64,000 bases of DNA. It comes from Salinisphaera sp. LB1. GTDB taxonomy: Bacteria > Pseudomonadota > Gammaproteobacteria > Nevskiales > Salinisphaeraceae. Shown piece by piece: positions 1 through 64,000 of this stretch. The notes beneath the pieces are model-generated. The model made no database searches. It saw only the letters and a program-made list of their open reading frames with translations, and had not been told where the DNA came from. Positions within the stretch are counted from its first letter, which is position 1. Every line of letters begins with the position of its first letter. Location of the stretch: the NCBI RefSeq assembly GCF_003177035.1, contig NZ_CP029488.1, positions 2,480,001-2,544,000 on the forward strand. Direction: 5' to 3'. The translations under genes and the position numbers were made by a program.

Positions 1-1361
1 TTGACCGCGGACTTGCCGCCGGGCGTGCTGCTGCCGCGGACGAAGGCTTCGAAGATACGTTCTCGTTCGGTTGTCGCCACGCCGGGCCCGTCATCCGATA
101 CATATAGATCCGTCCCCTCTGTCGGGCCGTATTCGACCTCGATACGGATAGTGCCGCCCATCGGCGAAAATTTGACTGCATTCGCCAGCAGATTATCCAC
201 GATCAGGTGCAATCGATCCCGGTCAGCGCTGAGTATGACCGGTGACCGCGGTCGATCGACGCGCAGATCGCGTGCCTCGATGGCCAGTTTCTGGCGTTCG
301 ACCATGCGTTCGATCAGCGCCGCCAGATCGAATTCGGTGTACTCCAGGCGCGCCCTCTGTTGCTGCCAGGTCGCCGAATTGAGCAGATTGTCGATCAGCG
401 CCGCCAGATCCTGGCTGTTGCTCTGCAGAATCGTGGCCACCTCGCGCTGTGCCTCGCTCAAAACGCCGACCGAGCCGTCAGCGAGCAGTTCCGTACCTTC
501 GCGGATGCTGGCCAGCGGTGTCTTGAGTTCGTGCGACATGTGCCGGATGAACTGTTGTTTCTCCTCGTCGAGCGTGGCCAGACGCTGGCGCATCCAGTCC
601 AGACGCTCACCGAGGCGATCGAGTTCGGCCGCCGGCGCGACGATCGACACCGGGCGCGAGAAATCGCCCGTGCCCAGATGACTGACGGCATCCAGAATCT
701 GGCGCAGCGGACGCGCGATGACAAAGGTCAAAAATAACCCGAGCGCCACGGCCGCAGGAATCAGGGCAAACACGCAGACGAGCAGGAACAGCCGCGCATG
801 GCGCGCCGTGCGCTGCAGATGATCGAGCTCCTGGTCGACGAACCGGGCGCCCTGATCGGCGATGGCATCGGTCGAGTGGCGGATTGTGTTCAGCGTGCTG
901 ATGACCTGATCGGTCTGCTTGTCGCCGGTGCCAAGTCGCTGGGCCAAACCGGCCACTTGCTCGCGCAGCGATGACAGATTCCAGCTCGGCACCGTATCCA
1001 GATGCAGGCGGGCCAGGGACTTGAGTTCGCCCTCGAATGCCTGGGCCTGTGAGCGGAAGCGATCGACCAGGTCGGCCTGGCCGAGTACGCGATACTGGCG
1101 GGCACTGCGTTCCATGCTGATCAGCAGGCTGTTGAGGCGTTTGCTGTCGCGCGTGACGGCGACGCCCTGCATCACCAGCCGCTCGCTCTGCGCATTGAGC
1201 TGATTGACATAGACCACGCTGGCCACGATCGCGACCATCAGCGGTGTGGCCACGACGGCGAAGCTGGCCAGCACCAGGCCGTTGATCGAGCGCGGACGCA
1301 GCAGCACGCCGAGCAGCCGGCGGCGGGCCGAGGTCTCGTTGTGGGAATCGCCTCTGGGCAT
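1..1361 (-). CDS. glrK: Sensor histidine kinase, GlrK/QseE-like, 3' end cut by window edge
   Basis: Inner-membrane two-component sensor kinase, 453 codons visible. Translation from the ATG at 1361 gives a basic N-terminus, a first membrane segment near residues 25-48, a mostly helical periplasmic part, a second membrane segment near 185-210, HAMP, and a HisKA H-box (RHMSHELKTPLASIREG) with the phospho-accepting His at about residue 277. The N-box (DNLLANAVKFSP) and G1 box (DDGPGVA) of the ATPase domain follow before the window ends. The IREG extension of the H-box is typical of GlrK (QseE), partner of the sigma-54 activator GlrR; the partner gene would lie to the left, out of view. Family membership as a kinase is certain, the GlrK subtype probable. 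It diverges from pmbA. Confidence 0.85.
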   Translation of the reverse strand, partial: MPRGDSHNETSARRRLLGVLLRPRSINGLVLASFAVVATPLMVAIVASVVYVNQLNAQSERLVMQGVAVTRDSKRLNSLLISMERSARQYRVLGQADLVDRFRSQAQAFEGELKSLARLHLDTVPSWNLSSLREQVAGLAQRLGTGDKQTDQVISTLNTIRHSTDAIADQGARFVDQELDHLQRTARHARLFLLVCVFALIPAAVALGLFLTFVIARPLRQILDAVSHLGTGDFSRPVSIVAPAAELDRLGERLDWMRQRLATLDEEKQQFIRHMSHELKTPLASIREGTELLADGSVGVLSEAQREVATILQSNSQDLAALIDNLLNSATWQQQRARLEYTEFDLAALIERMVERQKLAIEARDLRVDRPRSPVILSADRDRLHLIVDNLLANAVKFSPMGGTIRIEVEYGPTEGTDLYVSDDGPGVATTERERIFEAFVRGSSTPGGKSAV

Positions 1362-1397
1362 GCCGCCAGCATAACCGCTCGCCGCGCCGCGCGCTTA

Positions 1398-1427
1398 TTG
1401 CGTGGGGGGCCGCGCGCCCGCTATTTT
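1398..1427 (+). promoter_or_regulatory. Candidate sigma-70 promoter of pmbA
   Basis: TTGCGT (1398-1403) and TATTTT (1422-1427) are separated by 18 bp and lie 28 bp before the chosen pmbA start, in the divergent spacer with the kinase gene. This is a sequence match only. Confidence 0.4.
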
Positions 1428-1455
1428 GGCGGTTTGCCTGCCCGGATCCTGCTGC

Positions 1456-2820
1456 ATGACCGATACCCTCGCCGTACCTGCCGATGCCCGTGAACTGCCC
1501 GGCGCGGACGCGCTCCGCGAATCGCTGACTTCCATGCTCGATCGCGCGGCCGCGGCCGGTGCGGATGCAGCCGAGGCGAGTCTTTCAGCGTCGCGCAGTC
1601 TGTCGGTGTCGGTGCGCGATCGGCATCGTGAATCGCTGGAATATGAAGGCGATCGTACGGCGGCGGTGACGGTCTATCGCGGTCGCGCCAGCGGCAGCGC
1701 CTCGACCACCGACCTGACGCCAACGGGCCTGGCCGCCGCCCTCGATCAGGCGCTGACCATCGCGCGTTTCACCGAGCCGGATGCGTATGCGGGCCTGGCC
1801 GATGCCGCCCTGATGGCGCGCGGCTGGCCGGACCTGGGTCTGTACAACCCGTGGGCGCTCACCCCGGCGGCGGCCCAGGACCAGGCGCTGGCCGTGGAGG
1901 CGGCCGCGCTCGACACCGACCGGCGCATCGTCCAGACCGACGGCGCGACCGTGGCTACCCAGGATGCGATCAGCGCCTACGGCAACAGTCATGGCTTTAT
2001 CGGCATCGAGCGCGCCAGCCGGCATGCGGCGTCCTGTACGGCGATCGCCCGCGATACGGCCGGACGCATGCAGCGCGAGATCGCGTTCTCGCAGGCGCGC
2101 CGGGCCGAGCAGCTGTTCGCACCGGCCGAGATCGGCCGGCTGGCCGCCGATCGCGCGTTGGCCCGCCTCGGTTCGCGCGCGGTGCCGACCCTGACTGCGC
2201 CGGTGCTGTTCACGCCGCGCGTCGCACGTAGCCTGTGGGGCCATCTGTTCGGCGCGATCAGCGGCGGAACGCTGTATCGCAATGCCAGTTTTCTCAAGGA
2301 CAGGCTCGATCAGCGTATCGCCGTGCCCGGAGTGACGTTGCGCCAGGTTCCGCACCGCCGGCACGGACTCGCCAGCACCGGCTTCGACGATGACGGTGTG
2401 GCCACCGTCGAACGCGATCTGGTGGCCGCCGGCGTATTGCGCTCCTATCTGTTGTCGGCCTATTCGGCGCGCCGGCTGGGGCTGGCGAGCACGGGCAACG
2501 CCGGCGGCATATTCAATATCGATGTCGCGCCGGGCGACGCCGATTTCGATGCGCTGGTGGCGGGTATGGGCCGGGGCCTGGTGGTCACCGAGTTGATGGG
2601 GCAGGGCGTGAACCTGGTCAACGGCGATTATTCCCGCGGTGCCGCCGGCTGGTGGGTGGAAAACGGGGCGCTGGCCTATCCGGTGGAGAACGCCACCGTC
2701 GCCGGCAATCTGGCCGATATGTACAACGGTATCGCCGCGCTCGGCAACGATGTCGAATACCAGAGCGCGGTACGCACGCCCTCCGTGGTGATCGACCGGA
2801 TGACGATTGCCGGACAGTAG
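1456..2820 (+). CDS. pmbA: PmbA/TldE metalloprotease subunit
   Basis: Cytoplasmic TldD/PmbA-family protein, 454 aa from the ATG at 1456, close to the 450 aa of E. coli PmbA. The frame is open further upstream, but a start there would overlap the likely promoter. Family hallmarks include the DRHRESLEYEGDR-type N-terminal stretch, the central LLSAYSARRLGL segment, and a C-terminal part with GQGVNLVNGDYSRGA and WWVENG. PmbA pairs with TldD, which carries the zinc site, to degrade unfolded peptides and mature some modified peptides. tldD is not in the window, nor is the often adjacent darP (yjgA). It converges on mgtE with a 41-bp spacer. Confidence 0.95.
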   Translation: MTDTLAVPADARELPGADALRESLTSMLDRAAAAGADAAEASLSASRSLSVSVRDRHRESLEYEGDRTAAVTVYRGRASGSASTTDLTPTGLAAALDQALTIARFTEPDAYAGLADAALMARGWPDLGLYNPWALTPAAAQDQALAVEAAALDTDRRIVQTDGATVATQDAISAYGNSHGFIGIERASRHAASCTAIARDTAGRMQREIAFSQARRAEQLFAPAEIGRLAADRALARLGSRAVPTLTAPVLFTPRVARSLWGHLFGAISGGTLYRNASFLKDRLDQRIAVPGVTLRQVPHRRHGLASTGFDDDGVATVERDLVAAGVLRSYLLSAYSARRLGLASTGNAGGIFNIDVAPGDADFDALVAGMGRGLVVTELMGQGVNLVNGDYSRGAAGWWVENGALAYPVENATVAGNLADMYNGIAALGNDVEYQSAVRTPSVVIDRMTIAGQ

Positions 2821-2861
2821 ATGGCGTCAATGCCGGCGGCCAGCCGGCTCCGGCGCAGCGG

Positions 2862-4226
2862 TCAGTGCAGCAGGAACAGCGTGCCGAGACCGAGGAACGA
2901 GGCGAAGCCGATCACGTCGGTGAACGTGGTCAGCACCACCGAGCCGGCCAGGGCAGGGTCGATGCCCATCTTCTTCATGGCCAGCGGAATCGCCACGCCG
3001 GTGATGGCGGCGTTGAGATGATTGATGACCAGCGCCACTGCCATGATGATCGCCAGGCCCAGGTTATCGAACCAGATCAGGGCCACCCCGCCGACCACGA
3101 CGCCCCAGAGCAGGCCGTTGATCAGCGCTACGGCCAACTCCTTGAGCAGCAGGGCCCGGGCGTTGGAAAAACCGATCTGGCCCAGCGACAGCCCGCGAAT
3201 CATCAGGGTCAGTGTCTGCGAGCCGCCGATGCCGCCCATGCTGGCCACGATCGGCATGAGGACGGCCAGGGCAACGATCTGGGACAGGGCGCCCGAGAAC
3301 AGGCCCACCACCTCGGAGGCCAGAAACGCGGTCGCCAGGTTGGTGCCGAGCCATACCGCACGCCGGCGTGCGCTGCGCATGATCGGCGCGAAGACGTCTT
3401 CCTCCTCGTCCAGGCCGGCGAGGCTCATGATGCTGTGCTCGGCCTCGTCGCGGATCACGTCGACCACGTCGTCGATGGTGATGCGCCCGAGCAGTCCGCC
3501 TTCGGCGTCGACCACCGGCGCCGAGATCAGGTCGAGATCCTGGAACCGTTTGGCGACCTGGGCGGCCGGCATGTCGACGGGCAGCGCGTCGATGTCGGTG
3601 TTCATCACCTCCGAGACATCGCGCTCGGGGTCGAGCGTGACCAGCTTGGCCAGCGATAGCATGCCGAGATAGCGACCATAGCGCGAGACCACGAACAACG
3701 ACTCGGTATCGTCCGGCAGCCAGCTGCGCTGCTTGAGATAGCGCGAGACCACGTCGAGTGACACGTCCGGGCGCACCGTGACTGTGTCGTTGTTCATCAG
3801 GCCGCCGGCGGAATCCGGCGCATAGGCCATGACGACCTTGAGCCGCTCGCGATTCTGCGCGTCCATCGAGCGCAGCATTTCGCGCGTGACTTGTTCGGGC
3901 AGATCCTCGATCAGGTCGGCCAGATCGTCGATCGGCAGGCCTTCGGTAGCGGCCAGCAGGGTGGCGCGGTCGAGGCTGTCGATCAGCTCGGCGCGGACCT
4001 CGTCGTTGACGTGCAGCAGCGTCTCGCCGTGGTCCTCATTGGGCACCAGCGCCCACACCACCTCGCGCTTGGCGCGTGGCACGGCTTCCAGCAGCAGCGC
4101 GATTTCGGCCGGCGACAACGAGGCCAGCATCGGTTTGAGCCGGCGCATTCGCCCCGACTCAAGGGCGGCGTTGAGCGACGCCAGGCGTTGTTCGAGGATA
4201 TCGGTCCGGACGGCGGGCTCGCTCAT
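2862..4226 (-). CDS. mgtE: Magnesium transporter MgtE
   Basis: MgtE-type Mg2+ channel/transporter, 454 aa. The start at 4226 (MSEPAVRTD) is preferred because an AAGG precedes it and the length fits the family; a 40-residue upstream extension is open but arginine-rich and unlike MgtE. The N-terminal helical domain (about 1-130) is followed by two CBS domains (about 135-260), then five membrane segments with the GIGGSQTLTLMIRG motif and the conserved C-terminal GVAIPLAMKKMGIDPA region. It is the last gene of the rpoN-pts series, 276 bp after ptsI, the arrangement I recall from Xanthomonas and Neisseria relatives. The 276-bp spacer shows no clear terminator or riboswitch, so it may be co-transcribed or have its own promoter. 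Confidence 0.95.
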   Translation of the reverse strand: MSEPAVRTDILEQRLASLNAALESGRMRRLKPMLASLSPAEIALLLEAVPRAKREVVWALVPNEDHGETLLHVNDEVRAELIDSLDRATLLAATEGLPIDDLADLIEDLPEQVTREMLRSMDAQNRERLKVVMAYAPDSAGGLMNNDTVTVRPDVSLDVVSRYLKQRSWLPDDTESLFVVSRYGRYLGMLSLAKLVTLDPERDVSEVMNTDIDALPVDMPAAQVAKRFQDLDLISAPVVDAEGGLLGRITIDDVVDVIRDEAEHSIMSLAGLDEEEDVFAPIMRSARRRAVWLGTNLATAFLASEVVGLFSGALSQIVALAVLMPIVASMGGIGGSQTLTLMIRGLSLGQIGFSNARALLLKELAVALINGLLWGVVVGGVALIWFDNLGLAIIMAVALVINHLNAAITGVAIPLAMKKMGIDPALAGSVVLTTFTDVIGFASFLGLGTLFLLH

Positions 4227-4502
4227 GTAACGGGCCTTGGCAGAGGGGCGGGAATGACGGGGGCGTGACGTATTTCGAGGGTGGCTTGCGCGGCGCGCGA
4301 TCGCAACCCGGCCCGCTTTCGGGCTGGTTCGCCTATGCCGTGCCACGCCGACCCCCGGACGGCCGGTCGACCGCGCGACATGTCACGATACAGCAACAGC
4401 CGGCTGAACATCGCCGCACGCATCAGGTATTCGCGCCGTCGATCACGTGGCCTGCGCGGGCGTGACCGGGCCGGGCGGCCGGGGCCTCCTGTGACTGCGC
4501 GC

Positions 4503-6242
4503 TCAGGCGCTGTTTTCACGGGTCAGGCCGTCGAGGGCCTCGCGATAGGCGTTGGCGTCGGTCAGCGACAGGATTTCAGCCGTGCGCCGGCGCAGGCGGG
4601 CCACATCGGCGCCCATCACCGCGCGTTTGACCTCCAGCACGCTGGCCGGATGCATGGAGAACTCGGTCAGACCGAGTCCGAGCAGCAACGGCGTGTAGCG
4701 CTTGTCGGAGGCCATCTCGCCGCACATGGACACGCTGATGCCGGCCGCGCGCCCGGCATCGATGGTCATGCGGATGAGATGAAGCACGGCCGGATGCAGC
4801 GGATCGTAGAGATAGTTGATCTCGTCGTCGATGCGATCGATGGCCAGTGTGTACTGGATCAGATCGTTGGTGCCGAGCGAGAAGAAATCGCAATAGCGCG
4901 CCAGCGTCGGGGCGGCCAGGGCGGCGGCGGGCACCTCGATCATGGCGCCCACCGGCAGCGCGCGGTCGTAGGCGATGCCTTCCGCGGCGAGCTCGGCGGC
5001 GGCCTCGTTGATCAGATGGCGTGCCTGGCGCATCTCGCCGACGGTGGAGATCATCGGCAGCATGATGCGCATCTCGCCCTCGGCCGAGGCCCGCAGCAGG
5101 GCCCGCAGCTGGGTGCGGAACAGGGCGGTCTCCTTCAGGCACAGGCGGATCGCGCGCAGCCCCAGCGCCGGATTGGGCGAGACCTTGTCCGGCCGGCCGA
5201 GGCTCTTGTCGGCGCCGGCATCCAGCGTGCGGATGGTGACCGGGCCGTCGATGGCGGCCACGACCTGGCGATAGACCTCGAACTGTTCGTCCTCGCTGGG
5301 CGAATCCTCGCGGTTCATGAATAGAAACTCGGTGCGATACAGGCCGACGCCCTCGGCGCCGACCTTGCCGGCCTCGATCGCGTCGCCCGGCAGTTCCACG
5401 TTGGCGAGCATGGTGGCGCGCACGCCGTCGGCGGAGACTGCGGCTTCGTCGCGCAGTACGGCCAGCATGCGTTGATAGCGGGCGTCGCGCTGCTGGCGAT
5501 GGCGATAGAAATCCAGCGCGGCGTCGTCCGGCCCGGCGAGCAGGTGGCCAGCTTCGCCATCGACGACCACGGTTTCGTCGTCGCCGAGAATACGGCGCGC
5601 ACCGACCGCGCCCATTAACGCCGGGATGCGCAGGCTGCGGGCGAGGATCGCGCTGTGCGACAGCGGCCCACCGTGCTCGGTGACGAACGCCGCCACGCCC
5701 TGCTGGTGCAACAGGATGATGTCGGCCGGGGTGAGTTCGTCGGCCACGATCACCGGCGGCTCGCCGGTGTCGTTGGCGCTGCAGCCGCCGACGGGATGTT
5801 CCTGTTTCAGCAGCACCCGCTGCAGGCGCGCGGTGACGTGCGCGATATCGTCGCGGCGCGTGCGCAGGTAGCTGTCGTCCATCTGCTCGAACACGTCGAT
5901 CAGTTCCTCGGCCTGGAGCTTGAGCGCCCATTCGGCGTTGACCCGGTCGTCGCGAATGCGGGTGGTGACGGTATCGATCAGCGCGGCATCGTCCATCATC
6001 AGCAGATGGGTTTCGATGAACGCGCCGATCTCCGAGGGGGCATTGGCCGGAATCTGCTCGCGCACGGCGGCCAGCTGCTCGCGCGCTTCGCGGGCGGCAG
6101 CGTGAAAGCGCGCGCTCTCGTCGTCGACTGCGTCGCCGGCGATGTGATATTCGGGGATGTCCAGATCGGTGCCGTGCATGCGATGCACGGGCCCGATCGC
6201 GACACCGCGCGAGGCGCCGATGGCCGACAGCCACAGGCTCAT
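4503..6242 (-). CDS. ptsI: PTS enzyme I (PEP-protein phosphotransferase)
   Basis: Enzyme I, 579 aa, transfers phosphate from PEP to HPr in the cytoplasm. The N-terminal HPr-binding and swivelling domains carry the active-site His at residue 196 (HGGPLSHSAI). The C-terminal PEP-binding barrel shows FFSLGTNDLIQYT and the catalytic-Cys loop MCGEMASD. It lacks the GAF domain of PtsP, so it is true enzyme I rather than EI-Ntr. It follows ptsH by 37 bp. No sugar-specific EIIB/EIIC is present, so in this context it probably feeds only the regulatory acceptors PtsN and the mannose-type EIIA. Confidence 0.95.
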   Translation of the reverse strand: MSLWLSAIGASRGVAIGPVHRMHGTDLDIPEYHIAGDAVDDESARFHAAAREAREQLAAVREQIPANAPSEIGAFIETHLLMMDDAALIDTVTTRIRDDRVNAEWALKLQAEELIDVFEQMDDSYLRTRRDDIAHVTARLQRVLLKQEHPVGGCSANDTGEPPVIVADELTPADIILLHQQGVAAFVTEHGGPLSHSAILARSLRIPALMGAVGARRILGDDETVVVDGEAGHLLAGPDDAALDFYRHRQQRDARYQRMLAVLRDEAAVSADGVRATMLANVELPGDAIEAGKVGAEGVGLYRTEFLFMNREDSPSEDEQFEVYRQVVAAIDGPVTIRTLDAGADKSLGRPDKVSPNPALGLRAIRLCLKETALFRTQLRALLRASAEGEMRIMLPMISTVGEMRQARHLINEAAAELAAEGIAYDRALPVGAMIEVPAAALAAPTLARYCDFFSLGTNDLIQYTLAIDRIDDEINYLYDPLHPAVLHLIRMTIDAGRAAGISVSMCGEMASDKRYTPLLLGLGLTEFSMHPASVLEVKRAVMGADVARLRRRTAEILSLTDANAYREALDGLTRENSA

Positions 6243-6279
6243 CGGCGGCGGGCCCCGGCCGGGTTGGTGCCAGGCGCGG

Positions 6280-6549
6280 TCACTGGCTCTCGCCGAAGCG
6301 ATCGGCGACCAGTGCGTCGAGTGCGTCGAGTGCCTCCGAAGCGTCGTCGCCCTCGGCCTGTACGTGGATCGAGCTGCCGCGGGCCGCGGCCAGCATCATC
6401 ACGCCCATGATGGACTTGCCCGAGACTTCGCGGCCGTCCTTGGTCACCGTAATGCGGGCATCGAACTGCGAGGCGACCGTGACGAATCGGCTGGCCGCGC
6501 GTGCGTGGAGGCCCAGCTTGTTGACGATCGGCAGGTCGCGAGTTGGCAT
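6280..6549 (-). CDS. ptsH: Phosphocarrier HPr
   Basis: HPr, 89 aa, phosphocarrier between enzyme I and EIIA proteins. Both regulatory sites are visible: His15 in NKLGLHARAAS (enzyme I target) and Ser46 in SGKSIMG (the HprK target). Presence of Ser46 agrees with hprK lying four genes upstream in the same operon. The C-terminus contains an ALDALDAL stretch encoded by a short tandem repeat. The start at 6549 gives the exact family length. Confidence 0.95.
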   Translation of the reverse strand: MPTRDLPIVNKLGLHARAASRFVTVASQFDARITVTKDGREVSGKSIMGVMMLAAARGSSIHVQAEGDDASEALDALDALVADRFGESQ

Positions 6550-6581
6550 GGCACGGCTCTTGTTGTGGTGGTCGATGCAGA

Positions 6582-6989
6582 CTACGGCGCGCGTGTGGCG
6601 CCGCGTCGGCCGGCGGCCGCGGCCGAGTCGGCCAGTTCGGCCAGTTCCATTTCCGGATAATTGTAGACGCGAACCAGCATGGGCAGGTTCAGGCCGGTCA
6701 CCGTCGCGATGCGGTCGCGGTTCTCGGTGGCGGCGTGTGCCAGCTGGTAGGGCGTCGCCCCCAGTGCGTCGATGAGTAGCAGCACGCCGGCGCCGCTGTC
6801 CAGTGTCTCGACGGCACGGGCGATGCGCGCGCGGGCGGTGTCGGTGTTTTCGTCCGCCGCGATACCGATGGCGTGCGTGGTTAGCGACGGCGTGCCGACG
6901 ATGTGCGTGGCCGCCGCCTGGAGCGCTTCGGGTAGCGCCCCGTGGCCGATCAGCAACACACCGACGCGCGCTGTCGTTGTCGCGCCCAT
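6582..6989 (-). CDS. PTS mannose-family EIIA domain protein
   Basis: Single EIIA domain of the mannose/fructose (AgaF/ManX-A) family, 135 aa, with the phospho-accepting His16 in LIGHGALPEAL. In E. coli ManX this domain is fused to EIIB; here it stands alone and no EIIB/C/D is encoded nearby, so a regulatory rather than transport role is likely (inference). It starts one base from the rapZ stop (shared nucleotide at 6989) and lies 32 bp before ptsH, the order seen in other proteobacterial hprK-rapZ-EIIA-ptsH-ptsI clusters. Confidence 0.9.
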   Translation of the reverse strand: MGATTTARVGVLLIGHGALPEALQAAATHIVGTPSLTTHAIGIAADENTDTARARIARAVETLDSGAGVLLLIDALGATPYQLAHAATENRDRIATVTGLNLPMLVRVYNYPEMELAELADSAAAAGRRGATRAP

Positions 6990-7846
6990 CAGTGCAGTTC
7001 GTTGTGGCGAACCAGCACGTTGGCGTACTGACGCCGCAAGTGTTCGCCGATCTGCTCGGCAAGATAGACCGAGCGGTGCTTGCCGCCGGTACAGCCGATC
7101 GCCACGGTAATGTAGGTGCGATCCTCGCGCGCGAAGTCGGGCAGCCAGCGGGTGAAAAACCGCAGGATGTCGTCGCGCATCTCGTGTGTGGCCGGCTGGG
7201 CGGCCAGATGTGCGGCGACCGCCGCGTCCTGGCCGGTGAGCGCGCGCAGTTCGGGCACCCAGTGCGGGTTGGGCAGGCAGCGCACGTCGAACACGAAGTC
7301 CACTGCCGGCGGCAGCCCGTATTTGAAGCCGAACGACTGCACCAGGATCGACAATTCGCCCGAGGCGGCGCTTTCCACCCGATTGCGGATGATGTCGCGC
7401 AACTGATGGATGTTGAGCCGGCTGGTATCGATCGAGATATCGGCCTTGGCTGCGATCGGTTGGGTCAGTTCCACATCCAGCGCGACCGCATCGATTAACG
7501 AGCGCTGCTCGTTGGACAAGGGATGCCGGCGGCGCGTCTCGGAATAACGCCGCAAGATGGTGTCCTCATCGGCGTAGAGATAGATGATCTCGAGATCCAG
7601 ATCGGCGCTGCGCAGATCATCCACGCGCTCGCCGAACTCGGCGATTTCATTCTTGCGTGCGCGTGCATCGACCCCCACCGCCAGCCGGTCGAAGTCCAGT
7701 CCCTGGCGCCGCAGGGTGGCGGCCGAGACTTCGTGCAACAGCCCCAACGGCAGGTTGTCGATGCAGTAGTAGCCCAGATCCTCAAGCATGTTCAGCGCCA
7801 CCGATTTGCCGGCGCCGGCCAGTCCGCTGACCACGATCAGTCGCAT
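6989..7846 (-). CDS. rapZ: RNase adapter protein RapZ (YvcJ family P-loop protein)
   Basis: Nucleotide-binding RapZ, 285 aa. The Walker A motif GLAGAGKS sits at residues 8-15, and the C-terminal domain has the signature GCTGGKHRSV near residue 255. In E. coli RapZ binds the small RNAs GlmY/GlmZ and directs RNase E to GlmZ, controlling glmS; in bacteria lacking those RNAs its target is less clear. The start overlaps the end of hprK by 10 nt, so translation is probably coupled. Confidence 0.95.
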   Translation of the reverse strand: MRLIVVSGLAGAGKSVALNMLEDLGYYCIDNLPLGLLHEVSAATLRRQGLDFDRLAVGVDARARKNEIAEFGERVDDLRSADLDLEIIYLYADEDTILRRYSETRRRHPLSNEQRSLIDAVALDVELTQPIAAKADISIDTSRLNIHQLRDIIRNRVESAASGELSILVQSFGFKYGLPPAVDFVFDVRCLPNPHWVPELRALTGQDAAVAAHLAAQPATHEMRDDILRFFTRWLPDFAREDRTYITVAIGCTGGKHRSVYLAEQIGEHLRRQYANVLVRHNELH

Positions 7847-8835
7847 GAACTCACTCCTGTGGGGTCCGCCCCGATCACCTGCGCCTGGCGCGCGGCGAAT
7901 TGTTCGTCGCTGTACTGGCCCTGCATGCGCAGCAGGTGATCGCGCGCGGCGGCTTCGACCAATACCGATAGATTATGCCCGACGGCCACCGGCAGTGTGA
8001 TCTCCGGAATCGATGTGTCCAGGATCTCGCGGGTTGCGCGTGCGCCGGTAAGCCGGTCGGGCGGGGCCGTATCGCTGGTGTCGCCGCGGACTAGGCGGAT
8101 GATCAGACCGAGCTGCTTGCGCCGCTTGATCGCGGCCTCGCCGAACATCGCACGGATGTTGAGGATGCCAAGCCCGCGCACTTCGAGAAAATCCTGCAGC
8201 AGCGGCGGGCAGCCGCCGTTGAGATCGTCCGGCCCGAGCAGGACGAATTCGGGCGCGTCGTCGGCGACCAGCCGATGGCCGCGGTTGATCAGCTCGAGCG
8301 CGAGTTCCGATTTGCCGACACCGGGGTCGCCGACCACCAGCAGGCCGATCGACAGCACCTCGAGAAAGACGCCGTGCAGAGTGATCTGGCGAGCCAGCGT
8401 CTCGCCGAGGAAATGACGCAGCCGATACGCCACGCGGTGCCCGCTGGCATGGGTGGTGAACACCGCAATGTCGGCTGCGCGTAGCGCCGTGTGCAGATAA
8501 TCCGGCAGGTGCTGGCCATCGGCGACCACCACCAGGCGCGTCGCGCCCTGGGTCAGCTGGGCGCGCAGATGCGCGGCGAGCGCGTCGGACAGTCGGCCCA
8601 GATAGGCGATCTCCGGCTGCCCGACGATCTGCACCTGTGGCGGATGGATGAAGTTGAGATAGCCGACCGTGGGTACGCGCCAGCCGCCGTGCCGGGTGGC
8701 ACCGAGGGTGCCGGCCGCGCCGATGTGCGGCTCCGGCCAGTGCAGTTCGAGCGAATCGGCGAGGCGTTCGTAGAGTGTTTCGATGGCGACCCGGCGGTCG
8801 GCGTCCTCGCCGGCCTCGGTGCGAAGATTGTCCAT
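7837..8835 (-). CDS. hprK: HPr kinase/phosphorylase
   Basis: HprK, 332 aa, phosphorylates HPr on Ser46 using ATP or pyrophosphate and reverses the reaction with Pi. The N-terminal MurF-like domain covers about residues 1-140. The catalytic domain has the conserved HG (154-155), the P-loop GDPGVGKS (169-176) and the HprK signature LEVRGLGILNIRAMFGEAA. Enterobacteria lack HprK; many other proteobacteria carry it in exactly this rpoN-hpf-ptsN-hprK-rapZ setting. It lies 46 bp after ptsN. Confidence 0.95.
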   Translation of the reverse strand: MDNLRTEAGEDADRRVAIETLYERLADSLELHWPEPHIGAAGTLGATRHGGWRVPTVGYLNFIHPPQVQIVGQPEIAYLGRLSDALAAHLRAQLTQGATRLVVVADGQHLPDYLHTALRAADIAVFTTHASGHRVAYRLRHFLGETLARQITLHGVFLEVLSIGLLVVGDPGVGKSELALELINRGHRLVADDAPEFVLLGPDDLNGGCPPLLQDFLEVRGLGILNIRAMFGEAAIKRRKQLGLIIRLVRGDTSDTAPPDRLTGARATREILDTSIPEITLPVAVGHNLSVLVEAAARDHLLRMQGQYSDEQFAARQAQVIGADPTGVSSCD

Positions 8836-8881
8836 AGGCGGGCGGTCCGTGGTCGCGGTGGTAGCGCGGCGTTACAGGACA

Positions 8882-9346
8882 CTAGGTGGTAATCGTGTCG
8901 TGATCGAGCAGGGTCTGGTAGAGGCGGCGATCGTCGCCGGCGTCGCGCAGCTCCGACAGGGTGTCGGTCTCGGAAAAGATCTCGGCGAGCTGGCGCAGCA
9001 GCTTGAGGTGTTCGTCGGTCGCGTCTTCCGGCACCAGCAGCCCGAAAATGAGGTCGACCGGCTGTTCATCGGTGGTTTCGAAGTCGACGCCCTGGGGCAG
9101 TCGGATGAAGGCCCCGATGCACTCGTCGATGCCCTTGAGGCGGGCGTGGGGAATGGCCACGCCATCCCCCACGCCGGTACTGCCGAGTTTTTCGCGTCCG
9201 ATCAGGCCGTTGAACACATCGGCCGCCGTCAGGTACGGCGTGCCCTCGGCCAGGATGTCGGCCAGCTGTTCGAGGGCGCGCTTTTTCGATTGTACGTCCG
9301 CGGCCAGTTGCACCCGATCCGGGGCGACGATATCGGCAATATTCAT
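8882..9346 (-). CDS. ptsN: Nitrogen-regulatory PTS protein EIIA-Ntr
   Basis: PtsN, 154 aa, with the phospho-accepting His67 in GVAIPHARL. It accepts phosphate from HPr or NPr and acts as a regulator (potassium transport, envelope stress, nitrogen or carbon storage, depending on species) rather than in sugar uptake. It sits 12 bp after hpf. A separate NPr or PtsP is not seen, so HPr encoded in the same operon is the probable phosphate donor. Confidence 0.95.
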   Translation of the reverse strand: MNIADIVAPDRVQLAADVQSKKRALEQLADILAEGTPYLTAADVFNGLIGREKLGSTGVGDGVAIPHARLKGIDECIGAFIRLPQGVDFETTDEQPVDLIFGLLVPEDATDEHLKLLRQLAEIFSETDTLSELRDAGDDRRLYQTLLDHDTITT

Positions 9347-9358
9347 GGCGAGTGAGCC

Positions 9359-9685
9359 CTAATCGGTGCTCATGTCGATGTGCCGCGCCTGGTTATTGTG
9401 ATGATCGCAGATTTTTTCCTTGTGTCGGAGCGTCTGGCGATCGAGCTTGTCCACCATGCAGTCGATGGCGGCGTACATGTCGTCCTTGGTGGCCTCGGCA
9501 TGCAGGGTCGCACCGCGCAGTTGCACGGTGACTTCGGCCTTGTGCCGCAGTTTTTCGACTTCGAGAACCACTTCAGCGTCGAGCACATGATCGAAATGAC
9601 GCTCGATGCGTTCCATCTTTGAGGCCACGTACTGATGCAGTGCGTTCGTCATGTCGACGTGGTGGCCGGAGATGTTCAGGTTCAT
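9359..9685 (-). CDS. hpf: Ribosome hibernation promoting factor, short form
   Basis: Short HPF/YfiA-family protein, 108 aa, which binds the 30S decoding centre and promotes 100S dimers in stationary phase. The start MNLNISGHHVD at 9685 follows a strong AAGGAG 5 nt upstream, which decides against the longer upstream reading. The body shows the typical TVQLRGATLHAEATKDDMYAAIDCMVDKLDRQ helix-strand region. It lacks the C-terminal dimerisation domain of long HPF. It lies 53 bp after rpoN, the standard arrangement. Confidence 0.95.
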   Translation of the reverse strand: MNLNISGHHVDMTNALHQYVASKMERIERHFDHVLDAEVVLEVEKLRHKAEVTVQLRGATLHAEATKDDMYAAIDCMVDKLDRQTLRHKEKICDHHNNQARHIDMSTD

Positions 9686-9738
9686 CGCGTACTCCTTGGC
9701 AGCGTGTGTGGACGAACAAGGATTAACAGGCACCCAGC

Positions 9739-11189
9739 TTAGCTGACCTTACGGCGCCGCTCGTGCGAGGGCGGAATCGAAAGCGCTTCGCGGTATTTGG
9801 CCACCGTACGGCGCGCAACCTGTATGCCGTTGTCGAGCAGCGCCTCGGCGAGCTTGCTGTCGGACAGGGGCTTGTTCGGCGCCTCGCCGGCGACCATGCG
9901 CTTGATCATCGCCTGGATCGCCGTGGCCGAAGCCGAGCCGCCGTCGGTGGTGGATACGTGACTGGAGAAGAAATACTTGAGCTCGAAGATGCCGCGCGGC
10001 GTCTGCATGTACTTGTTGGCCGTCGCCCGGGATACGGTCGATTCGTGAATATCGAGTTGTTCGGCCACGTCGCGCAACACCAAAGGTTTCATTGCCTCTT
10101 CCCCATATTCCAGAAAAGCGCGCTGGGCTTCAACTATGCAGTGCGCCACCTCGAGCAGGGTGTCGTTGCGTGATTTGAGGCTGTTGAGGAAGAAGCGGGC
10201 CTCCTGCAGATGCGATTTCAGCGTGGTCTGATCGGCCGATTTGTCCGCGCGCTTGATCAGTGCCAGATACTGGCTGTTGATGCGCAGCCGGGGCGCGATA
10301 TCGGCGTTGAGCGCGACATGCCAGCCATTCGCAGTGCGCGTGACGAACACCTCGGGAATCACATAGTCGGATTCGTGCTGGCTGAACGCCTCGCCAGGAT
10401 GCGGTTGCAGGGTCTGGATCAGTTCGATGGCGGTCTCGAGATCGGCGCGCGTCACCGACAGCCGCCGCGCCAGGGCGTCGCGATTCGGATCGGCCAGTTG
10501 TTCCAGCGACTCGCGGTCCACCAGTGTCAGCGCGACCTCGCGCCCGGGCACATCGGCCGGCAGGCCGCGCAGCTGAATGGCGAGGCACTCGGCCAGGTTG
10601 CGGCCGGCCACACCGGGCGGGTCGAAATCCTGGATCTGGCGCAGCACCGCCTCGGCCTGTGCGGGCGCGATCTCGAACTCGTCGACGATACCCGGGCCGA
10701 TGTCGTCCCAATCCAGCAGCAGGCCGTTGCTGTCGATCGCATCGATGATCACGGCCGCGATCGCGCGCTGTTCGGGCGTGAACGGGTGCATGTCGGCCTG
10801 CCAGGTCAGGTGTGCATGAAGGTCGGGCGTGCTCGATAGGTTGGCCTGGCGGTAGTCCCAGTAGTCCTCGTCGTCGGCCGTGGGGGCGGGTGCGGCCGGT
10901 GCCGCGGAACCCGCGTAGATATCGTTCCAGTCGGCATCGACCGGCAGGTTTTCGGGAATCTCGCCGTCCTTGCCCGATGCCTGCTCGCGTTCGCTCTTTT
11001 GTGCTTCGATGGCCGCGTTGGTATCGATCTCGTCGTGGCCGTCGTCGGCCTCGAGCATGACGTTGGACTCCAGCGCATCCTGGATCTCGGTCTTGAGATC
11101 GAGCGTGGACAGCTGCAGCATCCGGATCGCCTGCTGCAATGCAGGCGTCATCGTCAGCGTCTGGCTCAAATTGAGGCTAAGTCCCTGCT

Positions 11190-11193
<4 letters not shown>
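9739..11193 (-). CDS. rpoN: RNA polymerase sigma-54 factor RpoN
   Basis: Sigma-54, 484 aa. The N-terminal activator-responsive region ([19 protein letters not shown]) is followed by an acidic linker rich in Asp/Glu/Ala (about 50-115), the core-binding region, the helix-turn-helix ([19 protein letters not shown]) and the C-terminal RpoN box [10 protein letters not shown]. It directs transcription dependent on enhancer-binding activators. It overlaps the lptB stop by 4 nt. Confidence 0.97.
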
Positions 11194-11950
<757 letters not shown>

Positions 11951-11951
<1 letters not shown>

Positions 11952-12499
11952 CAGGAACCGTTGTTTTTGGCGGGCTGGAGGGTGATATGTACGCGCTGGC
12001 CACTGCCCTGGCTGCGCTCGGCGTGCGTTGCGCCGGTATCGATGTTGTACGTGATGACCGGGCCGCGGATCCGGTCGCCGTTGCGGTTGACCACGGCGTC
12101 CCCCCGCAGGGTGATCACCGAGCTGGCGTTGCTGTATTCGATCTGGTTCGAATGTCCGGTCACGACTTCGTTATCGCTCGAATCGGGCTGTTTGTCGATA
12201 TGCGCCGGATTGCCGGTGAGCACGGCCCTGATCCGGCTGCGGTCCTTGAGCCGTGTGACCACGAGCTTGTTGCCGGTCAGCGTCAGCCCGCCGCGGGTGA
12301 GGTGCACGTTGCCGGTATAAGTACTTACGCCCGACTTCTGGGCGAAATCGGCGCTGTTGGAATGAATGTTGATGGGCAATGGCTGCGATTTGCCCGAGCC
12401 GGCCGCCTGCGCCAGGCCGGAGGCCAGCATCGCGGCCAGAATCGCCAGCGCGATCAGCATCGAACGCGTAGCGCGGCGATCAGGGCTTGTAGGTGACAT
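11951..12499 (-). CDS. lptA: Periplasmic LPS transport protein LptA
   Basis: LptA, about 182 aa, forms the periplasmic beta-jellyroll bridge for LPS between LptC and LptD. The protein begins with an arginine-containing n-region and a hydrophobic signal sequence ending near SGLAQA, followed by OstA-type repeats ([34 protein letters not shown]). An ATG at 12505 is equally possible, and one at 12460 would remove the positively charged n-region. The start overlaps the lptC end by about 20 nt. Confidence 0.92.
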
Positions 12500-13034
12500 G
12501 CACATTCTTGAGCAGATTCAGCTTGTTCGTATCCAGATTGATCCGCATACCGTCGCCGGTGACCTTTCGCCCCGGCTCGATGGCAGTGACGTGCGCATCC
12601 GACTCGACCCGGTTGATCCGGGGCCGCACCCAGGCGTGCGTCGTGGTCACCTTCACCACGTTCCCGTTCCCGCGCGGGTGATGGATGATCACGCCGTCGT
12701 AGAGATAGATATCATGCTGGCCGGCCGGGACGTGTCCCTTGTCGGCATGCAGGTTCCAATAGGTTTTCGTGTCTTTGACGTAGTGTACGTGAATATCGGA
12801 AAGGCGAGCCGAGTCGTCGGAAAAGTGCAGTGTTTGCGCGACCGTCATGCGATAAGCCAGCGCGCCCTGCGGCGACAGCTGATACACCGTGGCGCCTTGC
12901 ATGTAGTAGTCGCTGTTGTCGGGCGTGTGCACGGGACCGGGCCGGGACGACGAGTGCCGGAGTGTGCCCAGCCAGCTGCCGATCCCGAACAGGGCCGCAC
13001 AGACAAGCGCCAGCAGCACGCCGATCCGCAGCAC
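12480..13034 (-). CDS. lptC: LPS export protein LptC
   Basis: LptC, 184 aa, bitopic inner-membrane protein passing LPS from LptBFG to LptA. One N-terminal membrane anchor (residues 3-23, IGVLLALVCAALFGIGSWLG) precedes a periplasmic jellyroll domain with the family pattern AHVTAIEPGRKVTGDGMRI near the C-terminus. The start is a GTG one base after the kdsC stop. The order kdsD-kdsC-lptC-lptA-lptB is the standard one. Confidence 0.95.
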   Translation of the reverse strand: MLRIGVLLALVCAALFGIGSWLGTLRHSSSRPGPVHTPDNSDYYMQGATVYQLSPQGALAYRMTVAQTLHFSDDSARLSDIHVHYVKDTKTYWNLHADKGHVPAGQHDIYLYDGVIIHHPRGNGNVVKVTTTHAWVRPRINRVESDAHVTAIEPGRKVTGDGMRINLDTNKLNLLKNVHVTYKP

Positions 13035-13035
13035 G

Positions 13036-13560
13036 TCAGGGCGCCTCGCGCGCCGCGATGATCAGCTCGCAGGCTTCGCGCACGGCGCCGTGGCCGCCCG
13101 GTGCGGCGCTGACCCAGTGTGCGACCCTGCGGATCTCGGGGACGGCGTCGGCGACCGTCAGCGCCAGCCCCGCCGAGCGCATGATCTCGAGGTCCGGCAG
13201 GTCGTCGCCCATGACCGCGATCTGATCGGCGCGGAGCGCGCGCGCCTGGCGCAGTTCGGCCAGTTTCGCGGCCTTGTCGTCGCAGGCCATGTGCACTTCG
13301 GCCACGCCGAGACCGGCCAGCCGCGCGGCCACCGGCGGCGAGGGCCGGCCACTGATGACGGCGATCTCCACGCCGGCGCCGGCCAGACGCTTGAGGCCGA
13401 GACCGTCGCGGATATGCATGGTCTTGGTCTCGGCGCCATCCGGGCCGAGATAGAGCCGGCCGTCGGTCATCACGCCATCGACGTCGAACACGGCCAGACG
13501 GATGGCCGCGGCGCGCAGCGCGGGCGTGCGCGCGTCGTCCGGTTGGTCGAGAAACGTCAT
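13036..13560 (-). CDS. kdsC: 3-deoxy-D-manno-octulosonate 8-phosphate phosphatase
   Basis: KdsC, 174 aa, HAD-superfamily C0 phosphatase that releases Kdo from Kdo-8-phosphate in inner-core LPS synthesis. Motif I is AVFDVDGVMTDG with nucleophile Asp26 and general acid/base Asp28; motif II/III residues appear in VISGRPSPPV and MGDDLPDLEIM. It overlaps kdsD by an ATGA. Confidence 0.96.
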   Translation of the reverse strand: MTFLDQPDDARTPALRAAAIRLAVFDVDGVMTDGRLYLGPDGAETKTMHIRDGLGLKRLAGAGVEIAVISGRPSPPVAARLAGLGVAEVHMACDDKAAKLAELRQARALRADQIAVMGDDLPDLEIMRSAGLALTVADAVPEIRRVAHWVSAAPGGHGAVREACELIIAAREAP

Positions 13561-14534
13561 ATCACGCCCGCCCGCAGCAGATCCTGCATGTTGAGGGCGC
13601 CGATCGGGTGCGTGTCGGCGTCCACCACCATCAGCGCGCCGCCGCCGATGCGATGGGTTTCCAGCAGTCGCACGGCTTCGGCGGCGAGCATGGCCGGATC
13701 GACGGTCTTCGGCGCCCGCGTCATGTAGTCGGCGATCACCGCGCGTTTGATGTCCAGGTCGCGGTCCAGCGCCCGGCGTAGATCGCCGTCGGTGAACAGG
13801 CCGGTTAATCGGCCGTCGGCATCGACCACGCCGGTCATGCCCAGCCCCTTGGCGGTCATCTCCAGCAGTGCTTCCCGCATCATGGCGTTTTCGTCGACCA
13901 GCGGCAGCGCGTCGCCGGTGTGCATGACGTCGGCCACGGTGAGCAGCAGCCGCCGGCCGAGCGCGCCGCCGGGATGGCTGCGTGCAAAGTCCTCGGCAGT
14001 GAAGTTGCGCGCCTCGAGCAGGGCGATGGCCAGCGCGTCGCCCATGACCAGTGTGGCGGTGGTCGAGGCGGTGGGCGCCAGTTCCAGCGGGCAGGCCTCG
14101 ATCTCGACCGATATGTCCAGATGCACGTGGGCTCGGGTGGCGAGCGTCGATTCCGGCTTGCCGGTCATGGCGATCATGGGCACGCCGAGCCGGCCGAGCA
14201 GCGGCAGGATCGTGAGGATCTCGCCGGTTTCGCCGGAGTAGGACAGGGCGATGACCACGTCCTGGGCGGTGATCATGCCGAGATCGCCGTGGCTGGCCTC
14301 GCCCGGGTGCACGAAGAACGCCGGCGTGCCGGTCGAGGCCAGGGTGGCCGCCAGCTTGCCCGCGATGTGCCCGGACTTGCCCATGCCGGTGACGATCACA
14401 CGGCCGGTGCAGCGCATCATCAACTCGGCAGCCCGAGCGAATTCGCCGTCGATGCGGGATTCCAGCGCGGCAGCTGCGGCGGCTTCTATGGCAATGGTGC
14501 GCCGGCCGGCGGCGATCAGGGTTTCATTTTCCAT
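13557..14534 (-). CDS. kdsD: D-arabinose 5-phosphate isomerase
   Basis: KdsD, 325 aa, converts ribulose 5-phosphate to arabinose 5-phosphate for Kdo synthesis. An N-terminal SIS domain (about 35-185, GMGKSGHIAGKLAATLASTGTPAFF) is followed by two CBS domains (about 200-325, VMHTGDALPLV and DYMTRAPKTV). It is first in the minus-strand series. Its ATG lies only 9 bp from the end of the MITE-like element, so its promoter must lie in or at the edge of that element. Confidence 0.96.
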   Translation of the reverse strand: MENETLIAAGRRTIAIEAAAAAALESRIDGEFARAAELMMRCTGRVIVTGMGKSGHIAGKLAATLASTGTPAFFVHPGEASHGDLGMITAQDVVIALSYSGETGEILTILPLLGRLGVPMIAMTGKPESTLATRAHVHLDISVEIEACPLELAPTASTTATLVMGDALAIALLEARNFTAEDFARSHPGGALGRRLLLTVADVMHTGDALPLVDENAMMREALLEMTAKGLGMTGVVDADGRLTGLFTDGDLRRALDRDLDIKRAVIADYMTRAPKTVDPAMLAAEAVRLLETHRIGGGALMVVDADTHPIGALNMQDLLRAGVI

Positions 14535-14540
14535 CGCGGC

Positions 14541-14546
14541 ATTCTA
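14541..14546 (-). promoter_or_regulatory. Possible -10 element of kdsD at the MITE edge
   Basis: Read on the minus strand, TAGAAT spans the junction between the element (CTAG end) and the flanking ATT. It ends 6 bp before the kdsD ATG, so a transcript starting from it would be leaderless or nearly so. No convincing -35 was found at the right distance. Low-confidence motif match. Confidence 0.25.
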
Positions 14547-14844
14547 GGGCCTGTTGCCGTTTCGTTCGAGTCCGCGCCAAGCGCTGTTTTGCGGCAAGAC
14601 GAGGCGTAGCGAACGTGGCGTAGTGGTTCTACGTGAGAGAGCTACAACGCTGGATTGCCGTCGTGTCGTTAATCTTTGGGCGCTTGTCCCGAAGGGTTGG
14701 GCCGCCCATAAAAAAATTACTAGGGGCGCCCTGCGGCGTTGCAAGTCTGGGTCGTGGCACGCCCAGAGCCGGCGACTCGCGCCTTGCCGGACACGATTTG
14801 CGGTCTCCAACGCGGCGCTCGCACGAAACGGCAAAAGGCCCTAG
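14544..14844. mobile_element. MITE-like element with 22-bp terminal inverted repeats
   Basis: A 301-bp non-coding element bounded by CTAG at both ends. The terminal repeats CTAGGGCCTGTTGCCGTTTC at the left and its complement at the right match at 21 of 22 positions. Inner parts are also imperfectly complementary, with a CGGCAAGACGAGGCG stretch near 14593 answered by CGCGCCTTGCCG near 14779, so single strands could fold into a long hairpin. Neither strand encodes a plausible protein; the frames open across it are palindrome by-products. The CTAG ends could be part of the repeats or a 4-bp target duplication of the kind IS5-type transposases make. It fills most of the divergent spacer between kdsD and the ABC ATPase gene. 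Confidence 0.7.
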
Positions 14845-14894
14845 CGCAGCTGTGCCAGGATCCGGTCAACCGCACACCTGAGGCGGGGTTGAGG

Positions 14895-14923
14895 TTGGGA
14901 CGCCTGCACGCGGGGCGTATACT
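14895..14923 (+). promoter_or_regulatory. Candidate sigma-70 promoter of the ABC exporter operon
   Basis: TTGGGA (14895-14900) and TATACT (14918-14923) with a 17-bp spacer, 32 bp upstream of the ATPase start at 14956 and just outside the MITE-like element. Confidence 0.5.
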
Positions 14924-14955
14924 TCGCCGTCTTGCCCCGACCCAAATCCCATGCC

Positions 14956-15888
14956 ATGACCGATACGGCGATATCCTTTCGGGATGTCCAGAAGCGTTAT
15001 GCGACCACGCATGCGCTCAAGGGCGTGTCCTTCGATATCCGGCGCGGCGAATACTTCGGCCTACTGGGCCCGAACGGCGCCGGCAAATCCACATTGATCT
15101 CCATTACCGCTGGGCTGGCCCAGGCGACCTCCGGTTCGGTGGCGGTTCTGGGCCACGATGTCGTGGCCGACTACCGCGCTGCCCGCCGCGCGCTGGGCGT
15201 CGTGCCGCAGGAGCTGGTCTACGACCCGTTTTTCTCGGTCCGCGAAATGCTGCGCTTGCAGGCCGGTTATCAGGGCTGCGGCAAGGAAGTCTGGCCCTGG
15301 ATCGACGAACTGCTCGAGCGCCTCGAACTCGAGGACAAGGGCGCGGATTCCATCCGTCAGTTGTCCGGCGGCATGAAGCGCCGTGTGCTGATCGCGCAGG
15401 CGCTGGTGCACAAGCCGGAAGTGGTGATCCTCGATGAGCCGACCGCCGGCGTGGACGTCGAACTGCGGCGTACGCTCTGGAAGTTCACCCGCGAGCTCAA
15501 TCAGGCCGGCCATACCATCGTGCTGACTACGCACTACCTGGAAGAGGCCGAGGAACTGTGTGATCGCATCGCTATCCTCAACCACGGCGAGCTGCAGGTG
15601 CTGGAGGAAAAACAGGCGTTGCTGGATCGCCATCCCTACCGTTTTCTCTCGCTTGAATTGACCGGACAGGGGGGCGCGCTGCCCGCCGACGTCGAGCGGC
15701 TGGTGCAGGAGCGGCGCGGCGATACGCTCGATCTCAAATTGAGGCAGGGCGAGGATTTCATCGGCGACGTGATCGAAGGCATTCGCGACGCGGGCTATCG
15801 CATCACCGATGTGCATACCCGCGAGCCGTCGCTGGAGAATATTTTCGTCGAGCTGACGATGGATTCCGAAGACGAGGTGTCGGCATGA
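14956..15888 (+). CDS. yadG: ABC-2 type exporter ATP-binding protein (YadG-like)
   Basis: ATPase of an ABC-2 exporter, 310 aa from the ATG at 14956; an ATG 5 nt earlier is out of frame. Walker A GPNGAGKS is near residues 38-45, the signature QLSGGMKRRVLIAQAL near 135-150, Walker B VVILDEPTAGVD near 158-169. The C-terminal regulatory part (about 220-310) is typical of YadG/CcmA-like ATPases. Its stop overlaps the permease start by 4 nt. The substrate is unknown. In many gammaproteobacteria the mlaFEDCB phospholipid transporter sits upstream of ibaG-murA; here this pair takes that place. Confidence 0.88.
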   Translation: MTDTAISFRDVQKRYATTHALKGVSFDIRRGEYFGLLGPNGAGKSTLISITAGLAQATSGSVAVLGHDVVADYRAARRALGVVPQELVYDPFFSVREMLRLQAGYQGCGKEVWPWIDELLERLELEDKGADSIRQLSGGMKRRVLIAQALVHKPEVVILDEPTAGVDVELRRTLWKFTRELNQAGHTIVLTTHYLEEAEELCDRIAILNHGELQVLEEKQALLDRHPYRFLSLELTGQGGALPADVERLVQERRGDTLDLKLRQGEDFIGDVIEGIRDAGYRITDVHTREPSLENIFVELTMDSEDEVSA

Positions 15889-16640
15889 ACTGGCGCGGCT
15901 GCTACACACTCTTCATCAAGGAAGTGCGGCGCTTCTACAGCGTCATTCTCCAGACCGTGGGCGCGCCGGTGATTACCGCGCTGCTGTATATGGCGGTATT
16001 CGGCCAGGTGCTGGCCGGCCAGACCATCGAGGGCGTGCGCGCGGTGGAATTCCTGGTGCCGGGGCTGATGATGATGAGCATCATTCAGAACTCGTTTGCC
16101 AATACCTCGTCGTCGATCACCCAGTCCAAGATCATGGGCAACCTGGTGTTTCTGCTGATGACCCCGCTGTCGGCCTTCGAGATCTACCTGGCCTATATCG
16201 CGGCGTCACTGGTGCGCGCGGTGCTGGTCGCAATCGTGCTCTATATCGTGACCCAGTTCTTCGTGCACGTGCCGATCCACGACCCGCTGCTGATGCTGGC
16301 GATGTTGATCTTCTCCGGGGGCACCCTCGCGGTGATGGGGCTGATCGCCGGTATTGTCGCCAACAAGTTCGATCATCTGGCGGCATTCCAGAATTTCTTC
16401 ATCCTCCCGATGAGCTTTCTTTCGGGCGTGTTCTATTCCATTCACAATCTGCCGCCGTTCTGGCAGCAGGCGTCGTACTTCAACCCGTTCTTCTACATGA
16501 TCGACGGGTTTCGACACGGCTTCTTCGGGGTCGGCGACGCCAACCCGCTGGTCAGCCTGATCGTGGCGGCGGTGTTCTTTACGCTGGTGTCGGTGATCGC
16601 CATCACCATGCTCGCGCGCGGCTACAAGATCCGTGACTGA
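15885..16640 (+). CDS. yadH: ABC-2 type exporter permease (YadH-like)
   Basis: Inner-membrane ABC-2 permease, 251 aa, with about six hydrophobic segments, the conserved EFLVPGLMMMSIIQNSFANT stretch and the family motif LPMSFLSGVFYSIHNLPPFW toward the C-terminus. It pairs with the ATPase just upstream (4-nt overlap). Substrate unknown; YadGH-type exporters have no settled substrate in most species. Confidence 0.88.
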   Translation: MNWRGCYTLFIKEVRRFYSVILQTVGAPVITALLYMAVFGQVLAGQTIEGVRAVEFLVPGLMMMSIIQNSFANTSSSITQSKIMGNLVFLLMTPLSAFEIYLAYIAASLVRAVLVAIVLYIVTQFFVHVPIHDPLLMLAMLIFSGGTLAVMGLIAGIVANKFDHLAAFQNFFILPMSFLSGVFYSIHNLPPFWQQASYFNPFFYMIDGFRHGFFGVGDANPLVSLIVAAVFFTLVSVIAITMLARGYKIRD

Positions 16641-16972
16641 TGGGTATCCGGCGCGCGATGCCCGGGCGCCGGACCTGTCGCCGGTTCGCCCGGTGGGGTT
16701 TCGGCGCAGGTCCATCTGCCGCGAACATGCCGCAGCGAGCCCGAATGCCGGTATCGCGCCGCCGGATGTCGCGCCCGCGGTGTTTTCCCGGTACCCGTGT
16801 CTGTCAGGATGGCGTGACGCATGCCGCGGGCGGGCGGTGCCCGGCTTGATCGCAGTGCCGCCCGGATCGGCCGCTCGCGCCGTGTCACGGGATATCCGGC
16901 GCAGCGATGCGAGCCTTGTACGAAACATCGACAGGCTCTAGCATCTTGCGCCATTCATAGGAGGCCAGAGCC
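16641..16972. other. 332-bp spacer before ibaG: stem-loop and promoter only
   Basis: No credible gene. An 8-bp perfect stem (TCCGGCGC 16647-16654 with GCGCCGGA 16666-16673) lies just after the permease stop; it lacks a T-tract, so intrinsic termination is doubtful. The rest is GC-rich until the ibaG promoter. Confidence 0.5.
16916..16944 (+). promoter_or_regulatory. Candidate sigma-70 promoter of ibaG-murA-hisGD
   Basis: TTGTAC (16916-16921), 17-bp spacer, TAGCAT (16939-16944), followed by an AGGAGG ribosome binding site before the ibaG ATG. Confidence 0.45.
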
Positions 16973-19161
<2,189 letters not shown>

Positions 19162-19165
<4 letters not shown>

Positions 19166-20472
19166 GCATGCGGCGACTGGATACCGCTGCGGCGGATTTT
19201 GCGTCGCGTTTCGCGGCCCTGACCGACCGCGACAGCCCGGCCCAGACCGAGATCGACGCGCGGGCCGCGGCGATCATCGCCGACGTGCGCCGCCGCGGCG
19301 ACGAGGCCGTGCTCGAATATACCCGGACCCTGGATCGACGCCCCGATGTCGCGTTCGATGCGCTGGAAATTCCGCGGTCGCGCATGGCCGCGGCCCGCGA
19401 TGCGCTGGCGGTCGAGGATCGCCGTGCGCTCGAGGCCGCGGCCGATCGGATCGCCGCGTTCGCCGAATCGCAGAAGATTGCGCCCCTGCGTTACCACGAC
19501 GAGGACGGCAACGAACTCGGCCAGATTGTGCGCCCGATCGAGCGGGCCGGCGTCTACGCCCCCGGCGGCAAGGCGGCCTACCCCTCCAGCGTGTTGATGA
19601 ACAGCGTGCCGGCGAAAGTCGCGGGGGTGGCCGAAATCGTCCTGGTATCGCCGGCCCCGGAGGGCACGGTCAATGAATGGGTGCTGGCCGCGGCCGCGGT
19701 CGCCGGGGTGGATCGCTTTTTCACCATCGGGGGCGCCCAGGCCGTGGCCGCACTTGCCTATGGCACGTCACGCATCCCCGAAGTCGATAAGATCGTCGGC
19801 CCCGGCAATGCCTACGTCGCCTCGGCCAAGCGCCAGGTGTTCGGGCGCGTCGGCATCGAATCCGTAGCCGGCCCGTCGGAAGTGCTGATCGTCGCCGATG
19901 GCACGGGCAATCCGGACTGGGCCGCGCTCGACCTGTTCGCCCAGGCCGAGCATGACGAAATGGCCCGCGCCATCCTGGTCAGCCCCGATGCCGATTACCT
20001 TGCCGCGGTCGAAGCGGCCGTGGCGCGCCTGATCGACGACCAGCCGCGGGCGGCGATCATCCGGGCCGCGCTGGACGGCCACGGTGCCCTGATTCGTTGC
20101 GCCGATCTGGATGAGGCGATCGGCCTGGTCAACACCATCGCGCCCGAGCATCTGGAACTGGCGGTGGACGAACCGGAATCGCTGCTCGACGGCATCCGTC
20201 ATGCCGGGGCGATCTTCATGGGCCATCGCACGCCGGAAGCCTTCGGCGACTACTGCGCCGGGCCCAATCACGTGCTGCCGACCGGGCGTACGGCGCGGTT
20301 CTCCTCGGCGCTCGGTGCCTACGATTTCCAGAAGCGCATCTCGCTGGTCTCGGCCAGCGAGGCCGGGGCCCGGCGTCTGGCGCCGATTGCGGTGCGATTG
20401 GCCGAGGGCGAAGGGCTGCATGCGCACGCCGCCTCCGCCGCGGCGCGGGCGCAAGCTGCGAAGTCGGAGTGA
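19162..20472 (+). CDS. hisD: Histidinol dehydrogenase
   Basis: HisD, 436 aa, oxidises histidinol to histidine in two NAD-dependent steps with zinc. Signature segments are [53 protein letters not shown] and [10 protein letters not shown]. The start is GTG at 19162 (overlapping the hisG stop) or ATG at 19168. hisC, often next, is absent; the his genes end here. Confidence 0.97.
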
Positions 20473-20479
20473 CCCGAAC

Positions 20480-20509
20480 GGGGCGCAACGCTCGCCCCCG
20501 CGTCGTTTT
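20480..20509 (+). terminator. Weak possible terminator after hisD
   Basis: A 6-bp stem (GGGGCG 20480-20485, CGCCCC 20493-20498) with a short T run (GTTTTG) about six bases later. The T-tract is displaced, so intrinsic function is uncertain. Confidence 0.25.
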
Positions 20510-20558
20510 GCAGTCCGTGCCCCGGGGATGGTTGCACGCATTCGAGCGCGCACCGGCG

Positions 20559-20567
20559 TGCTATAGT
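20559..20567 (+). promoter_or_regulatory. Extended -10 promoter element of sspA
   Basis: TGCTATAGT at 20559-20567 is an extended -10 (TG-N-TATAGT). No good -35 is found at 16-18 bp, as is usual for extended -10 promoters. The sspA start is 86 bp downstream, preceded by AGGAAAC. Confidence 0.45.
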
Positions 20568-20653
20568 CGGGCGGACGATCACAGGCATCCGCGCGATGAC
20601 TCGCGCGCGGGCCGGCATTCCTGCCGCCCGCCGGTGTCGAACAGGAAACAAGT

Positions 20654-21283
20654 ATGGCTCGCCGTTCCTCGATTACTCTCTACAGCCACCCCAACTCGGT
20701 GCATAGTCATCGTGTCCGGTTGGTCATGGCCGAGAAGGGCGTGGCGAATTACGACGTCGTCGAATTGCGCGAGGACGAGCAGAGCGAGGACCTGATCGAT
20801 CTGAATCCGTACAACACGGTGCCGACGCTGGTCGATCGCGAGCTGGTGGTCTACGATCCGCGGATCATCGTCGAGTACATCGACGAGCGGTATCCGCATC
20901 CGCCGCTGATGCCGGTCGACCCGGTGCTGCGGGCCCAGTACCGGCTGGCGATCTTCCGCATGGAGTCCGATCTTTATGCGCTGTGCGAGGATCTGGAAGG
21001 CACGCCGGCGGTGGCCCGCAAGGCGCGCGCGCGCATGACCGAACTGTTGACCACGCTGGCCGCCGAATTCGCGCCCAAGCAATACATCGGCGAGGAATTC
21101 TCGCTCTTGGATTGTACGCTGGCGCCCATACTGTGGCGGCTGGATCATTATCAAGTGAGCCTGCCGGCCAGGCATGGCGAGCGGCTCGGGCAGTACGCCG
21201 CGCGATTGTTCGCGCGGCCGGCCTTCGAGGCGAGTCTGTCCGCCGAGGAAGCCGACATGCGACCGGCGCTGGCGGCGCACTGA
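20654..21283 (+). CDS. sspA: Stringent starvation protein A
   Basis: SspA, 209 aa, glutathione-transferase-fold protein that binds RNA polymerase and lowers H-NS-type silencing under stress in E. coli. The thioredoxin-like N-domain (ITLYSHPNSVHSHRVRLVMAEK) lacks a catalytic GST Cys/Ser, and the PHPPLMP segment of SspA is recognisable as YPHPPLMPVDPVLRAQYR. It forms an operon with sspB 26 bp downstream. Confidence 0.95.
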   Translation: MARRSSITLYSHPNSVHSHRVRLVMAEKGVANYDVVELREDEQSEDLIDLNPYNTVPTLVDRELVVYDPRIIVEYIDERYPHPPLMPVDPVLRAQYRLAIFRMESDLYALCEDLEGTPAVARKARARMTELLTTLAAEFAPKQYIGEEFSLLDCTLAPILWRLDHYQVSLPARHGERLGQYAARLFARPAFEASLSAEEADMRPALAAH

Positions 21284-21309
21284 GCCAACGACGACGAGGC
21301 GAAACCCGA

Positions 21310-21762
21310 ATGGCCGAACTCACTTCGCGACGCCCCTATCTCATCCGGGCGCTGTATGACTGGGTGCTCGACAACGATCTGACGCCGCACCTGCTGGTGG
21401 CCGCCGATGCCCCGGGCGTCGACGTGCCGCGCCAGTTCGTGACCGACGACGGCAAGATCACGATCAATGTCAGCCCGACCGCAGTCCGGGGGCTGGCGCT
21501 GGAGAACCAGTTGATCAGTTTCTCCGCGCGTTTTTCCGGCGCCAACCACAACATTGCCATACCGCCGGGCGCGGTACTTGCGTTGTATGCCCGCGAGAAT
21601 GGCGAGGGGATGCTCTTCGGAGAGGTCGAGGAAACCGAGACTGCCAGCGAGGAGACCATCGCCGGCCCATCGACCGATGCCGGTCAGACCGGCGACGATG
21701 CGGATAATGGTGACGGTGCCCCGGCGCGCAAGAAGCATCCGCATCTCAAGGTCGTGAAATAG
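21310..21762 (+). CDS. sspB: ClpXP protease specificity-enhancing factor SspB
   Basis: SspB, 150 aa, adaptor that delivers ssrA-tagged proteins to ClpXP. The folded domain (about 1-110; RPYLIRALYDWVLDN and FSARFSGANHNIAIP) binds the tag. An acidic, flexible linker follows, and the C-terminal HPHLKVVK is the ClpX-docking tail. The start at 21310 fits; further upstream the frame is a shadow of sspA. Confidence 0.96.
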   Translation: MAELTSRRPYLIRALYDWVLDNDLTPHLLVAADAPGVDVPRQFVTDDGKITINVSPTAVRGLALENQLISFSARFSGANHNIAIPPGAVLALYARENGEGMLFGEVEETETASEETIAGPSTDAGQTGDDADNGDGAPARKKHPHLKVVK

Positions 21763-21791
21763 CGCCGGCGACGCCACCCGGCGGCCGCCCG

Positions 21792-22409
21792 TCATTCGGC
21801 CGCTAGCGCATCCTCGATCAACCGGCAGACGCAGTGGATGAGCAACAGATGCATCTCCTGAATGCGGGCGGTCACCTCGGAGGCGGCGCGTAACTCGATA
21901 TCGGTGCGGCCGAGTTGGCCGGCGATGGTGCCGCCGTCGCGACCGGTGAGTGCGATCACCGACATGCCGCGGGCGTGCGCCGTGTCGATGGCATGGACGA
22001 CGTTCGGCGAATGGCCACTGGTCGAGATCGCGAGCAGGATGTCGCCCGGCTGGCCGAGCGCTTCGATCTGACGGGAGAATATGCGCTCGTAGCCGGCATC
22101 GTTGGCGATCGCCGTCAACGTCGAACTTTCGGTCACCAGCGATATCGCCGCCAGCGCACGACGGTTGCGCTCGAAGCGGTTCACCAGCTCCGAGGCGAAA
22201 TGCTGGGCGTCGCCGGCCGATCCGCCGTTGCCGCAGGCCAGGATCTTGCCGCCGGCATCGCAACAGGCGGACACGCGTTCGGCCACTTCGGGGAGCGAGG
22301 CGCGCGTCCTCGCGAGGGTGTCTTCATTCGCCCGCCGGCTGTCTGCGAACAGCTGGCTGACGATGCGCTCGGCATCGCCGGGCGCGGCATCATTCGGCAT
22401 GGAAGGCAT
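21792..22409 (-). CDS. diaA: SIS-domain protein, DiaA (GmhA-like)
   Basis: SIS-domain protein, 205 aa, with the phosphosugar-isomerase-type motif [23 protein letters not shown] and [11 protein letters not shown]. DiaA binds DnaA and promotes ordered loading at oriC; the paralogue GmhA isomerises sedoheptulose 7-phosphate. The lpoA-yraN-diaA order argues for DiaA, but the sequence alone does not exclude GmhA. It starts inside the end of yraN (20-nt overlap, or 11 from the second ATG). Confidence 0.85.
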
Positions 22410-22758
22410 TCTCTATCCAGTTGAAGTCGTCGCTATCGTCCACCCCGACCACATCGAAGCGCACGGCAAGATCGGCGTACTCGGGGTGCGCGGCCAGCAG
22501 ATGTCGCGTGGCGAGTACGATGCGCCGCTGCTTGCGCGGGGTCACGCTGGCGACCGCACCGCCGTAGTCGTCACGGCTGCGATAGCGCACCTCGACCACG
22601 ACCAGCAAATCCGCCGTGCGATAGACCAGATCCAGCTCGCCGCCGCGCACGGTGTAGTTGCGCGCGACGCGCTTCCAGCCGTGACGCCGGGCCGCACGGT
22701 CCACGCGGGTCTCGGCGTCACGCCCGACCGTCAGCCGGCTCAGCCGCCCGACGACCAC
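22390..22758 (-). CDS. yraN: UPF0102 protein YraN
   Basis: YraN, 122 aa, small predicted nuclease-fold protein (restriction-endonuclease-like core [22 protein letters not shown] with the D...E.K/R pattern). Its function is not established. The GTG start lies inside the lpoA stop region (19-nt overlap), so expression is probably coupled. Confidence 0.93.
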
Positions 22759-24788
22759 GAACCGTTGCCGCTCGACGGCGAGGGTTGGGGTTGCGGCTGG
22801 GGCTGACCCGATACCGTCCCCGGGGTTGAGCTTACGCCGGTCGTCGAGCCCGACGTCGAGCTCGCGGGTGCGTTCGCGCCCCCGGGCAGGGCCGGGCCGG
22901 GCTGCCGGGACTCGGCGTCGCCGGTCTTGGCCTGGCTGATCGACGGCATCGTCAGCGTCTGGGGGCGGCCGCCGTGGAATACGGCCCAGCCGAGATAGCG
23001 TTTGATGCGGCCATCCGGCTGCACCGACAGCACGCCGGTCATGCCTTCAATGGGCTGGCCCGACGACAGCCCGCTGTGGTCGAGGCGGCGCGCCAGCAGC
23101 CAGGCATCCATGCCCATGGCGAACAGTCGCGAATAGGACGTGGCCTCTGCGCCGTAGGCCTGGGCGGCTTCCGCGCGCAGGCGCGTGATGGTGCCGCCGT
23201 GGCCGAGCAGCCAGGGCATGTCCACGAAGTGGACGTCGTCCAGATCCACATCCTCGCCCGGATTGACGGTGCCGGAAAAGGCATGCGAGGTGGTGATCAT
23301 GGGCAGATCGGTGGCGTGGTAGTACTTGAGCTGACTGCGAATCAGGCGCGCCTGAACCGGCTGCGCAGCGACGAAGATGAAGTCCGCCTTGTTCTGATTT
23401 TGCAGTACGGCCTGGATCGCCTTGCTGTGATCGTGGCTGCTTTCGTCGTAGGTCTGGTAACCGATCAGCTGGCCGCCCCGCGCGGTCAGGGCGCTGCGGA
23501 ATGCATCCAGCACGCGATTGCCCCAGTCGCTGCTGGGTACCAGCGCGAGCGCGTGGCTGTAGCCCGCCTGCACGGCATGGGCGGCGGCCGATTTGGCTTC
23601 GTCTTCCGGCGCCAGGCTGAATTGATAGAAGCCAGGCCGGTTGTTGTCGTTGTCCGGCGTGTTGAGTGCGATCTCCGGCATCGGCGTCGACCGTTTGGAC
23701 ATCGCCGTAACCTTGGTCTTGTCCAGCGGGCCCACGAGGATGCCGACGTTGTCGTTTTGCGCCTGCGAGACCAGTGCCTGGGGCGACATGTCGTCGCTGT
23801 TGTAGATCAGCGGCTGCGGCATGCCCTCCGGCTTGTTCTGGTAGGCGAACATGAAACCGTCGCGAATGGCCTGGGCTGCGTTCTGGAACTGGCCGGTCAA
23901 GGGCAGGGCGATGGCGACCTGATTGCTGCTCGGCTGGGGCCCCTGACCCGATGGCGTGCCGTTGGGCCGGCCCGGCTGGTGCGGCGCGAGTTGGGTCGCC
24001 CCGGCGTAGTGAAAGCGCTGGGTCAGGATGTCTCGATTCGCCGGGTGTCGGGGGTACTGCTTCTGCCAGTTCGACAGCGCCTTGTTGCGCGCGGCGCGAT
24101 CCGGGAATTGCTGCTGGCCGATGGCCGCCAGCGCCAGCCAGCCGCGCGTGGTCCGGCCCGCGTCGGCAGCGGCGCGGCTGTGGGGGCCGATGCCCAGCCC
24201 GATCGCATCCAGTGCCTTGTCGTAGATGCGATTGTCATTGGCACGTACGGCGCGGTCGTTCATCAGCCAGACATCGCGCTGCACCAGCGCTTGAATGCCC
24301 TGCACCAGGTCATCGTTGGCGAAGTGCAGATCGGCGCGTTTTTCCCATACGCGCTGGGCCACGGACGGCGGCGTATTGCGTGCCGGACGGGGCAGGCGGG
24401 CCAGGGCCTCGTCCGGCGACAGATTGGCGATCGATATCTCGCGCTGCGCCAGGTTGTAGCGGGCCCGGTTGGTGTGACTCAGGCTGCCCGGATTGATGCC
24501 GGCGAGCAGCTGGCGAGCGGTCTGGGCGTCGCCGCCCTGGGCCGCGGCCAAGCCGGCCTCGAAGCGGTAATGGCGCCGGGCATCGCTCTGGCCCGCCTGG
24601 CTGGCCGCGCGCATGTAATCGTGAACGGCCGCCTTGTAGTGGCCGGTGGCGGCAGCCTTGGCCGCGGCGTCGGCGGGGCTGGTCGGCTGTGAGGGCGGGC
24701 CGCCGGCCATCTGCGTCGCACAACCGGCCATGGCCACGGCGGCGGCCACGATCGCTGCGGCCCGCAGGCCTGCCTTGAACACTGTCAT
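22740..24788 (-). CDS. lpoA: Penicillin-binding protein activator LpoA
   Basis: Outer-membrane lipoprotein, 682 aa, activator of PBP1A in E. coli. The start at 24788 (MTVFKAGLRAAAIV) follows GGGAG and gives a lipoprotein signal with lipobox AMAGC. The N-terminal TPR-like helical region (about 30-290) carries Ala/Gln-rich repeats, and the C-terminal part (about 300-600) is a periplasmic-binding-protein fold (VAIALPLTGQFQNAAQAIRDGF; LVPSSDWGNRVLDAFRSAL). The tail is a disordered Ser/Gly/Pro/Gln segment with a PQPQPQPQ run. Diverges from rsmI as in E. coli. Confidence 0.95.
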   Translation of the reverse strand: MTVFKAGLRAAAIVAAAVAMAGCATQMAGGPPSQPTSPADAAAKAAATGHYKAAVHDYMRAASQAGQSDARRHYRFEAGLAAAQGGDAQTARQLLAGINPGSLSHTNRARYNLAQREISIANLSPDEALARLPRPARNTPPSVAQRVWEKRADLHFANDDLVQGIQALVQRDVWLMNDRAVRANDNRIYDKALDAIGLGIGPHSRAAADAGRTTRGWLALAAIGQQQFPDRAARNKALSNWQKQYPRHPANRDILTQRFHYAGATQLAPHQPGRPNGTPSGQGPQPSSNQVAIALPLTGQFQNAAQAIRDGFMFAYQNKPEGMPQPLIYNSDDMSPQALVSQAQNDNVGILVGPLDKTKVTAMSKRSTPMPEIALNTPDNDNNRPGFYQFSLAPEDEAKSAAAHAVQAGYSHALALVPSSDWGNRVLDAFRSALTARGGQLIGYQTYDESSHDHSKAIQAVLQNQNKADFIFVAAQPVQARLIRSQLKYYHATDLPMITTSHAFSGTVNPGEDVDLDDVHFVDMPWLLGHGGTITRLRAEAAQAYGAEATSYSRLFAMGMDAWLLARRLDHSGLSSGQPIEGMTGVLSVQPDGRIKRYLGWAVFHGGRPQTLTMPSISQAKTGDAESRQPGPALPGGANAPASSTSGSTTGVSSTPGTVSGQPQPQPQPSPSSGNGSWSSGG

Positions 24789-24849
24789 GATGATTGCTCC
24801 CAGCAGAGGGTCATGCCACGCAGTCCCCCCGCTGCGCGACGGTTGCCGC

Positions 24850-24970
24850 ATAATATCAGCGCGCAAGCGGCGGCGTCGCGCGTATGGGTCGTGGCCAGCC
24901 GCAATGCAGCACCCGCGCCCTGCAGCACGCGATTGGCGGTCTTCGATGCGCTGCCCGCACGAAACCGCAA
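24850..24970. mobile_element. Diverged half copy of the MITE-like element
   Basis: From TGGGTCGTGGC (24885) to CGCACGAAACCGCAA (24970) this stretch aligns almost without gaps to positions 14748-14834 of the complete element, by eye about two-thirds to three-quarters identical. Weaker similarity extends left to CATAAT at 24850. The opposite half and a matching second terminal repeat are missing. It occupies the lpoA/rsmI divergent spacer, the same kind of position as the full copy. Confidence 0.5.
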
Positions 24971-25027
24971 CTGGCGCTGGGGCGCCCCCGCTCGTGTTGA
25001 TCTGGTTTTACCGAAAAGGACGTCATC

Positions 25028-25873
25028 ATGCCTTCGCCCGCGGCAACCCTTTCGATCGTCGCCACGCCGATCGGCAATCTCGATGATATGTCCGCCCGCG
25101 CGCGCGACGTGCTGGCCACGGCCGACGTGATCGCGGCGGAGGATACCCGCCACAGCCGGCGGCTGACCGCGCATCTGGGTATCGGCACACCGTTGATGTC
25201 GCTGCACGAACATAACGAGGCGGCGCGGATCGAGCCGATTCTCGAGCGGCTGGCGGCCGGCGAGCGCGTGGCCCTGATCAGCGACGCCGGGACCCCGCTG
25301 ATCAGCGATCCGGGCTATGCGCTGGTGGCGGCTGTGCGGGCGGCCGGCCATGCCGTGGTGGCGGTGCCGGGGCCGTGTGCTGCGATTGCGGCCCTGTCGG
25401 TCGCCGGGCTGGCCACCGATCGATTCGTCTTTGAAGGATTCCTGCCGGGCAAGGCCGGTGCGCGTCGGGCCCGGCTCGATGCGCTTGCCGATGAGCCGCG
25501 CACCCTGGTGTGTTACGAATCCAGCCATCGCATCGCGGCGACTGCCGCCGATCTCGCCGCGCGCTTCGGCGAGCGCCGGGTGGTGCTGGCGCGCGAGCTG
25601 ACCAAGCTGCATGAGCAGAGCGTGGCGCTCAGCGCGGCCGAGCTGCCGGCCTGGCTGGCCGGCGACGACAATCGCCGGCGCGGTGAGTTCGTGCTGGTGA
25701 TCGCGGGCGCGCCGGAGCGCGCAGCCGCCACGGGGGAAATCGCCCTGGACGCGCTGCTCGCCGAGCTCGTGCCCGTCGCCGGTACCAAAAAGGCCGCCGC
25801 CATCGCCGCACGTCTGACCGGCACGGCGCGCAATGCCGCCTATCAGCGCGCGCTGGAACTGGCCGGTTATTAA
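25028..25873 (+). CDS. rsmI: 16S rRNA (cytidine(1402)-2'-O)-methyltransferase RsmI
   Basis: RsmI, 281 aa, SAM-dependent 2'-O-methylation of C1402 in 16S rRNA. The tetrapyrrole-methylase-like fold is shown by LSIVATPIGNLDDMSARA, IAAEDTRHSRRL, ALISDAGTPLISDPGY and VPGPCAAIAALSVAGLATDRF. An AAGGA precedes the ATG. RsmH, which methylates the neighbouring position N4 of C1402, is encoded 1.5 kb downstream. Confidence 0.96.
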   Translation: MPSPAATLSIVATPIGNLDDMSARARDVLATADVIAAEDTRHSRRLTAHLGIGTPLMSLHEHNEAARIEPILERLAAGERVALISDAGTPLISDPGYALVAAVRAAGHAVVAVPGPCAAIAALSVAGLATDRFVFEGFLPGKAGARRARLDALADEPRTLVCYESSHRIAATAADLAARFGERRVVLARELTKLHEQSVALSAAELPAWLAGDDNRRRGEFVLVIAGAPERAAATGEIALDALLAELVPVAGTKKAAAIAARLTGTARNAAYQRALELAGY

Positions 25874-25908
25874 CCCGGCACAAAAATAGATGATTTTTCG
25901 GGTTAATA
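25868..25908 (+). terminator. Hairpin at the rsmI stop, likely terminator
   Basis: TATTAACCCG (25868-25877, including the TAA stop) pairs perfectly with CGGGTTAATA (25899-25908). An inner AAAAAT...ATTTTT stem extends the hairpin with a 4-nt bulge. It is unusually AT-rich for this genome. Confidence 0.5.
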
Positions 25909-26006
25909 GCGCGAGTATGCGACCGCATGCTCGCCGCGACCATCGGCCGCGAAGCCTTTGAAAATAAAAAACGGACAGGCGCCGGCTTTTATTTTTGAAG
26001 GCGTTG

Positions 26007-26033
26007 AAAACAGCTGATGAAGTCAGCTGTTTT
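26007..26033. terminator. Perfect 11-bp inverted repeat, possible bidirectional terminator
   Basis: AAAACAGCTGA (26007-26017), 5-nt loop, TCAGCTGTTTT (26023-26033). The A-tract and T-tract flanks would give a terminator on either strand. It lies between rsmI and the rnpB promoter. The 277-bp spacer 25874-26150 shows no gene. Confidence 0.5.
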
Positions 26034-26113
26034 GATGCCGGATTAATAGCGACGCCCTGCCGCGATTTCGGCCGCGATTGGCCGGCGCTGGCACATGGCT
26101 TCGGGCGCAGGGC

Positions 26114-26142
26114 TCGCGTCGCGCGCCGCGAGCGCCTAGAAT
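26114..26142 (+). promoter_or_regulatory. Candidate rnpB promoter
   Basis: TAGAAT (26137-26142) lies 8 bp before the first base of the RNase P RNA stem. The -35 at 17 bp (TCGCGT) is poor, so the -10 is the only firm element. Confidence 0.4.
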
Positions 26143-26150
26143 CCGTCGCT

Positions 26151-26503
<353 letters not shown>

Positions 26504-26650
26504 ATTCTCTTTTGTCATGGGGGCGCCCCGAGTCGGCCGACCGCGGCGCCCTCGATGTGGCGAGGGCCGGCAACCCACCGCCACGCGATCCCACCCACTT
26601 TCTCCCACCAATGTCGAGCCGGCGTGCTCGCGCGCCCTGTTTTGCCTGTT

Positions 26651-26681
26651 TTGGGCTTATTTTAGCTGTATGCATATACAG
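26651..26681 (+). promoter_or_regulatory. LexA-type SOS box over a possible promoter
   Basis: CTGTATGCATATACAG at 26666-26681 fits the CTGT-N8-ACAG LexA consensus with perfect outer symmetry and an AT-rich centre. A possible promoter, TTGGGC (26651-26656) and TATACA (26675-26680) with 18-bp spacing, would be overlapped by the box. The transcript would run about 100 nt to the terminator ending near 26786. Confidence 0.55.
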
Positions 26682-26760
26682 AATTTCAGGCCAAGCGGTT
26701 GAACGTAAAGTCGAAAGAATTGCTTTTTCGCTTGACGAATCCGGGTCGGAAATGGCTTGG

Positions 26761-26786
26761 AACCCGCTGATTGGCGGGGTTTTTTG
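26761..26786 (+). terminator. Rho-independent terminator upstream of mraZ
   Basis: CCCGC (26763-26767) and GCGGG (26774-26778) form the stem, extendable with AA/TT around one bulged G, followed by TTTTTT (26780-26785). It isolates the mraZ promoter from rnpB and from any transcript starting at the LexA-type box. Confidence 0.75.
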
Positions 26787-26800
26787 CCCTGCCGAGAAAC

Positions 26801-26830
26801 TTGACACTCTGTTTTGGCACTGCCTATAGT
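26801..26830 (+). promoter_or_regulatory. mraZ (dcw) promoter
   Basis: Consensus TTGACA (26801-26806), 18-bp spacer, TATAGT (26825-26830). Start of transcription expected near 26837, immediately before the MraZ repeats. This is the best promoter match in the window. Confidence 0.8.
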
Positions 26831-26839
26831 GGCGTTGAA

Positions 26840-26864
26840 GGGCGAGAAGTGGGGTAAAGTGGGT
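26840..26864 (+). promoter_or_regulatory. MraZ operator repeats
   Basis: TGGGG (26850-26854) and TGGGT (26860-26864) repeat at a 10-bp period, with a degenerate GGGCG at 26840-26844. MraZ boxes in E. coli are TGGGN repeats spaced by 5 nt, downstream of the promoter, so MraZ autorepression is expected here. Confidence 0.65.
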
Positions 26865-26888
26865 TAAATCGACGAGCAGGAACCTCCA

Positions 26889-27350
26889 GTGTTCAAGGGG
26901 TCGCATTCGGTCACGATTGACGCCAAGGGTCGCATTGCGATCCCGGCGTCCTATCGGCAGTCGTTGATCGATGACTGCGGCGGCCGGCTTGTGATCACAC
27001 GCCATTGGGACGGCTGCCTGCTGATTTATCCCGGCCCCGAATTTCAGGCTTTCGAACAGCAGTTGCTGTCCCGCGGCAGCTTGAATCCGAAGGTGCGCGA
27101 CATTCAGCGGTTTTTCATTGGCAATGCACGCGATATCGACATGGATCGCCAGGGCCGGCTATTGCTGCCGGCAACGCTGCGTGCGGCTGCCCGGCTGGAG
27201 GCCAAGGCGGTGCTGTCGGGCATCGGCAATCTGTTCGAACTCTGGGACGAAGACACCTTCAACCAGCGCAATGCCGATACCGCGGACACGCTGGCCGATG
27301 ACGCCGCCAACGGCGATCTGCCCGACGTGTTGATGGACATCAGTCTATGA
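26889..27350 (+). CDS. mraZ: Transcriptional regulator MraZ
   Basis: MraZ, 153 aa, two AbrB-like DNA-binding repeats (VTIDAKGRIAIPASYRQSL near 8-26 and IDMDRQGRLLLPATLR near 80-95). It represses its own dcw promoter in E. coli. The start is GTG at 26889. First gene of the dcw cluster; overlaps rsmH by 4 nt. Confidence 0.96.
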   Translation: MFKGSHSVTIDAKGRIAIPASYRQSLIDDCGGRLVITRHWDGCLLIYPGPEFQAFEQQLLSRGSLNPKVRDIQRFFIGNARDIDMDRQGRLLLPATLRAAARLEAKAVLSGIGNLFELWDEDTFNQRNADTADTLADDAANGDLPDVLMDISL

Positions 27351-28342
27351 ACGCGCGCCGACCATCCACTGCCACCGCGCCGAGGTTCGCCCCCGCCATG
27401 GCCGCCGAACATCAACCGGTTCTGCTCGATGCCGCGCTGGCGGCACTCGCCCTGCGCCCGGACGGCGTGTATGTGGACGCCACTTTCGGGCGCGGCGGGC
27501 ATACCGCCGCCATTCTCGACCGTCTGGGGCCGGGCGGCCGGGTGATTGCGTTCGATCAGGATCCGGACGCCGAACGCCATGCGCAGGCGCTGGCGGCCAC
27601 CGACACCCGGTTTGTCTTCGTGCGCGCGTCGTTCGCCGATATGGCCGATGCCCTGGCCGCGCGCGCGATTCACGATGTCGACGGCGTGCTGTTCGACCTG
27701 GGGGTGTCTTCGCCCCAGTTCGACGTGGCCGAGCGCGGATTCTCGTTCCGCCATGCCGGCCCGCTGGACATGCGCATGAACCCTGAGGCCGGCACGCCGT
27801 TGTCGGACTGGCTGGCGCGAGCCAGCCACGGCGAGATCGCCCGCGTGATCAAGACGCTGGGCGAGGAGCCGATGGCCGGGCGCATCGCTGCTGCCATTCT
27901 CGACGCCCGTGCCGAAGGCCGGCTCACCGACACGGCGGCGCTGGCCGCCGTGATCAAGCGCGCCATTCCGGCACGGGTGGCCGCGGGCAAGCGCGTGCAT
28001 CCGGCCACGCGCACGTTCCAGGCGTTTCGCATGCATGTCAACGACGAGCTTGGCGCGCTGGATGCCGGTCTGGCGGCCGGCCTGTCCGCGCTCGCGCCGG
28101 GCGGGCGGATCGCGGTAATCAGTTTTCATTCGTTGGAGGATCGGCGGGTCAAACGGTTTTTCCGGCATCAGGCGCGACCGCCGCAGCCCGAGCTGCCGAT
28201 GGCGCCGGCGATTGAGCCGGCGCTGCGTCTGGTGGGCAAGCCGGCGACCGCGAACGAGGCCGAGCTGGCCGCCAACCCGCGTGCCCGCAGCGCGATCATG
28301 CGGGTGGCCGAGCGCACCGCGGCCGATGAGGTGGCGCCGTGA
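27347..28342 (+). CDS. rsmH: 16S rRNA (cytosine(1402)-N4)-methyltransferase RsmH
   Basis: RsmH (MraW), 331 aa. SAM-binding motif VDATFGRGGHTAAIL near residues 43-57, FDLGVSSPQFDVAERGFSFR near 122-140, and C-terminal VISFHSLEDRRVKRFFR. An extra 14 residues precede the usual EHQPVLLDAAL start; the internal ATG at 27398 is an alternative start. Confidence 0.96.
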   Translation: MNARRPSTATAPRFAPAMAAEHQPVLLDAALAALALRPDGVYVDATFGRGGHTAAILDRLGPGGRVIAFDQDPDAERHAQALAATDTRFVFVRASFADMADALAARAIHDVDGVLFDLGVSSPQFDVAERGFSFRHAGPLDMRMNPEAGTPLSDWLARASHGEIARVIKTLGEEPMAGRIAAAILDARAEGRLTDTAALAAVIKRAIPARVAAGKRVHPATRTFQAFRMHVNDELGALDAGLAAGLSALAPGGRIAVISFHSLEDRRVKRFFRHQARPPQPELPMAPAIEPALRLVGKPATANEAELAANPRARSAIMRVAERTAADEVAP

Positions 28343-28608
28343 CCCGCCGCGTGCTGGTGCTGCTCACCCTGCTGGCGCTCAACGTGATTAGCGCGATCGG
28401 GGTGGTGGAATCCACGCACAGGACGCGCGAACTTTTTCACCAGTTGCAGTCGGCCCGCCTGACCCAGGACCAGCTGACCACCAAGTGGGCGCAGATCCAG
28501 CTCGAGGACAGCGCCTGGGCCAGCCCGGACCGGGTCTCTCAGGTGGCCCGTAACAAGCTCGGCATGATCCAGCCGCGCCACTACGTCGTGCTCGGAGACA
28601 AGCAGTGA
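28339..28608 (+). CDS. ftsL: Cell division protein FtsL
   Basis: FtsL, 89 aa, small bitopic divisome protein. Short cytoplasmic start, one membrane segment (residues 4-22, VLVLLTLLALNVISAIGVV), then a periplasmic coiled coil with heptad spacing (FHQLQSARLTQDQLTTKW) and the C-terminal LGMIQPRHYVVL. Acts with FtsB and FtsQ to activate FtsWI. Recognised mainly by position between rsmH and ftsI plus topology. Confidence 0.92.
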   Translation: MTRRVLVLLTLLALNVISAIGVVESTHRTRELFHQLQSARLTQDQLTTKWAQIQLEDSAWASPDRVSQVARNKLGMIQPRHYVVLGDKQ

Positions 28609-30332
28609 GCCGGGATGACGAGCCGCAACACTTCACGCCTTCGCGCTGGCGTGCCTGGTTCGTGCTCGGCGTGTTCGTCGTGTTCGGGTCCGCGCTGGTC
28701 TGGCGTGCGGTCGATCTGCAGGTTGTCGACGAGCAGTTCCTGACCCATCAGGGCGATATCCGCCATGTGCGCACGGTCAAGGTGCCGGCGCATCGTGGCG
28801 CGATCGTCGATCGCAACGGCCGCCCGCTGGCGCTGTCGGCGCCCACTGAGTCGGTCTGGGCGGTGCCCTCGGCGGTGCTCAAGGCACCGCAGAAGCTCGG
28901 CGCGCTGGCGTCGCGTCTCGGCATGGCCAAAAGCGACCTGAAAAGCGACCTGGAACAGCACAAGAGCCGCCAGTTCCTGTATCTCAAGCGCCAGTTGTCG
29001 CCCTACGATGCGCACCGGGTGATGGCGGTGGGGGCGCCGGGGATCTTCCTGCAGCGCGAATACAAGCGTTATTACCCGGCCGGCGAGGCCGCCGCCCAGC
29101 TGGTGGGGCTGACCAATATCGACGGCAAGGGGCAATCGGGCCTGGAGCTGGCGCGCAACAGCTTTCTGTCCGGCTCGCCCGGCGAGCGCAAGGTGGTCAA
29201 GGACGGCCTGGGCCGCGTGGTCGACGACCTCGATGAGTTCAAGGCGCCTCATCCCGGCCATGATCTCAAGTTGACGATCGATTCGCGGCTGCAGTACCTG
29301 GCCTATCGCAACATCAAGGAAGCGGTACTCAGCCACAAGGCCAAGGACGGCACCGTGGTCATGCTGAACCCGGATAACGGCCAGCTGCTGGCGGTGGCCT
29401 CCTATCCGAGCTTCAACCCGAACGACCGCTCCACGATAAATCAGGCCGGCATGCGCCTGCGTGCCGCTACCGACGTGATGGAGCCAGGTTCCACGGCCAA
29501 GCCGATCGTGCTCTCGGGCGCGCTCGACAAGGGGCTCTACACCACGTCGAGCATCATCCATACCAAGGGCTGGTTCATGGTCGGCCGCCTCACGGTCAAG
29601 GACGAGCTCAACTACGGCGACGAGGATTTCGCCAAGATTCTGCAGAAATCGTCCAACGTCGGCGCGGCTCATGTTGGTTTGAAGATGGGCCCCAAGCGCG
29701 TCTGGCAGGATTTTCGCAACTTCGGCTTCGGTGAAACCACCGGCAGCGGCTTCCCGGGCGAGCGCTTCGGGGTGCTGCGCGACTACTACACCTGGGACAA
29801 CGTCGAAACCGCGACGGCCTCCTATGGCTACGGCTTTGCGGTCACGCCGCTGCAGTTGGCCCGTGCCTACGGGGCGATTGCCGATAAGGGCAAGCTGCGC
29901 AGCCTGCGCCTGATTCTCGGCAAGGGCGCGGACATGCACCCGCCGCCGCAGCAGGCGATCAAGCCGTCCACGGCCGCGACCATGCGCCAGCTGCTGCGCG
30001 GCGTGATCAGTCCGCAGGGCACGGCCGAGCGGGCCAAGATTCCCGGTTACACCGTGGCCGGCAAGACCGGCACGGCGCGCAAGATCAGCGATGACGGTTA
30101 TCACCACAATCAGCACCGCGCGTTGTTCGTGGGCATGGCCCCGGCCAAGCACCCCCGGCTGGTCACGCTGGTGGTGGTGGATAACCCGACCAAGGGCTCC
30201 TACTACGGCGGCACCGTCGCTGCGCCCGTGTTCTCCCGGATCATGCAGAGCGCGCTGCGCATCCTGCATGTACCGCCCGACAAGCCGGGCGTGCTCACGG
30301 CAGCCGCCGACTCATCGACGGCGGGAGGCTAG
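28605..30332 (+). CDS. ftsI: Septal peptidoglycan transpeptidase FtsI (PBP3)
   Basis: FtsI, 575 aa, class B penicillin-binding protein for septal cross-linking. One N-terminal membrane anchor (about 17-37), a pedestal domain with the RGAIVDRNG motif, then the transpeptidase domain with active Ser296 (GSTAKP), SSN (349-351) and KTG (487-489). Overlaps ftsL by 4 nt. Confidence 0.97.
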   Translation: MSRDDEPQHFTPSRWRAWFVLGVFVVFGSALVWRAVDLQVVDEQFLTHQGDIRHVRTVKVPAHRGAIVDRNGRPLALSAPTESVWAVPSAVLKAPQKLGALASRLGMAKSDLKSDLEQHKSRQFLYLKRQLSPYDAHRVMAVGAPGIFLQREYKRYYPAGEAAAQLVGLTNIDGKGQSGLELARNSFLSGSPGERKVVKDGLGRVVDDLDEFKAPHPGHDLKLTIDSRLQYLAYRNIKEAVLSHKAKDGTVVMLNPDNGQLLAVASYPSFNPNDRSTINQAGMRLRAATDVMEPGSTAKPIVLSGALDKGLYTTSSIIHTKGWFMVGRLTVKDELNYGDEDFAKILQKSSNVGAAHVGLKMGPKRVWQDFRNFGFGETTGSGFPGERFGVLRDYYTWDNVETATASYGYGFAVTPLQLARAYGAIADKGKLRSLRLILGKGADMHPPPQQAIKPSTAATMRQLLRGVISPQGTAERAKIPGYTVAGKTGTARKISDDGYHHNQHRALFVGMAPAKHPRLVTLVVVDNPTKGSYYGGTVAAPVFSRIMQSALRILHVPPDKPGVLTAAADSSTAGG

Positions 30333-30333
30333 G

Positions 30334-31839
30334 ATGCTGGCGGATGTGCAAGTCACAGCGAACCTGCCGCAGCTGCTGGCGGGTTTCGACGCCTCGAGTG
30401 TGCCGGATCTCGAAGTTCACGATCTGGTGCTCGACAGCCGCCAGGTCACAGCCGGCGCGGCCTTCGCGGCGTGCGCCGGTGCCCGTGCGCACGGCGTGAC
30501 GCATGCGCGCGCGGCGGCGCAGGCCGGCGCCGTGGCCATGCTGGTCGAGCCCGCCGCTGGCGTAACGCTCGGCGATGCGTTGCCGGCGGTGACGGTGCCC
30601 GATCTGTCGCGGCATGTTGGCGCGATCGCGGCCCGTCTGTATGCCGACCCGTCCGCTGGCTTGTTCGTGGCCGGCGTGACCGGCACCGATGGCAAGACCT
30701 CCTGCGCCTGGCTGATCGCCCGTGCACTCGACGCGCTCGGGGTCGGCTGCGGTTATCTCGGCACGCTGGGCTTTGGCGCGATGGACGACCTTGCCGCGGC
30801 CACCCACACCACCCCCGACGCCGCGCGCCTGCAGCGCTGGCTGGCCCGTATGGTCGCGGCCGATTACAGCGCCGCGGCGATGGAGGTGTCGTCGCACGCG
30901 CTCGCGCAACGGCGCACCGACGCGATAGCCTTCGACGTGGCCGTGCTGACCCAGATCGGGCGCGACCACCTGGACTATCACGGCGACCACGCGGCCTATG
31001 TGGCAGCCAAGCGGCGGCTGTTCGACAGTCCGGATCTGAAAGCCGCCGTGCTCAATGCCGACGACGCCACCGGGCGCGAGTGGCTGGCGCGCGGGCGTGA
31101 AGGCGTGCTGCATATCGCCTATGGACAGGCCGTCGGCGTGACCGACTATGCCCGCTTCGTCCGCATCGAACGCGTGGCGGCCCGCGCCGACGGTCTGGTG
31201 GTCGATTTCGCCACGCATCTTGGGAGCGCGACCCTGGCCAGCCCCCTGGTCGGGACATTCAACGCGTGGAACCTGGCTGCCACGCTGGCGGTGCTGCTCG
31301 TGCGCGATGTGTCGCTGGTCGAGGCCGTCGAGGCGCTGGCCGCGGTCCCGACCGTGCCGGGCCGCATGGAACGCATCGACGTGACCGACGATCAACCGCT
31401 GGTGATCGTCGATTATGCGCACACGCCCGGCGCACTCGAGGCGGCCCTGTCGGCGCTCTCGGCCCATGTCGAAGGCCGGCTGCTGTGTGTTTTCGGTTGC
31501 GGCGGCGACCGCGATCGCGGCAAGCGCGGCCTGATGGGCGCGATCGCCGCACGCCACGCGGATCGGTTCTGGATTACCGACGACAATCCGCGCAGCGAGG
31601 ATCCGGCCGCGATCGTGGCCGATGTGCTCGACGGGATTCCCGGGGCGGTCACCGCGGCCGCGCGCTACGACATCGTGCATTCGCGCGGCGAAGCGATCGC
31701 CGCGGCGATCGCCGCGGCCGCGCCCGGCGACGTGGTGCTGATTGCGGGCAAGGGCCATGAGTCCACCCAGCAATATGGCGACGACATTCTTCCTTTCGAC
31801 GATCGCGTGGCCGCCCGCCACGCTCTGGAGGCGGCATGA
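30334..31839 (+). CDS. murE: UDP-MurNAc-L-Ala-D-Glu:meso-DAP ligase MurE
   Basis: MurE, 501 aa. The ATG at 30334 follows GGGAGG, one base after the ftsI stop. ATP site TGTDGKTSCAW near 113-123, conserved ARHADRFWITDDNPRSEDP near the C-terminus: the DNPR motif indicates meso-diaminopimelate as the added amino acid, as expected for a Gram-negative wall. Confidence 0.97.
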   Translation: MLADVQVTANLPQLLAGFDASSVPDLEVHDLVLDSRQVTAGAAFAACAGARAHGVTHARAAAQAGAVAMLVEPAAGVTLGDALPAVTVPDLSRHVGAIAARLYADPSAGLFVAGVTGTDGKTSCAWLIARALDALGVGCGYLGTLGFGAMDDLAAATHTTPDAARLQRWLARMVAADYSAAAMEVSSHALAQRRTDAIAFDVAVLTQIGRDHLDYHGDHAAYVAAKRRLFDSPDLKAAVLNADDATGREWLARGREGVLHIAYGQAVGVTDYARFVRIERVAARADGLVVDFATHLGSATLASPLVGTFNAWNLAATLAVLLVRDVSLVEAVEALAAVPTVPGRMERIDVTDDQPLVIVDYAHTPGALEAALSALSAHVEGRLLCVFGCGGDRDRGKRGLMGAIAARHADRFWITDDNPRSEDPAAIVADVLDGIPGAVTAAARYDIVHSRGEAIAAAIAAAAPGDVVLIAGKGHESTQQYGDDILPFDDRVAARHALEAA

Positions 31840-33221
31840 AGGGCCGGTTGTCCGAATTCGCGCTCGCGCTGGGCGCCCGGTTGATCGGTGACGACGCCGT
31901 ATTCGACGGCGCCAGCATCGATACCCGGCGTATTGCCCGCGGCGCGCTGTTCTTTGCCCTGGCCGGCGAACACGCCGACGGTCATGATTTTGTTGCTGCC
32001 GCCGGTGCCGCCGGTGCCGCCGCTGCCGTGGTGGATCATGCCGTGGCGGCCGATGTCTCGCAGCTGGTGGTCGACGACGTCATGGACGCGCTCGGGCGCG
32101 CGGCGCGCCTGGCCCGCGCCGGTTTCGCCGGGCCGGTGGTGGGCGTGACCGGCTCGAACGGCAAGACCACGGTCAAGCAGATGATTTCGGCCATCTTCTC
32201 CGTGGCCGGGCCGGTCATGGCCACCGATGGCAATCTGAACAATCACTTGGGCGTGCCGCTGACCTTGATGCGGCTGGACGCCTCGGCCGAGCGGGCCGTG
32301 ATCGAGATGGGTGCCAACCACCCCGGCGAGATCGGCCAGCTGGCGGCGGTTGCGCGCCCGGATGTCGGGGTGATCACCAACGCCGGCTGGGCGCATCTGG
32401 AAGGCTTCGGGTCGCGCGAGGGTATCGCGCGTGCCAAGGGGGAGTTGTTCATCCGGCTGCCGGAGGGCGGCACGGCGGTGATCAACGCCGACGACGACTA
32501 TGCCGGACTATGGCGCGAACTGGCCGAGGGCCGGCGCATCGTGACCTTCTCGATGGATGCCGGGCGCGCCGCGACCGTTTATGCCGACGATATCGAACTG
32601 GCCGGCGACGGCGCCCGGTTCACCCTGCATACCCCGGGCGCGTCCACGCCGATCACGCTGGCCCTGGCCGGACGCCACAATGTGGCTAACGCGCTGGCCG
32701 CCGCGGCCGTGGCCGTCGCGGTCGGGCTCGATGGCGCGACCATCGCGGCGGGCCTGGCCCGCACGGCGGCAGTCGCCGGGCGGTTGGCGATCACGCCCGC
32801 CGCCCACGGCGCGCGCCTGGTCGACGACAGCTATAACGCCAATCCGGGGTCGCTGGCGGCTGCATTGTCCTGGCTCGGTCAGCAGCGCGGGGCGCGCTGG
32901 GCGGTGCTCGGCGACATGGGGGAGCTGGGCGACTTCACCGAGTCGGCGCATTACGACGCCGGTGTGGCTGCGCGTGAAGCGGGCATCGAGCGCTTGTTCG
33001 CCACCGGCGAGCACAGCCGGCTGACGGTTTCGGCCTTCGGCGAAGGCGCCGCCTGGTACCCCGATCACGATAGCTTGAACGCCGCTCTAAACGGTGCGCT
33101 CGCGGCCGCCGGGAGCGACGACGTGATCGTGCTGGTGAAGGGGTCACGCAGTGCCCGCATGGATCGGGTGGCCGAGGCGCTGCGCGCCAACGGCGAACCC
33201 AGGGTGGGCGCGCCATGCTGA
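31836..33221 (+). CDS. murF: UDP-MurNAc-tripeptide--D-Ala-D-Ala ligase MurF
   Basis: MurF, 461 aa, adds D-Ala-D-Ala to the muropeptide. ATP-binding [14 protein letters not shown] near 105-118, [18 protein letters not shown] central motif, and [15 protein letters not shown]. It contains an Ala/Gly-rich stretch near residue 55 encoded by GCCGGT repeats. Overlaps murE by 4 nt and mraY by 7 nt. Confidence 0.96.
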
Positions 33222-34297
33222 TGTACCTCGCGCATATGCTGGAGCCTGTCTTCTCGGGCTTTCGTGTGTTCCAGTTCCTGACCTTCCGCGCCATTCTCGG
33301 CGTGCTGACGGCGATGATCTTCAGCTTCGTGTTCGGCCCGATCCTGATCCGCAAGCTGACCTTCCACCAGATCGGCCAGTTCGTGCGCGACGATGGTCCG
33401 CAGAGTCATCTGGTCAAGGCCGGCACGCCCACCATGGGCGGTACGCTCATACTGGCCGCGGTACTGGTCTCCACGCTGCTCTGGGCGGATCTGACCGACG
33501 GCTGGGTGTGGCTGGTGATGTTTGTGACCGCCGCCTTCGGCGTGGTCGGATTCGTCGACGATTACAAGAAACTCAAGTTTGGCAACAGCAAGGGCCTGTC
33601 CGCGCGGGCGAAATACGGCGCGCAGACCGTCATTGGCCTGACGGCCGGGCTGTGGCTGTATATGGTGGCCGGTTCCGGCGCCGAGACCAGCGTGCTGATT
33701 CCGATGGTCAAGAATGTGGCCATTCCGCTGGGATCGGGCTACATCATCTGGACCTATCTGGTGATCGTGGGCTCGTCCAACGCGGTCAACCTCACGGACG
33801 GCCTCGACGGGCTGGCCATCATGCCCTGCGTGCTGGTCGCCTCGGCGCTGGGCATCTTCGCCTATGTGACCGGGCACGCCGAATTCTCGCGCTATCTCGG
33901 TTTCACCTATATCCACGGCGCGGGCGAGCTGTTGATCTTCTGTACCTCGATCGCCGGCGCCGGACTGGGCTTTCTATGGTTCAACGCCTATCCCGCCCAG
34001 GTCTTCATGGGCGATGTGGGTGCGTTGGCGCTGGGCGCCGCCCTCGGCGTGGTTGCCGTCGTGGTGCGCCAGGAGCTGATCCTGGTCGTCATGGGCGGGA
34101 TCTTCGTCGCCGAAACGCTGTCGGTGATGATCCAGGTCGCCGGTTACAAGCTGACCGGCCGGCGCGTGTTCCGCATGGCGCCCCTGCATCATCACTTCGA
34201 ACTCAAGGGCTGGGCCGAGCCCAAGATCATCGTGCGGTTCTGGATCATCACCCTGGTATTGGTGCTGATCGGTCTGTCGACGTTGAAAATCCGATGA
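33215..34297 (+). CDS. mraY: Phospho-MurNAc-pentapeptide transferase MraY
   Basis: MraY, 360 aa, polytopic inner-membrane enzyme making lipid I. Ten or so membrane segments; catalytic motifs GFVDDYKK (DDxxK), [28 protein letters not shown] and [13 protein letters not shown]. Standard length (E. coli 360 aa). Confidence 0.97.
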
Positions 34298-35634
34298 ACG
34301 ACTGGAAAGCACAACTCGCGAATGCCCGGGTGCTGGTGGTGGGCTGCGGCGCGACCGGCGCCTCGGCGGCCCGCTTTGCCGCGGCTGCCGGTGCGCGCGT
34401 GCGTGTGGTCGACAGCCGCGAGAAGCCGCCGGCCGCCGACGCGCTGGCCCGCGACTGGCCGGCGATCGGCATCGTGGCTGGCGGGCTGGATCCGGCCACG
34501 CTCGAGGGCGTCGACCATGTCGTGATCTCGCCGGGTGTCGATCTGCGCGAGCCGTTGATCGCGGCGGCGCGCGCGGCCGGGCACGAAATCATCGGCGATA
34601 TCGAGTGGTTCGCCCGTGTGGCCAATGCCCCGGTCGTGGCGATCACGGGCTCCAATGGCAAATCCACGGTCACGGCCTGGATCGGCGAAATAGCCGCCGC
34701 CAGCGGCCGCCGGGTGGCCGTCGGTGGCAATTTCGGCACGCCGGCGCTCGACCTGCTGGCCGCGGATATCGATCTCTATGTGCTGGAGTTGTCCAGTTTC
34801 CAGCTTGAGCTGACCGAGCGGCTGCACTGTGTTGCCGCCACCGTGCTCAATGTCAGCGCCGATCATATCGATCGCCACGGCAGCCTCGAGCATTACGCCG
34901 GACTCAAGGCCCGTATCTTTCGCGCGGCCGAGCTCGCGCTGGTCAACGCCGATGACGCGCGGGTGGCGGCCATGGATACCCACGACGCCCGGGTGGTGCG
35001 TTTCGGCACCGGTGAGACGGCGGATTATCGGGTGATCGATGCCGGCGATGGGCTGTGGCTGGCGCGCGGGAACACGCCCTGGTTCGATGCGCGTCAATTG
35101 CAACTGGCCGGGCGCCACAACGCGGCCAATGCCGCCGCGGTCTGGGCGCTTGCCGAAGCGCTCGGCATCGACGCGGCCACGATTCGCGACGGGCTGCGGC
35201 ACTTCGCGGGCCTGGCCTATCGCTGCCAGCTGGTCGCGGAGATCGATGGCGTGCGCTGGGTCAACGATTCCAAGGGCACCAATCTCGGCGCGATGCTCGC
35301 TTCGCTCACCGGCATGGATGGCCCGGTGGTGCTGCTCGCCGGGGGGCAGGGCAAGGGCGCCGACTTCGCAGCGCTGGGCGCCGCGGCTGGCGAACGCGCA
35401 CGCGCGGTGCTGGTGTTCGGCGAGGACGCCGACGTAATCGCCGCCGCGGTGACCGGTCATGTGCCGGTTGAGCGCGTCGACACGCTGGCGGTCGCGGTCC
35501 GCCGCGCCGCCGAGATCGCGCAGGACGGCGATGTCGTGCTGTTGTCGCCCGGCTGCGCGAGCTTCGATCAATTCGACAACTATCAGGCGCGGGGCGAGGC
35601 CTTCACGGCGGCCGTCCGGGAGCTTGCGGCATGA
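34294..35634 (+). CDS. murD: UDP-N-acetylmuramoylalanine--D-glutamate ligase MurD
   Basis: MurD, 446 aa from the ATG at 34294, which overlaps the mraY stop. N-terminal Rossmann-like domain ([18 protein letters not shown]), ATP site [16 protein letters not shown] near 117-132, [27 protein letters not shown], and [16 protein letters not shown]. Confidence 0.97.
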
Positions 35635-36782
35635 AGAATCTCTTCGCCGCCGCTTATCTGCCCCGGGTCCGGCCCGATGTGTGGCTGCTGTCGACGCTGA
35701 TCGTCATCGGCTGCCTCGGTCTGGTGATGGTCGGGTCATCCTCGGTCGCCGTCGCCGACCGCCTGTCCGGCGACCCGATGTATTTCTTCTATCGTCAGAC
35801 GATCTACGCCCTGATCGGGTTGATCGCCGCGTTCGTGGTCTTGCACATCCCGACCCGGGTGCTGGCCGCGAATACCTTCACCCTGCTGGGCGCGGGCCTG
35901 GCGATGCTGGTGATCGTGCTGATTCCCGGTATCGGTCATTCGGTCAACGGCGCCCAGCGCTGGCTCCGTCTGGGCCCGGTGGCGATGCAGGTCTCCGAGC
36001 CGGCGCGCCTGTGCCTCGTCCTCTACATCGCCGGCTATGCTTCGCGGCGGCAGATGGATCTGGCCCGGACCTGGGCCGGGCTGTTCCGGCCGATGGTGTT
36101 TCTGGTCATCGCCTGCTTCCTGATGCTGCTCGAGCCGGATTTCGGGGCCGGGGCCATCCTGGTGGCCGTGGCCGGCATCATTCTGTTCGTTGCCGGCGCC
36201 CGCCTGTTCCATCTGGCCGTGCTGGGTGTGGGCGCGGCGGTGGCGCTGGCGGCGATGGTGCTTTCGTCGCCGTATCGCATGCAGCGGCTGGTGAGCTTTT
36301 CCGACCCCTGGGCCCATCCGTTCGCCAGCGGTTTCCAGCTCACGCAATCGCTGATCGCCATCGGGCGCGGGCACCTGTTGGGCGTGGGCCTCGGCAACTC
36401 GGTACAGAAACTGTCGTATCTGCCCGAAACCCATACCGATTTCCTGTTCGCGATTTATGCCGAAGAGTTCGGTCTGTTGGGTTCGCTGGTGCTGGTCGGC
36501 CTGTTCTCGATCGTGGTCTGGCGCGGCTTCGTGGTGGCGCGACGCGCGATCGACGTGGGCCAGTTCTTCGGCGGCTTTCTCGCCTATGGCCTGTCGGGCT
36601 GGTTGTCCCTGCAGGCGTTCGTGAACATGGCGGTCAATATGGGGCTGTTGCCGACCAAGGGGCTGACGTTGCCGCTGATGAGCTACGGCGGTTCGTCGCT
36701 GGTGATGATGTGCACGCTGTGCGCGTTGATCCTGCGCGTGGACCTGGAAAGCGCCGCGGCGGTGCGGGAGCGGGCCCGATGA
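35631..36782 (+). CDS. ftsW: Septal peptidoglycan glycosyltransferase FtsW
   Basis: FtsW, 383 aa, SEDS-family polymerase working with FtsI. About ten membrane segments; conserved NGAQRWL near 105, the LLEPDFGAGAILV segment holding the key Asp, YLPETHTDFLFAIYAEEFG, and the C-terminal GLLPTKGLTLPLMSYGGSSL. Overlaps murD and murG by 4 nt each. Confidence 0.97.
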   Translation: MKNLFAAAYLPRVRPDVWLLSTLIVIGCLGLVMVGSSSVAVADRLSGDPMYFFYRQTIYALIGLIAAFVVLHIPTRVLAANTFTLLGAGLAMLVIVLIPGIGHSVNGAQRWLRLGPVAMQVSEPARLCLVLYIAGYASRRQMDLARTWAGLFRPMVFLVIACFLMLLEPDFGAGAILVAVAGIILFVAGARLFHLAVLGVGAAVALAAMVLSSPYRMQRLVSFSDPWAHPFASGFQLTQSLIAIGRGHLLGVGLGNSVQKLSYLPETHTDFLFAIYAEEFGLLGSLVLVGLFSIVVWRGFVVARRAIDVGQFFGGFLAYGLSGWLSLQAFVNMAVNMGLLPTKGLTLPLMSYGGSSLVMMCTLCALILRVDLESAAAVRERAR

Positions 36783-37867
36783 ACGTGTCGAGCCCGCATG
36801 TACTGATCATGGCCGGCGGCACCGGCGGCCATGTGTTCCCGGCGCTGGCCGTGGCGCGCGCGCTGACCGCCCGGGGTGCGACGGTGTCGTGGCTGGGCAC
36901 CTCGTCCGGCATCGAGTCCCGTCTGGTGCCGGCCGAGGGACTGACGCTGCATACCATCGACGTCGGCGGCCTGCGCGGCAAGCATCTCACTACGCTGCTG
37001 GCCGCGCCCACGAGCATGGCGCGGGCGTTGTGGCAGGCTCGGCGCGTGCTCAAGGCCGTGCGGCCGGCGCTGGTCATCGGCATGGGCGGTTTCGCCTCGG
37101 GCCCGGGCGGCCTGATGGCACGCATGACCGGTACGCCGCTGCTCATCCACGAACAGAATGCTGCCGCTGGGCTGACCAATCGCGTGCTGGCGCGGCTGGC
37201 GCAGACGGTGCTGCAGGCGTTCCCGGATACGTTCGACGCCGCACGCCGGCCACGAACGGTGGGGAATCCGGTGCGTGCCGATATTCTCGCTCTGCCCGCG
37301 CCGGCGGCCCGCTGGGCTGAACGCCAGGGCCCGATACGATTGCTCGTGCTCGGCGGCAGCGGCGGGGCGCTGGCGATCAACGAGCGCGTGCCGGCGGCGC
37401 TGGCAGGGCTGGACGAGGCGCGGCGGCCGCAGGTCTGGCATCAGGCCGGGCGTACGCTGGACGCCGCCGAGGCCGCCTACGCCGAACACGGCGTGGCCGG
37501 GCGCGTGGAAGCGTTCATCGACGATATGGCCGAAGCCTACGGCTGGGCCGATCTGGTGGTCTGTCGTTCCGGCGCGCTGACCGTGGCAGAGCTGGCCGCC
37601 GCCGGTGTGGGCGCCCTGCTGGTGCCGTATCCGCATGCGGTCGACGATCACCAGCGGGCCAACGGCCAGTACCTGGTCACGGCCGGCGCGGCACGGCTGG
37701 TGGATCAGGGTGAACTGAGCGCCGAGCGGCTGGCACGGGAGCTGGCCGAACTCATGCCCGATCGCGCGGCCTTGCTGGCCCGGGCCGAGGCCGCCCGGGC
37801 GGTCGCCTGGCGCGAGTCGACGAATGACATCGTCGACGCCTGTTACCAGACGCTGGAGGTCGCGTGA
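36779..37867 (+). CDS. murG: Lipid II synthase MurG
   Basis: MurG, 362 aa, GT28 N-acetylglucosaminyltransferase producing lipid II on the inner face of the membrane. N-terminal [55 protein letters not shown], and C-terminal [32 protein letters not shown]. Start chosen at the ATGA overlap with ftsW. Confidence 0.97.
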
Positions 37868-39318
37868 TGGCGCTGGACGGATCCGCAATCAATCAGGGCT
37901 TCGAGCCGCTCATGCACCGCCCGATGCGTCGTGTGCGCACGGTCCACATGGTGGGGATCGGCGGCGTGGGGATGGCCGGCATCGCGCGTGTGCTGATCAA
38001 TCTCGGCTACGACGTCACCGGCAGCGATGTGAAGGACAGTGCGACGACGCAGTCGCTGGCGGCGCTCGGGGCCACGGTCTATCTCGGCCACAGTGCCGAC
38101 AATGTGGCCCGGGCCGATGTGGTTGTGGTATCGACCGCGGTGGCGCAGGACAATCCGGAAGTGGTGGCCGCGCACGACCGTCTGGTGCCGGTGGTGCGGC
38201 GTGCCGAGATGCTGGCCGAACTGATGCGCTTTCGCTACGGCATCGCGGTCGCCGGCACGCATGGCAAGACCACGACTACCAGCCTGGTGGCCTCGCTGCT
38301 GGCCGACGGCCATCTCGACCCCACTTTCATCGTCGGCGGCAAGGTGCTGGGCGCGGGCTCGAACGCGCGTCTGGGCGAGGGCCCATATCTGGTCGCCGAG
38401 GCCGATGAGTCGGATGCGTCGTTTCTGTTTCTCACGCCGATGATGGCGATCGTGACCAATATCGACGCCGATCATCTGGAAACCTACGGCGGCGACTTCA
38501 CGAAGCTCACCGACACCTTCGTCGAATTCCTGCACCACCTGCCGTTCTACGGTCTGGCGGTGCTGTGCGTCGACGATCCGGTCGTGCGCCAGATCCTGCC
38601 GGACGTCGGCCGTCCGATCACTACCTACGGCATCGATCAGGCGGCCGATTTCCGTGCCGAGAACCTGCGCTTCGACGGTACGGGCACGCGTTTCACGCTG
38701 CGCCACAACGGCGACGAGGGTCTCGACGTGCATCTGAATCTGCCCGGCCGCCACAACGTGCTCAACGCGCTGGCGGCAGCGGCCGTGGCCCACGAACTCG
38801 GGGTGGACATGGCCTCGATCGGTGCCAGCCTGTCGCAATTCGCCGGCATCGGCCGACGCTGCGAGGTGCACGGCGAGATCGATTTCGGCGGCAAGCCGGC
38901 GCTGTTGGTCGACGACTACGGTCATCATCCGCGCGAGCTGTCTTCGACCATCGCCGCCGCCCGCACGGCCTGGCCGGATCGGCGTCTGGTCGTGGTTTTC
39001 CAGCCGCATCGCTATAGCCGAACCCGTGATCTGTTCGAGGACTTCGCCCAGGTGCTGGCGGATCTCGACGTGCTTGTGCTGTGCGAGGTCTATCCGGCCG
39101 GCGAAACCGCGATTACCGGCGCCGATGGCCGGGCGCTGGCGCGCGCAGTGCGTGCGCGCGGGCGGGTCGATCCGGTGTTCGTCGACGACGTGCAGGCCTT
39201 GCCGACAGTGCTGGACGGCGTGGTCGCCGAAGGCGATGTGGTGTTGACGCTCGGCGCCGGCGATATCGGTGCCGTGGCGCAGCGCCTGGTCGCCCGCGGC
39301 CGGGGGGGGAATCCATGA
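37864..39318 (+). CDS. murC: UDP-N-acetylmuramate--L-alanine ligase MurC
   Basis: MurC, 484 aa (GTG 37864 or ATG 37867). Rossmann-like [20 protein letters not shown] site [43 protein letters not shown] and [12 protein letters not shown]. The order murG-murC is normal, but the murB and ddlB that usually follow are absent. Confidence 0.97.
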
Positions 39319-39422
39319 GCGCGCGGAGCGATGGCCTGCACAGGTTCCCGGCGACCGCTGCGCGCGTGGCGACAGTGTTTGACGTGCTCGGTCAGAACAA
39401 CGATCGGGGAGGACGGACATGA
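39315..39422 (+). CDS. Small ORF of unknown function between murC and ftsQ
   Basis: A 35-codon frame whose ATG overlaps the murC stop (ATGA at 39315) and whose TGA overlaps the ftsQ ATG (ATGA at 39419). It therefore bridges the two genes without a gap, as a coupled cistron would. The product is basic and Ala/Arg-rich ([20 protein letters not shown] at the start), with no motif I recognise. It occupies the place of murB/ddlB in other gammaproteobacteria; I see no convincing MurB or Ddl remnant. It could be a real small gene, a relic, or only a spacer kept open for coupling and for the GGGGAGGA ribosome binding site of ftsQ inside it. Confidence 0.35.
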
Positions 39423-40156
39423 AATGGATCAATGCACGGCGTCTGCGTGACGGCGCCCTCGGCGCCATTGTGCTGCTGGGTGTGGCCGCCTGTACCTGGC
39501 AGGGTATCAAGCCCGACAACGCGGGGCCGCGCCGGCTGTACATCAGCGGCAAATCGGCTCATGTTTCGGACCAGCAGATCGCCCAGATGGCTGCGCCTTA
39601 CCTCAAGGCGTCGTTCTTCGATGTCGACACGGCAGCGCTCAAGGCGCGCATCGCGAGCCGGCCGTGGCTGACCGACGTGCGCGTCTCACGCCACTGGCCC
39701 GATGGCGTGGTGGTGCATGTTGCCGACCACAAGCCGGTCGCGGCCTGGGGGGACAAGAGTGTGCTGGCCGCCGACGGCCAAGTGTTCACGCCGGATACGC
39801 GCCCGCAGGGATTGATCCAGCTGAACGGGCCGGCGAAGGACAGCGCTAAAGTTTATGCACAATATCGCCATCTATCCGGTATCCTCGCCGGTCATGGTGT
39901 ACATCTCGCCTCGCTTGAGTTGAAGGCGAGCGGTGACTGGCAGGCTCGACTCGACGATGGGCTCGAACTTCGGTTGGGTCGCGATCAGCTGGCGGCGCGC
40001 ATGCAGCGTTTCGTTCGCTTCGCGCTTGCGCGTCCGCGGGCGCGCCGTGCACTGGCCGGCGCCGGTTACGTCGACCTGCGCTACAGCGATGGTTTTGCCG
40101 TGGGCGGCAGTCGCCACGAGACCGCTTCGGCGAGTCATGAGGAGTCAGTCGGATGA
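39419..40156 (+). CDS. ftsQ: Cell division protein FtsQ
   Basis: FtsQ, 245 aa, bitopic divisome scaffold. Short cytoplasmic tail, membrane segment near residues 12-27 (GALGAIVLLGVAACTW), POTRA domain (about 38-105, RRLYISGKSAHVSDQQIAQM) and the beta domain with ASRPWLTDVRVSRHWPDGVVVHVADHKPVAAWG. Shorter than E. coli FtsQ (276 aa), mainly in the cytoplasmic tail. Strong GGGGAGGA before the ATG; ends with an ATGA overlap into ftsA. Confidence 0.94.
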   Translation: MKWINARRLRDGALGAIVLLGVAACTWQGIKPDNAGPRRLYISGKSAHVSDQQIAQMAAPYLKASFFDVDTAALKARIASRPWLTDVRVSRHWPDGVVVHVADHKPVAAWGDKSVLAADGQVFTPDTRPQGLIQLNGPAKDSAKVYAQYRHLSGILAGHGVHLASLELKASGDWQARLDDGLELRLGRDQLAARMQRFVRFALARPRARRALAGAGYVDLRYSDGFAVGGSRHETASASHEESVG

Positions 40157-41388
40157 GCAAACGGCCTGAACAGAATCTCATCGTCGGCCTGGATATCGGC
40201 ACGTCGAAGGTGGCGTGCATCGTTGCCGAGTCCAACAACGGCGAAATCGAGATCATCGGCCTGGGCACCGCGCCGTCCAAGGGCATGAAGAAGGGGATGG
40301 TGGTCAATATCGAGTCGACCACCGACTCGATCCGGCGTGCCGTCGAGGAAGCCGAACTGATGGCGGGCTGCCGTATCCAGTCGGTGCACTGCGGCATCTC
40401 GGGCGCGCACGTGCGCTCGCTGAACTCGCACGGCATTGTCGCGGTCCGCAACAAGGAAGTCACCGAGTCCGACATCGAGCGCGTGATCGACGCCGCCTGT
40501 GCGGTCGCCATCCCGGCCGATCAGAAGATTCTGCATGTGCTGCCCCAGGAATTCGCGGTCGATGACAACGAAGGTATCCAGGAGCCGGTCGGCATGTCCG
40601 GGGTGCGGCTCGAGGCCAAGGTGCATATCGTCACCGGTGCCGTGACCTCGGCCCACAACATCCAGAAATGCGTGGCGCGCTGCGGTCTGGAAGTGTCCAA
40701 GCTGTCGCTGGAGCAACTGGCGTCGTCGTATGCGGTGCTCACCGACGACGAAAAGGATCTCGGGGTGGCGCTGGTGGATATCGGCGGCGGTACGTCCGAT
40801 ATCGCCGTTTTCGTCAACGGCGCGATCCGGCATACGGCAGTGATTCCGATTGCCGGCGACCAGGTCACCAACGATATCGCCGTGGCGCTGCGCACGCCGA
40901 CCCAGCATGCCGAGCAGATCAAGATCCGCTATGGCTGTGCGCTGCCGGAACTGATCACCGATGACGACGCCATCGAAGTGCCGAGTGTCGGCGAGCGCCC
41001 GCCACGGCGGCTGTCGCGCTACACCCTGGCCGAGGTGATCAAACCGCGCTACGAAGAGTTGTTCATGCTGATTCACAAGGAGTTGGTACGGTCCGGCTTC
41101 GAGGATCTGCTGGCCGGCGGCGTCGTGATCACCGGCGGCTCCTCCAAGATGGAAGGGCTGACCGATCTGGCCGAAGAGGTCTTCCACATGTCGGTACGCC
41201 TGGGTACGCCGCAGAAGGTGCGGGGACTATCGGACGTAGTGCGCAACCCGATCCATGCCACCGGCGTGGGTCTGCTGGAATTCGGTCATCGCACACAATC
41301 CAAGGGTGGCATGCATGTGCCGGCGCAGGACAACAGTTTTGCTCAGGTCTGGGAGCGCATGAAGGCCTGGTTCCAGGGCAATTTCTAG
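40153..41388 (+). CDS. ftsA: Cell division protein FtsA
   Basis: FtsA, 411 aa, actin-like protein tethering FtsZ to the membrane. Phosphate-1 motif GLDIGTSKVACIVAE, SHUT-type 1C insertion after about residue 85, phosphate-2 LVDIGGGTSDIAVF, adenosine motif VVITGGSSKMEGL, and a C-terminal amphipathic helix (WERMKAWFQGNF). Confidence 0.97.
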   Translation: MSKRPEQNLIVGLDIGTSKVACIVAESNNGEIEIIGLGTAPSKGMKKGMVVNIESTTDSIRRAVEEAELMAGCRIQSVHCGISGAHVRSLNSHGIVAVRNKEVTESDIERVIDAACAVAIPADQKILHVLPQEFAVDDNEGIQEPVGMSGVRLEAKVHIVTGAVTSAHNIQKCVARCGLEVSKLSLEQLASSYAVLTDDEKDLGVALVDIGGGTSDIAVFVNGAIRHTAVIPIAGDQVTNDIAVALRTPTQHAEQIKIRYGCALPELITDDDAIEVPSVGERPPRRLSRYTLAEVIKPRYEELFMLIHKELVRSGFEDLLAGGVVITGGSSKMEGLTDLAEEVFHMSVRLGTPQKVRGLSDVVRNPIHATGVGLLEFGHRTQSKGGMHVPAQDNSFAQVWERMKAWFQGNF

Positions 41389-41475
41389 GACACGGTTTCC
41401 GGGGCTATCGTTCGGGGCGCGAGGGACGCAAGCGGTTTTCCGCAAGGAAAAGCAGGGCAACGCAAGAGGTGCAAC

Positions 41476-42624
<1,149 letters not shown>

Positions 42625-42664
42625 GGGGACGAACGCCGCACGACCGACATTGCGTTGCCGGGAC

Positions 42665-42699
42665 GCCGCCGCCGATCTACAGCATCGGTCGGTGGCGGC
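42665..42699 (+). other. Stem-loop between ftsZ and lpxC
   Basis: A long imperfect GC-rich hairpin (GCCGCCGCCGAT with ATCGGTCGGTGGCGGC) 40 bp after ftsZ without a T-tract; it might attenuate or stabilise the ftsZ 3' end. The remaining spacer to lpxC becomes AT-rich (42755-42800) and probably holds the lpxC promoter, but no hexamer pair is convincing. Confidence 0.4.
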
Positions 42700-42871
42700 A
42701 TGTCGCCGCGCATCATATGGGCCGACTTTGCGCGTGTTCACGCGTTGAAACGACCGGATTAAGTCGGAATTAATACGCCCAGAATACACTCCGGCGCAAG
42801 ATAGCAACTTATTGTGACGAAAAGGTTACGGTCGCGCCGGCGCGACCCGCTGAATGTCAGGGAAGACGCTC

Positions 42872-43801
42872 ATGCTTCGACAGCGCACGCTCAAGAACCC
42901 GATCCGCGCCACAGGCGTTGGGCTGCATACGGGCCGCAAGGTCTACATGACGCTGCGCCCCGCCGAGGCGAATCAGGGCATCGTCTTCCGGCGCAGCGAT
43001 CTCGATCCCGCCGTCGACGTGACGGCCAGCGCTTTTGCCGTGGGCGATACGACCCTGGCCACCACGCTCGTCAATGACGACGGTGTGCGCATCAAGACTG
43101 TCGAGCATCTATTGTCGGCCATGGCGGGCCTCGGTATCGATAATGCCATTGTCGAATTGTCTGCCGACGAACTGCCCATCATGGATGGCAGTGCTGGCCC
43201 TTTTGTCTTTCTGATCCAGTCCGCCGGCATTCAGGAGCTCGACGCAGCGAAGCGTTTCATCCGCGTCAGGCAGCCATTGGAAGTGACCGACGGCGACAAG
43301 TGGGCGCGGTTCGATCCATTCGATGGCTTCAAGGTGAGCTTCGCCATCGACTTCGATCATCCGGCCTTCGCCGAAGAGGCGCAGTCGGCGACCGTCGACT
43401 TCTCGACCACCTCGTTCGTTCGCGAGGTCAGTCGGGCGCGTACATTCGGTTTCATGCGCGATATTGAATATCTGCGCTCGAACAATCTGGCGCGTGGCGG
43501 GTCGATGGATAATGCCGTCGTGCTCGACGACTATCGCGTGCTCAATGCGGACGGCCTGCGCTACGACAATGAATTCGTGCGGCACAAGATCCTGGATGCC
43601 ATCGGCGATCTTTATCTGTTGGGCAGCGGCCTGATCGGCAGCTATTCCGGCTACAAGTCAGGCCATGGTCTGAACAACAAGCTGGTTCGTGCGCTGCTTG
43701 AGCAGAAACATGCCTGGGAGGTGATTACCTTCGAGGACAGCGCGGCGTTGCCGATCTCCTATATCAATGCCCGGCCGGTGACCGCGGCCGCCGCGGCGTA
43801 G
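42872..43801 (+). CDS. lpxC: UDP-3-O-acyl-N-acetylglucosamine deacetylase LpxC
   Basis: LpxC, 309 aa, zinc deacetylase committing to lipid A synthesis. The start at 42872 ([20 protein letters not shown]) follows AGGGAAG and matches E. coli LpxC; the ATG at 42854 is rejected. Zinc ligands lie in [15 protein letters not shown] and [15 protein letters not shown], with [17 protein letters not shown] after. It ends the dcw block; a strong terminator follows. Confidence 0.97.
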
Positions 43802-43833
43802 TGGACGCCGGCGTCTGGCTTGCCGTACCCATC

Positions 43834-43861
43834 GAGCCGGCCTTGCGCCGGCTCTTTTTTT
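43834..43861 (+). terminator. Rho-independent terminator after lpxC
   Basis: GAGCCGG (43834-43840), 7-nt loop, CCGGCTC (43848-43854), then seven T. It closes the dcw-lpxC transcript and faces the convergent accessory operon. Confidence 0.9.
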
Positions 43862-44008
43862 GGCCGCGGCGCCGGATTGGTCGTTACGGCCTGATCATGG
43901 CGCTTGTGGAAGGCTTTAAGCCAGGCTGCCCGGGCGCGGCGAGGGCGTTATGCTCGCTTTACGCGAGAAAACGGCGGCAGGCCCTGATTCGCAGCGGCCC
44001 AGTCGGCG

Positions 44009-44959
44009 TTAGCGCAACACGCCGTCGCGATACAGTCGCCACAGTACCGGCCAGGCATAGATCAGCGGGTGGCGCCGCAGCTGCGGGGTGACCTCGATCG
44101 CGACCCCGGTGTGCCGTTCCAGTTTCCAGGCGGCGTAGTCGATTGCGTTGTCGAAGGTGAAGCAGGCCTTGGCCAGCCGCAGGACGGAAACCGCTCGTCC
44201 CGCGGGCGCCCGCAGCCGCCAGGCGCGAAGGGCGTGTCGGCGTTGGGCGGCGCTTGGCCGCCAGGCAATACGACCGTCCGCGCATTGCTCGGTCTCGAAC
44301 GCCAGATGGGCGCGTGCCGTGTGCAGACGGCGGGCGTATTCGGGGCGATCGTGTTCGGCGATGCGCAAGCCGCGTTCGCCCCCCTCGGTGCGCAACTCGC
44401 CGCCGTAACTGAGCATGAGTGCGGCGCCAAACGCTTCGGCGGGCAGCATGGGAGGGGGCAGTGCCGGCAGGCTCTGGTCGAGCAGGGTGATCACGGCCTG
44501 GCCGCAACAGGCGCGAACCGCCTGGCGAATGCCGTCATTGGCGGCGTACACGATGGCCACGGGTTGCGCGAACCGCCCCCAGAGACTCGACAGCCAGCCG
44601 CGGGCGACGCCGTCGCGCAAATCGTCGAGGGTGACTACCGCGTACTTGCAGCGCAGTGTCGTCGCCGCGGTCCCGCACTCCAGGTAATAGACATTTGGTG
44701 GCAACAGTCGGTTGGCCGCGGCAGCCGCGCGACTGGCGTGCGCCGCGCGGTAGCGATCGACCACCACATAGAAATCGACCAGCCCCGCGGTCGGGTCGCC
44801 GCCGCGCAGGCAGGAGCCGTAGTACACGATCGCGCGCACGGCTTGTCGATGACGCCGTCGCACCGCCTCGATCAGCGGCCGGAGCGCGTCGACCTGCCCG
44901 CTTTCGCACGGGCCGGCTATGGCCTGGAGGGCGGCGGCATCGGCACGTGGTTGATCCAT
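44009..44959 (-). CDS. Nucleotidyltransferase-fold protein of the sphingolipid head-group module
   Basis: 316 aa, cytoplasmic. Residues 42-70 read VRAIVYYGSCLRGGD followed by LVDFYVVVD: the GS signature with an acidic D-x-D-like strand of pol-beta-type nucleotidyltransferases, here most like the phosphatidate cytidylyltransferase TAM41 pattern (YGS...D.vvvD). A conserved-looking LPPNVYYLE follows at about 85-93. I infer a lipid-phosphate nucleotidyl transfer, for example activation of a ceramide phosphate or a head-group donor. It is the last gene of a minus-strand operon, 7 bp after the lipid kinase. As I recall, Caulobacter's ceramide-phosphoglycerate genes also pair a DAG-kinase-type enzyme with nucleotidyltransferase-like partners. 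Confidence 0.65.
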   Translation of the reverse strand: MDQPRADAAALQAIAGPCESGQVDALRPLIEAVRRRHRQAVRAIVYYGSCLRGGDPTAGLVDFYVVVDRYRAAHASRAAAAANRLLPPNVYYLECGTAATTLRCKYAVVTLDDLRDGVARGWLSSLWGRFAQPVAIVYAANDGIRQAVRACCGQAVITLLDQSLPALPPPMLPAEAFGAALMLSYGGELRTEGGERGLRIAEHDRPEYARRLHTARAHLAFETEQCADGRIAWRPSAAQRRHALRAWRLRAPAGRAVSVLRLAKACFTFDNAIDYAAWKLERHTGVAIEVTPQLRRHPLIYAWPVLWRLYRDGVLR

Positions 44960-44966
44960 GGCGCGA

Positions 44967-45968
44967 TCAGAGACTCAGAAAGGGAACATGGCCGGCCACG
45001 GACAGGCGGACCGGGCCGTCGTCGGGGCGACTGCGATAAAATTCGCCGTCGACGATGAATCCGTCGTCGAACGCCAGTCGGAGCTCGTGGCTGTTGTGGC
45101 TGACGTAGCCGGCGCCTTCCGCGGCCTTGAAGCCGCGCGACCAGCCACGCGCGACAAAGGGCAGGCGCAGCAGGAAGCGCGAGGCATTCTGGCTGATCGT
45201 GGTCCAGGCGATCGGGGCCTGTTCGCGGCCCCAGAACGGGTGGAAACTCAGGACCAGCCGATCGAGGGTCGAAGCCACCATCAGCAAGGTGGGATCGTCC
45301 ACTGTGCGGCCTGCGTCGTCGACCAGGCGAATCCGGGTCGGGGCGAAATGCCGGCGGTCCTGCAGGGCTACGGATTTGAGGAAGCGCAGGAACGCCAGGC
45401 CCGGGCCGGCCTCGCCCCGAAGGCCTTTGCTATGCAGGTTCTGCTGGGTGTACTGAACGGCGTGGTGCACCGCGCCGACACCGAAAAACATCCCGCATAC
45501 GGCGGGTTGGCTGTCCGAGGCCTGGATGCGCAGCACGGCGCGATCGGCGATCGTGGCGCGGCTTTGCCGGCCGCCCGAGGCCGCCCAGTCGAGCAGGGGC
45601 TGCCAGCCGCGACGCCGTACATCGACGAAACCCACGTCGCGGGCGGTCATGTTGGTGCTGCCAGTGGGCACGAGGGCGAGTACCGGCAGCGTATCGAAAA
45701 GATCGTCGAGCAACACATGACTGAGCACGCACTGCACGGTGCCGTCGCCGCCGGCCACGGCCAGTGTATCGACGCCGAGCGCGGCCAGCTCGGTGACCGC
45801 GCGCGCGATATCTTCGGGTTGCTTGGCCTCGATGGCGGGGACGTCGGTCGGAACCGGATGTCGCCCCCAGCGCCGCCGGTGGCGACCGCTCTGCGAGTTG
45901 TAGATGATGCCCAGTCGCCGCGGCGCACGCTGCGGATATGACGCGGACAGACCTTCGGTTTCGGCCAT
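44967..45968 (-). CDS. Diacylglycerol-kinase-family lipid kinase, probable ceramide kinase (CpgB-like)
   Basis: 333 aa. DAGK catalytic domain: LGIIYNSQSGRHR near 19-31, the nucleotide-binding GGDGT at 73-77 (VAGGDGTVQCVLSHVL), and PTGSTNMTARDVGF near 101-114. This family phosphorylates diacylglycerol, sphingosine or ceramide. With ceramide synthase encoded in the same operon, ceramide is the most likely substrate, as for CpgB of Caulobacter (family knowledge plus context). The start at 45968 is the first ATG after the NTP transferase, 78 bp away. Confidence 0.78.
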   Translation of the reverse strand: MAETEGLSASYPQRAPRRLGIIYNSQSGRHRRRWGRHPVPTDVPAIEAKQPEDIARAVTELAALGVDTLAVAGGDGTVQCVLSHVLLDDLFDTLPVLALVPTGSTNMTARDVGFVDVRRRGWQPLLDWAASGGRQSRATIADRAVLRIQASDSQPAVCGMFFGVGAVHHAVQYTQQNLHSKGLRGEAGPGLAFLRFLKSVALQDRRHFAPTRIRLVDDAGRTVDDPTLLMVASTLDRLVLSFHPFWGREQAPIAWTTISQNASRFLLRLPFVARGWSRGFKAAEGAGYVSHNSHELRLAFDDGFIVDGEFYRSRPDDGPVRLSVAGHVPFLSL

Positions 45969-46046
45969 CGGCGGATCGGCGTTCAGTAAAAACGCCTAGT
46001 CTATCTTAGTTGTCGGCAGGCGCTGGCCGCGGGCGCAGCCGAAGAC

Positions 46047-46853
46047 TCAGCTGCCGGCGCGCAGAATCGCCTCGACCTGGCGCAGGTCGGCGACTGAATC
46101 AACGTCGACGGCGGCATTGGGCTCATTCAGTAGTATCGGCCCGGCCTTCAGGCCATGGCGTTTCGACAGCCCGTTGAAGGCAGCCTCGAGTGACAGTGCG
46201 CGCGCGGCATAGCGTGCCAGCGCGACCCAGCCGAGCATGCCGGCGACGATACGCGCGGGATGCTTGCGTTCGTTCTCGACCTGGCGCCAGCGTTCGACCA
46301 GGCGGCGCCCGGCCGGGCGGTACACGGCGAACAGGTTGCAGCCGCAGTAGGCGCCTGGGCCCAGCCGGGTCGCGGTGCGCCGGCTGGCGGGATAGGCCGC
46401 CCGGACGCGCGCGTAATCCACCAGGCCCACGCCGAGATCGAGATCGCGATCCGGTCGGCACATGGCGGCGACCATGTCGGGGGTGAGTAATGCGTGGTCG
46501 GCCGTAGTGATGAGCGCCGGCCGCCCGACGGCAATGGTGTCGAGCGCGGCCAGGGCGCTGGCCACGGGTGAGAGCCCGGGCGCGATCCAGCGCGCATCGG
46601 CCGCGGCGATCAGCGCGCGCAATGCGGGGTTGGTATCGACGATGGCGGTGTCCGGGCCGACCACGCGGCATTCGCTGATGTCGTCGCAGCGCGCCAGCGT
46701 ATCCAGTACCCGGCCCAGCAACGGCTGGCCGGCCACGTCGGCCATTGCCTTGCACCCGGCGCCGGTGGCGCGGGCCACGGGATCGTCGGCGCCGCGGTCG
46801 CCGGCGAGGACGATGGCAACCCAGCCGCGAGTATCCGCGTCCTGCCCGGTCAC
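46047..46853 (-). CDS. MobA-like NTP transferase domain protein
   Basis: 268 aa. GT-A/NTP-transferase fold: WVAIVLAGDRG...KAMADVAGQPLLGRVLDTL at the N-terminus matches the G-x-G...K-x-x-x-x-x-G-x-P-L signature, with ALITTADHALLTPDMV near 119-134 as the metal-binding D-x-D-like region. The GTG start at 46853 overlaps the stop of the acyltransferase gene (GTGA), giving tight coupling. It probably transfers a nucleotide to a phosphorylated small molecule that becomes part of the lipid head group; the substrate cannot be read from the sequence. MobA itself (molybdopterin guanylylation) is less likely given the neighbours. Confidence 0.7.
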   Translation of the reverse strand: MTGQDADTRGWVAIVLAGDRGADDPVARATGAGCKAMADVAGQPLLGRVLDTLARCDDISECRVVGPDTAIVDTNPALRALIAAADARWIAPGLSPVASALAALDTIAVGRPALITTADHALLTPDMVAAMCRPDRDLDLGVGLVDYARVRAAYPASRRTATRLGPGAYCGCNLFAVYRPAGRRLVERWRQVENERKHPARIVAGMLGWVALARYAARALSLEAAFNGLSKRHGLKAGPILLNEPNAAVDVDSVADLRQVEAILRAGS

Positions 46854-47998
46854 AGTGCCTTCCGGTAGATCCGATAGGTCTTGTAAGCGCTGGCGCCCAG
46901 ACGCTCGATGATGTCGCGCATGCCCTTGTTGTCCTCGAGAATCCACGACAGCTCACAACCGGTGGCGCCGTGCTTGCGCAGGCTGGTCTGCATGGCAGCG
47001 ATTACACCGAAGGCCAGGGCGGCGCCGAGCGGGCCATCCTGGTAGGCCTGGCGCACGCCCATCAATGGTACCCGGGAAGTCTTTGGGAACCGCACCTTGA
47101 GCCGCCACAGCAGTTTCGCCACCGCGACCGGAGATAGGCGCCCGTCCAGATCGCGCGCGGCCTCGTTGAGGTTGGGCAGGCCGACGATGAAGGCGGCCGG
47201 CGTTCCGTTCACCTCGGCGATCTGTACCAGGTCGTCGGCGATCAGCAGTTTGAGTGTATTGCCCATGTCGCGGAATTCGGCCTCCGTGAACGGCACGAAT
47301 CCCCAGTTGTTGGCCCAGGCGTCGTTGAAGATATCGCGCAGGGTGTCGAGTTCTTCGGTATAGCGCGAGCGGTCGATTGGGCGGATGCGCATGCGGGATT
47401 GATAGCGCGCGAGCAGCCGCTGCATCGCCTTCGGGTGCTCGAAGGCCAGGTCGACCCAGTAGGCGAGCGTGTCCACGGCCTTGCTGTACCCCTCGGCTTC
47501 CACGTGGGGCGCGTAGTAGTCGCGGCCGTGGCCCATCATCATCATGGGGGGCGTGTCGAAACCGTCCACGAGCAGGCCGCATTCATCGTTGATGGTCAGA
47601 TTGAAGGGGCCGTGGACGGCGTCCATGCCGCGCTCGGCCAGCCATGTTTCGGCCGTCGCGAGCAGGCCGGCGAAGACCCGGGGGTCGTCGATCGCCTCCA
47701 GCATGCCGAAGTAGCCGACCCGGTCGCCGTGTTCGCGTTCGCGCAACGGATCGATCTGGGCGGTGATGCGGCCGACCGGCCGCCCGTCGATCCACGCCAT
47801 CCAGGCCTGCCAGTCCAGGTGCTCGAACGCAGGATTGTGCTTCGCCGACAGATGCATGCGCCGTTCGATATGCAGTGGCGCGCGCCATTCCTTGCGATCG
47901 GCATAGATCGCGTGCGGCAGGCGTATGAAGCGCTTGAGATCGCGGGTCGACGCGATCGGCGTGATGGTGACGGAGGAGGATTGTTCGCTAACTGCCAT
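46850..47998 (-). CDS. bcerS: GNAT-fold N-acyltransferase, probable bacterial ceramide synthase (bCerS)
   Basis: 382 aa from the ATG at 47998. The family looks like the YghO/bCerS group: N-terminal LKRFIRLPHAIYADRKEWRA, GRITAQIDPLREREHGDRVG, GPFNLTINDECGLLVDGFD near 143-161, FVPFTEAEF, and C-terminal CELSWILEDNKGMRDIIERLGA, which is the duplicated acetyltransferase fold ending. In Caulobacter such a protein N-acylates 3-ketosphinganine or sphinganine to give (oxo)ceramide. First gene of the minus-strand operon; diverges from the FAAL gene across a 535-bp spacer. Assignment as ceramide synthase rests on family pattern plus the spt/cerR neighbours. Confidence 0.8.
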   Translation of the reverse strand: MAVSEQSSSVTITPIASTRDLKRFIRLPHAIYADRKEWRAPLHIERRMHLSAKHNPAFEHLDWQAWMAWIDGRPVGRITAQIDPLREREHGDRVGYFGMLEAIDDPRVFAGLLATAETWLAERGMDAVHGPFNLTINDECGLLVDGFDTPPMMMMGHGRDYYAPHVEAEGYSKAVDTLAYWVDLAFEHPKAMQRLLARYQSRMRIRPIDRSRYTEELDTLRDIFNDAWANNWGFVPFTEAEFRDMGNTLKLLIADDLVQIAEVNGTPAAFIVGLPNLNEAARDLDGRLSPVAVAKLLWRLKVRFPKTSRVPLMGVRQAYQDGPLGAALAFGVIAAMQTSLRKHGATGCELSWILEDNKGMRDIIERLGASAYKTYRIYRKAL

Positions 47999-48533
47999 GA
48001 GTGGGTCCCGGTCGTTCTCGCGCGGGCAATATACGTCAGGAGTATGTCCAGCGACCAATGCATGCCCGGGCCGGCCGCACCGGCCGTGCCGCGTTAACGT
48101 CCCGGTATTTCTATTTTAACGGAAAATTAATGACCGCTCTGGCAGCATCCGCGCGCAGTCGAGCGGCGTAGACCCCGTTGTCGGTGACCCGACAACCCGC
48201 GGTGCCCTCGCATTCACCCCTTCACAAGCTCGTCGGCGCTTCATGCCTAGTGCAAAAGCCGCCGATTTGCAGTAAAATTTGAGGATTGATGGCACGTGCA
48301 ACAATGGTCGATCGGGGGCCGGGCCGTTCAGGCTGTGTGCCGGTGCGGTTCTCGACAATAAATGCGTCGGTTGGAGTGTCTGTCAGCCAGGCTGGCGGCC
48401 AGTCGAATTTTATCGGCGGGCGGTCGGTGGCGGCCATGATGCCGACGTGGGCCGTCCCGTCCCACGCTTGCGATATGACAACGCCACTTACGTTTGGGGT
48501 TGCCCCACGTTCGTTCAGAAAACAGGTAAATCG
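47999..48533. other. 535-bp divergent control region of the two sphingolipid operons
   Basis: No credible gene. AT-rich islands with TAAAAT -10-like hexamers face both ways: minus strand at 48113-48118 and plus strand at 48273-48278, neither with a good -35. A perfect 8-bp inverted repeat (GTTGTCGG 48177-48184, CCGACAAC 48189-48196) lies between them, and TGCAAA (48251-48256) is repeated inverted as TTTGCA (48266-48271) just upstream of the plus-strand -10. Either could be an operator. The segment 48290-48530 shows nothing recognisable. Confidence 0.45.
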
Positions 48534-50315
48534 ATGATCAAGCCAACGCCCACGGAACAGTGGCTATCGATGCGTCGGGGCGATTTCGCCTCGCTTGGAG
48601 ACGCGCTCGACTACGCGGGCGAAGGCGAGACGGGTTTCAATTTCTATACCGGTCGCGGTGAATTGTCCGACGTGCTCAGCTATGCCGATCTGCGCCGCCG
48701 AGCGCGCGATACGGCGCAGCGGTTGATGTCGCTCAATCTGGGCGAGGGCGCGCGTGTTGCGCTCGTCGCGGATACCGTGCCCGGTTTCATGGTGTGTTTC
48801 TTCGCATGCCAGTACGCTGGCTATGTACCTGTCCCGCTGCCGGTGATCGTGGGTCTGGGCAGTCGGGATGCCTACATCCGCCAGCTGCGTTCGCTGCTTC
48901 AGGGGTGTCATGCCGACGTGGCCCTGGCGCCCGAGGCGTTCATGAGTTTTCTCGAGTCCGCCGCCGATGGCATGACGCTGTCGTTTCTCGGCAGTTACGA
49001 CTCCCTGGATACGTTGTCGCCGGCCCAGGCTGAATGGCCGGCGTCGGACGCCACCCGTACGGCCTATCTGCAATACACCTCGGGCAGCACGCAGTTTCCG
49101 CGCGGGGTAGTGATCTCCCAGGCCCAGGTGATGCAGAATCTGTCCAGTATTCTGGAATTGGGCGTGCAGATGCGCGCCGACGATCGTCTGGTGTCGTGGC
49201 TGCCGCTGTACCACGACATGGGGTTGGTCGGTTTCATGCTGGCCGCGCTGACCTCGCAACGATCGGTCGATTATCTGGCGACGCGCGATTTCGCGATGCG
49301 TCCGCGTCAGTGGTTGTCGCTGATCAGCCGCAATCGCGGCACGATTTCGTTCAGCCCGTCGTTCGGCTATGAGCTGTGCTCGCGCCGTATCCGGCACAAT
49401 GCCGACGATTTCGACCTGTCGAGCTGGCGGATTGCCGGTGCCGGCGCGGAAACCATTCGGCCGGACTCGCTGGATCGTTTCGCCGATACTCTGGCGCCCG
49501 CCAAGTTCGATCGCCGGGCTTTCGTGGCGTGCTATGGCATGGCCGAGTGTTCGCTGGCGATCAGTTTTGCGCCGCTGGACCGAGGGTTGGCGGTTGATCA
49601 TGTCGACGCCGAGGCGTTGGCTGAATCCGGGGCCGCTGTGCCGGCCTCGTCCGAAAGTGATCAGCGGGCGGCACGTTTCGTCGAGTGCGGCGAAATCCTG
49701 CCCGAATACGATTTCGAGATTCGCGGCGACGCGGGTGAGGCGCTGGGTGAGCGCCAGGTTGGCACCGTGCATGTGCGCGGCCCGAGCGTCATGTCCGGCT
49801 ACTTCGAACAGCCCGAGGAGAGCGCGCGCGTGCTTTCGGATGACGGCTGGCTCAATACCGGCGACCTGGGTTATCGCATTGGTCGCCGCATCGTGATTAC
49901 CGGTCGCGCCAAGGATCTGATCATCGTGAATGGCCGCAACATCTGGCCGCAGGATCTCGAGTGGCTGGCCGAGTCCCAGCCCGAGCTGCGCCCGGGCGAT
50001 GCACTGGCCTTCGCGGCGCCGTCCGAATCCGGCAGCGATGGCGCGGTGCTGGTCATCCAGTGCCGGGTGCGCGATCCGCGGGATCGCGAGGCCTTGATCA
50101 AGCGGCTGGAAGGGCTGATGCGTCGCGAGTGTGGCGTCGAGTGTCTGGTCGAGGCGGTCGAACCGCATACCCTGCCGCGAACGTCGTCGGGCAAGCTTTC
50201 GCGGGCCGGCGCACGTCGTGACTATATCGAGCGGCTGGCCGAGCGGCTCCAGCGTCGACAGGCGACTTCGTCCGCCGAGGCGGCTGTGGTCGAAAGCGAT
50301 CGACAGGCCGGCTAG
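48534..50315 (+). CDS. Fatty acyl-AMP ligase / acyl-ACP synthetase
   Basis: Adenylate-forming enzyme, 593 aa. The start at 48534 follows ACAGGT; the frame is open further upstream without family similarity. Motifs: P-loop [18 protein letters not shown] near 181-198, [15 protein letters not shown] (FAAL hallmark), [40 protein letters not shown] (FAAL-type hinge) and C-terminal Lys in [10 protein letters not shown]. It most likely activates a fatty acid and loads the ACP encoded 1 kb downstream, supplying acyl-ACP to serine palmitoyltransferase, as in the acyl-ACP synthetase/ACP/Spt sets of Alphaproteobacteria. First gene of the plus-strand operon. Confidence 0.85.
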
Positions 50316-50321
50316 AGTCTC

Positions 50322-52706
50322 GTGGCGGTTGTAGCAGTCACGGGCGCCACTGGCTTTATCGGGCGCGCCACGGTCGGCGCGTTACGCGCCGCCGGGCATC
50401 GGGTCCAGGCGCTGGCGCGCTCGCCGGAGGCCGCTGGCGCGATCCGTGCCATGGGCGCGATTCCGGTGCGTGGCGATCTGTCGAGTCCGGAGCGGTTGGC
50501 CGAGTTGGTATACCGCGTCGATGCACTGGTGCATTGCGCCGGCCAGGTTCGTGGCCTGTCGCATCGGGATTTCGCTGAGGTCAATGTGGCCGGTAGTGCG
50601 CGCCTGTTCGCGGCCGCGCACCGGGCTAGCTGCCCGGTGCTCGCCTTGTCGTCCCTTGCCGCACGCGAGCCCGCGCTGTCGCACTACGCGCTGAGCAAGC
50701 GCACCATGGAGTGCCTGCTGGCCGAATCCGATGCGCCGGTGCCGGCCTTCGTGCTGCGCCCGCCGGCGGTCTATGGGCCGGGCGATCGCGAGCTGGCCCC
50801 GTTGTTCGAGGCCATGGGGCGGGGCTTCGCGCCGATTCCTGGCAATCCGCGCGCCAGGGTTTCGCTGATTCACGTGCATGATCTCGCTGCCGCGATCGTG
50901 GCCTGGGTCGCGGGCGGCGCGCGCGCGAGCGGGATTTTCGAGATTCACGACGGCCAGGCCGGCGGCTACAGCTGGGACGATATCGTGGCCATCGCGGGGC
51001 GGCTGCGCGGCGCGCCGATCCGCCGCCTGGTATTGCCGGTGAGCGCGCTGCGGGCTACGGCTGCGCTCAACAGTGGTTGGGCGCGCCTTGCGGGGCAGGC
51101 GCCCATGTTCACGCCGGGCAAGCTGCGCGAGCTGCGTCATGCCGACTGGGTGGCCGACAATGCCTCGCTGGCCGGCGTCATCGATTGGCAACCGCAACTG
51201 GATCTGCAGGCGGGTCTGGCCGCAACCTGCGACTGGGCCGGCGCTTCGCCCGACAACGGATCAAACGATGAGCAACCGCTACGACGAAATATACGCCCAT
51301 CTGAACGAATTGCTCGTGCCTTTCGTGCCCGCGGGCACGACGATCGAGCCCCAGACCCGGCTGGTGGACGACCTGGGGCTGGACTCGGTCCAGGTGATGG
51401 AAGTGTTGATGGAGCTCGAGGATCGGCTGGACGCCTCGATTCCGATGAACTTCCTGCCGGACGTCGAGACGATGGACGACCTGGTGAAAGCGATGAACGA
51501 CAGTCTGGCGGCCTGAGTCTGTTCGACAAGTTCGAGCCGATCGCCCGCGTGCGTCGCGACATCGAGGCCTCGGGGATCGATCCCCTGGGGGTGCCGATCG
51601 AGCGTATCATTTCGGCCAGCGAGGGTGTGATCCGGGGGCGGCGCATGATTCTCGCCGGCACCAACAATTATCTCGGCCTGACCTTCGACGACAATTGCGT
51701 CGAGGCGGCGGTCGCCGCCGTGCGGTCCCAGGGTACCGGCACCACCGGTTCGCGCATGGCCAATGGCTCCTATGACGGGCATATTGCGCTTGAAGCCGAG
51801 CTCGCCGCGTTCTACGGCATGGGCCACGGGGTCGTGTTTTCCACCGGTTATCAGGCCAATCTGGGCATGCTGGCGGCCTTGGCTGGCCCGCGCGATACCG
51901 TGATGCTCGATGCCGATTGCCACGCCAGCATCTACGACGGACTCAAGCTCGGCGGCGCCCGGACGCTGCTGTTCAAGCACAACGACCCGGCCGATCTCGA
52001 CAAACGGCTGGGGCGGCTTGGGGACGCGGCGGCGCATACGCTGGTGGTGGTCGAGGGCATTTACAGCATGCTCGGCGACATGGCCCCGCTGGCCGAAATC
52101 GTCGCGGTGGTCAAAAGGCATGGCGCTGCTATCCTGGTGGACGAGGCCCATTCCATGGGCATCGTGGGCAAGCGCGGGCGCGGCGTGGTCGAGGCCGCCG
52201 GTGTGATGGATCAAGTGGATTTCGTGGTTGGCACGTTCAGCAAGAGTCTGGGCGCGGCCGGCGGGTTCTGTGTGAGCCCGCACCCCGAACTCGACATGAT
52301 TCGTTATGCCAGCCGTCCGTATATCTTCACGGCGTCCCCGGTGCCGTCGGTGATCGCCTCGGTGCGCGCGGCGCTCGCGCGCTTGCGCGATGACAACAGT
52401 CTGCGCGATCGCATCTGGGACAACGCCAATCGCCTGCATCGCGGTTTGTCACGCGCTGGCTTCACACTCGCAGCACCGCCTGGCCCGGTGGTGGCGGCGA
52501 TATTCGAGTCGCGCGCGACGGCGCTTGGTTTCTGGCAGGGGCTGCTGGATCGCGGCGTGTATGTGAACCTGATGCTGCCGCCGGCCACCCCGGCCGGGAA
52601 ATGCCTGATTCGAGCGAGCCTCAGTGCGGCGCACAGCCGTGGGCAGATCGATCATATCGTGGCGGCCTTCAAGGATATCGGTGCGCCGCTGGCCAAGGCG
52701 GTGTAA
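50322..52706 (+). CDS. cerR: CerR-like NAD-dependent epimerase/reductase whose frame runs on into Spt
   Basis: GTG start at 50322, 6 bp after the FAAL stop. Residues 1 to about 310 form a complete extended SDR: VTGATGFIGRATV, LVHCAGQVRGL, LSSLAA, YALSKRTME (Tyr-x3-Lys) and FVLRPPAVYGPGDRE, ending near DLQAGLAATCDWAG (about 51255). CerR-type proteins reduce 3-oxoceramide. No stop follows in this frame. It continues through about 86 codons that are only the out-of-frame reading of the acp gene and then enters spt in phase, for 794 codons in all. A stop overlapping the acp start (TGA 51269-51271) exists in a different frame, and a single-base shift near 51240 would restore it. Whether the product ends early or is a CerR-Spt fusion is open. 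Confidence 0.75.
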   Translation: MAVVAVTGATGFIGRATVGALRAAGHRVQALARSPEAAGAIRAMGAIPVRGDLSSPERLAELVYRVDALVHCAGQVRGLSHRDFAEVNVAGSARLFAAAHRASCPVLALSSLAAREPALSHYALSKRTMECLLAESDAPVPAFVLRPPAVYGPGDRELAPLFEAMGRGFAPIPGNPRARVSLIHVHDLAAAIVAWVAGGARASGIFEIHDGQAGGYSWDDIVAIAGRLRGAPIRRLVLPVSALRATAALNSGWARLAGQAPMFTPGKLRELRHADWVADNASLAGVIDWQPQLDLQAGLAATCDWAGASPDNGSNDEQPLRRNIRPSERIARAFRARGHDDRAPDPAGGRPGAGLGPGDGSVDGARGSAGRLDSDELPAGRRDDGRPGESDERQSGGLSLFDKFEPIARVRRDIEASGIDPLGVPIERIISASEGVIRGRRMILAGTNNYLGLTFDDNCVEAAVAAVRSQGTGTTGSRMANGSYDGHIALEAELAAFYGMGHGVVFSTGYQANLGMLAALAGPRDTVMLDADCHASIYDGLKLGGARTLLFKHNDPADLDKRLGRLGDAAAHTLVVVEGIYSMLGDMAPLAEIVAVVKRHGAAILVDEAHSMGIVGKRGRGVVEAAGVMDQVDFVVGTFSKSLGAAGGFCVSPHPELDMIRYASRPYIFTASPVPSVIASVRAALARLRDDNSLRDRIWDNANRLHRGLSRAGFTLAAPPGPVVAAIFESRATALGFWQGLLDRGVYVNLMLPPATPAGKCLIRASLSAAHSRGQIDHIVAAFKDIGAPLAKAV
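51268..51516 (+). CDS. Acyl carrier protein for sphingolipid synthesis
   Basis: 82 aa, acidic four-helix ACP with the phosphopantetheine Ser40 in DDLGLDSVQVMEVLMELED. It lies wholly inside the unbroken cerR-spt frame but in another phase, and its own codon pattern is normal, so it is the real gene here. It presumably carries the acyl chain from the FAAL to serine palmitoyltransferase (AcpR-like role). The TGA stop at 51514-51516 overlaps the CTG where Spt should start. Confidence 0.88.
   Translation: MSNRYDEIYAHLNELLVPFVPAGTTIEPQTRLVDDLGLDSVQVMEVLMELEDRLDASIPMNFLPDVETMDDLVKAMNDSLAA
51513..52706 (+). CDS. spt: Serine palmitoyltransferase (alpha-oxoamine synthase)
   Basis: Fold-type I PLP enzyme, 397 aa counted from CTG at 51513. 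It condenses serine with a fatty acyl thioester to 3-ketosphinganine. Motifs: LAGTNNYLGL near 48-57, GTGTTGSRMANG, VDEAHSMGIVG near 209-219 (Asp/His contacting PLP) and the Schiff-base Lys244 in GTFSKSLGAAGG. Homologues usually begin M-(S/G)-LFDKF; here the Met position is CTG, overlapping the acp stop as CTGA. The next in-phase canonical start is GTG at 51549, which would trim 12 residues before the fold begins. The alternative is translation only as a fusion with CerR. Confidence 0.88.
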   Translation: MSLFDKFEPIARVRRDIEASGIDPLGVPIERIISASEGVIRGRRMILAGTNNYLGLTFDDNCVEAAVAAVRSQGTGTTGSRMANGSYDGHIALEAELAAFYGMGHGVVFSTGYQANLGMLAALAGPRDTVMLDADCHASIYDGLKLGGARTLLFKHNDPADLDKRLGRLGDAAAHTLVVVEGIYSMLGDMAPLAEIVAVVKRHGAAILVDEAHSMGIVGKRGRGVVEAAGVMDQVDFVVGTFSKSLGAAGGFCVSPHPELDMIRYASRPYIFTASPVPSVIASVRAALARLRDDNSLRDRIWDNANRLHRGLSRAGFTLAAPPGPVVAAIFESRATALGFWQGLLDRGVYVNLMLPPATPAGKCLIRASLSAAHSRGQIDHIVAAFKDIGAPLAKAV

Positions 52707-52765
52707 GCGTCCGTGAGCCGCCCCCTCCCGCCGTTTCTGCGCGCCGATAGCGGGTGTCGGAGCCC

Positions 52766-53545
52766 ATGAGCCGGCCCCGTCCGGCAAGTCCGGAGGTGAC
52801 GCTGATAACAGGCGCCTCGCAGGGGATTGGCTATGCTCTGGCCCTGGAATTGGCGCGGCGTGGCGATACGGTCGCCGTTCTGGCGCGTCGCCGGGCCGAA
52901 CTGGATGAACTGGTCCGGCGCATCACCGTCGAGGGCGGGCGTGCACTGGCGGTGACCGCCGACGTGACCGACCGGGCCGCACTGGCTGCGGCGGCGGATC
53001 GGGTGCGGGCCGAGTTCGGCCCGATTACGCGTCTGGTTGCCAACGCCGGCGGCGGATCCTCGACCCACGTGCGGCACTACGACGCGCAGGCGGTGGAAGA
53101 CACGGTTCAGCTCAATTTGATGGGGACGGCCAACGCCGTCGGCGTGGTTCTCGACGACATGCTCGCCGCCGGGCACGGGCATCTGGTGGCCATGGGCAGC
53201 CTGGCGGCGATGCGGGGATTGCCGACCGCGGCCGCGTACTCGGCGGCCAAGGCGGGCGTGGCGAACTTCATGGAAAGCCTCGCTATTGATCTGCGTCATA
53301 GTGGCATCGACGTAACACTGTTAGAACCAGGGTTCGTGGCCAAGCCAGATTCGAAAAAGCGTCGAGGTCGAATGCGCATGCCGTTGTCTATCGCCAGCGC
53401 CCGGATGGCAACGGCCATCGTCGCCCGTCGGCGCTACTGGCGCGGCCCGACTGGTCTGGTATTTGCCGCCAACATACTGCGATTGCTACCTTTTTCGGTC
53501 TACAGTCGAGTGCTGGCCGGGCGAGGTCGGAGCGCCGATTCGTGA
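52766..53545 (+). CDS. Short-chain dehydrogenase/reductase, possible 3-ketosphinganine reductase
   Basis: Classical SDR, 259 aa from the ATG at 52766 (GGAG 6-9 nt upstream; a GTG at 52754 is also open). Cofactor site LITGASQGIGYAL, NAGGG, catalytic Ser region GSLAAMRG and AAYSAAKAG (Tyr-x3-Lys). The C-terminal 40 residues are hydrophobic and basic, suggesting membrane association, as in eukaryotic KDSR. By position after spt it may reduce the 3-keto group of the long-chain base or of ceramide; this would duplicate the job proposed for CerR, so another substrate is possible. Confidence 0.75.
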   Translation: MSRPRPASPEVTLITGASQGIGYALALELARRGDTVAVLARRRAELDELVRRITVEGGRALAVTADVTDRAALAAAADRVRAEFGPITRLVANAGGGSSTHVRHYDAQAVEDTVQLNLMGTANAVGVVLDDMLAAGHGHLVAMGSLAAMRGLPTAAAYSAAKAGVANFMESLAIDLRHSGIDVTLLEPGFVAKPDSKKRRGRMRMPLSIASARMATAIVARRRYWRGPTGLVFAANILRLLPFSVYSRVLAGRGRSADS

Positions 53546-53578
53546 ACATGCATTTCGACTACAACAGCGAGGCTACTT

Positions 53579-54340
53579 ATGAGTGCTGATTCGTCCGGTA
53601 TCGCCGGATTTCGACGCAAGGCCGTCAAGCGTTTCGGCAAGAAGCTGTTCCGCGGCACGCTGATGGATTTTCTCTCCGCCCAGTCCAAAATCCCGGACGA
53701 GCCGGTGCTCGACAACGCCTTGTTCCCCTGGGCCGAGGGCGTACGCCTGCAGTGGACGGCCATGCGTGACGAACTGGATCAACTGTTGGAGCGGCGCAAC
53801 GCGCTGCCCAGCTTCCAGGAAATCAGCCCGGATCAGTCACGCATCTCCACTGACGATCAGTGGAAGACGTTCTGGCTGCACGGGTTCGGTGAGCGCATGG
53901 AGTTCGGCCGCAAGCTGTGTCCCGCCACATCCGCCGCACTCGATCAGATCCCCGGTCTGTCGAATGCCTTCTTCTCGATCCTCGGACCCGGCAAGCATAT
54001 TCCGCGTCATCGCGGTGTGACCAAGGGACTGGTCCGCTGCCATATCGGGCTGCGGGTGCCCGATTCGTCCGAGCCATGTCTGATTCAGGTTGAGGACGTA
54101 GACTGCCACTGGAAGGAAGGCGGTATGTTCTTTTTCGATGATACCTATCGGCATGAAGTCTGGAACAAGACGGACGGCGAGCGCGCTGTCCTGTTGTTCG
54201 ATATCGAGCGGCCCATGGGGCTGCCGGGCCGGGCCGTGTCGCGGGCCATGATCGCGGCGCTCAAGCGCACCGCGTATTTTCGCGATGCCATGGCCAACCA
54301 GCGGGCATGGGAAGCGCGCTACCGGGCGGCCACGGCCTAG
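53579..54340 (+). CDS. Aspartyl/asparaginyl beta-hydroxylase family (LpxO-like) lipid hydroxylase
   Basis: 253 aa, 2-oxoglutarate/Fe(II) enzyme of the AspH/LpxO type. The family uses two histidines for iron: His155 in LVRCHIGLRV and His192 in RHEVWNKTDGERAVLLFDIERPM; HRGVTKG at 144-150 precedes them. A basic N-terminus (RRKAVKRFGKKLFRG) may bind the membrane. LpxO-type enzymes 2-hydroxylate acyl chains of lipid A or ornithine lipids; here hydroxylation of the ceramide acyl chain or base is the natural guess. Preceded by GCGAGG before the ATG. Confidence 0.78.
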   Translation: MSADSSGIAGFRRKAVKRFGKKLFRGTLMDFLSAQSKIPDEPVLDNALFPWAEGVRLQWTAMRDELDQLLERRNALPSFQEISPDQSRISTDDQWKTFWLHGFGERMEFGRKLCPATSAALDQIPGLSNAFFSILGPGKHIPRHRGVTKGLVRCHIGLRVPDSSEPCLIQVEDVDCHWKEGGMFFFDDTYRHEVWNKTDGERAVLLFDIERPMGLPGRAVSRAMIAALKRTAYFRDAMANQRAWEARYRAATA

Positions 54341-54402
54341 ATCGATGGGGAGCAAACGTCGATCCGGACGCTAAAGGCAATCGATCGATGAGGGGATGAT
54401 CC

Positions 54403-55341
54403 ATGGCGCGATTCTATTTTTCGGGCCGGCGTAGTCACGAAGTCGGCACATGGCGACGTCGCTTGATGTGGTGGAGTGAGGCGGCGTTGCTGAAGAGCCT
54501 CATCGGCCTGTTGCGCGTACTGCCGTTGAAAACCGCATTTGCGTTCGGCGCAGTGCTCGGGGAAGGCTTCGGGCGTCTGTCGCCGCGGGTCGAGAAGGTG
54601 CGCCGCAACCTGCGCGTGGTGTTCCCGGAGGCCGGCGGCGAGGAGCTGGACCGGGTTACCCGTGCGTCGTTTGCCAATGTCGGCGTGGCCATGGCCGAGC
54701 TGGCCAATCTCGACCGGTTGTGGCGCGATCGCGATGAGCGCATCGAGTTCAATGTGCTGCCCGGCGCCCACGTGCCGCGCCGCGACCGGCCGAGCGTGTT
54801 CGTGACGGCGCATTTCGGCCCGTGGCAGCTCACACCGTTGATCGGGCGCTATTACGACGTCCCGCTCCCGGTGATCTATGCCCCGGAACAGAACCCCTAT
54901 GTCGATCGGACACTGAATCGCCTGCGCGCGGCCTTTGCCAATCCGCTGGTCTCGCGTGATGGCGGCATGCGCATGTTCATGCGCTCGTTGTCGCGGGGGG
55001 AGTCGATCGGCATGACCGTTGACACCCGTCTGGACAGCGGTGAAGTGGTGTCGTTCTTCGGGCAACCGGCGATGACCAACACCGCGCCGGCACGACTGGC
55101 GTTGCGCTTTGATTGCGATTTGGTGCCGATACTGGCCGAGCGCCTGCCCGGCGGGCGGTTTCGTGTGAACATTCACCCCCCGATCGTGCCGAGCCAGCCC
55201 GAGGCCAGCCGCGACGACAAGGCGCTGGACATGAGTCGCCAGATCAACGCCCTGTTCGAAAGCAAGATCGCGCGGCAGCCAGACCAGTGGCTCTGTCTCA
55301 GGCGGCGCTGGCCGGAGACGGTCGAGCAGCAGCACGCTTAG
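54403..55341 (+). CDS. LpxL/HtrB-like acyltransferase with altered active-site motif
   Basis: 312 aa, lysophospholipid-acyltransferase superfamily, lipid A late-acyltransferase branch: membrane-associated N-terminus (ALLKSLIGLLRVLPLKTAF), VRRNLRVVFPEAG, GMTVDTRLDSGEVVSFFGQPAMTNTAPARLAL and RLPGGRFRVNIHPPI. The catalytic HX4(E/D) motif reads HFGPWQ at 137-142, so the acidic residue is Gln. It may be inactive, use another carboxylate, or have a different substrate. It lies between the AspH-like gene and the ELM1 genes, 62 bp after the former. Confidence 0.75.
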   Translation: MARFYFSGRRSHEVGTWRRRLMWWSEAALLKSLIGLLRVLPLKTAFAFGAVLGEGFGRLSPRVEKVRRNLRVVFPEAGGEELDRVTRASFANVGVAMAELANLDRLWRDRDERIEFNVLPGAHVPRRDRPSVFVTAHFGPWQLTPLIGRYYDVPLPVIYAPEQNPYVDRTLNRLRAAFANPLVSRDGGMRMFMRSLSRGESIGMTVDTRLDSGEVVSFFGQPAMTNTAPARLALRFDCDLVPILAERLPGGRFRVNIHPPIVPSQPEASRDDKALDMSRQINALFESKIARQPDQWLCLRRRWPETVEQQHA

Positions 55342-55395
55342 GCCGCGGCCGGGCCGTGACAGATACGACAATCGGGTATTGCAGAGGTAGAGCGC

Positions 55396-57825
55396 GTGGC
55401 AATTCGAACCAAACGGGTGGTTGAAACGTTCCTGGCGGGGGATCTGCGGCACGCAGAATCCGTTCAGACCCGCCCTTTATGTCTGAAGCTGCCGCCCAAG
55501 CCGGGCGTCACACCCAGCGATAAACCGGCCGTGCGCATTTTTCTTGGCACCGAGGCCGTGCAGTTTCGTGCCGAACGCGCCTTCGTGTGGTCGGTTGAGC
55601 GGGTCCGTGATCCGTCGCGGACCTACGAAATCCATCTGATGAAGGATTTCGCCGGTTTCGAGCGGCGGCTCTGGCTGACGGGCTTCACCAATTACCGCTT
55701 CATGATCCCGGAGCTGGCCGGTGGCCGTGGGCGCGCGATCTATAACGACGCCGATCAGATCTATCTGCGTGACCCGGCCGAACTGTTCGATCTGGACATG
55801 GGGGATGCGGGCGTGCTGTCGATCAACGACCGCGATACGTCGGTCATGTTGATCGACTGCGCGAAGATGATCGATCTGTGGAATGGCACCACCGCCCGCA
55901 AGGTCGGCAATCGCGAGCTGGAAAAACGCATGCGCGAGGCCGGATTGTGGGGCGATCTGGATAACAGCTGGAATGCGCGCGACGCCGAGTACGTGCCCGG
56001 TGAGTCCGGGCTGGTGCACTACACCACCATCCATAGCCAGCCCTGGCGCCCGACGCCACAGGACTTCGTCTATCGTGCGAACCCGGCCGGCGAGATCTGG
56101 TCGAGCATCGAGCGTGAAGCCGATGCCGCCGGTTTTCAGGTGTTCGGCCCGCGTCATCCCACGCCGGATTTCGCCGCGCGGGCGTCGCAGCGGCGCTTCG
56201 AGAGTCCGTCCGCGGCGCGCCTGGCCGATTTCAAACGCCTGATCGAGGATGCGGAGGCGGGCTCGATGGCGTATTACGGATACGATCGCCCCGAAAGCCT
56301 GGCCACGCTTGGCGATATGCCCGCCCGCATGGCGCGGCCGGAAAGCCTGGCCGACGGCGCGGCGCGTGAGCCGGTCGATGTGGTGGCCGCCGATGGGCTG
56401 GCGCAGCTCCCGGATCCGGACGTGGCGTGGGTGCTTGATTCGCTGTTCGCTCAGGCGCGTCGTGCGGTGATTGTTGCCGTGGCCATGGATGATAGCGCGC
56501 AGCGCGCGACTCCCGCCGATCCGCTCTGGTGGTATCAGCAGCTCGAGGCAGCCGGTCGGCGCGCCCCGACCCGGCATTGGCGCCTGGTCGTACGCAAGCC
56601 GCGCCTTGCATGTGCCCCGAAGGTATGGCGCTGGTCCGGCGGGGCGCTGCTGTCGACCACGCCGCGGGTATGGGCGCTGCTGCACTACAAGACGGGGCAT
56701 CGCAGTCAGACACTGGGCCTGGCCGAAGCGCTGGGCTGGCGCGTCGAGCGCAAGGAAATCGTGCGGGCGCCGCTGCGTCATGGCCTGGCGATGGCGCGCG
56801 ATGCGGTCGGTCTGGGCGGCCCGGGGTGGCCGGGCGACCTGAAGGCCCCTTGGCCGGACGTGATCGTGGCATCGGGATGGTTGCCGGCGGTGGCAGCGCG
56901 CGCCGTGCGCAAGCGCAGTCGAGCCGCCTCGCGGCTCGTTCTCATGGGTCGCCGCGGCGGCCGTGTCGGCGAAACCCAGGATATCGCGGTGGTCTGCCGT
57001 CATTTCCGCGTGCCGCCCAGTCCGCGTCAAATTGAAACGATCCTGCCGCCGAACAAGGTGGCCGCGAACCAACTCGCGGCCGCGCGCGAGCGCTGGCCCG
57101 AGCTGTTTCCCGCCGATCGTACGCCCCGGGTGGTCTGGCTGGTCGGCGGCGATAACGCACAGCACGCGCTGGATGCCACCACGGCGGGCGCACTCGCCGC
57201 ACGCATTCAGTCGCAGACGACCGCGGCCGGCGGGGCGTTGGCGGTGTTGACCAGTCGTCGCACCCGGGGCGAAGCGGCTGAGGCGATACGCGCCCGGCTG
57301 GACGAGGCGGCGCAGTTTGTGCCCTGGCAGCCCGCAGGTGAGGATGAGAATCCCTATATCGGGTATCTGGCTGCGGCCGATATCCTGGTCGTGACCGGCG
57401 AGTCGGAATCGATGATTGCCGAAGCCGTGGCCGCCGGCAAACCGGTCTATATCGCACCGCTGCCCGATGCCCGGCCAAATCTGCGGCGGCGTGTGGCAGA
57501 CTGGGTTGTACGTCAGGCCGAGCGTGATCGCTTCAATGCGCGCGGTTCGCGCCGGCCCCAGGAGGGGCTGCAGTATGCCTGCGCGCGTCTGGTCGATCGG
57601 CGCGTGTTTCTGCCGAGGCGCGATATGGCGGCCTTGCACGAATCGTTGGTGGCCCACGGCGTGGCGCGCATGCTTGATGACGCGCTCGAGTGCTGGCGGC
57701 CGTCGGCCTGGCACGAGACCGAATGGCTCGCCCAGCGTATTCGCGCCATGTTGCGAATTCCGGATGCCACCGGCCAAGGGGTCGATGTCGAAGCCGAGCC
57801 GATTGCGGCCATCCATGCCGGCTAG
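55396..57825 (+). CDS. GT8-like glycosyltransferase / methyltransferase-like / ELM1 fusion
   Basis: 809 aa from GTG 55396 (AGAGGTAGAG upstream). Residues about 45-260: GT-A-type domain with IFLGTEAVQF and the DxD at 118-120 (YNDADQIYLRDPAELF), typical of GT8-like enzymes. Residues about 300-402 resemble the second half of a class I methyltransferase (GLAQLPDPDVAWVLDSLFAQARR...WWYQQLEAAG) without a SAM-binding loop. Residues about 415-790: ELM1/GtrOC1 (DUF1022) domain, VWALLHYKTGHRSQTLGLAEAL, WLVGGDNAQHALD, LTSRRTRGEA and VVTGESESMIAEAVAAGKPV, a GT-B-like fold. It probably glycosylates a lipid or core-sugar acceptor; no function is assigned with certainty. Confidence 0.7.
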   Translation: MAIRTKRVVETFLAGDLRHAESVQTRPLCLKLPPKPGVTPSDKPAVRIFLGTEAVQFRAERAFVWSVERVRDPSRTYEIHLMKDFAGFERRLWLTGFTNYRFMIPELAGGRGRAIYNDADQIYLRDPAELFDLDMGDAGVLSINDRDTSVMLIDCAKMIDLWNGTTARKVGNRELEKRMREAGLWGDLDNSWNARDAEYVPGESGLVHYTTIHSQPWRPTPQDFVYRANPAGEIWSSIEREADAAGFQVFGPRHPTPDFAARASQRRFESPSAARLADFKRLIEDAEAGSMAYYGYDRPESLATLGDMPARMARPESLADGAAREPVDVVAADGLAQLPDPDVAWVLDSLFAQARRAVIVAVAMDDSAQRATPADPLWWYQQLEAAGRRAPTRHWRLVVRKPRLACAPKVWRWSGGALLSTTPRVWALLHYKTGHRSQTLGLAEALGWRVERKEIVRAPLRHGLAMARDAVGLGGPGWPGDLKAPWPDVIVASGWLPAVAARAVRKRSRAASRLVLMGRRGGRVGETQDIAVVCRHFRVPPSPRQIETILPPNKVAANQLAAARERWPELFPADRTPRVVWLVGGDNAQHALDATTAGALAARIQSQTTAAGGALAVLTSRRTRGEAAEAIRARLDEAAQFVPWQPAGEDENPYIGYLAAADILVVTGESESMIAEAVAAGKPVYIAPLPDARPNLRRRVADWVVRQAERDRFNARGSRRPQEGLQYACARLVDRRVFLPRRDMAALHESLVAHGVARMLDDALECWRPSAWHETEWLAQRIRAMLRIPDATGQGVDVEAEPIAAIHAG

Positions 57826-58852
57826 CGGGCAGGCCACAGAGCCGCCGCGGGTATGGGTGCTGCTGGGCGAGGGCGCCGGCGGGAACGCCCAGATGATCGC
57901 GCTGGCGGAGGCGCTCGGCTGGCCCTACGAGACACGCCAGTTGTCGTGGAACCGGCTCAATCATCTGCCCAACCCGATCATCGGCGCCCGGGCCTGCACG
58001 CTCGACCGGGCCGCCGATACGCTGGCCGCGCCATGGCCCGATCTGGTGATAGCGGCTTCGCGCCGCTCGGCGCCGATCGCGCGCTGGATCAAGAAACAAT
58101 CGGGCGGGCGGACGAAACTCGTGCATCTGCTGCATACGCAGATGCCATTGCATCATTTCGACCTGGTGGTCACGCTGGCCCAGTTCCGTGTGCCGGATGC
58201 GCCCAACGTGCAGCGCAACACGCTGCCGCTCAACGTGGTGGCGCCCGAGCGGCAGGCCGAGGCTGCCGATCGCTGGCAGGGCCGGCTGGCCGCGTTGCCG
58301 CGCCCGTGGATCGCGGTGCTGGTCGGTGGCAACAGCTCAAGCTACAGGCTGGATGCCGCCACCGCGGCGCGCCTTGGCCGGCAGGCCGATGCCGCAGCGC
58401 GCGAGGCGGGCGGGAGTCTGCTGGTCACGACCAGCCGGCGTACCCCGACCGCGGCAGCCGAGGCCCTGGTGGCAGCGATTGACGTGCCGGCGGAGATCTA
58501 TCGCTGGCGATCGGGCGATGCCGACAACCCATACGGCGCGTTCCTGGCGCTCGCGGATCGCTTCATTGTCACCGGCGACAGCGCCTCGCTGCCGGCCGAG
58601 GCTGCGGCCACCGGCCGGCCCGTGCGTTTGTTCGAATGGCCTGCGAAAAAACAAGTCAGGCGTGGATCCGGCACGCTCGCACGCTGGCATCAGCGGCTGG
58701 TGTATTGGGGCTGGTTGAAGCCTCGCCGCGATTTCGGCGCCTTTCATGCCACCCTCCGGGCGGCCGGTTTGGTCGATAACGCGACCCCGGCCGCCGTGCC
58801 GGACGACATGGCGGCTACCGTGGCTCGCATCCAGGCGCTGTTCGCGAATTGA
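57815..58852 (+). CDS. ELM1/GtrOC1-family putative glycosyltransferase
   Basis: 345 aa from the ATG at 57815, overlapping the upstream stop by 11 nt. DUF1022 signatures: VWVLLGEGAGGNAQMIALAEALGW, DLVIAASRRSAPIARWI, VLVGGNSSSYRLDAATA, LVTTSRRTPTAA and IVTGDSASLPAEAAATGRPV. It is a paralogue of the C-terminal part of the preceding protein. Mitochondrial fission factor ELM1 belongs to this family by sequence, but bacterial members are thought to be sugar transferases. Confidence 0.8.
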   Translation: MPASGQATEPPRVWVLLGEGAGGNAQMIALAEALGWPYETRQLSWNRLNHLPNPIIGARACTLDRAADTLAAPWPDLVIAASRRSAPIARWIKKQSGGRTKLVHLLHTQMPLHHFDLVVTLAQFRVPDAPNVQRNTLPLNVVAPERQAEAADRWQGRLAALPRPWIAVLVGGNSSSYRLDAATAARLGRQADAAAREAGGSLLVTTSRRTPTAAAEALVAAIDVPAEIYRWRSGDADNPYGAFLALADRFIVTGDSASLPAEAAATGRPVRLFEWPAKKQVRRGSGTLARWHQRLVYWGWLKPRRDFGAFHATLRAAGLVDNATPAAVPDDMAATVARIQALFAN

Positions 58853-58907
58853 ATGCATTTGGACGTGGCCTTATTCTTTCTTCCCCCTGACGCGACTTGG
58901 CGTGTAA

Positions 58908-59633
58908 GTGATGCAATATCTTGACTTCGAACGACTGTCCCAGATCGAAACCAGCGAGTTCCGGAACGCGTATCCCTATCCCTGGCTCAATCCGGCGGCA
59001 CTGTTGACCGACGCGGCCTACGACAAGCTGTACGAGACCCTGCCGACGGTCGACCAGATGGTTCCCAGCTTCGGCGTGAAACGCTCGCACGGGCAGAAGC
59101 CCCATGACCGCTACGCGCTGGAATACGACGAAAGCCTGGATATTGATCCAGCCTGGCATCAGTTCGTCGCGGAACTGAAGAGCGACCAGTACCACGCGTT
59201 TATCAAGCGAATGTTCGGTCGCGGCCGTTTCAAGCTCAATTTCCATTGGCACTATGCCCCGACGGGCAGCTCGGTGTCGCCGCATTGCGATGCCACACGC
59301 AAGCTGGGTTCGCATATTTTCTATTTCAGCCCGCCGAGTGTCTGGAAGCCGGAATGGGGCGGCGATACCGTCATTCTCGATGACCACGGGCGCTTCAGCC
59401 GCAAGTCGGCACCGGATTTTTCGGATTTCGATCAGGCGTTCGCCGGCGAGAGCATCGGCAACTACAGCCTGCTGTTTCAGCGCCAGGAACGCTCCTGGCA
59501 CGGGGTGCGCGAGATCAATTGCCCCGAAGGCATGTATCGCAAGGTTTTCATCGTGGTGATCAACGATCGTCTGCGCGCCGGCATCCGGCGGCTCAAGGGA
59601 CGCCTGGCGGGGGAAGCGCGCCGGGATGTCTGA
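58908..59633 (+). CDS. 2OG-Fe(II) oxygenase (prolyl-4-hydroxylase-like)
   Basis: 241 aa (GTG 58908 or ATG 58911). Jelly-roll dioxygenase with HxD at 126-128 (VSPHCDATRK), distal His198 (RSWHGV) and Arg of the 2-oxoglutarate site in MYRKVFIVVIND. NFHWHYAPTGSSVSPHCD is typical of the P4H-like group. Substrate unknown; in this cluster a sugar or lipid moiety is as likely as a protein. It overlaps the sulfotransferase-like gene by 8 nt. Confidence 0.8.
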   Translation: MMQYLDFERLSQIETSEFRNAYPYPWLNPAALLTDAAYDKLYETLPTVDQMVPSFGVKRSHGQKPHDRYALEYDESLDIDPAWHQFVAELKSDQYHAFIKRMFGRGRFKLNFHWHYAPTGSSVSPHCDATRKLGSHIFYFSPPSVWKPEWGGDTVILDDHGRFSRKSAPDFSDFDQAFAGESIGNYSLLFQRQERSWHGVREINCPEGMYRKVFIVVINDRLRAGIRRLKGRLAGEARRDV

Positions 59634-60642
59634 GCCGGTACGACGCGGCGACGACATCGGCGCGGCAGCGCCGCCGCCCGATCCGGAGCGCGCCACGGTC
59701 GTCGTGGTACTGGGCGCTGGTCGGAGCGGCACTAGCGCGATCACGCGCGGCCTGGCCGCGCTCGGCGTCGATCTCGGCGATAAGCTGCGCGCGGGCAGCG
59801 GCAAGAATCCGACCGGGTTTTTCGAAGACCTGGACTGTCTGGCGATTGCCAAGAAGCTCAAGCAGCGGCTCGGTATTCGCGGTCACAGCCTGCGTCTCAT
59901 CGATGAGGCCGAGTGGCACAAGGCCGGGCTGCAATCGCTCGTCGCCGAGGCCGCCGGGCTGTGGCGGCCGCGCTTCGGTGCCACGCCGCTCTGGGGCTAT
60001 AAATACGCGCGTACCTTGCGCACGCTGCCCTTCTGGGCGCAGTTGCACGATGCACTCGATCTGGACGTGCGCTATCTCGTCGCGCTGCGCAACCCACTGT
60101 CGGTGGCCCGGTCGCGCGCCCGGATCAACCCGCAGCGCGGCCGTCAGGTCTGGTCCGACCTGGAGTGGCTGGTCAATGTCGTTCCGTATTTCGCTACCGT
60201 CATGGAGCGGCCGTGCGCGGTGGTGGACTTCGACCGGATGATGGCCGCGCCGCAAGCCCAGCTCGCCCGGGTTGCCCGCGATCTGGGATTGCCGACAGGC
60301 GCGGCCGAGCGTGCCGGCATCGAAGAGTACGCCACCCGGTTTCTACAGCAGGACAAGCCCAGCACGCGGTTCACACGCGACGACCTGTGGGCCGACCCGC
60401 AAGTCAACCGCTGGACCGCCGAGGGCTACACCTTGTTGAACAAGGTGGCGAACGACGAACTGCGCCTCGACGATGCCGAGTTCGTCGACCGATGGTCGCA
60501 CGTGCACGCTGCGGTGACCGACCTCGGCCCGCTGTTGTCCGAATTCGATTACCTGCGTGGCCAACTCGTGCGCGCAGGTTGGAATCCGGCGAGCCCTTTC
60601 GAGCAGGCACGACAGGTCTGGCGGGATCTGCGGAGTCGTTAG
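59626..60642 (+). CDS. Sulfotransferase-fold family protein
   Basis: 338 aa. N-terminal PAPS-type P-loop VVVLGAGRSGTSAITRGLAALGV with GAGRSGTS at 30-37, GKNPTGFFED (GyfE-like segment), and the 3'-phosphate-binding RNPLSVARSRARINPQR near 157-173. Bacterial proteins of this type often modify surface glycans or lipids. With its neighbours it could sulfate the lipid head group; transferase activity is inferred only. Confidence 0.75.
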   Translation: MSEPVRRGDDIGAAAPPPDPERATVVVVLGAGRSGTSAITRGLAALGVDLGDKLRAGSGKNPTGFFEDLDCLAIAKKLKQRLGIRGHSLRLIDEAEWHKAGLQSLVAEAAGLWRPRFGATPLWGYKYARTLRTLPFWAQLHDALDLDVRYLVALRNPLSVARSRARINPQRGRQVWSDLEWLVNVVPYFATVMERPCAVVDFDRMMAAPQAQLARVARDLGLPTGAAERAGIEEYATRFLQQDKPSTRFTRDDLWADPQVNRWTAEGYTLLNKVANDELRLDDAEFVDRWSHVHAAVTDLGPLLSEFDYLRGQLVRAGWNPASPFEQARQVWRDLRSR

Positions 60643-61128
60643 CTGCCCAGCAGGTCGCCGGGCTGAAAAACCAGTGGCTCCGGACTCCATGCCGCTTGAG
60701 CGTGAAAATCGAACGGGTTCCGTCCCTTTAACGTCTTGAGTTTTGGCCTCCAGTCGGGAGCGATGACAGACGGGGCGCGACCGCACTCGTCCGGATGTGC
60801 CCCGCTGGCGGCCTGTCTTTCGGTTGCTGCCGGATTTTTCGTTGATCAGGCCCGGGCGGGCGCGCCCAATATTCAGGGTAGCCGGCTCACTTTTTGGCCC
60901 CCAGACAGCATGCGAGTCGCCGTTCCCGGATTTCCCGGAAACGAAGTCCTCTGTATTTGATGTACCGGCGCTTGGAAGCGCTGGTGTTTCGGCATTGCCG
61001 CGGCAGTGCAATGCAGGCCATGTCTTCCGGGTTAAACTACCCGGCAGTTGCAAGGGACGAATCGACGGATGCCGTGATGGGCAAATCTGTATGTACAATA
61101 CAGATATTATGCTAGTAGGTTTATTTTT
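60643..61128. other. 486-bp spacer before the ABC exporter: hairpins and a palindrome
   Basis: No credible gene. A 10-bp stem with a 2-nt turn (ACCGGCGCTT/AAGCGCTGGT, 60964-60985), a 6-bp inverted repeat CCGGGT/ACCCGG (61027-61032, 61039-61044) and the palindrome at 61085-61105 are the only structures. The last 60 bp are AT-rich and contain TATTAT (61105-61110) as a likely -10. A 9-codon ATG frame (MLVGLFLCE) ends just past the transporter start. Confidence 0.45.
61085..61105. promoter_or_regulatory. Perfect 8-bp inverted repeat upstream of ABC exporter
   Basis: ATCTGTAT, 5-nt spacer, ATACAGAT, directly adjoining a TATTAT hexamer and 23 bp from the transporter start. Typical geometry for a dimeric repressor. 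The CTGT...ACAG core has a 9-nt spacer, one more than the LexA consensus. Confidence 0.4.
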
Positions 61129-62841
61129 GTGCGAATAATTCAAGACCTTTTCAAACGCTACCCGGGACAGTGTCTGATCGTTTGGGTCTGTCTGGTGGTG
61201 TCGAGCATTGCTGAAGGTCTGAGCCTGTCGACACTGCTGCCGGTGCTGTCGATTGCCACCGGCAATTCGTCGCACATGGTGAACGGCAAGACTCAGGATT
61301 TTCTCAGCCAGGGACTGCACTGGCTGTCCATCAGTCCCACGGTTGCGGCCATGATCGGTATCGTGCTGGTGGGGCTGGTGTTCAAGGCCGTACTCACCCT
61401 CTTGGCCTATCGGCAGGTCGGCTATACCGTGGCGGCGATCGCCACCGAGGGGCGGTTGAAGTTTCTGCGTGCGCTATCGTCCTCGCGCTGGGAATACTTC
61501 CTCAGTCAGCGTACCGGCCGACTGTCGAACACAATTTCGACCGAGGCCTCGAACAGTGCCGATGCCTTTCAGAGCATGGCCAATCTGGTCTCACTCGCCT
61601 CGCAATCGGCCGTGTTCCTGTCGGTTGCATTGCTGATCAACTGGAAGGTCGCTGTGCTGGCCATGCTCATTGGCGCGGCTATCTTCGGCCTGCTCAAGAT
61701 CATGGTGTCCATATCGCGCGATGCCGGTGCGCGCCAAACGAATTCGTTCCAGCAACTGATGGCATTGTTGACCGATTCACTGGCTTCGCTCAAGCCGTTG
61801 AAGTCGATGGCGAGAGAAGGCCAGATCGATCGCATGCTGGAGCGCCAGACACGTGAGCTGAACAGCGCCCTGCGGACCCGGGTCATGGCCCAGGAGGCGC
61901 TCAAGGCACTCCAGGAATTGCTGATCGGGGCGGTTCTGGTCGCCGGCGTCGGGGCTTCGCTGCTGATCTGGAAGTTGCAGCTGTCCGAGATCATGGTGCT
62001 CACCATTGTGCTTGCGCGCATGCTGACGCGTTTGAGCAAGGTGCAGCAGGAATACCAGAAGATGGCATCGCGTGAGGCGTTTTACTGGGCCATGTACGAG
62101 CAGATCGAAAATGCCCAGGCGGCTCGGGAGATGCCGTTCGGCAGCCGTCAGCCGAGCCTGGAGCAGGGCGTCACGCTGGAGGACGTGGGTTTCGGCTACC
62201 AGGGCAAGCAGGTTCTCAGCGATATCAATCTGCGGATCCCGGCCGGCGAGTTCACCACCCTGATCGGGTTTTCCGGTGCCGGCAAGACCACGCTGGTCGA
62301 TTTGATCATCGGGCTGTTGCGTTCCGACGAGGGCCGGATTCTGATCGATGGCGTGCCGATCGACGAGATCGACATCCAGGCCTGGCGTTCGATGATCGGG
62401 TATGTGCCGCAGGACACGATCCTGTTGCACGACACGATTTACAACAATGTAGTGGTCGGCGACGAGAGCCTGTCCGAGGAGGCCGCCATCGAAGCACTCA
62501 AGCGCGCCGGTGCCTGGCGCTTCATCAGCGCTCTTGCCGACGGTATTCACACCAATGTCGGCGAGCACGGCGGGCGGTTGTCGGGCGGTCAGCGTCAACG
62601 CGTGGTCATTGCCCGTGCGCTGGTGCATCAGCCCCGCCTGCTCATACTCGACGAGGCAACCAGCGCGCTCGATCCGGAAACCGAGGCGGCGGTGAGCGCC
62701 ACGCTGGCGGATTTGGGCAAGGATTACACGATCCTGGCGGTGTCCCACCGCGCCGCTTTGACCGAACGTTCGAACCGGGTGTATCGCCTGGATCAGGGGA
62801 CGGCGCGTCTGGATACGGTGCCGACTCGCGCCAGCGCCTGA
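61129..62841 (+). CDS. MsbA-like ABC exporter (fused membrane and ATPase domains)
   Basis: 570 aa, GTG start at 61129. Six membrane segments in residues about 15-300 followed by an ATPase domain: Walker A GFSGAGKT (380-387), GYVPQDTILLHDTIYNNV, signature RLSGGQRQRVVIARAL and Walker B LLILDEATSALD. Type IV exporter fold as in MsbA, half-transporters of lipid or glycan flippases. As the last gene of the accessory block it is a good candidate to flip the finished sphingolipid or glycolipid. It ends 16 bp before the convergent dciA. Confidence 0.88.
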   Translation: MRIIQDLFKRYPGQCLIVWVCLVVSSIAEGLSLSTLLPVLSIATGNSSHMVNGKTQDFLSQGLHWLSISPTVAAMIGIVLVGLVFKAVLTLLAYRQVGYTVAAIATEGRLKFLRALSSSRWEYFLSQRTGRLSNTISTEASNSADAFQSMANLVSLASQSAVFLSVALLINWKVAVLAMLIGAAIFGLLKIMVSISRDAGARQTNSFQQLMALLTDSLASLKPLKSMAREGQIDRMLERQTRELNSALRTRVMAQEALKALQELLIGAVLVAGVGASLLIWKLQLSEIMVLTIVLARMLTRLSKVQQEYQKMASREAFYWAMYEQIENAQAAREMPFGSRQPSLEQGVTLEDVGFGYQGKQVLSDINLRIPAGEFTTLIGFSGAGKTTLVDLIIGLLRSDEGRILIDGVPIDEIDIQAWRSMIGYVPQDTILLHDTIYNNVVVGDESLSEEAAIEALKRAGAWRFISALADGIHTNVGEHGGRLSGGQRQRVVIARALVHQPRLLILDEATSALDPETEAAVSATLADLGKDYTILAVSHRAALTERSNRVYRLDQGTARLDTVPTRASA

Positions 62842-62857
62842 CGGCGCGCGGGCGGTT

Positions 62858-63313
62858 TCAGTCCGGCGGTTCGCTGCGCCCGGCGGCCGCCAGTCGCCGC
62901 AAGGCCTCGGCCAGCGCGGCGTCGTCGATATAGGCGGCAGTCTGTTTCAGGTGTTTCTGCGTATCGGTCGACAGATAACGCGCGCGTTGTACGGGCCGGA
63001 AGGGCCCGAGATTGACCGGACGCACCTTGATGCGAATCCCGTTCACCTGCAGCTGCATGCGCTGGGCGAGCGCGCGCGCGAGCTGTTGTTCCATGTAGCG
63101 AAGACGCGTTGCCCAGGCGGCGCTGGCGACATGTAGCCGCAGGTGGTGGCTCTCGTAGGCCGCCACTTGTATGTGCGGCGCGGCTGCTTCGGGCAGGATC
63201 TCGAGCAGCGCGGCGCGAATGCGCGCCAGAAAACGTGCCCGCCCGAGGATATCGGCTACATCCGGGGCGGCGATGTGCAGCAGGGACTGGATTGATTGCG
63301 GAGCCGACCCCAT
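62858..63313 (-). CDS. dciA: DUF721 / DciA family protein
   Basis: About 151 aa if started at 63313 (MGSAPQSIQSLL); an upstream ATG at 63400 would add 29 proline-rich residues and has no better support. The DUF721 core is visible as HHLRLHVASAAWATRLRYMEQQLARAL and VNGIRIKVRPVNL. DciA is the predominant bacterial replicative-helicase operator. Its place beside secA and downstream of lpxC is usual in gammaproteobacteria; here the accessory block separates it from lpxC. Confidence 0.88.
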   Translation of the reverse strand: MGSAPQSIQSLLHIAAPDVADILGRARFLARIRAALLEILPEAAAPHIQVAAYESHHLRLHVASAAWATRLRYMEQQLARALAQRMQLQVNGIRIKVRPVNLGPFRPVQRARYLSTDTQKHLKQTAAYIDDAALAEALRRLAAAGRSEPPD

Positions 63314-63427
63314 GTCCTGATGTTGTAATGAGCGTTGGGCATCAATCGTAGCAGTTCGGATCGGCGGAGGCGGGCGGTGTGGCATCGTCCGGCGCAGCAC
63401 GACCGTGCGGCGAGTACGGTCGGTGTC

Positions 63428-63456
63428 TTAAAGCGATGCACCGGCTGCGTTATCAT
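63428..63456 (+). promoter_or_regulatory. Candidate secA promoter
   Basis: TTAAAG (63428-63433), 17-bp spacer, TATCAT (63451-63456), 54 bp before the secA ATG. The -35 is weak. Confidence 0.35.
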
Positions 63457-63510
63457 CCGTCTTTTGCCGACAATCCGTCGGCCGCCGGCCGGGCCAGACC
63501 ACGAGGGTTC

Positions 63511-64000
63511 ATGAGCAATTTTCTGACCAAACTGATCGGCAGTCGCAACCAGCGCGTCGTCAAGCGCATGCGCAAGGTCGTCGATGCCATCAATGCCCGT
63601 GAGGCCGACTTCGAGGGGGTGTCAGACGAGCAGCTGGCGGCCAAGACCGAGGCGTTCCGCCAGCGGCTGGCAGACGGGGCGAGCCTCGACGACCTCCTGG
63701 AGGACGCCTTCGCCGTGGTGCGCGAGGCCGCCAAGCGTGTGCTCGGCATGCGTCATTTCGACGTGCAATTGGTCGGTGGTCAAGTATTGCACCAGGGCAA
63801 GATCGCCGAGATGAAGACCGGCGAGGGCAAGACGCTGGTCGCCACGCTGACCACGTACCTGAACGCGCTCGAGGGCAAGGGCGTGCACATCATCACGGTC
63901 AACGACTATCTGGCCTCGCGCGACGCCGAGTGGATGGGCCGGCTATATCGTTTCCTCGGCTTGAGCGTCGGCGTGATCTATTCGGGCCAGGACACCGAAT
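63511..64000 (+). CDS. secA: Preprotein translocase ATPase SecA, 5' part
   Basis: First 163 codons of SecA, motor of Sec-dependent export, running off the right edge. N-terminal [20 protein letters not shown], then [32 protein letters not shown] with the Walker A of nucleotide-binding domain 1, and [22 protein letters not shown]. Divergent from dciA. Confidence 0.97.

Follow-up and report, generated by a model that had tools for sequence, protein, structure and literature searches.

The window is a 64,000-nucleotide stretch of DNA from Salinisphaera sp. LB1, a salt-loving bacterium. Within it, an island of approximately 19 kb (44009–62841) is bounded on the left by lpxC (42854–43801, forward strand; read from the sequence) and on the right by dciA (62858–63400, reverse strand; PF05258), with secA beyond dciA from about 63500. 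The first-pass annotation had described a ceramide locus lying between lpxC and dciA-secA. Its location was confirmed by the coordinates, by relatives and by empty sites, and its content by the presence of all five known dihydroceramide genes (aasR, cerR, acpR, spt, cerS), which are accompanied by CpgB-like, CpgC-like and MobA-like genes.

Core ceramide enzymes

Profile searches upheld the families proposed for FAAL, ACP, CerR and the DAGK-family kinase. The FAAL/acyl-ACP synthetase (AasR-like; 48534–50315, forward strand) passes NF006624 (782 bits, cut-off 600) and also matches PF00501; the AcpR-like ACP (51268–51516, forward strand; 82 aa) matches PF00550 (E 2e-8); and CerR was recovered by the Pfam search as an Epimerase-family protein. 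An acyl-ACP synthetase and a dedicated ACP adjoin spt, the arrangement taken to mark a ceramide set. The SPT passes the NCBIfam equivalog NF047599 (609 bits, cut-off 500) and falls under the NCBIfam cut-offs for KBL (310 of 460) and BioF (309 of 426), and the best solved relatives of the SPT portion are themselves SPTs (431 bits to 2x8u versus 233 to KBL 1fc4). In a tree with very long branches, 46 SPT rows separate from two paralogues of the same genome with a starred value of 98. Together these results exclude a placement of the PLP enzyme with KBL or BioF, a possibility that the annotation had left standing.

The bCerS-like N-acyltransferase (46850–47998, reverse strand) was assigned by homologue identity and a tree, since neither Pfam nor NCBIfam held a matching family at E 0.001 and a PDB search gave no useful match. 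It is 57% identical to the Azotobacter vinelandii protein at the cerS position, both being in a common tree, and 55–59% identical to many proteobacterial homologues among the matches listed. This GNAT protein thus appears to belong to the bCerS clade, as had been supposed, with the A. vinelandii counterpart standing proxy for the Caulobacter protein. An SDR-family reductase (52754–53545, forward strand; PF00106, 160 bits), to which we assign no substrate, had no solved relative at E 1e-25 in the PDB.

The CerR-SPT frame and the nested ACP gene

Positions 50322–52706 (forward strand) form an uninterrupted frame of 794 codons, in which CerR occupies approximately residues 1–310 and SPT residues 398–794, separated by a linker of about 80–100 residues. 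The ACP gene lies wholly inside this linker, offset by +1 from the CerR frame. We had considered that the frame was a read-through artefact, and withdrew this after comparison across loci. CerR and SPT share one frame (794–812 aa) in 6/6 informative genomes of one Salinisphaera subclade and in 0/37 other loci, all 37 of which have a CerR with its own stop at 301–319 aa. In the same six genomes no ATG, GTG or TTG is found between −60 and +3 nt of SPT, whereas a canonical SPT start is present in 36 of the 37 unfused loci. We infer that CerR-SPT is made as a fusion protein. A limited look at the literature found no mention of such a fusion; we do not claim its absence from print.

The start of CerR is its Rossmann motif, two codons past an in-frame stop, which leaves no room for a signal peptide. 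If the frame is translated as read, CerR and SPT would be one polypeptide and both reactions would therefore be cytoplasmic in this subclade, contrary to the model for Caulobacter, in which CerR is assigned to the periplasm and reduction follows N-acylation (PMC11087976, in part). Two orders of ceramide synthesis compete in PMC11087976 and PMC11324152: reduction then N-acylation, or cytoplasmic N-acylation then periplasmic reduction by CerR. For the periplasmic model these sources give no known supply of NADH.

Putative phospho-headgroup genes and the right arm

Three further genes lie on the reverse strand with bCerS. The DAGK-family lipid kinase (44967–45968; PF00781, DAGK_cat, 47.8 bits, cut-off 23.6) contains GGDG and lacks CxxxCxxC, the pattern reported for the bacterial ceramide kinase CpgB, which keeps GGDG and is missing the eukaryotic CxxxCxxC (PMC10331486, in part). 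The Tam41-like nucleotidyltransferase (CpgC/CC_1161-like; 44009–44959) scores just under the cut-off of PF09139 (E 8.8e-5, 22.4 bits, cut-off 24), a family matched by 8 of its 17 aligned homologues; its profile matches the solved Tam41 6ig2 (E 0.0019), and its predicted model has a pLDDT of 85 and a pTM of 0.83. It probably activates ceramide-1-phosphate with CTP. The MobA-like NTP transferase (46047–46853; PF12804, 46 bits, cut-off 27) is CC_1153-like by position, and a homologue adjoins bCerS in at least 67 of 80 named loci. These 80 are the best of at least 579 confirmed bCerS loci and not a census; they span 10 kb on each side, with 45 of the 80 exceeding 20 kb, and because spans and contigs are short, gene counts in them are lower bounds. 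The Tam41-like CpgC and MobA-like genes point to a phospho-ceramide locus.

CpgA is a CDP-alcohol transferase and CpgD a phosphoglycerate cytidylyltransferase. No match to CpgA was found in the three regions searched, and the three CDP-OH_P genes of the genome all lie outside the block. CpgD was not found in the LB1 genome, where the only match (45%) covers 74 residues; CpgD matches of 29–34% lie outside the block in six other block-bearing Salinisphaera. A second LptF/LptG pair (LptF2/G2) was likewise not found, LB1 having two LptF/G genes; such genes number four in G004 and in G005. Because CpgA and CpgD are absent, the route would leave the published CPG2 path.

The right arm, on the forward strand, carries the glycosyl-, sulfo-, hydroxylase- and exporter-like extensions that the first-pass annotation had named, with the GT8, sulfotransferase, 2OG and OlsC/LpxO assignments scoring below curated cut-offs. 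The OlsC/LpxO-like acyl 2-hydroxylase (53579–54340) matches PF05118 (1.5e-46), NF052565 OlsC (229 bits, cut-off 450) and NF033391 LpxO (117 bits, cut-off 500), and the LpxL-like acyltransferase (54403–55341; PF03279, 148 bits, cut-off 22) is a second copy besides the housekeeping LpxL. A protein of 809 aa (55396–57825), 58–86% identical in nine relatives, joins a weak N-terminal GT8 match (16.5 bits, cut-off 24.3) to an ELM1 region at residues 434–701 (PF06258, 182 bits, cut-off 27); its best profile match in the PDB has an E of 0.19. A second ELM1 protein follows (57830–58852, start approximate; PF06258, 214 bits, cut-off 27). Ten block-bearing genomes have two ELM1 genes each (G010 is without that part of the block), as against 0/6 block-less genomes; ELM1 was also found in 0/17 lpxC-interval loci, a weak control given that the ceramide-locus rate predicts only about three in an equal amount of DNA. 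Beyond these lie a 2OG-Fe(II)-oxygenase-like gene (58908–59633; PF13640, 1.7e-5, with 26.1 bits narrowly short of its cut-off, 27), a sulfotransferase-like gene (59626–60642; PF13469, 1.4e-4, 22.6 bits, below the cut-off of 27) and a type-I ABC exporter of MsbA/PglK-like type (61129–62841; PF00005 and PF00664 above cut-off), whose closest other match in its own genome is 32%. The sulfotransferase-like protein and nine full-length relatives contain GxGRSGTS and RNPxxVxxS, which we take to be motifs of PAPS-dependent sulfotransferases. The earlier gene list had missed the CerR-SPT frame with its nested ACP and the CpgC-like, MobA-like and 2OG-oxygenase-like genes, as well as the fact that CpgA and CpgD are lacking.

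Origin and interpretation of the island

The lpxC-secA interval was compared in relatives. The bCerS gene occurs in 9/14 genomes of the genus, and in 6/6 block-less genomes of the family lpxC and dciA are separated by only 0–51 bp, a clean empty site. Of ten block-bearing relatives fetched, nine keep the order from Tam41 to sulfotransferase (the contig of the tenth, G010, ends inside the block), so the arrangement is not chance. lpxC, found in 28/28 genomes searched, adjoins the block in 10/11 block-bearing family genomes, and dciA-secA lies on its other side in all six genus genomes with contigs reaching there. In a quick tree without bootstrap, bCerS of Salinisphaeraceae groups with Pseudomonas, Azotobacter and Nitrosomonadaceae (starred value 95) and that of family f2 with Alphaproteobacteria (starred value 95), groupings on which we reject vertical descent for the ceramide genes of the order. 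A tree of lpxC and ftsZ, both of which adjoin the block, needs at least three block changes, with gain and loss not separable. Composition was rejected as a signature: at 65.7% GC versus 66.5% in the left flank, the block bears no trace of recent foreign origin.

The first-pass annotation was correct that a ceramide set is present in a gammaproteobacterium and overstated its rarity: ceramide/CPG2 loci have been published for A. vinelandii (with cerS) and Pseudomonas luteola (PMC11324152, in part), and 24 of 369 genomes sampled evenly from the class have a bCerS profile match. The core of the island is therefore not new. With these two loci and the Caulobacter crescentus CPG2 locus (CC_1168–CC_1152) it shares FAAL/AasR, CerR, ACP, SPT and bCerS as well as ceramide kinase, Tam41-like and CofC/MobA-like genes, and with A. 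vinelandii also the divergent layout, the ABC exporter and LpxO-like genes. It differs from the CPG2 loci in lacking CpgA, CpgD and the LptF2/LptG2 pair, in having CerR-SPT as one frame and a location at lpxC, and in adding SDR, LpxL-, GT8/ELM1-, 2OG- and sulfotransferase-like genes. In an Immundisolibacter sp. MAG locus, too, a GT8-like/ELM1 gene and a 2OG-like region lie downstream of SPT in the same order; however, its CerR and SPT are separate, a CpgD-like gene is present and lpxC is not. Its SPT is nearest to that of Salinisphaeraceae (87, unstarred), a grouping that the bCerS tree does not repeat.

We consider it likely that a horizontally acquired island directs synthesis of a dihydroceramide-based phospho-, probably glyco-lipid of the envelope, with CerR-SPT as one polypeptide in a single subclade. 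The FAAL would load a fatty acid onto the island's ACP, SPT would condense the ACP-bound acyl group with serine, and CerR would reduce and bCerS N-acylate, in either order; in the subclade of the window the CerR and SPT steps would belong to one cytoplasmic polypeptide, with the ACP encoded in the other frame of its linker. The CpgB-like kinase would then yield ceramide-1-phosphate for probable activation by the Tam41-like protein, the GT8/ELM1 proteins would probably attach sugars, the OlsC/LpxO-, LpxL- and 2OG-oxygenase-like proteins would modify the acyl part, the sulfotransferase-like protein may contribute charge, and the ABC exporter would flip the product. The right-arm genes, in place of CpgA, CpgD and LptF2/G2, suggest a glycosylated, perhaps LOS-like, ceramide.

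The single frame could instead be mostly a coincidence of reading frames, SPT being made separately from a CTG start coupled to ACP translation while a long CerR is tolerated. A CTG is conserved at SPT codon 3 (the leucine of LFDKF) in 6/6 fused genomes, another overlaps the ACP stop in two genomes, stops are few in GC-rich DNA, and the fusion-equivalent frame across the ACP is open by chance in 4/36 unfused loci, including sister genome G005. However, CTG makes up only 51–72% of leucine codons in the fused genomes, and with ACP protein and codon usage fixed a frame would stay open with a probability of 0.002–0.078 per genome (0.004–0.130 with another codon table), the genomes not being independent. 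In all six genomes CerR runs on without a stop until SPT ends, which means that a full-length CerR could only be the fusion, and the unfused loci keep their CerR stop and, with one exception, their canonical SPT start; coincidence is, in our judgement, unlikely.

The right arm, for its part, might have lipid A or LOS as its target, through its LpxL-, LpxO- and ELM1-like genes, leaving only the left arm and CerR-SPT to make ceramide in a mixed envelope locus beside lpxC. In Acinetobacter baumannii the ELM1 protein 2903, encoded with LpsB at the LOS core locus, is required for the LOS core (PMC10936431, in part); the likeness, in that an envelope glycolipid depends on a PF06258-type protein, is by family name only, 2903 acting on Kdo2-lipid A whereas the ELM1 genes here stand in a ceramide operon, and glycosyltransferase activity is unproven in that source as well. 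A single LpxL-family gene is present in block-less Salinisphaera, which retain waaA with the sole exception of G007 (85% complete); the LpxL-like gene of the block might therefore encode a second acyltransferase for lipid A. Against this, ELM1 and OlsC/LpxO-like genes occur in at least 15 and at least 14 of the 80 distant ceramide loci (best 80 of at least 579), 79 of which have no lpxC, and the right arm is gained or lost together with the ceramide genes across the family, making a lipid A role for it rather improbable. We give still less credence to an end product of simple ceramide phosphoglycerate (CPG), the outcome in Caulobacter second-step mutants, with minor tailoring by the extra genes. 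The CpgB-, CpgC- and CC_1153-like genes are present and the CPG2-tied CpgA and CpgD absent, as that would predict, but a Caulobacter CC_1153 mutant accumulates CPG without CPG2 (PMC11324152, in part), which implies another use for a CC_1153 kept without CpgA/CpgD, and two ELM1 proteins are retained with the block in every genome reaching that part.

The favoured reading, a ceramide-based envelope lipid with a fused CerR-SPT, has a tentative extension, possible although we hold it to be somewhat doubtful: a selected three-in-one gene in which SPT hands its product straight to a cytoplasmic CerR and acp is overprinted on the linker, coupling production of the carrier to that of the fused enzyme. 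Reduction would then be a cytoplasmic step that precedes or accompanies N-acylation, rather than a periplasmic one that follows it. This gene would feed a self-contained pathway beside lpxC to a ceramide-anchored, LOS-like, sulfated glycolipid.

Two features go beyond the published gammaproteobacterial loci: the CerR-SPT frame with its nested ACP, and a block without CpgA, CpgD or LptF2/G2 that has an alternative right arm. A natural CerR-SPT fusion with no room for a signal peptide would make CerR cytoplasmic, for this lineage at least, and the fused protein offers a direct test object for the order and location of bacterial ceramide synthesis. A conserved carrier gene nested fully in the frame of the enzymes that it serves would be an unusual arrangement. 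Finally, a CpgB-CpgC locus that has ELM1 and GT8 genes where CpgA/CpgD are lacking suggests that one class of sphingolipid headgroups in bacteria is still unmapped, and hints at a role for ELM1-family proteins, which are poorly understood in bacteria.

Gene content of the ceramide block

The source genome of the window is a single contig of 4.14 Mb. Profile searches and gene reading confirmed the gene block reported by the first-pass annotation at 44009–62841, where two divergent gene groups fill the interval from lpxC to dciA-secA. The minus-strand group encodes, in order, bCerS-like, MobA-like, DAGK-like and Tam41-like proteins. The plus-strand group encodes FAAL, CerR, ACP, SPT, SDR, OlsC/LpxO-like, LpxL-like, GT8-like/ELM1, ELM1, 2OG-oxygenase-like and sulfotransferase-like proteins followed by an ABC exporter; here the GT8, sulfotransferase and 2OG assignments scored under the Pfam cut-offs and OlsC/LpxO under the NCBIfam cut-offs.

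The proposed identity of SPT held up in a profile search, where the protein passed the NCBIfam equivalog cut-off, and its nearest solved structures are SPTs. The partner genes for ACP-synthetase, ACP, CerR and bCerS all adjoin it. Published work holds that the SPTs of proteobacteria draw on a dedicated acyl-ACP, the product of AasR (PMC11324152). The DAGK-like kinase contains GGDG and lacks the eukaryotic CxxxCxxC, the same pattern as described for CpgB (PMC10331486). The Tam41-like protein fell slightly under the Pfam cut-off and its profile matches solved Tam41 at E 0.0019; the gene is compatible with ceramide-1-phosphate activation of the type proposed for Caulobacter CC_1161, described as CDP-DAG-synthase-like. 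In Nitrosomonas loci L174, L177, L184, L185, L188 and L191, the DAGK-like match lies within a 664-aa open frame, as if fused to a neighbour.

Insertion, distribution and origin

Within Salinisphaeraceae, bCerS was present in 9/14 genomes of the genus, 2/2 of a second genus (g2) and 0/1 of a third; overall it was found in 24/61 relatives. The earlier interpretation of a ceramide locus inserted between lpxC and dciA-secA was supported, while gammaproteobacterial rarity had been overstated (bCerS in 24/369 genomes). Comparing the lpxC-secA interval among relatives, as had been proposed, located the absence of the block in six family genomes (6/6 block-less), where lpxC and dciA adjoin with a stop-to-stop gap of 0–51 bp. 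The Tam41-like gene adjoins lpxC in 10/11 block-bearing family genomes. The exception, G002, has a rearranged left flank, with lpxC and the Tam41-like block end apart (L225, L226), each amid unrelated genes. On the other side, dciA-secA lies beyond the exporter in all six genus genomes with contigs long enough; in the two g2 genomes exporter, dciA and secA were all not found in the next 14 kb. Among named loci (best 80 of at least 579 confirmed), lpxC was near bCerS in one, S. hydrothermalis.

The lpxC+ftsZ tree requires at least three changes of block presence, which a single gain followed by at least two losses would explain, as would multiple gains. In the bCerS tree, Salinisphaeraceae sequences group with Pseudomonas/Azotobacter and Nitrosomonadaceae and those of another family of the order with Alphaproteobacteria, indicating at least two acquisitions of the pathway by the order. 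SPT is nearest to an Immundisolibacter MAG (87, unstarred), a grouping not repeated in the bCerS tree. A MAG titled Klebsiella pneumoniae (L156) also has a ceramide locus, which clusters with those of uncultured Gammaproteobacteria; its title is probably wrong.

Proposed headgroup decoration and ordinary LPS

Both CpgA and CpgD are present in 9/11 full-length named loci with SPT, Tam41-, DAGK- and MobA-like genes (among the best 80 of at least 579), the exceptions being S. hydrothermalis and L162. Neither was found in the window, in contrast to the Azotobacter vinelandii locus (L151); several other block-bearing Salinisphaera encode CpgD-like proteins (29–34% identity) outside the block. In G004 and G005 an LptF2/G2 pair separates MobA from DAGK; the remaining family genomes lack this pair.

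Two ELM1 genes occur in each of 10 block-bearing genomes and none in the six block-less ones (G010 has zero, its contig ending there; G002 shows a third ELM1 row, a fragment belonging to the same frame). ELM1 homologues were seen within 10 kb of bCerS in 15/80 named loci (best 80 of at least 579), from Gammaproteobacteria, Alphaproteobacteria and Desulfuromonadales. The LOS core of Acinetobacter baumannii requires an ELM1 protein, for which the authors favoured a glycosyltransferase role (PMC10936431).

Since waaA is present in 20/21 genomes and the housekeeping LpxL is also kept, ordinary LPS is retained. The LpxL-family motif is HxxxxD/E, with an acid at the last position. At this site the LpxL-like protein of the block (54403–55341) has HFGPWQ, with no acid at the end; six relatives share this final Q with the window, G002 has T and G014 has E, and G016 gave no motif match. 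The protein could lack activity or serve a different function.

In four loci of relatives (L121, L123, L128, L036), the stretch from the sulfotransferase-like gene to the exporter holds strain-variable genes that resemble, by eye, GT4, GT8 and asparagine-synthase families; the corresponding 486 bp of the window show no obvious gene. A bold reading, drawn from ELM1, the LpxL-like and OlsC/LpxO-like proteins, the exporter and the variable glycosyltransferase-like genes of relatives, is that the block would make a LOS-like glycoceramide.

The CerR–SPT frame and the order of synthesis

CerR of the window starts with GTG at 50322, with an in-frame stop two codons upstream, and its frame remains open through 52706, the end of SPT, with no stop between. 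The ACP gene lies entirely inside this fused frame, offset by +1, and has an ATG and a stop of its own. Six genomes of the Salinisphaera subclade are fused (one further fused row, L134, repeats S. hydrothermalis and was left out of the count; in the seventh member, G010, the contig ends before the region), with linkers of 94–112 residues counted from CerR position 301, of which 70–77% are polar, Gly or Pro. The codon at the expected SPT start is CTG (window, G006), CCC (G002) or GTA (G001, G009, G013), and no ATG, GTG or TTG start was found from −60 to +3 nt in any of the six. Outside the subclade, CerR stops at 301–319 residues in 37/37 loci with CerR and SPT on one strand, sister genomes G004, G005, G014 and G016 included, and SPT has a canonical start in 36/37 (exception, L195).

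Some observations temper the fusion reading: a free SPT may start in the fused genomes at the CTG of codon 3, which is conserved in 6/6, and the equivalent frame over ACP is also open in 4/36 unfused loci with ACP. With random synonymous ACP genes the fusion frame stayed open in 0.2–7.8% of draws per genome, or 0.4–13% with a different codon table, the fused genomes being related and hence not independent. Independently of any statistic, full-length CerR cannot be made without SPT in the fused genomes, barring a frame shift or early ribosome stop.

A CerR–SPT protein must act where serine and acyl-ACP are both present. In Caulobacter, mCherry and beta-lactamase fusions marked SPT and bCerS as cytoplasmic and CerR as periplasmic, and N-acylation was placed ahead of reduction; the same authors noted that free NADH is absent from the periplasm (PMC11087976). 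An alternative proposal puts reduction first (PMC11324152). The putative CerR–SPT fusion suggests, and does not settle, the latter order, yet the N-acylated product could still be its substrate. The locus is a variant of already known ceramide loci, and its interest is the CerR–SPT frame with its nested ACP.
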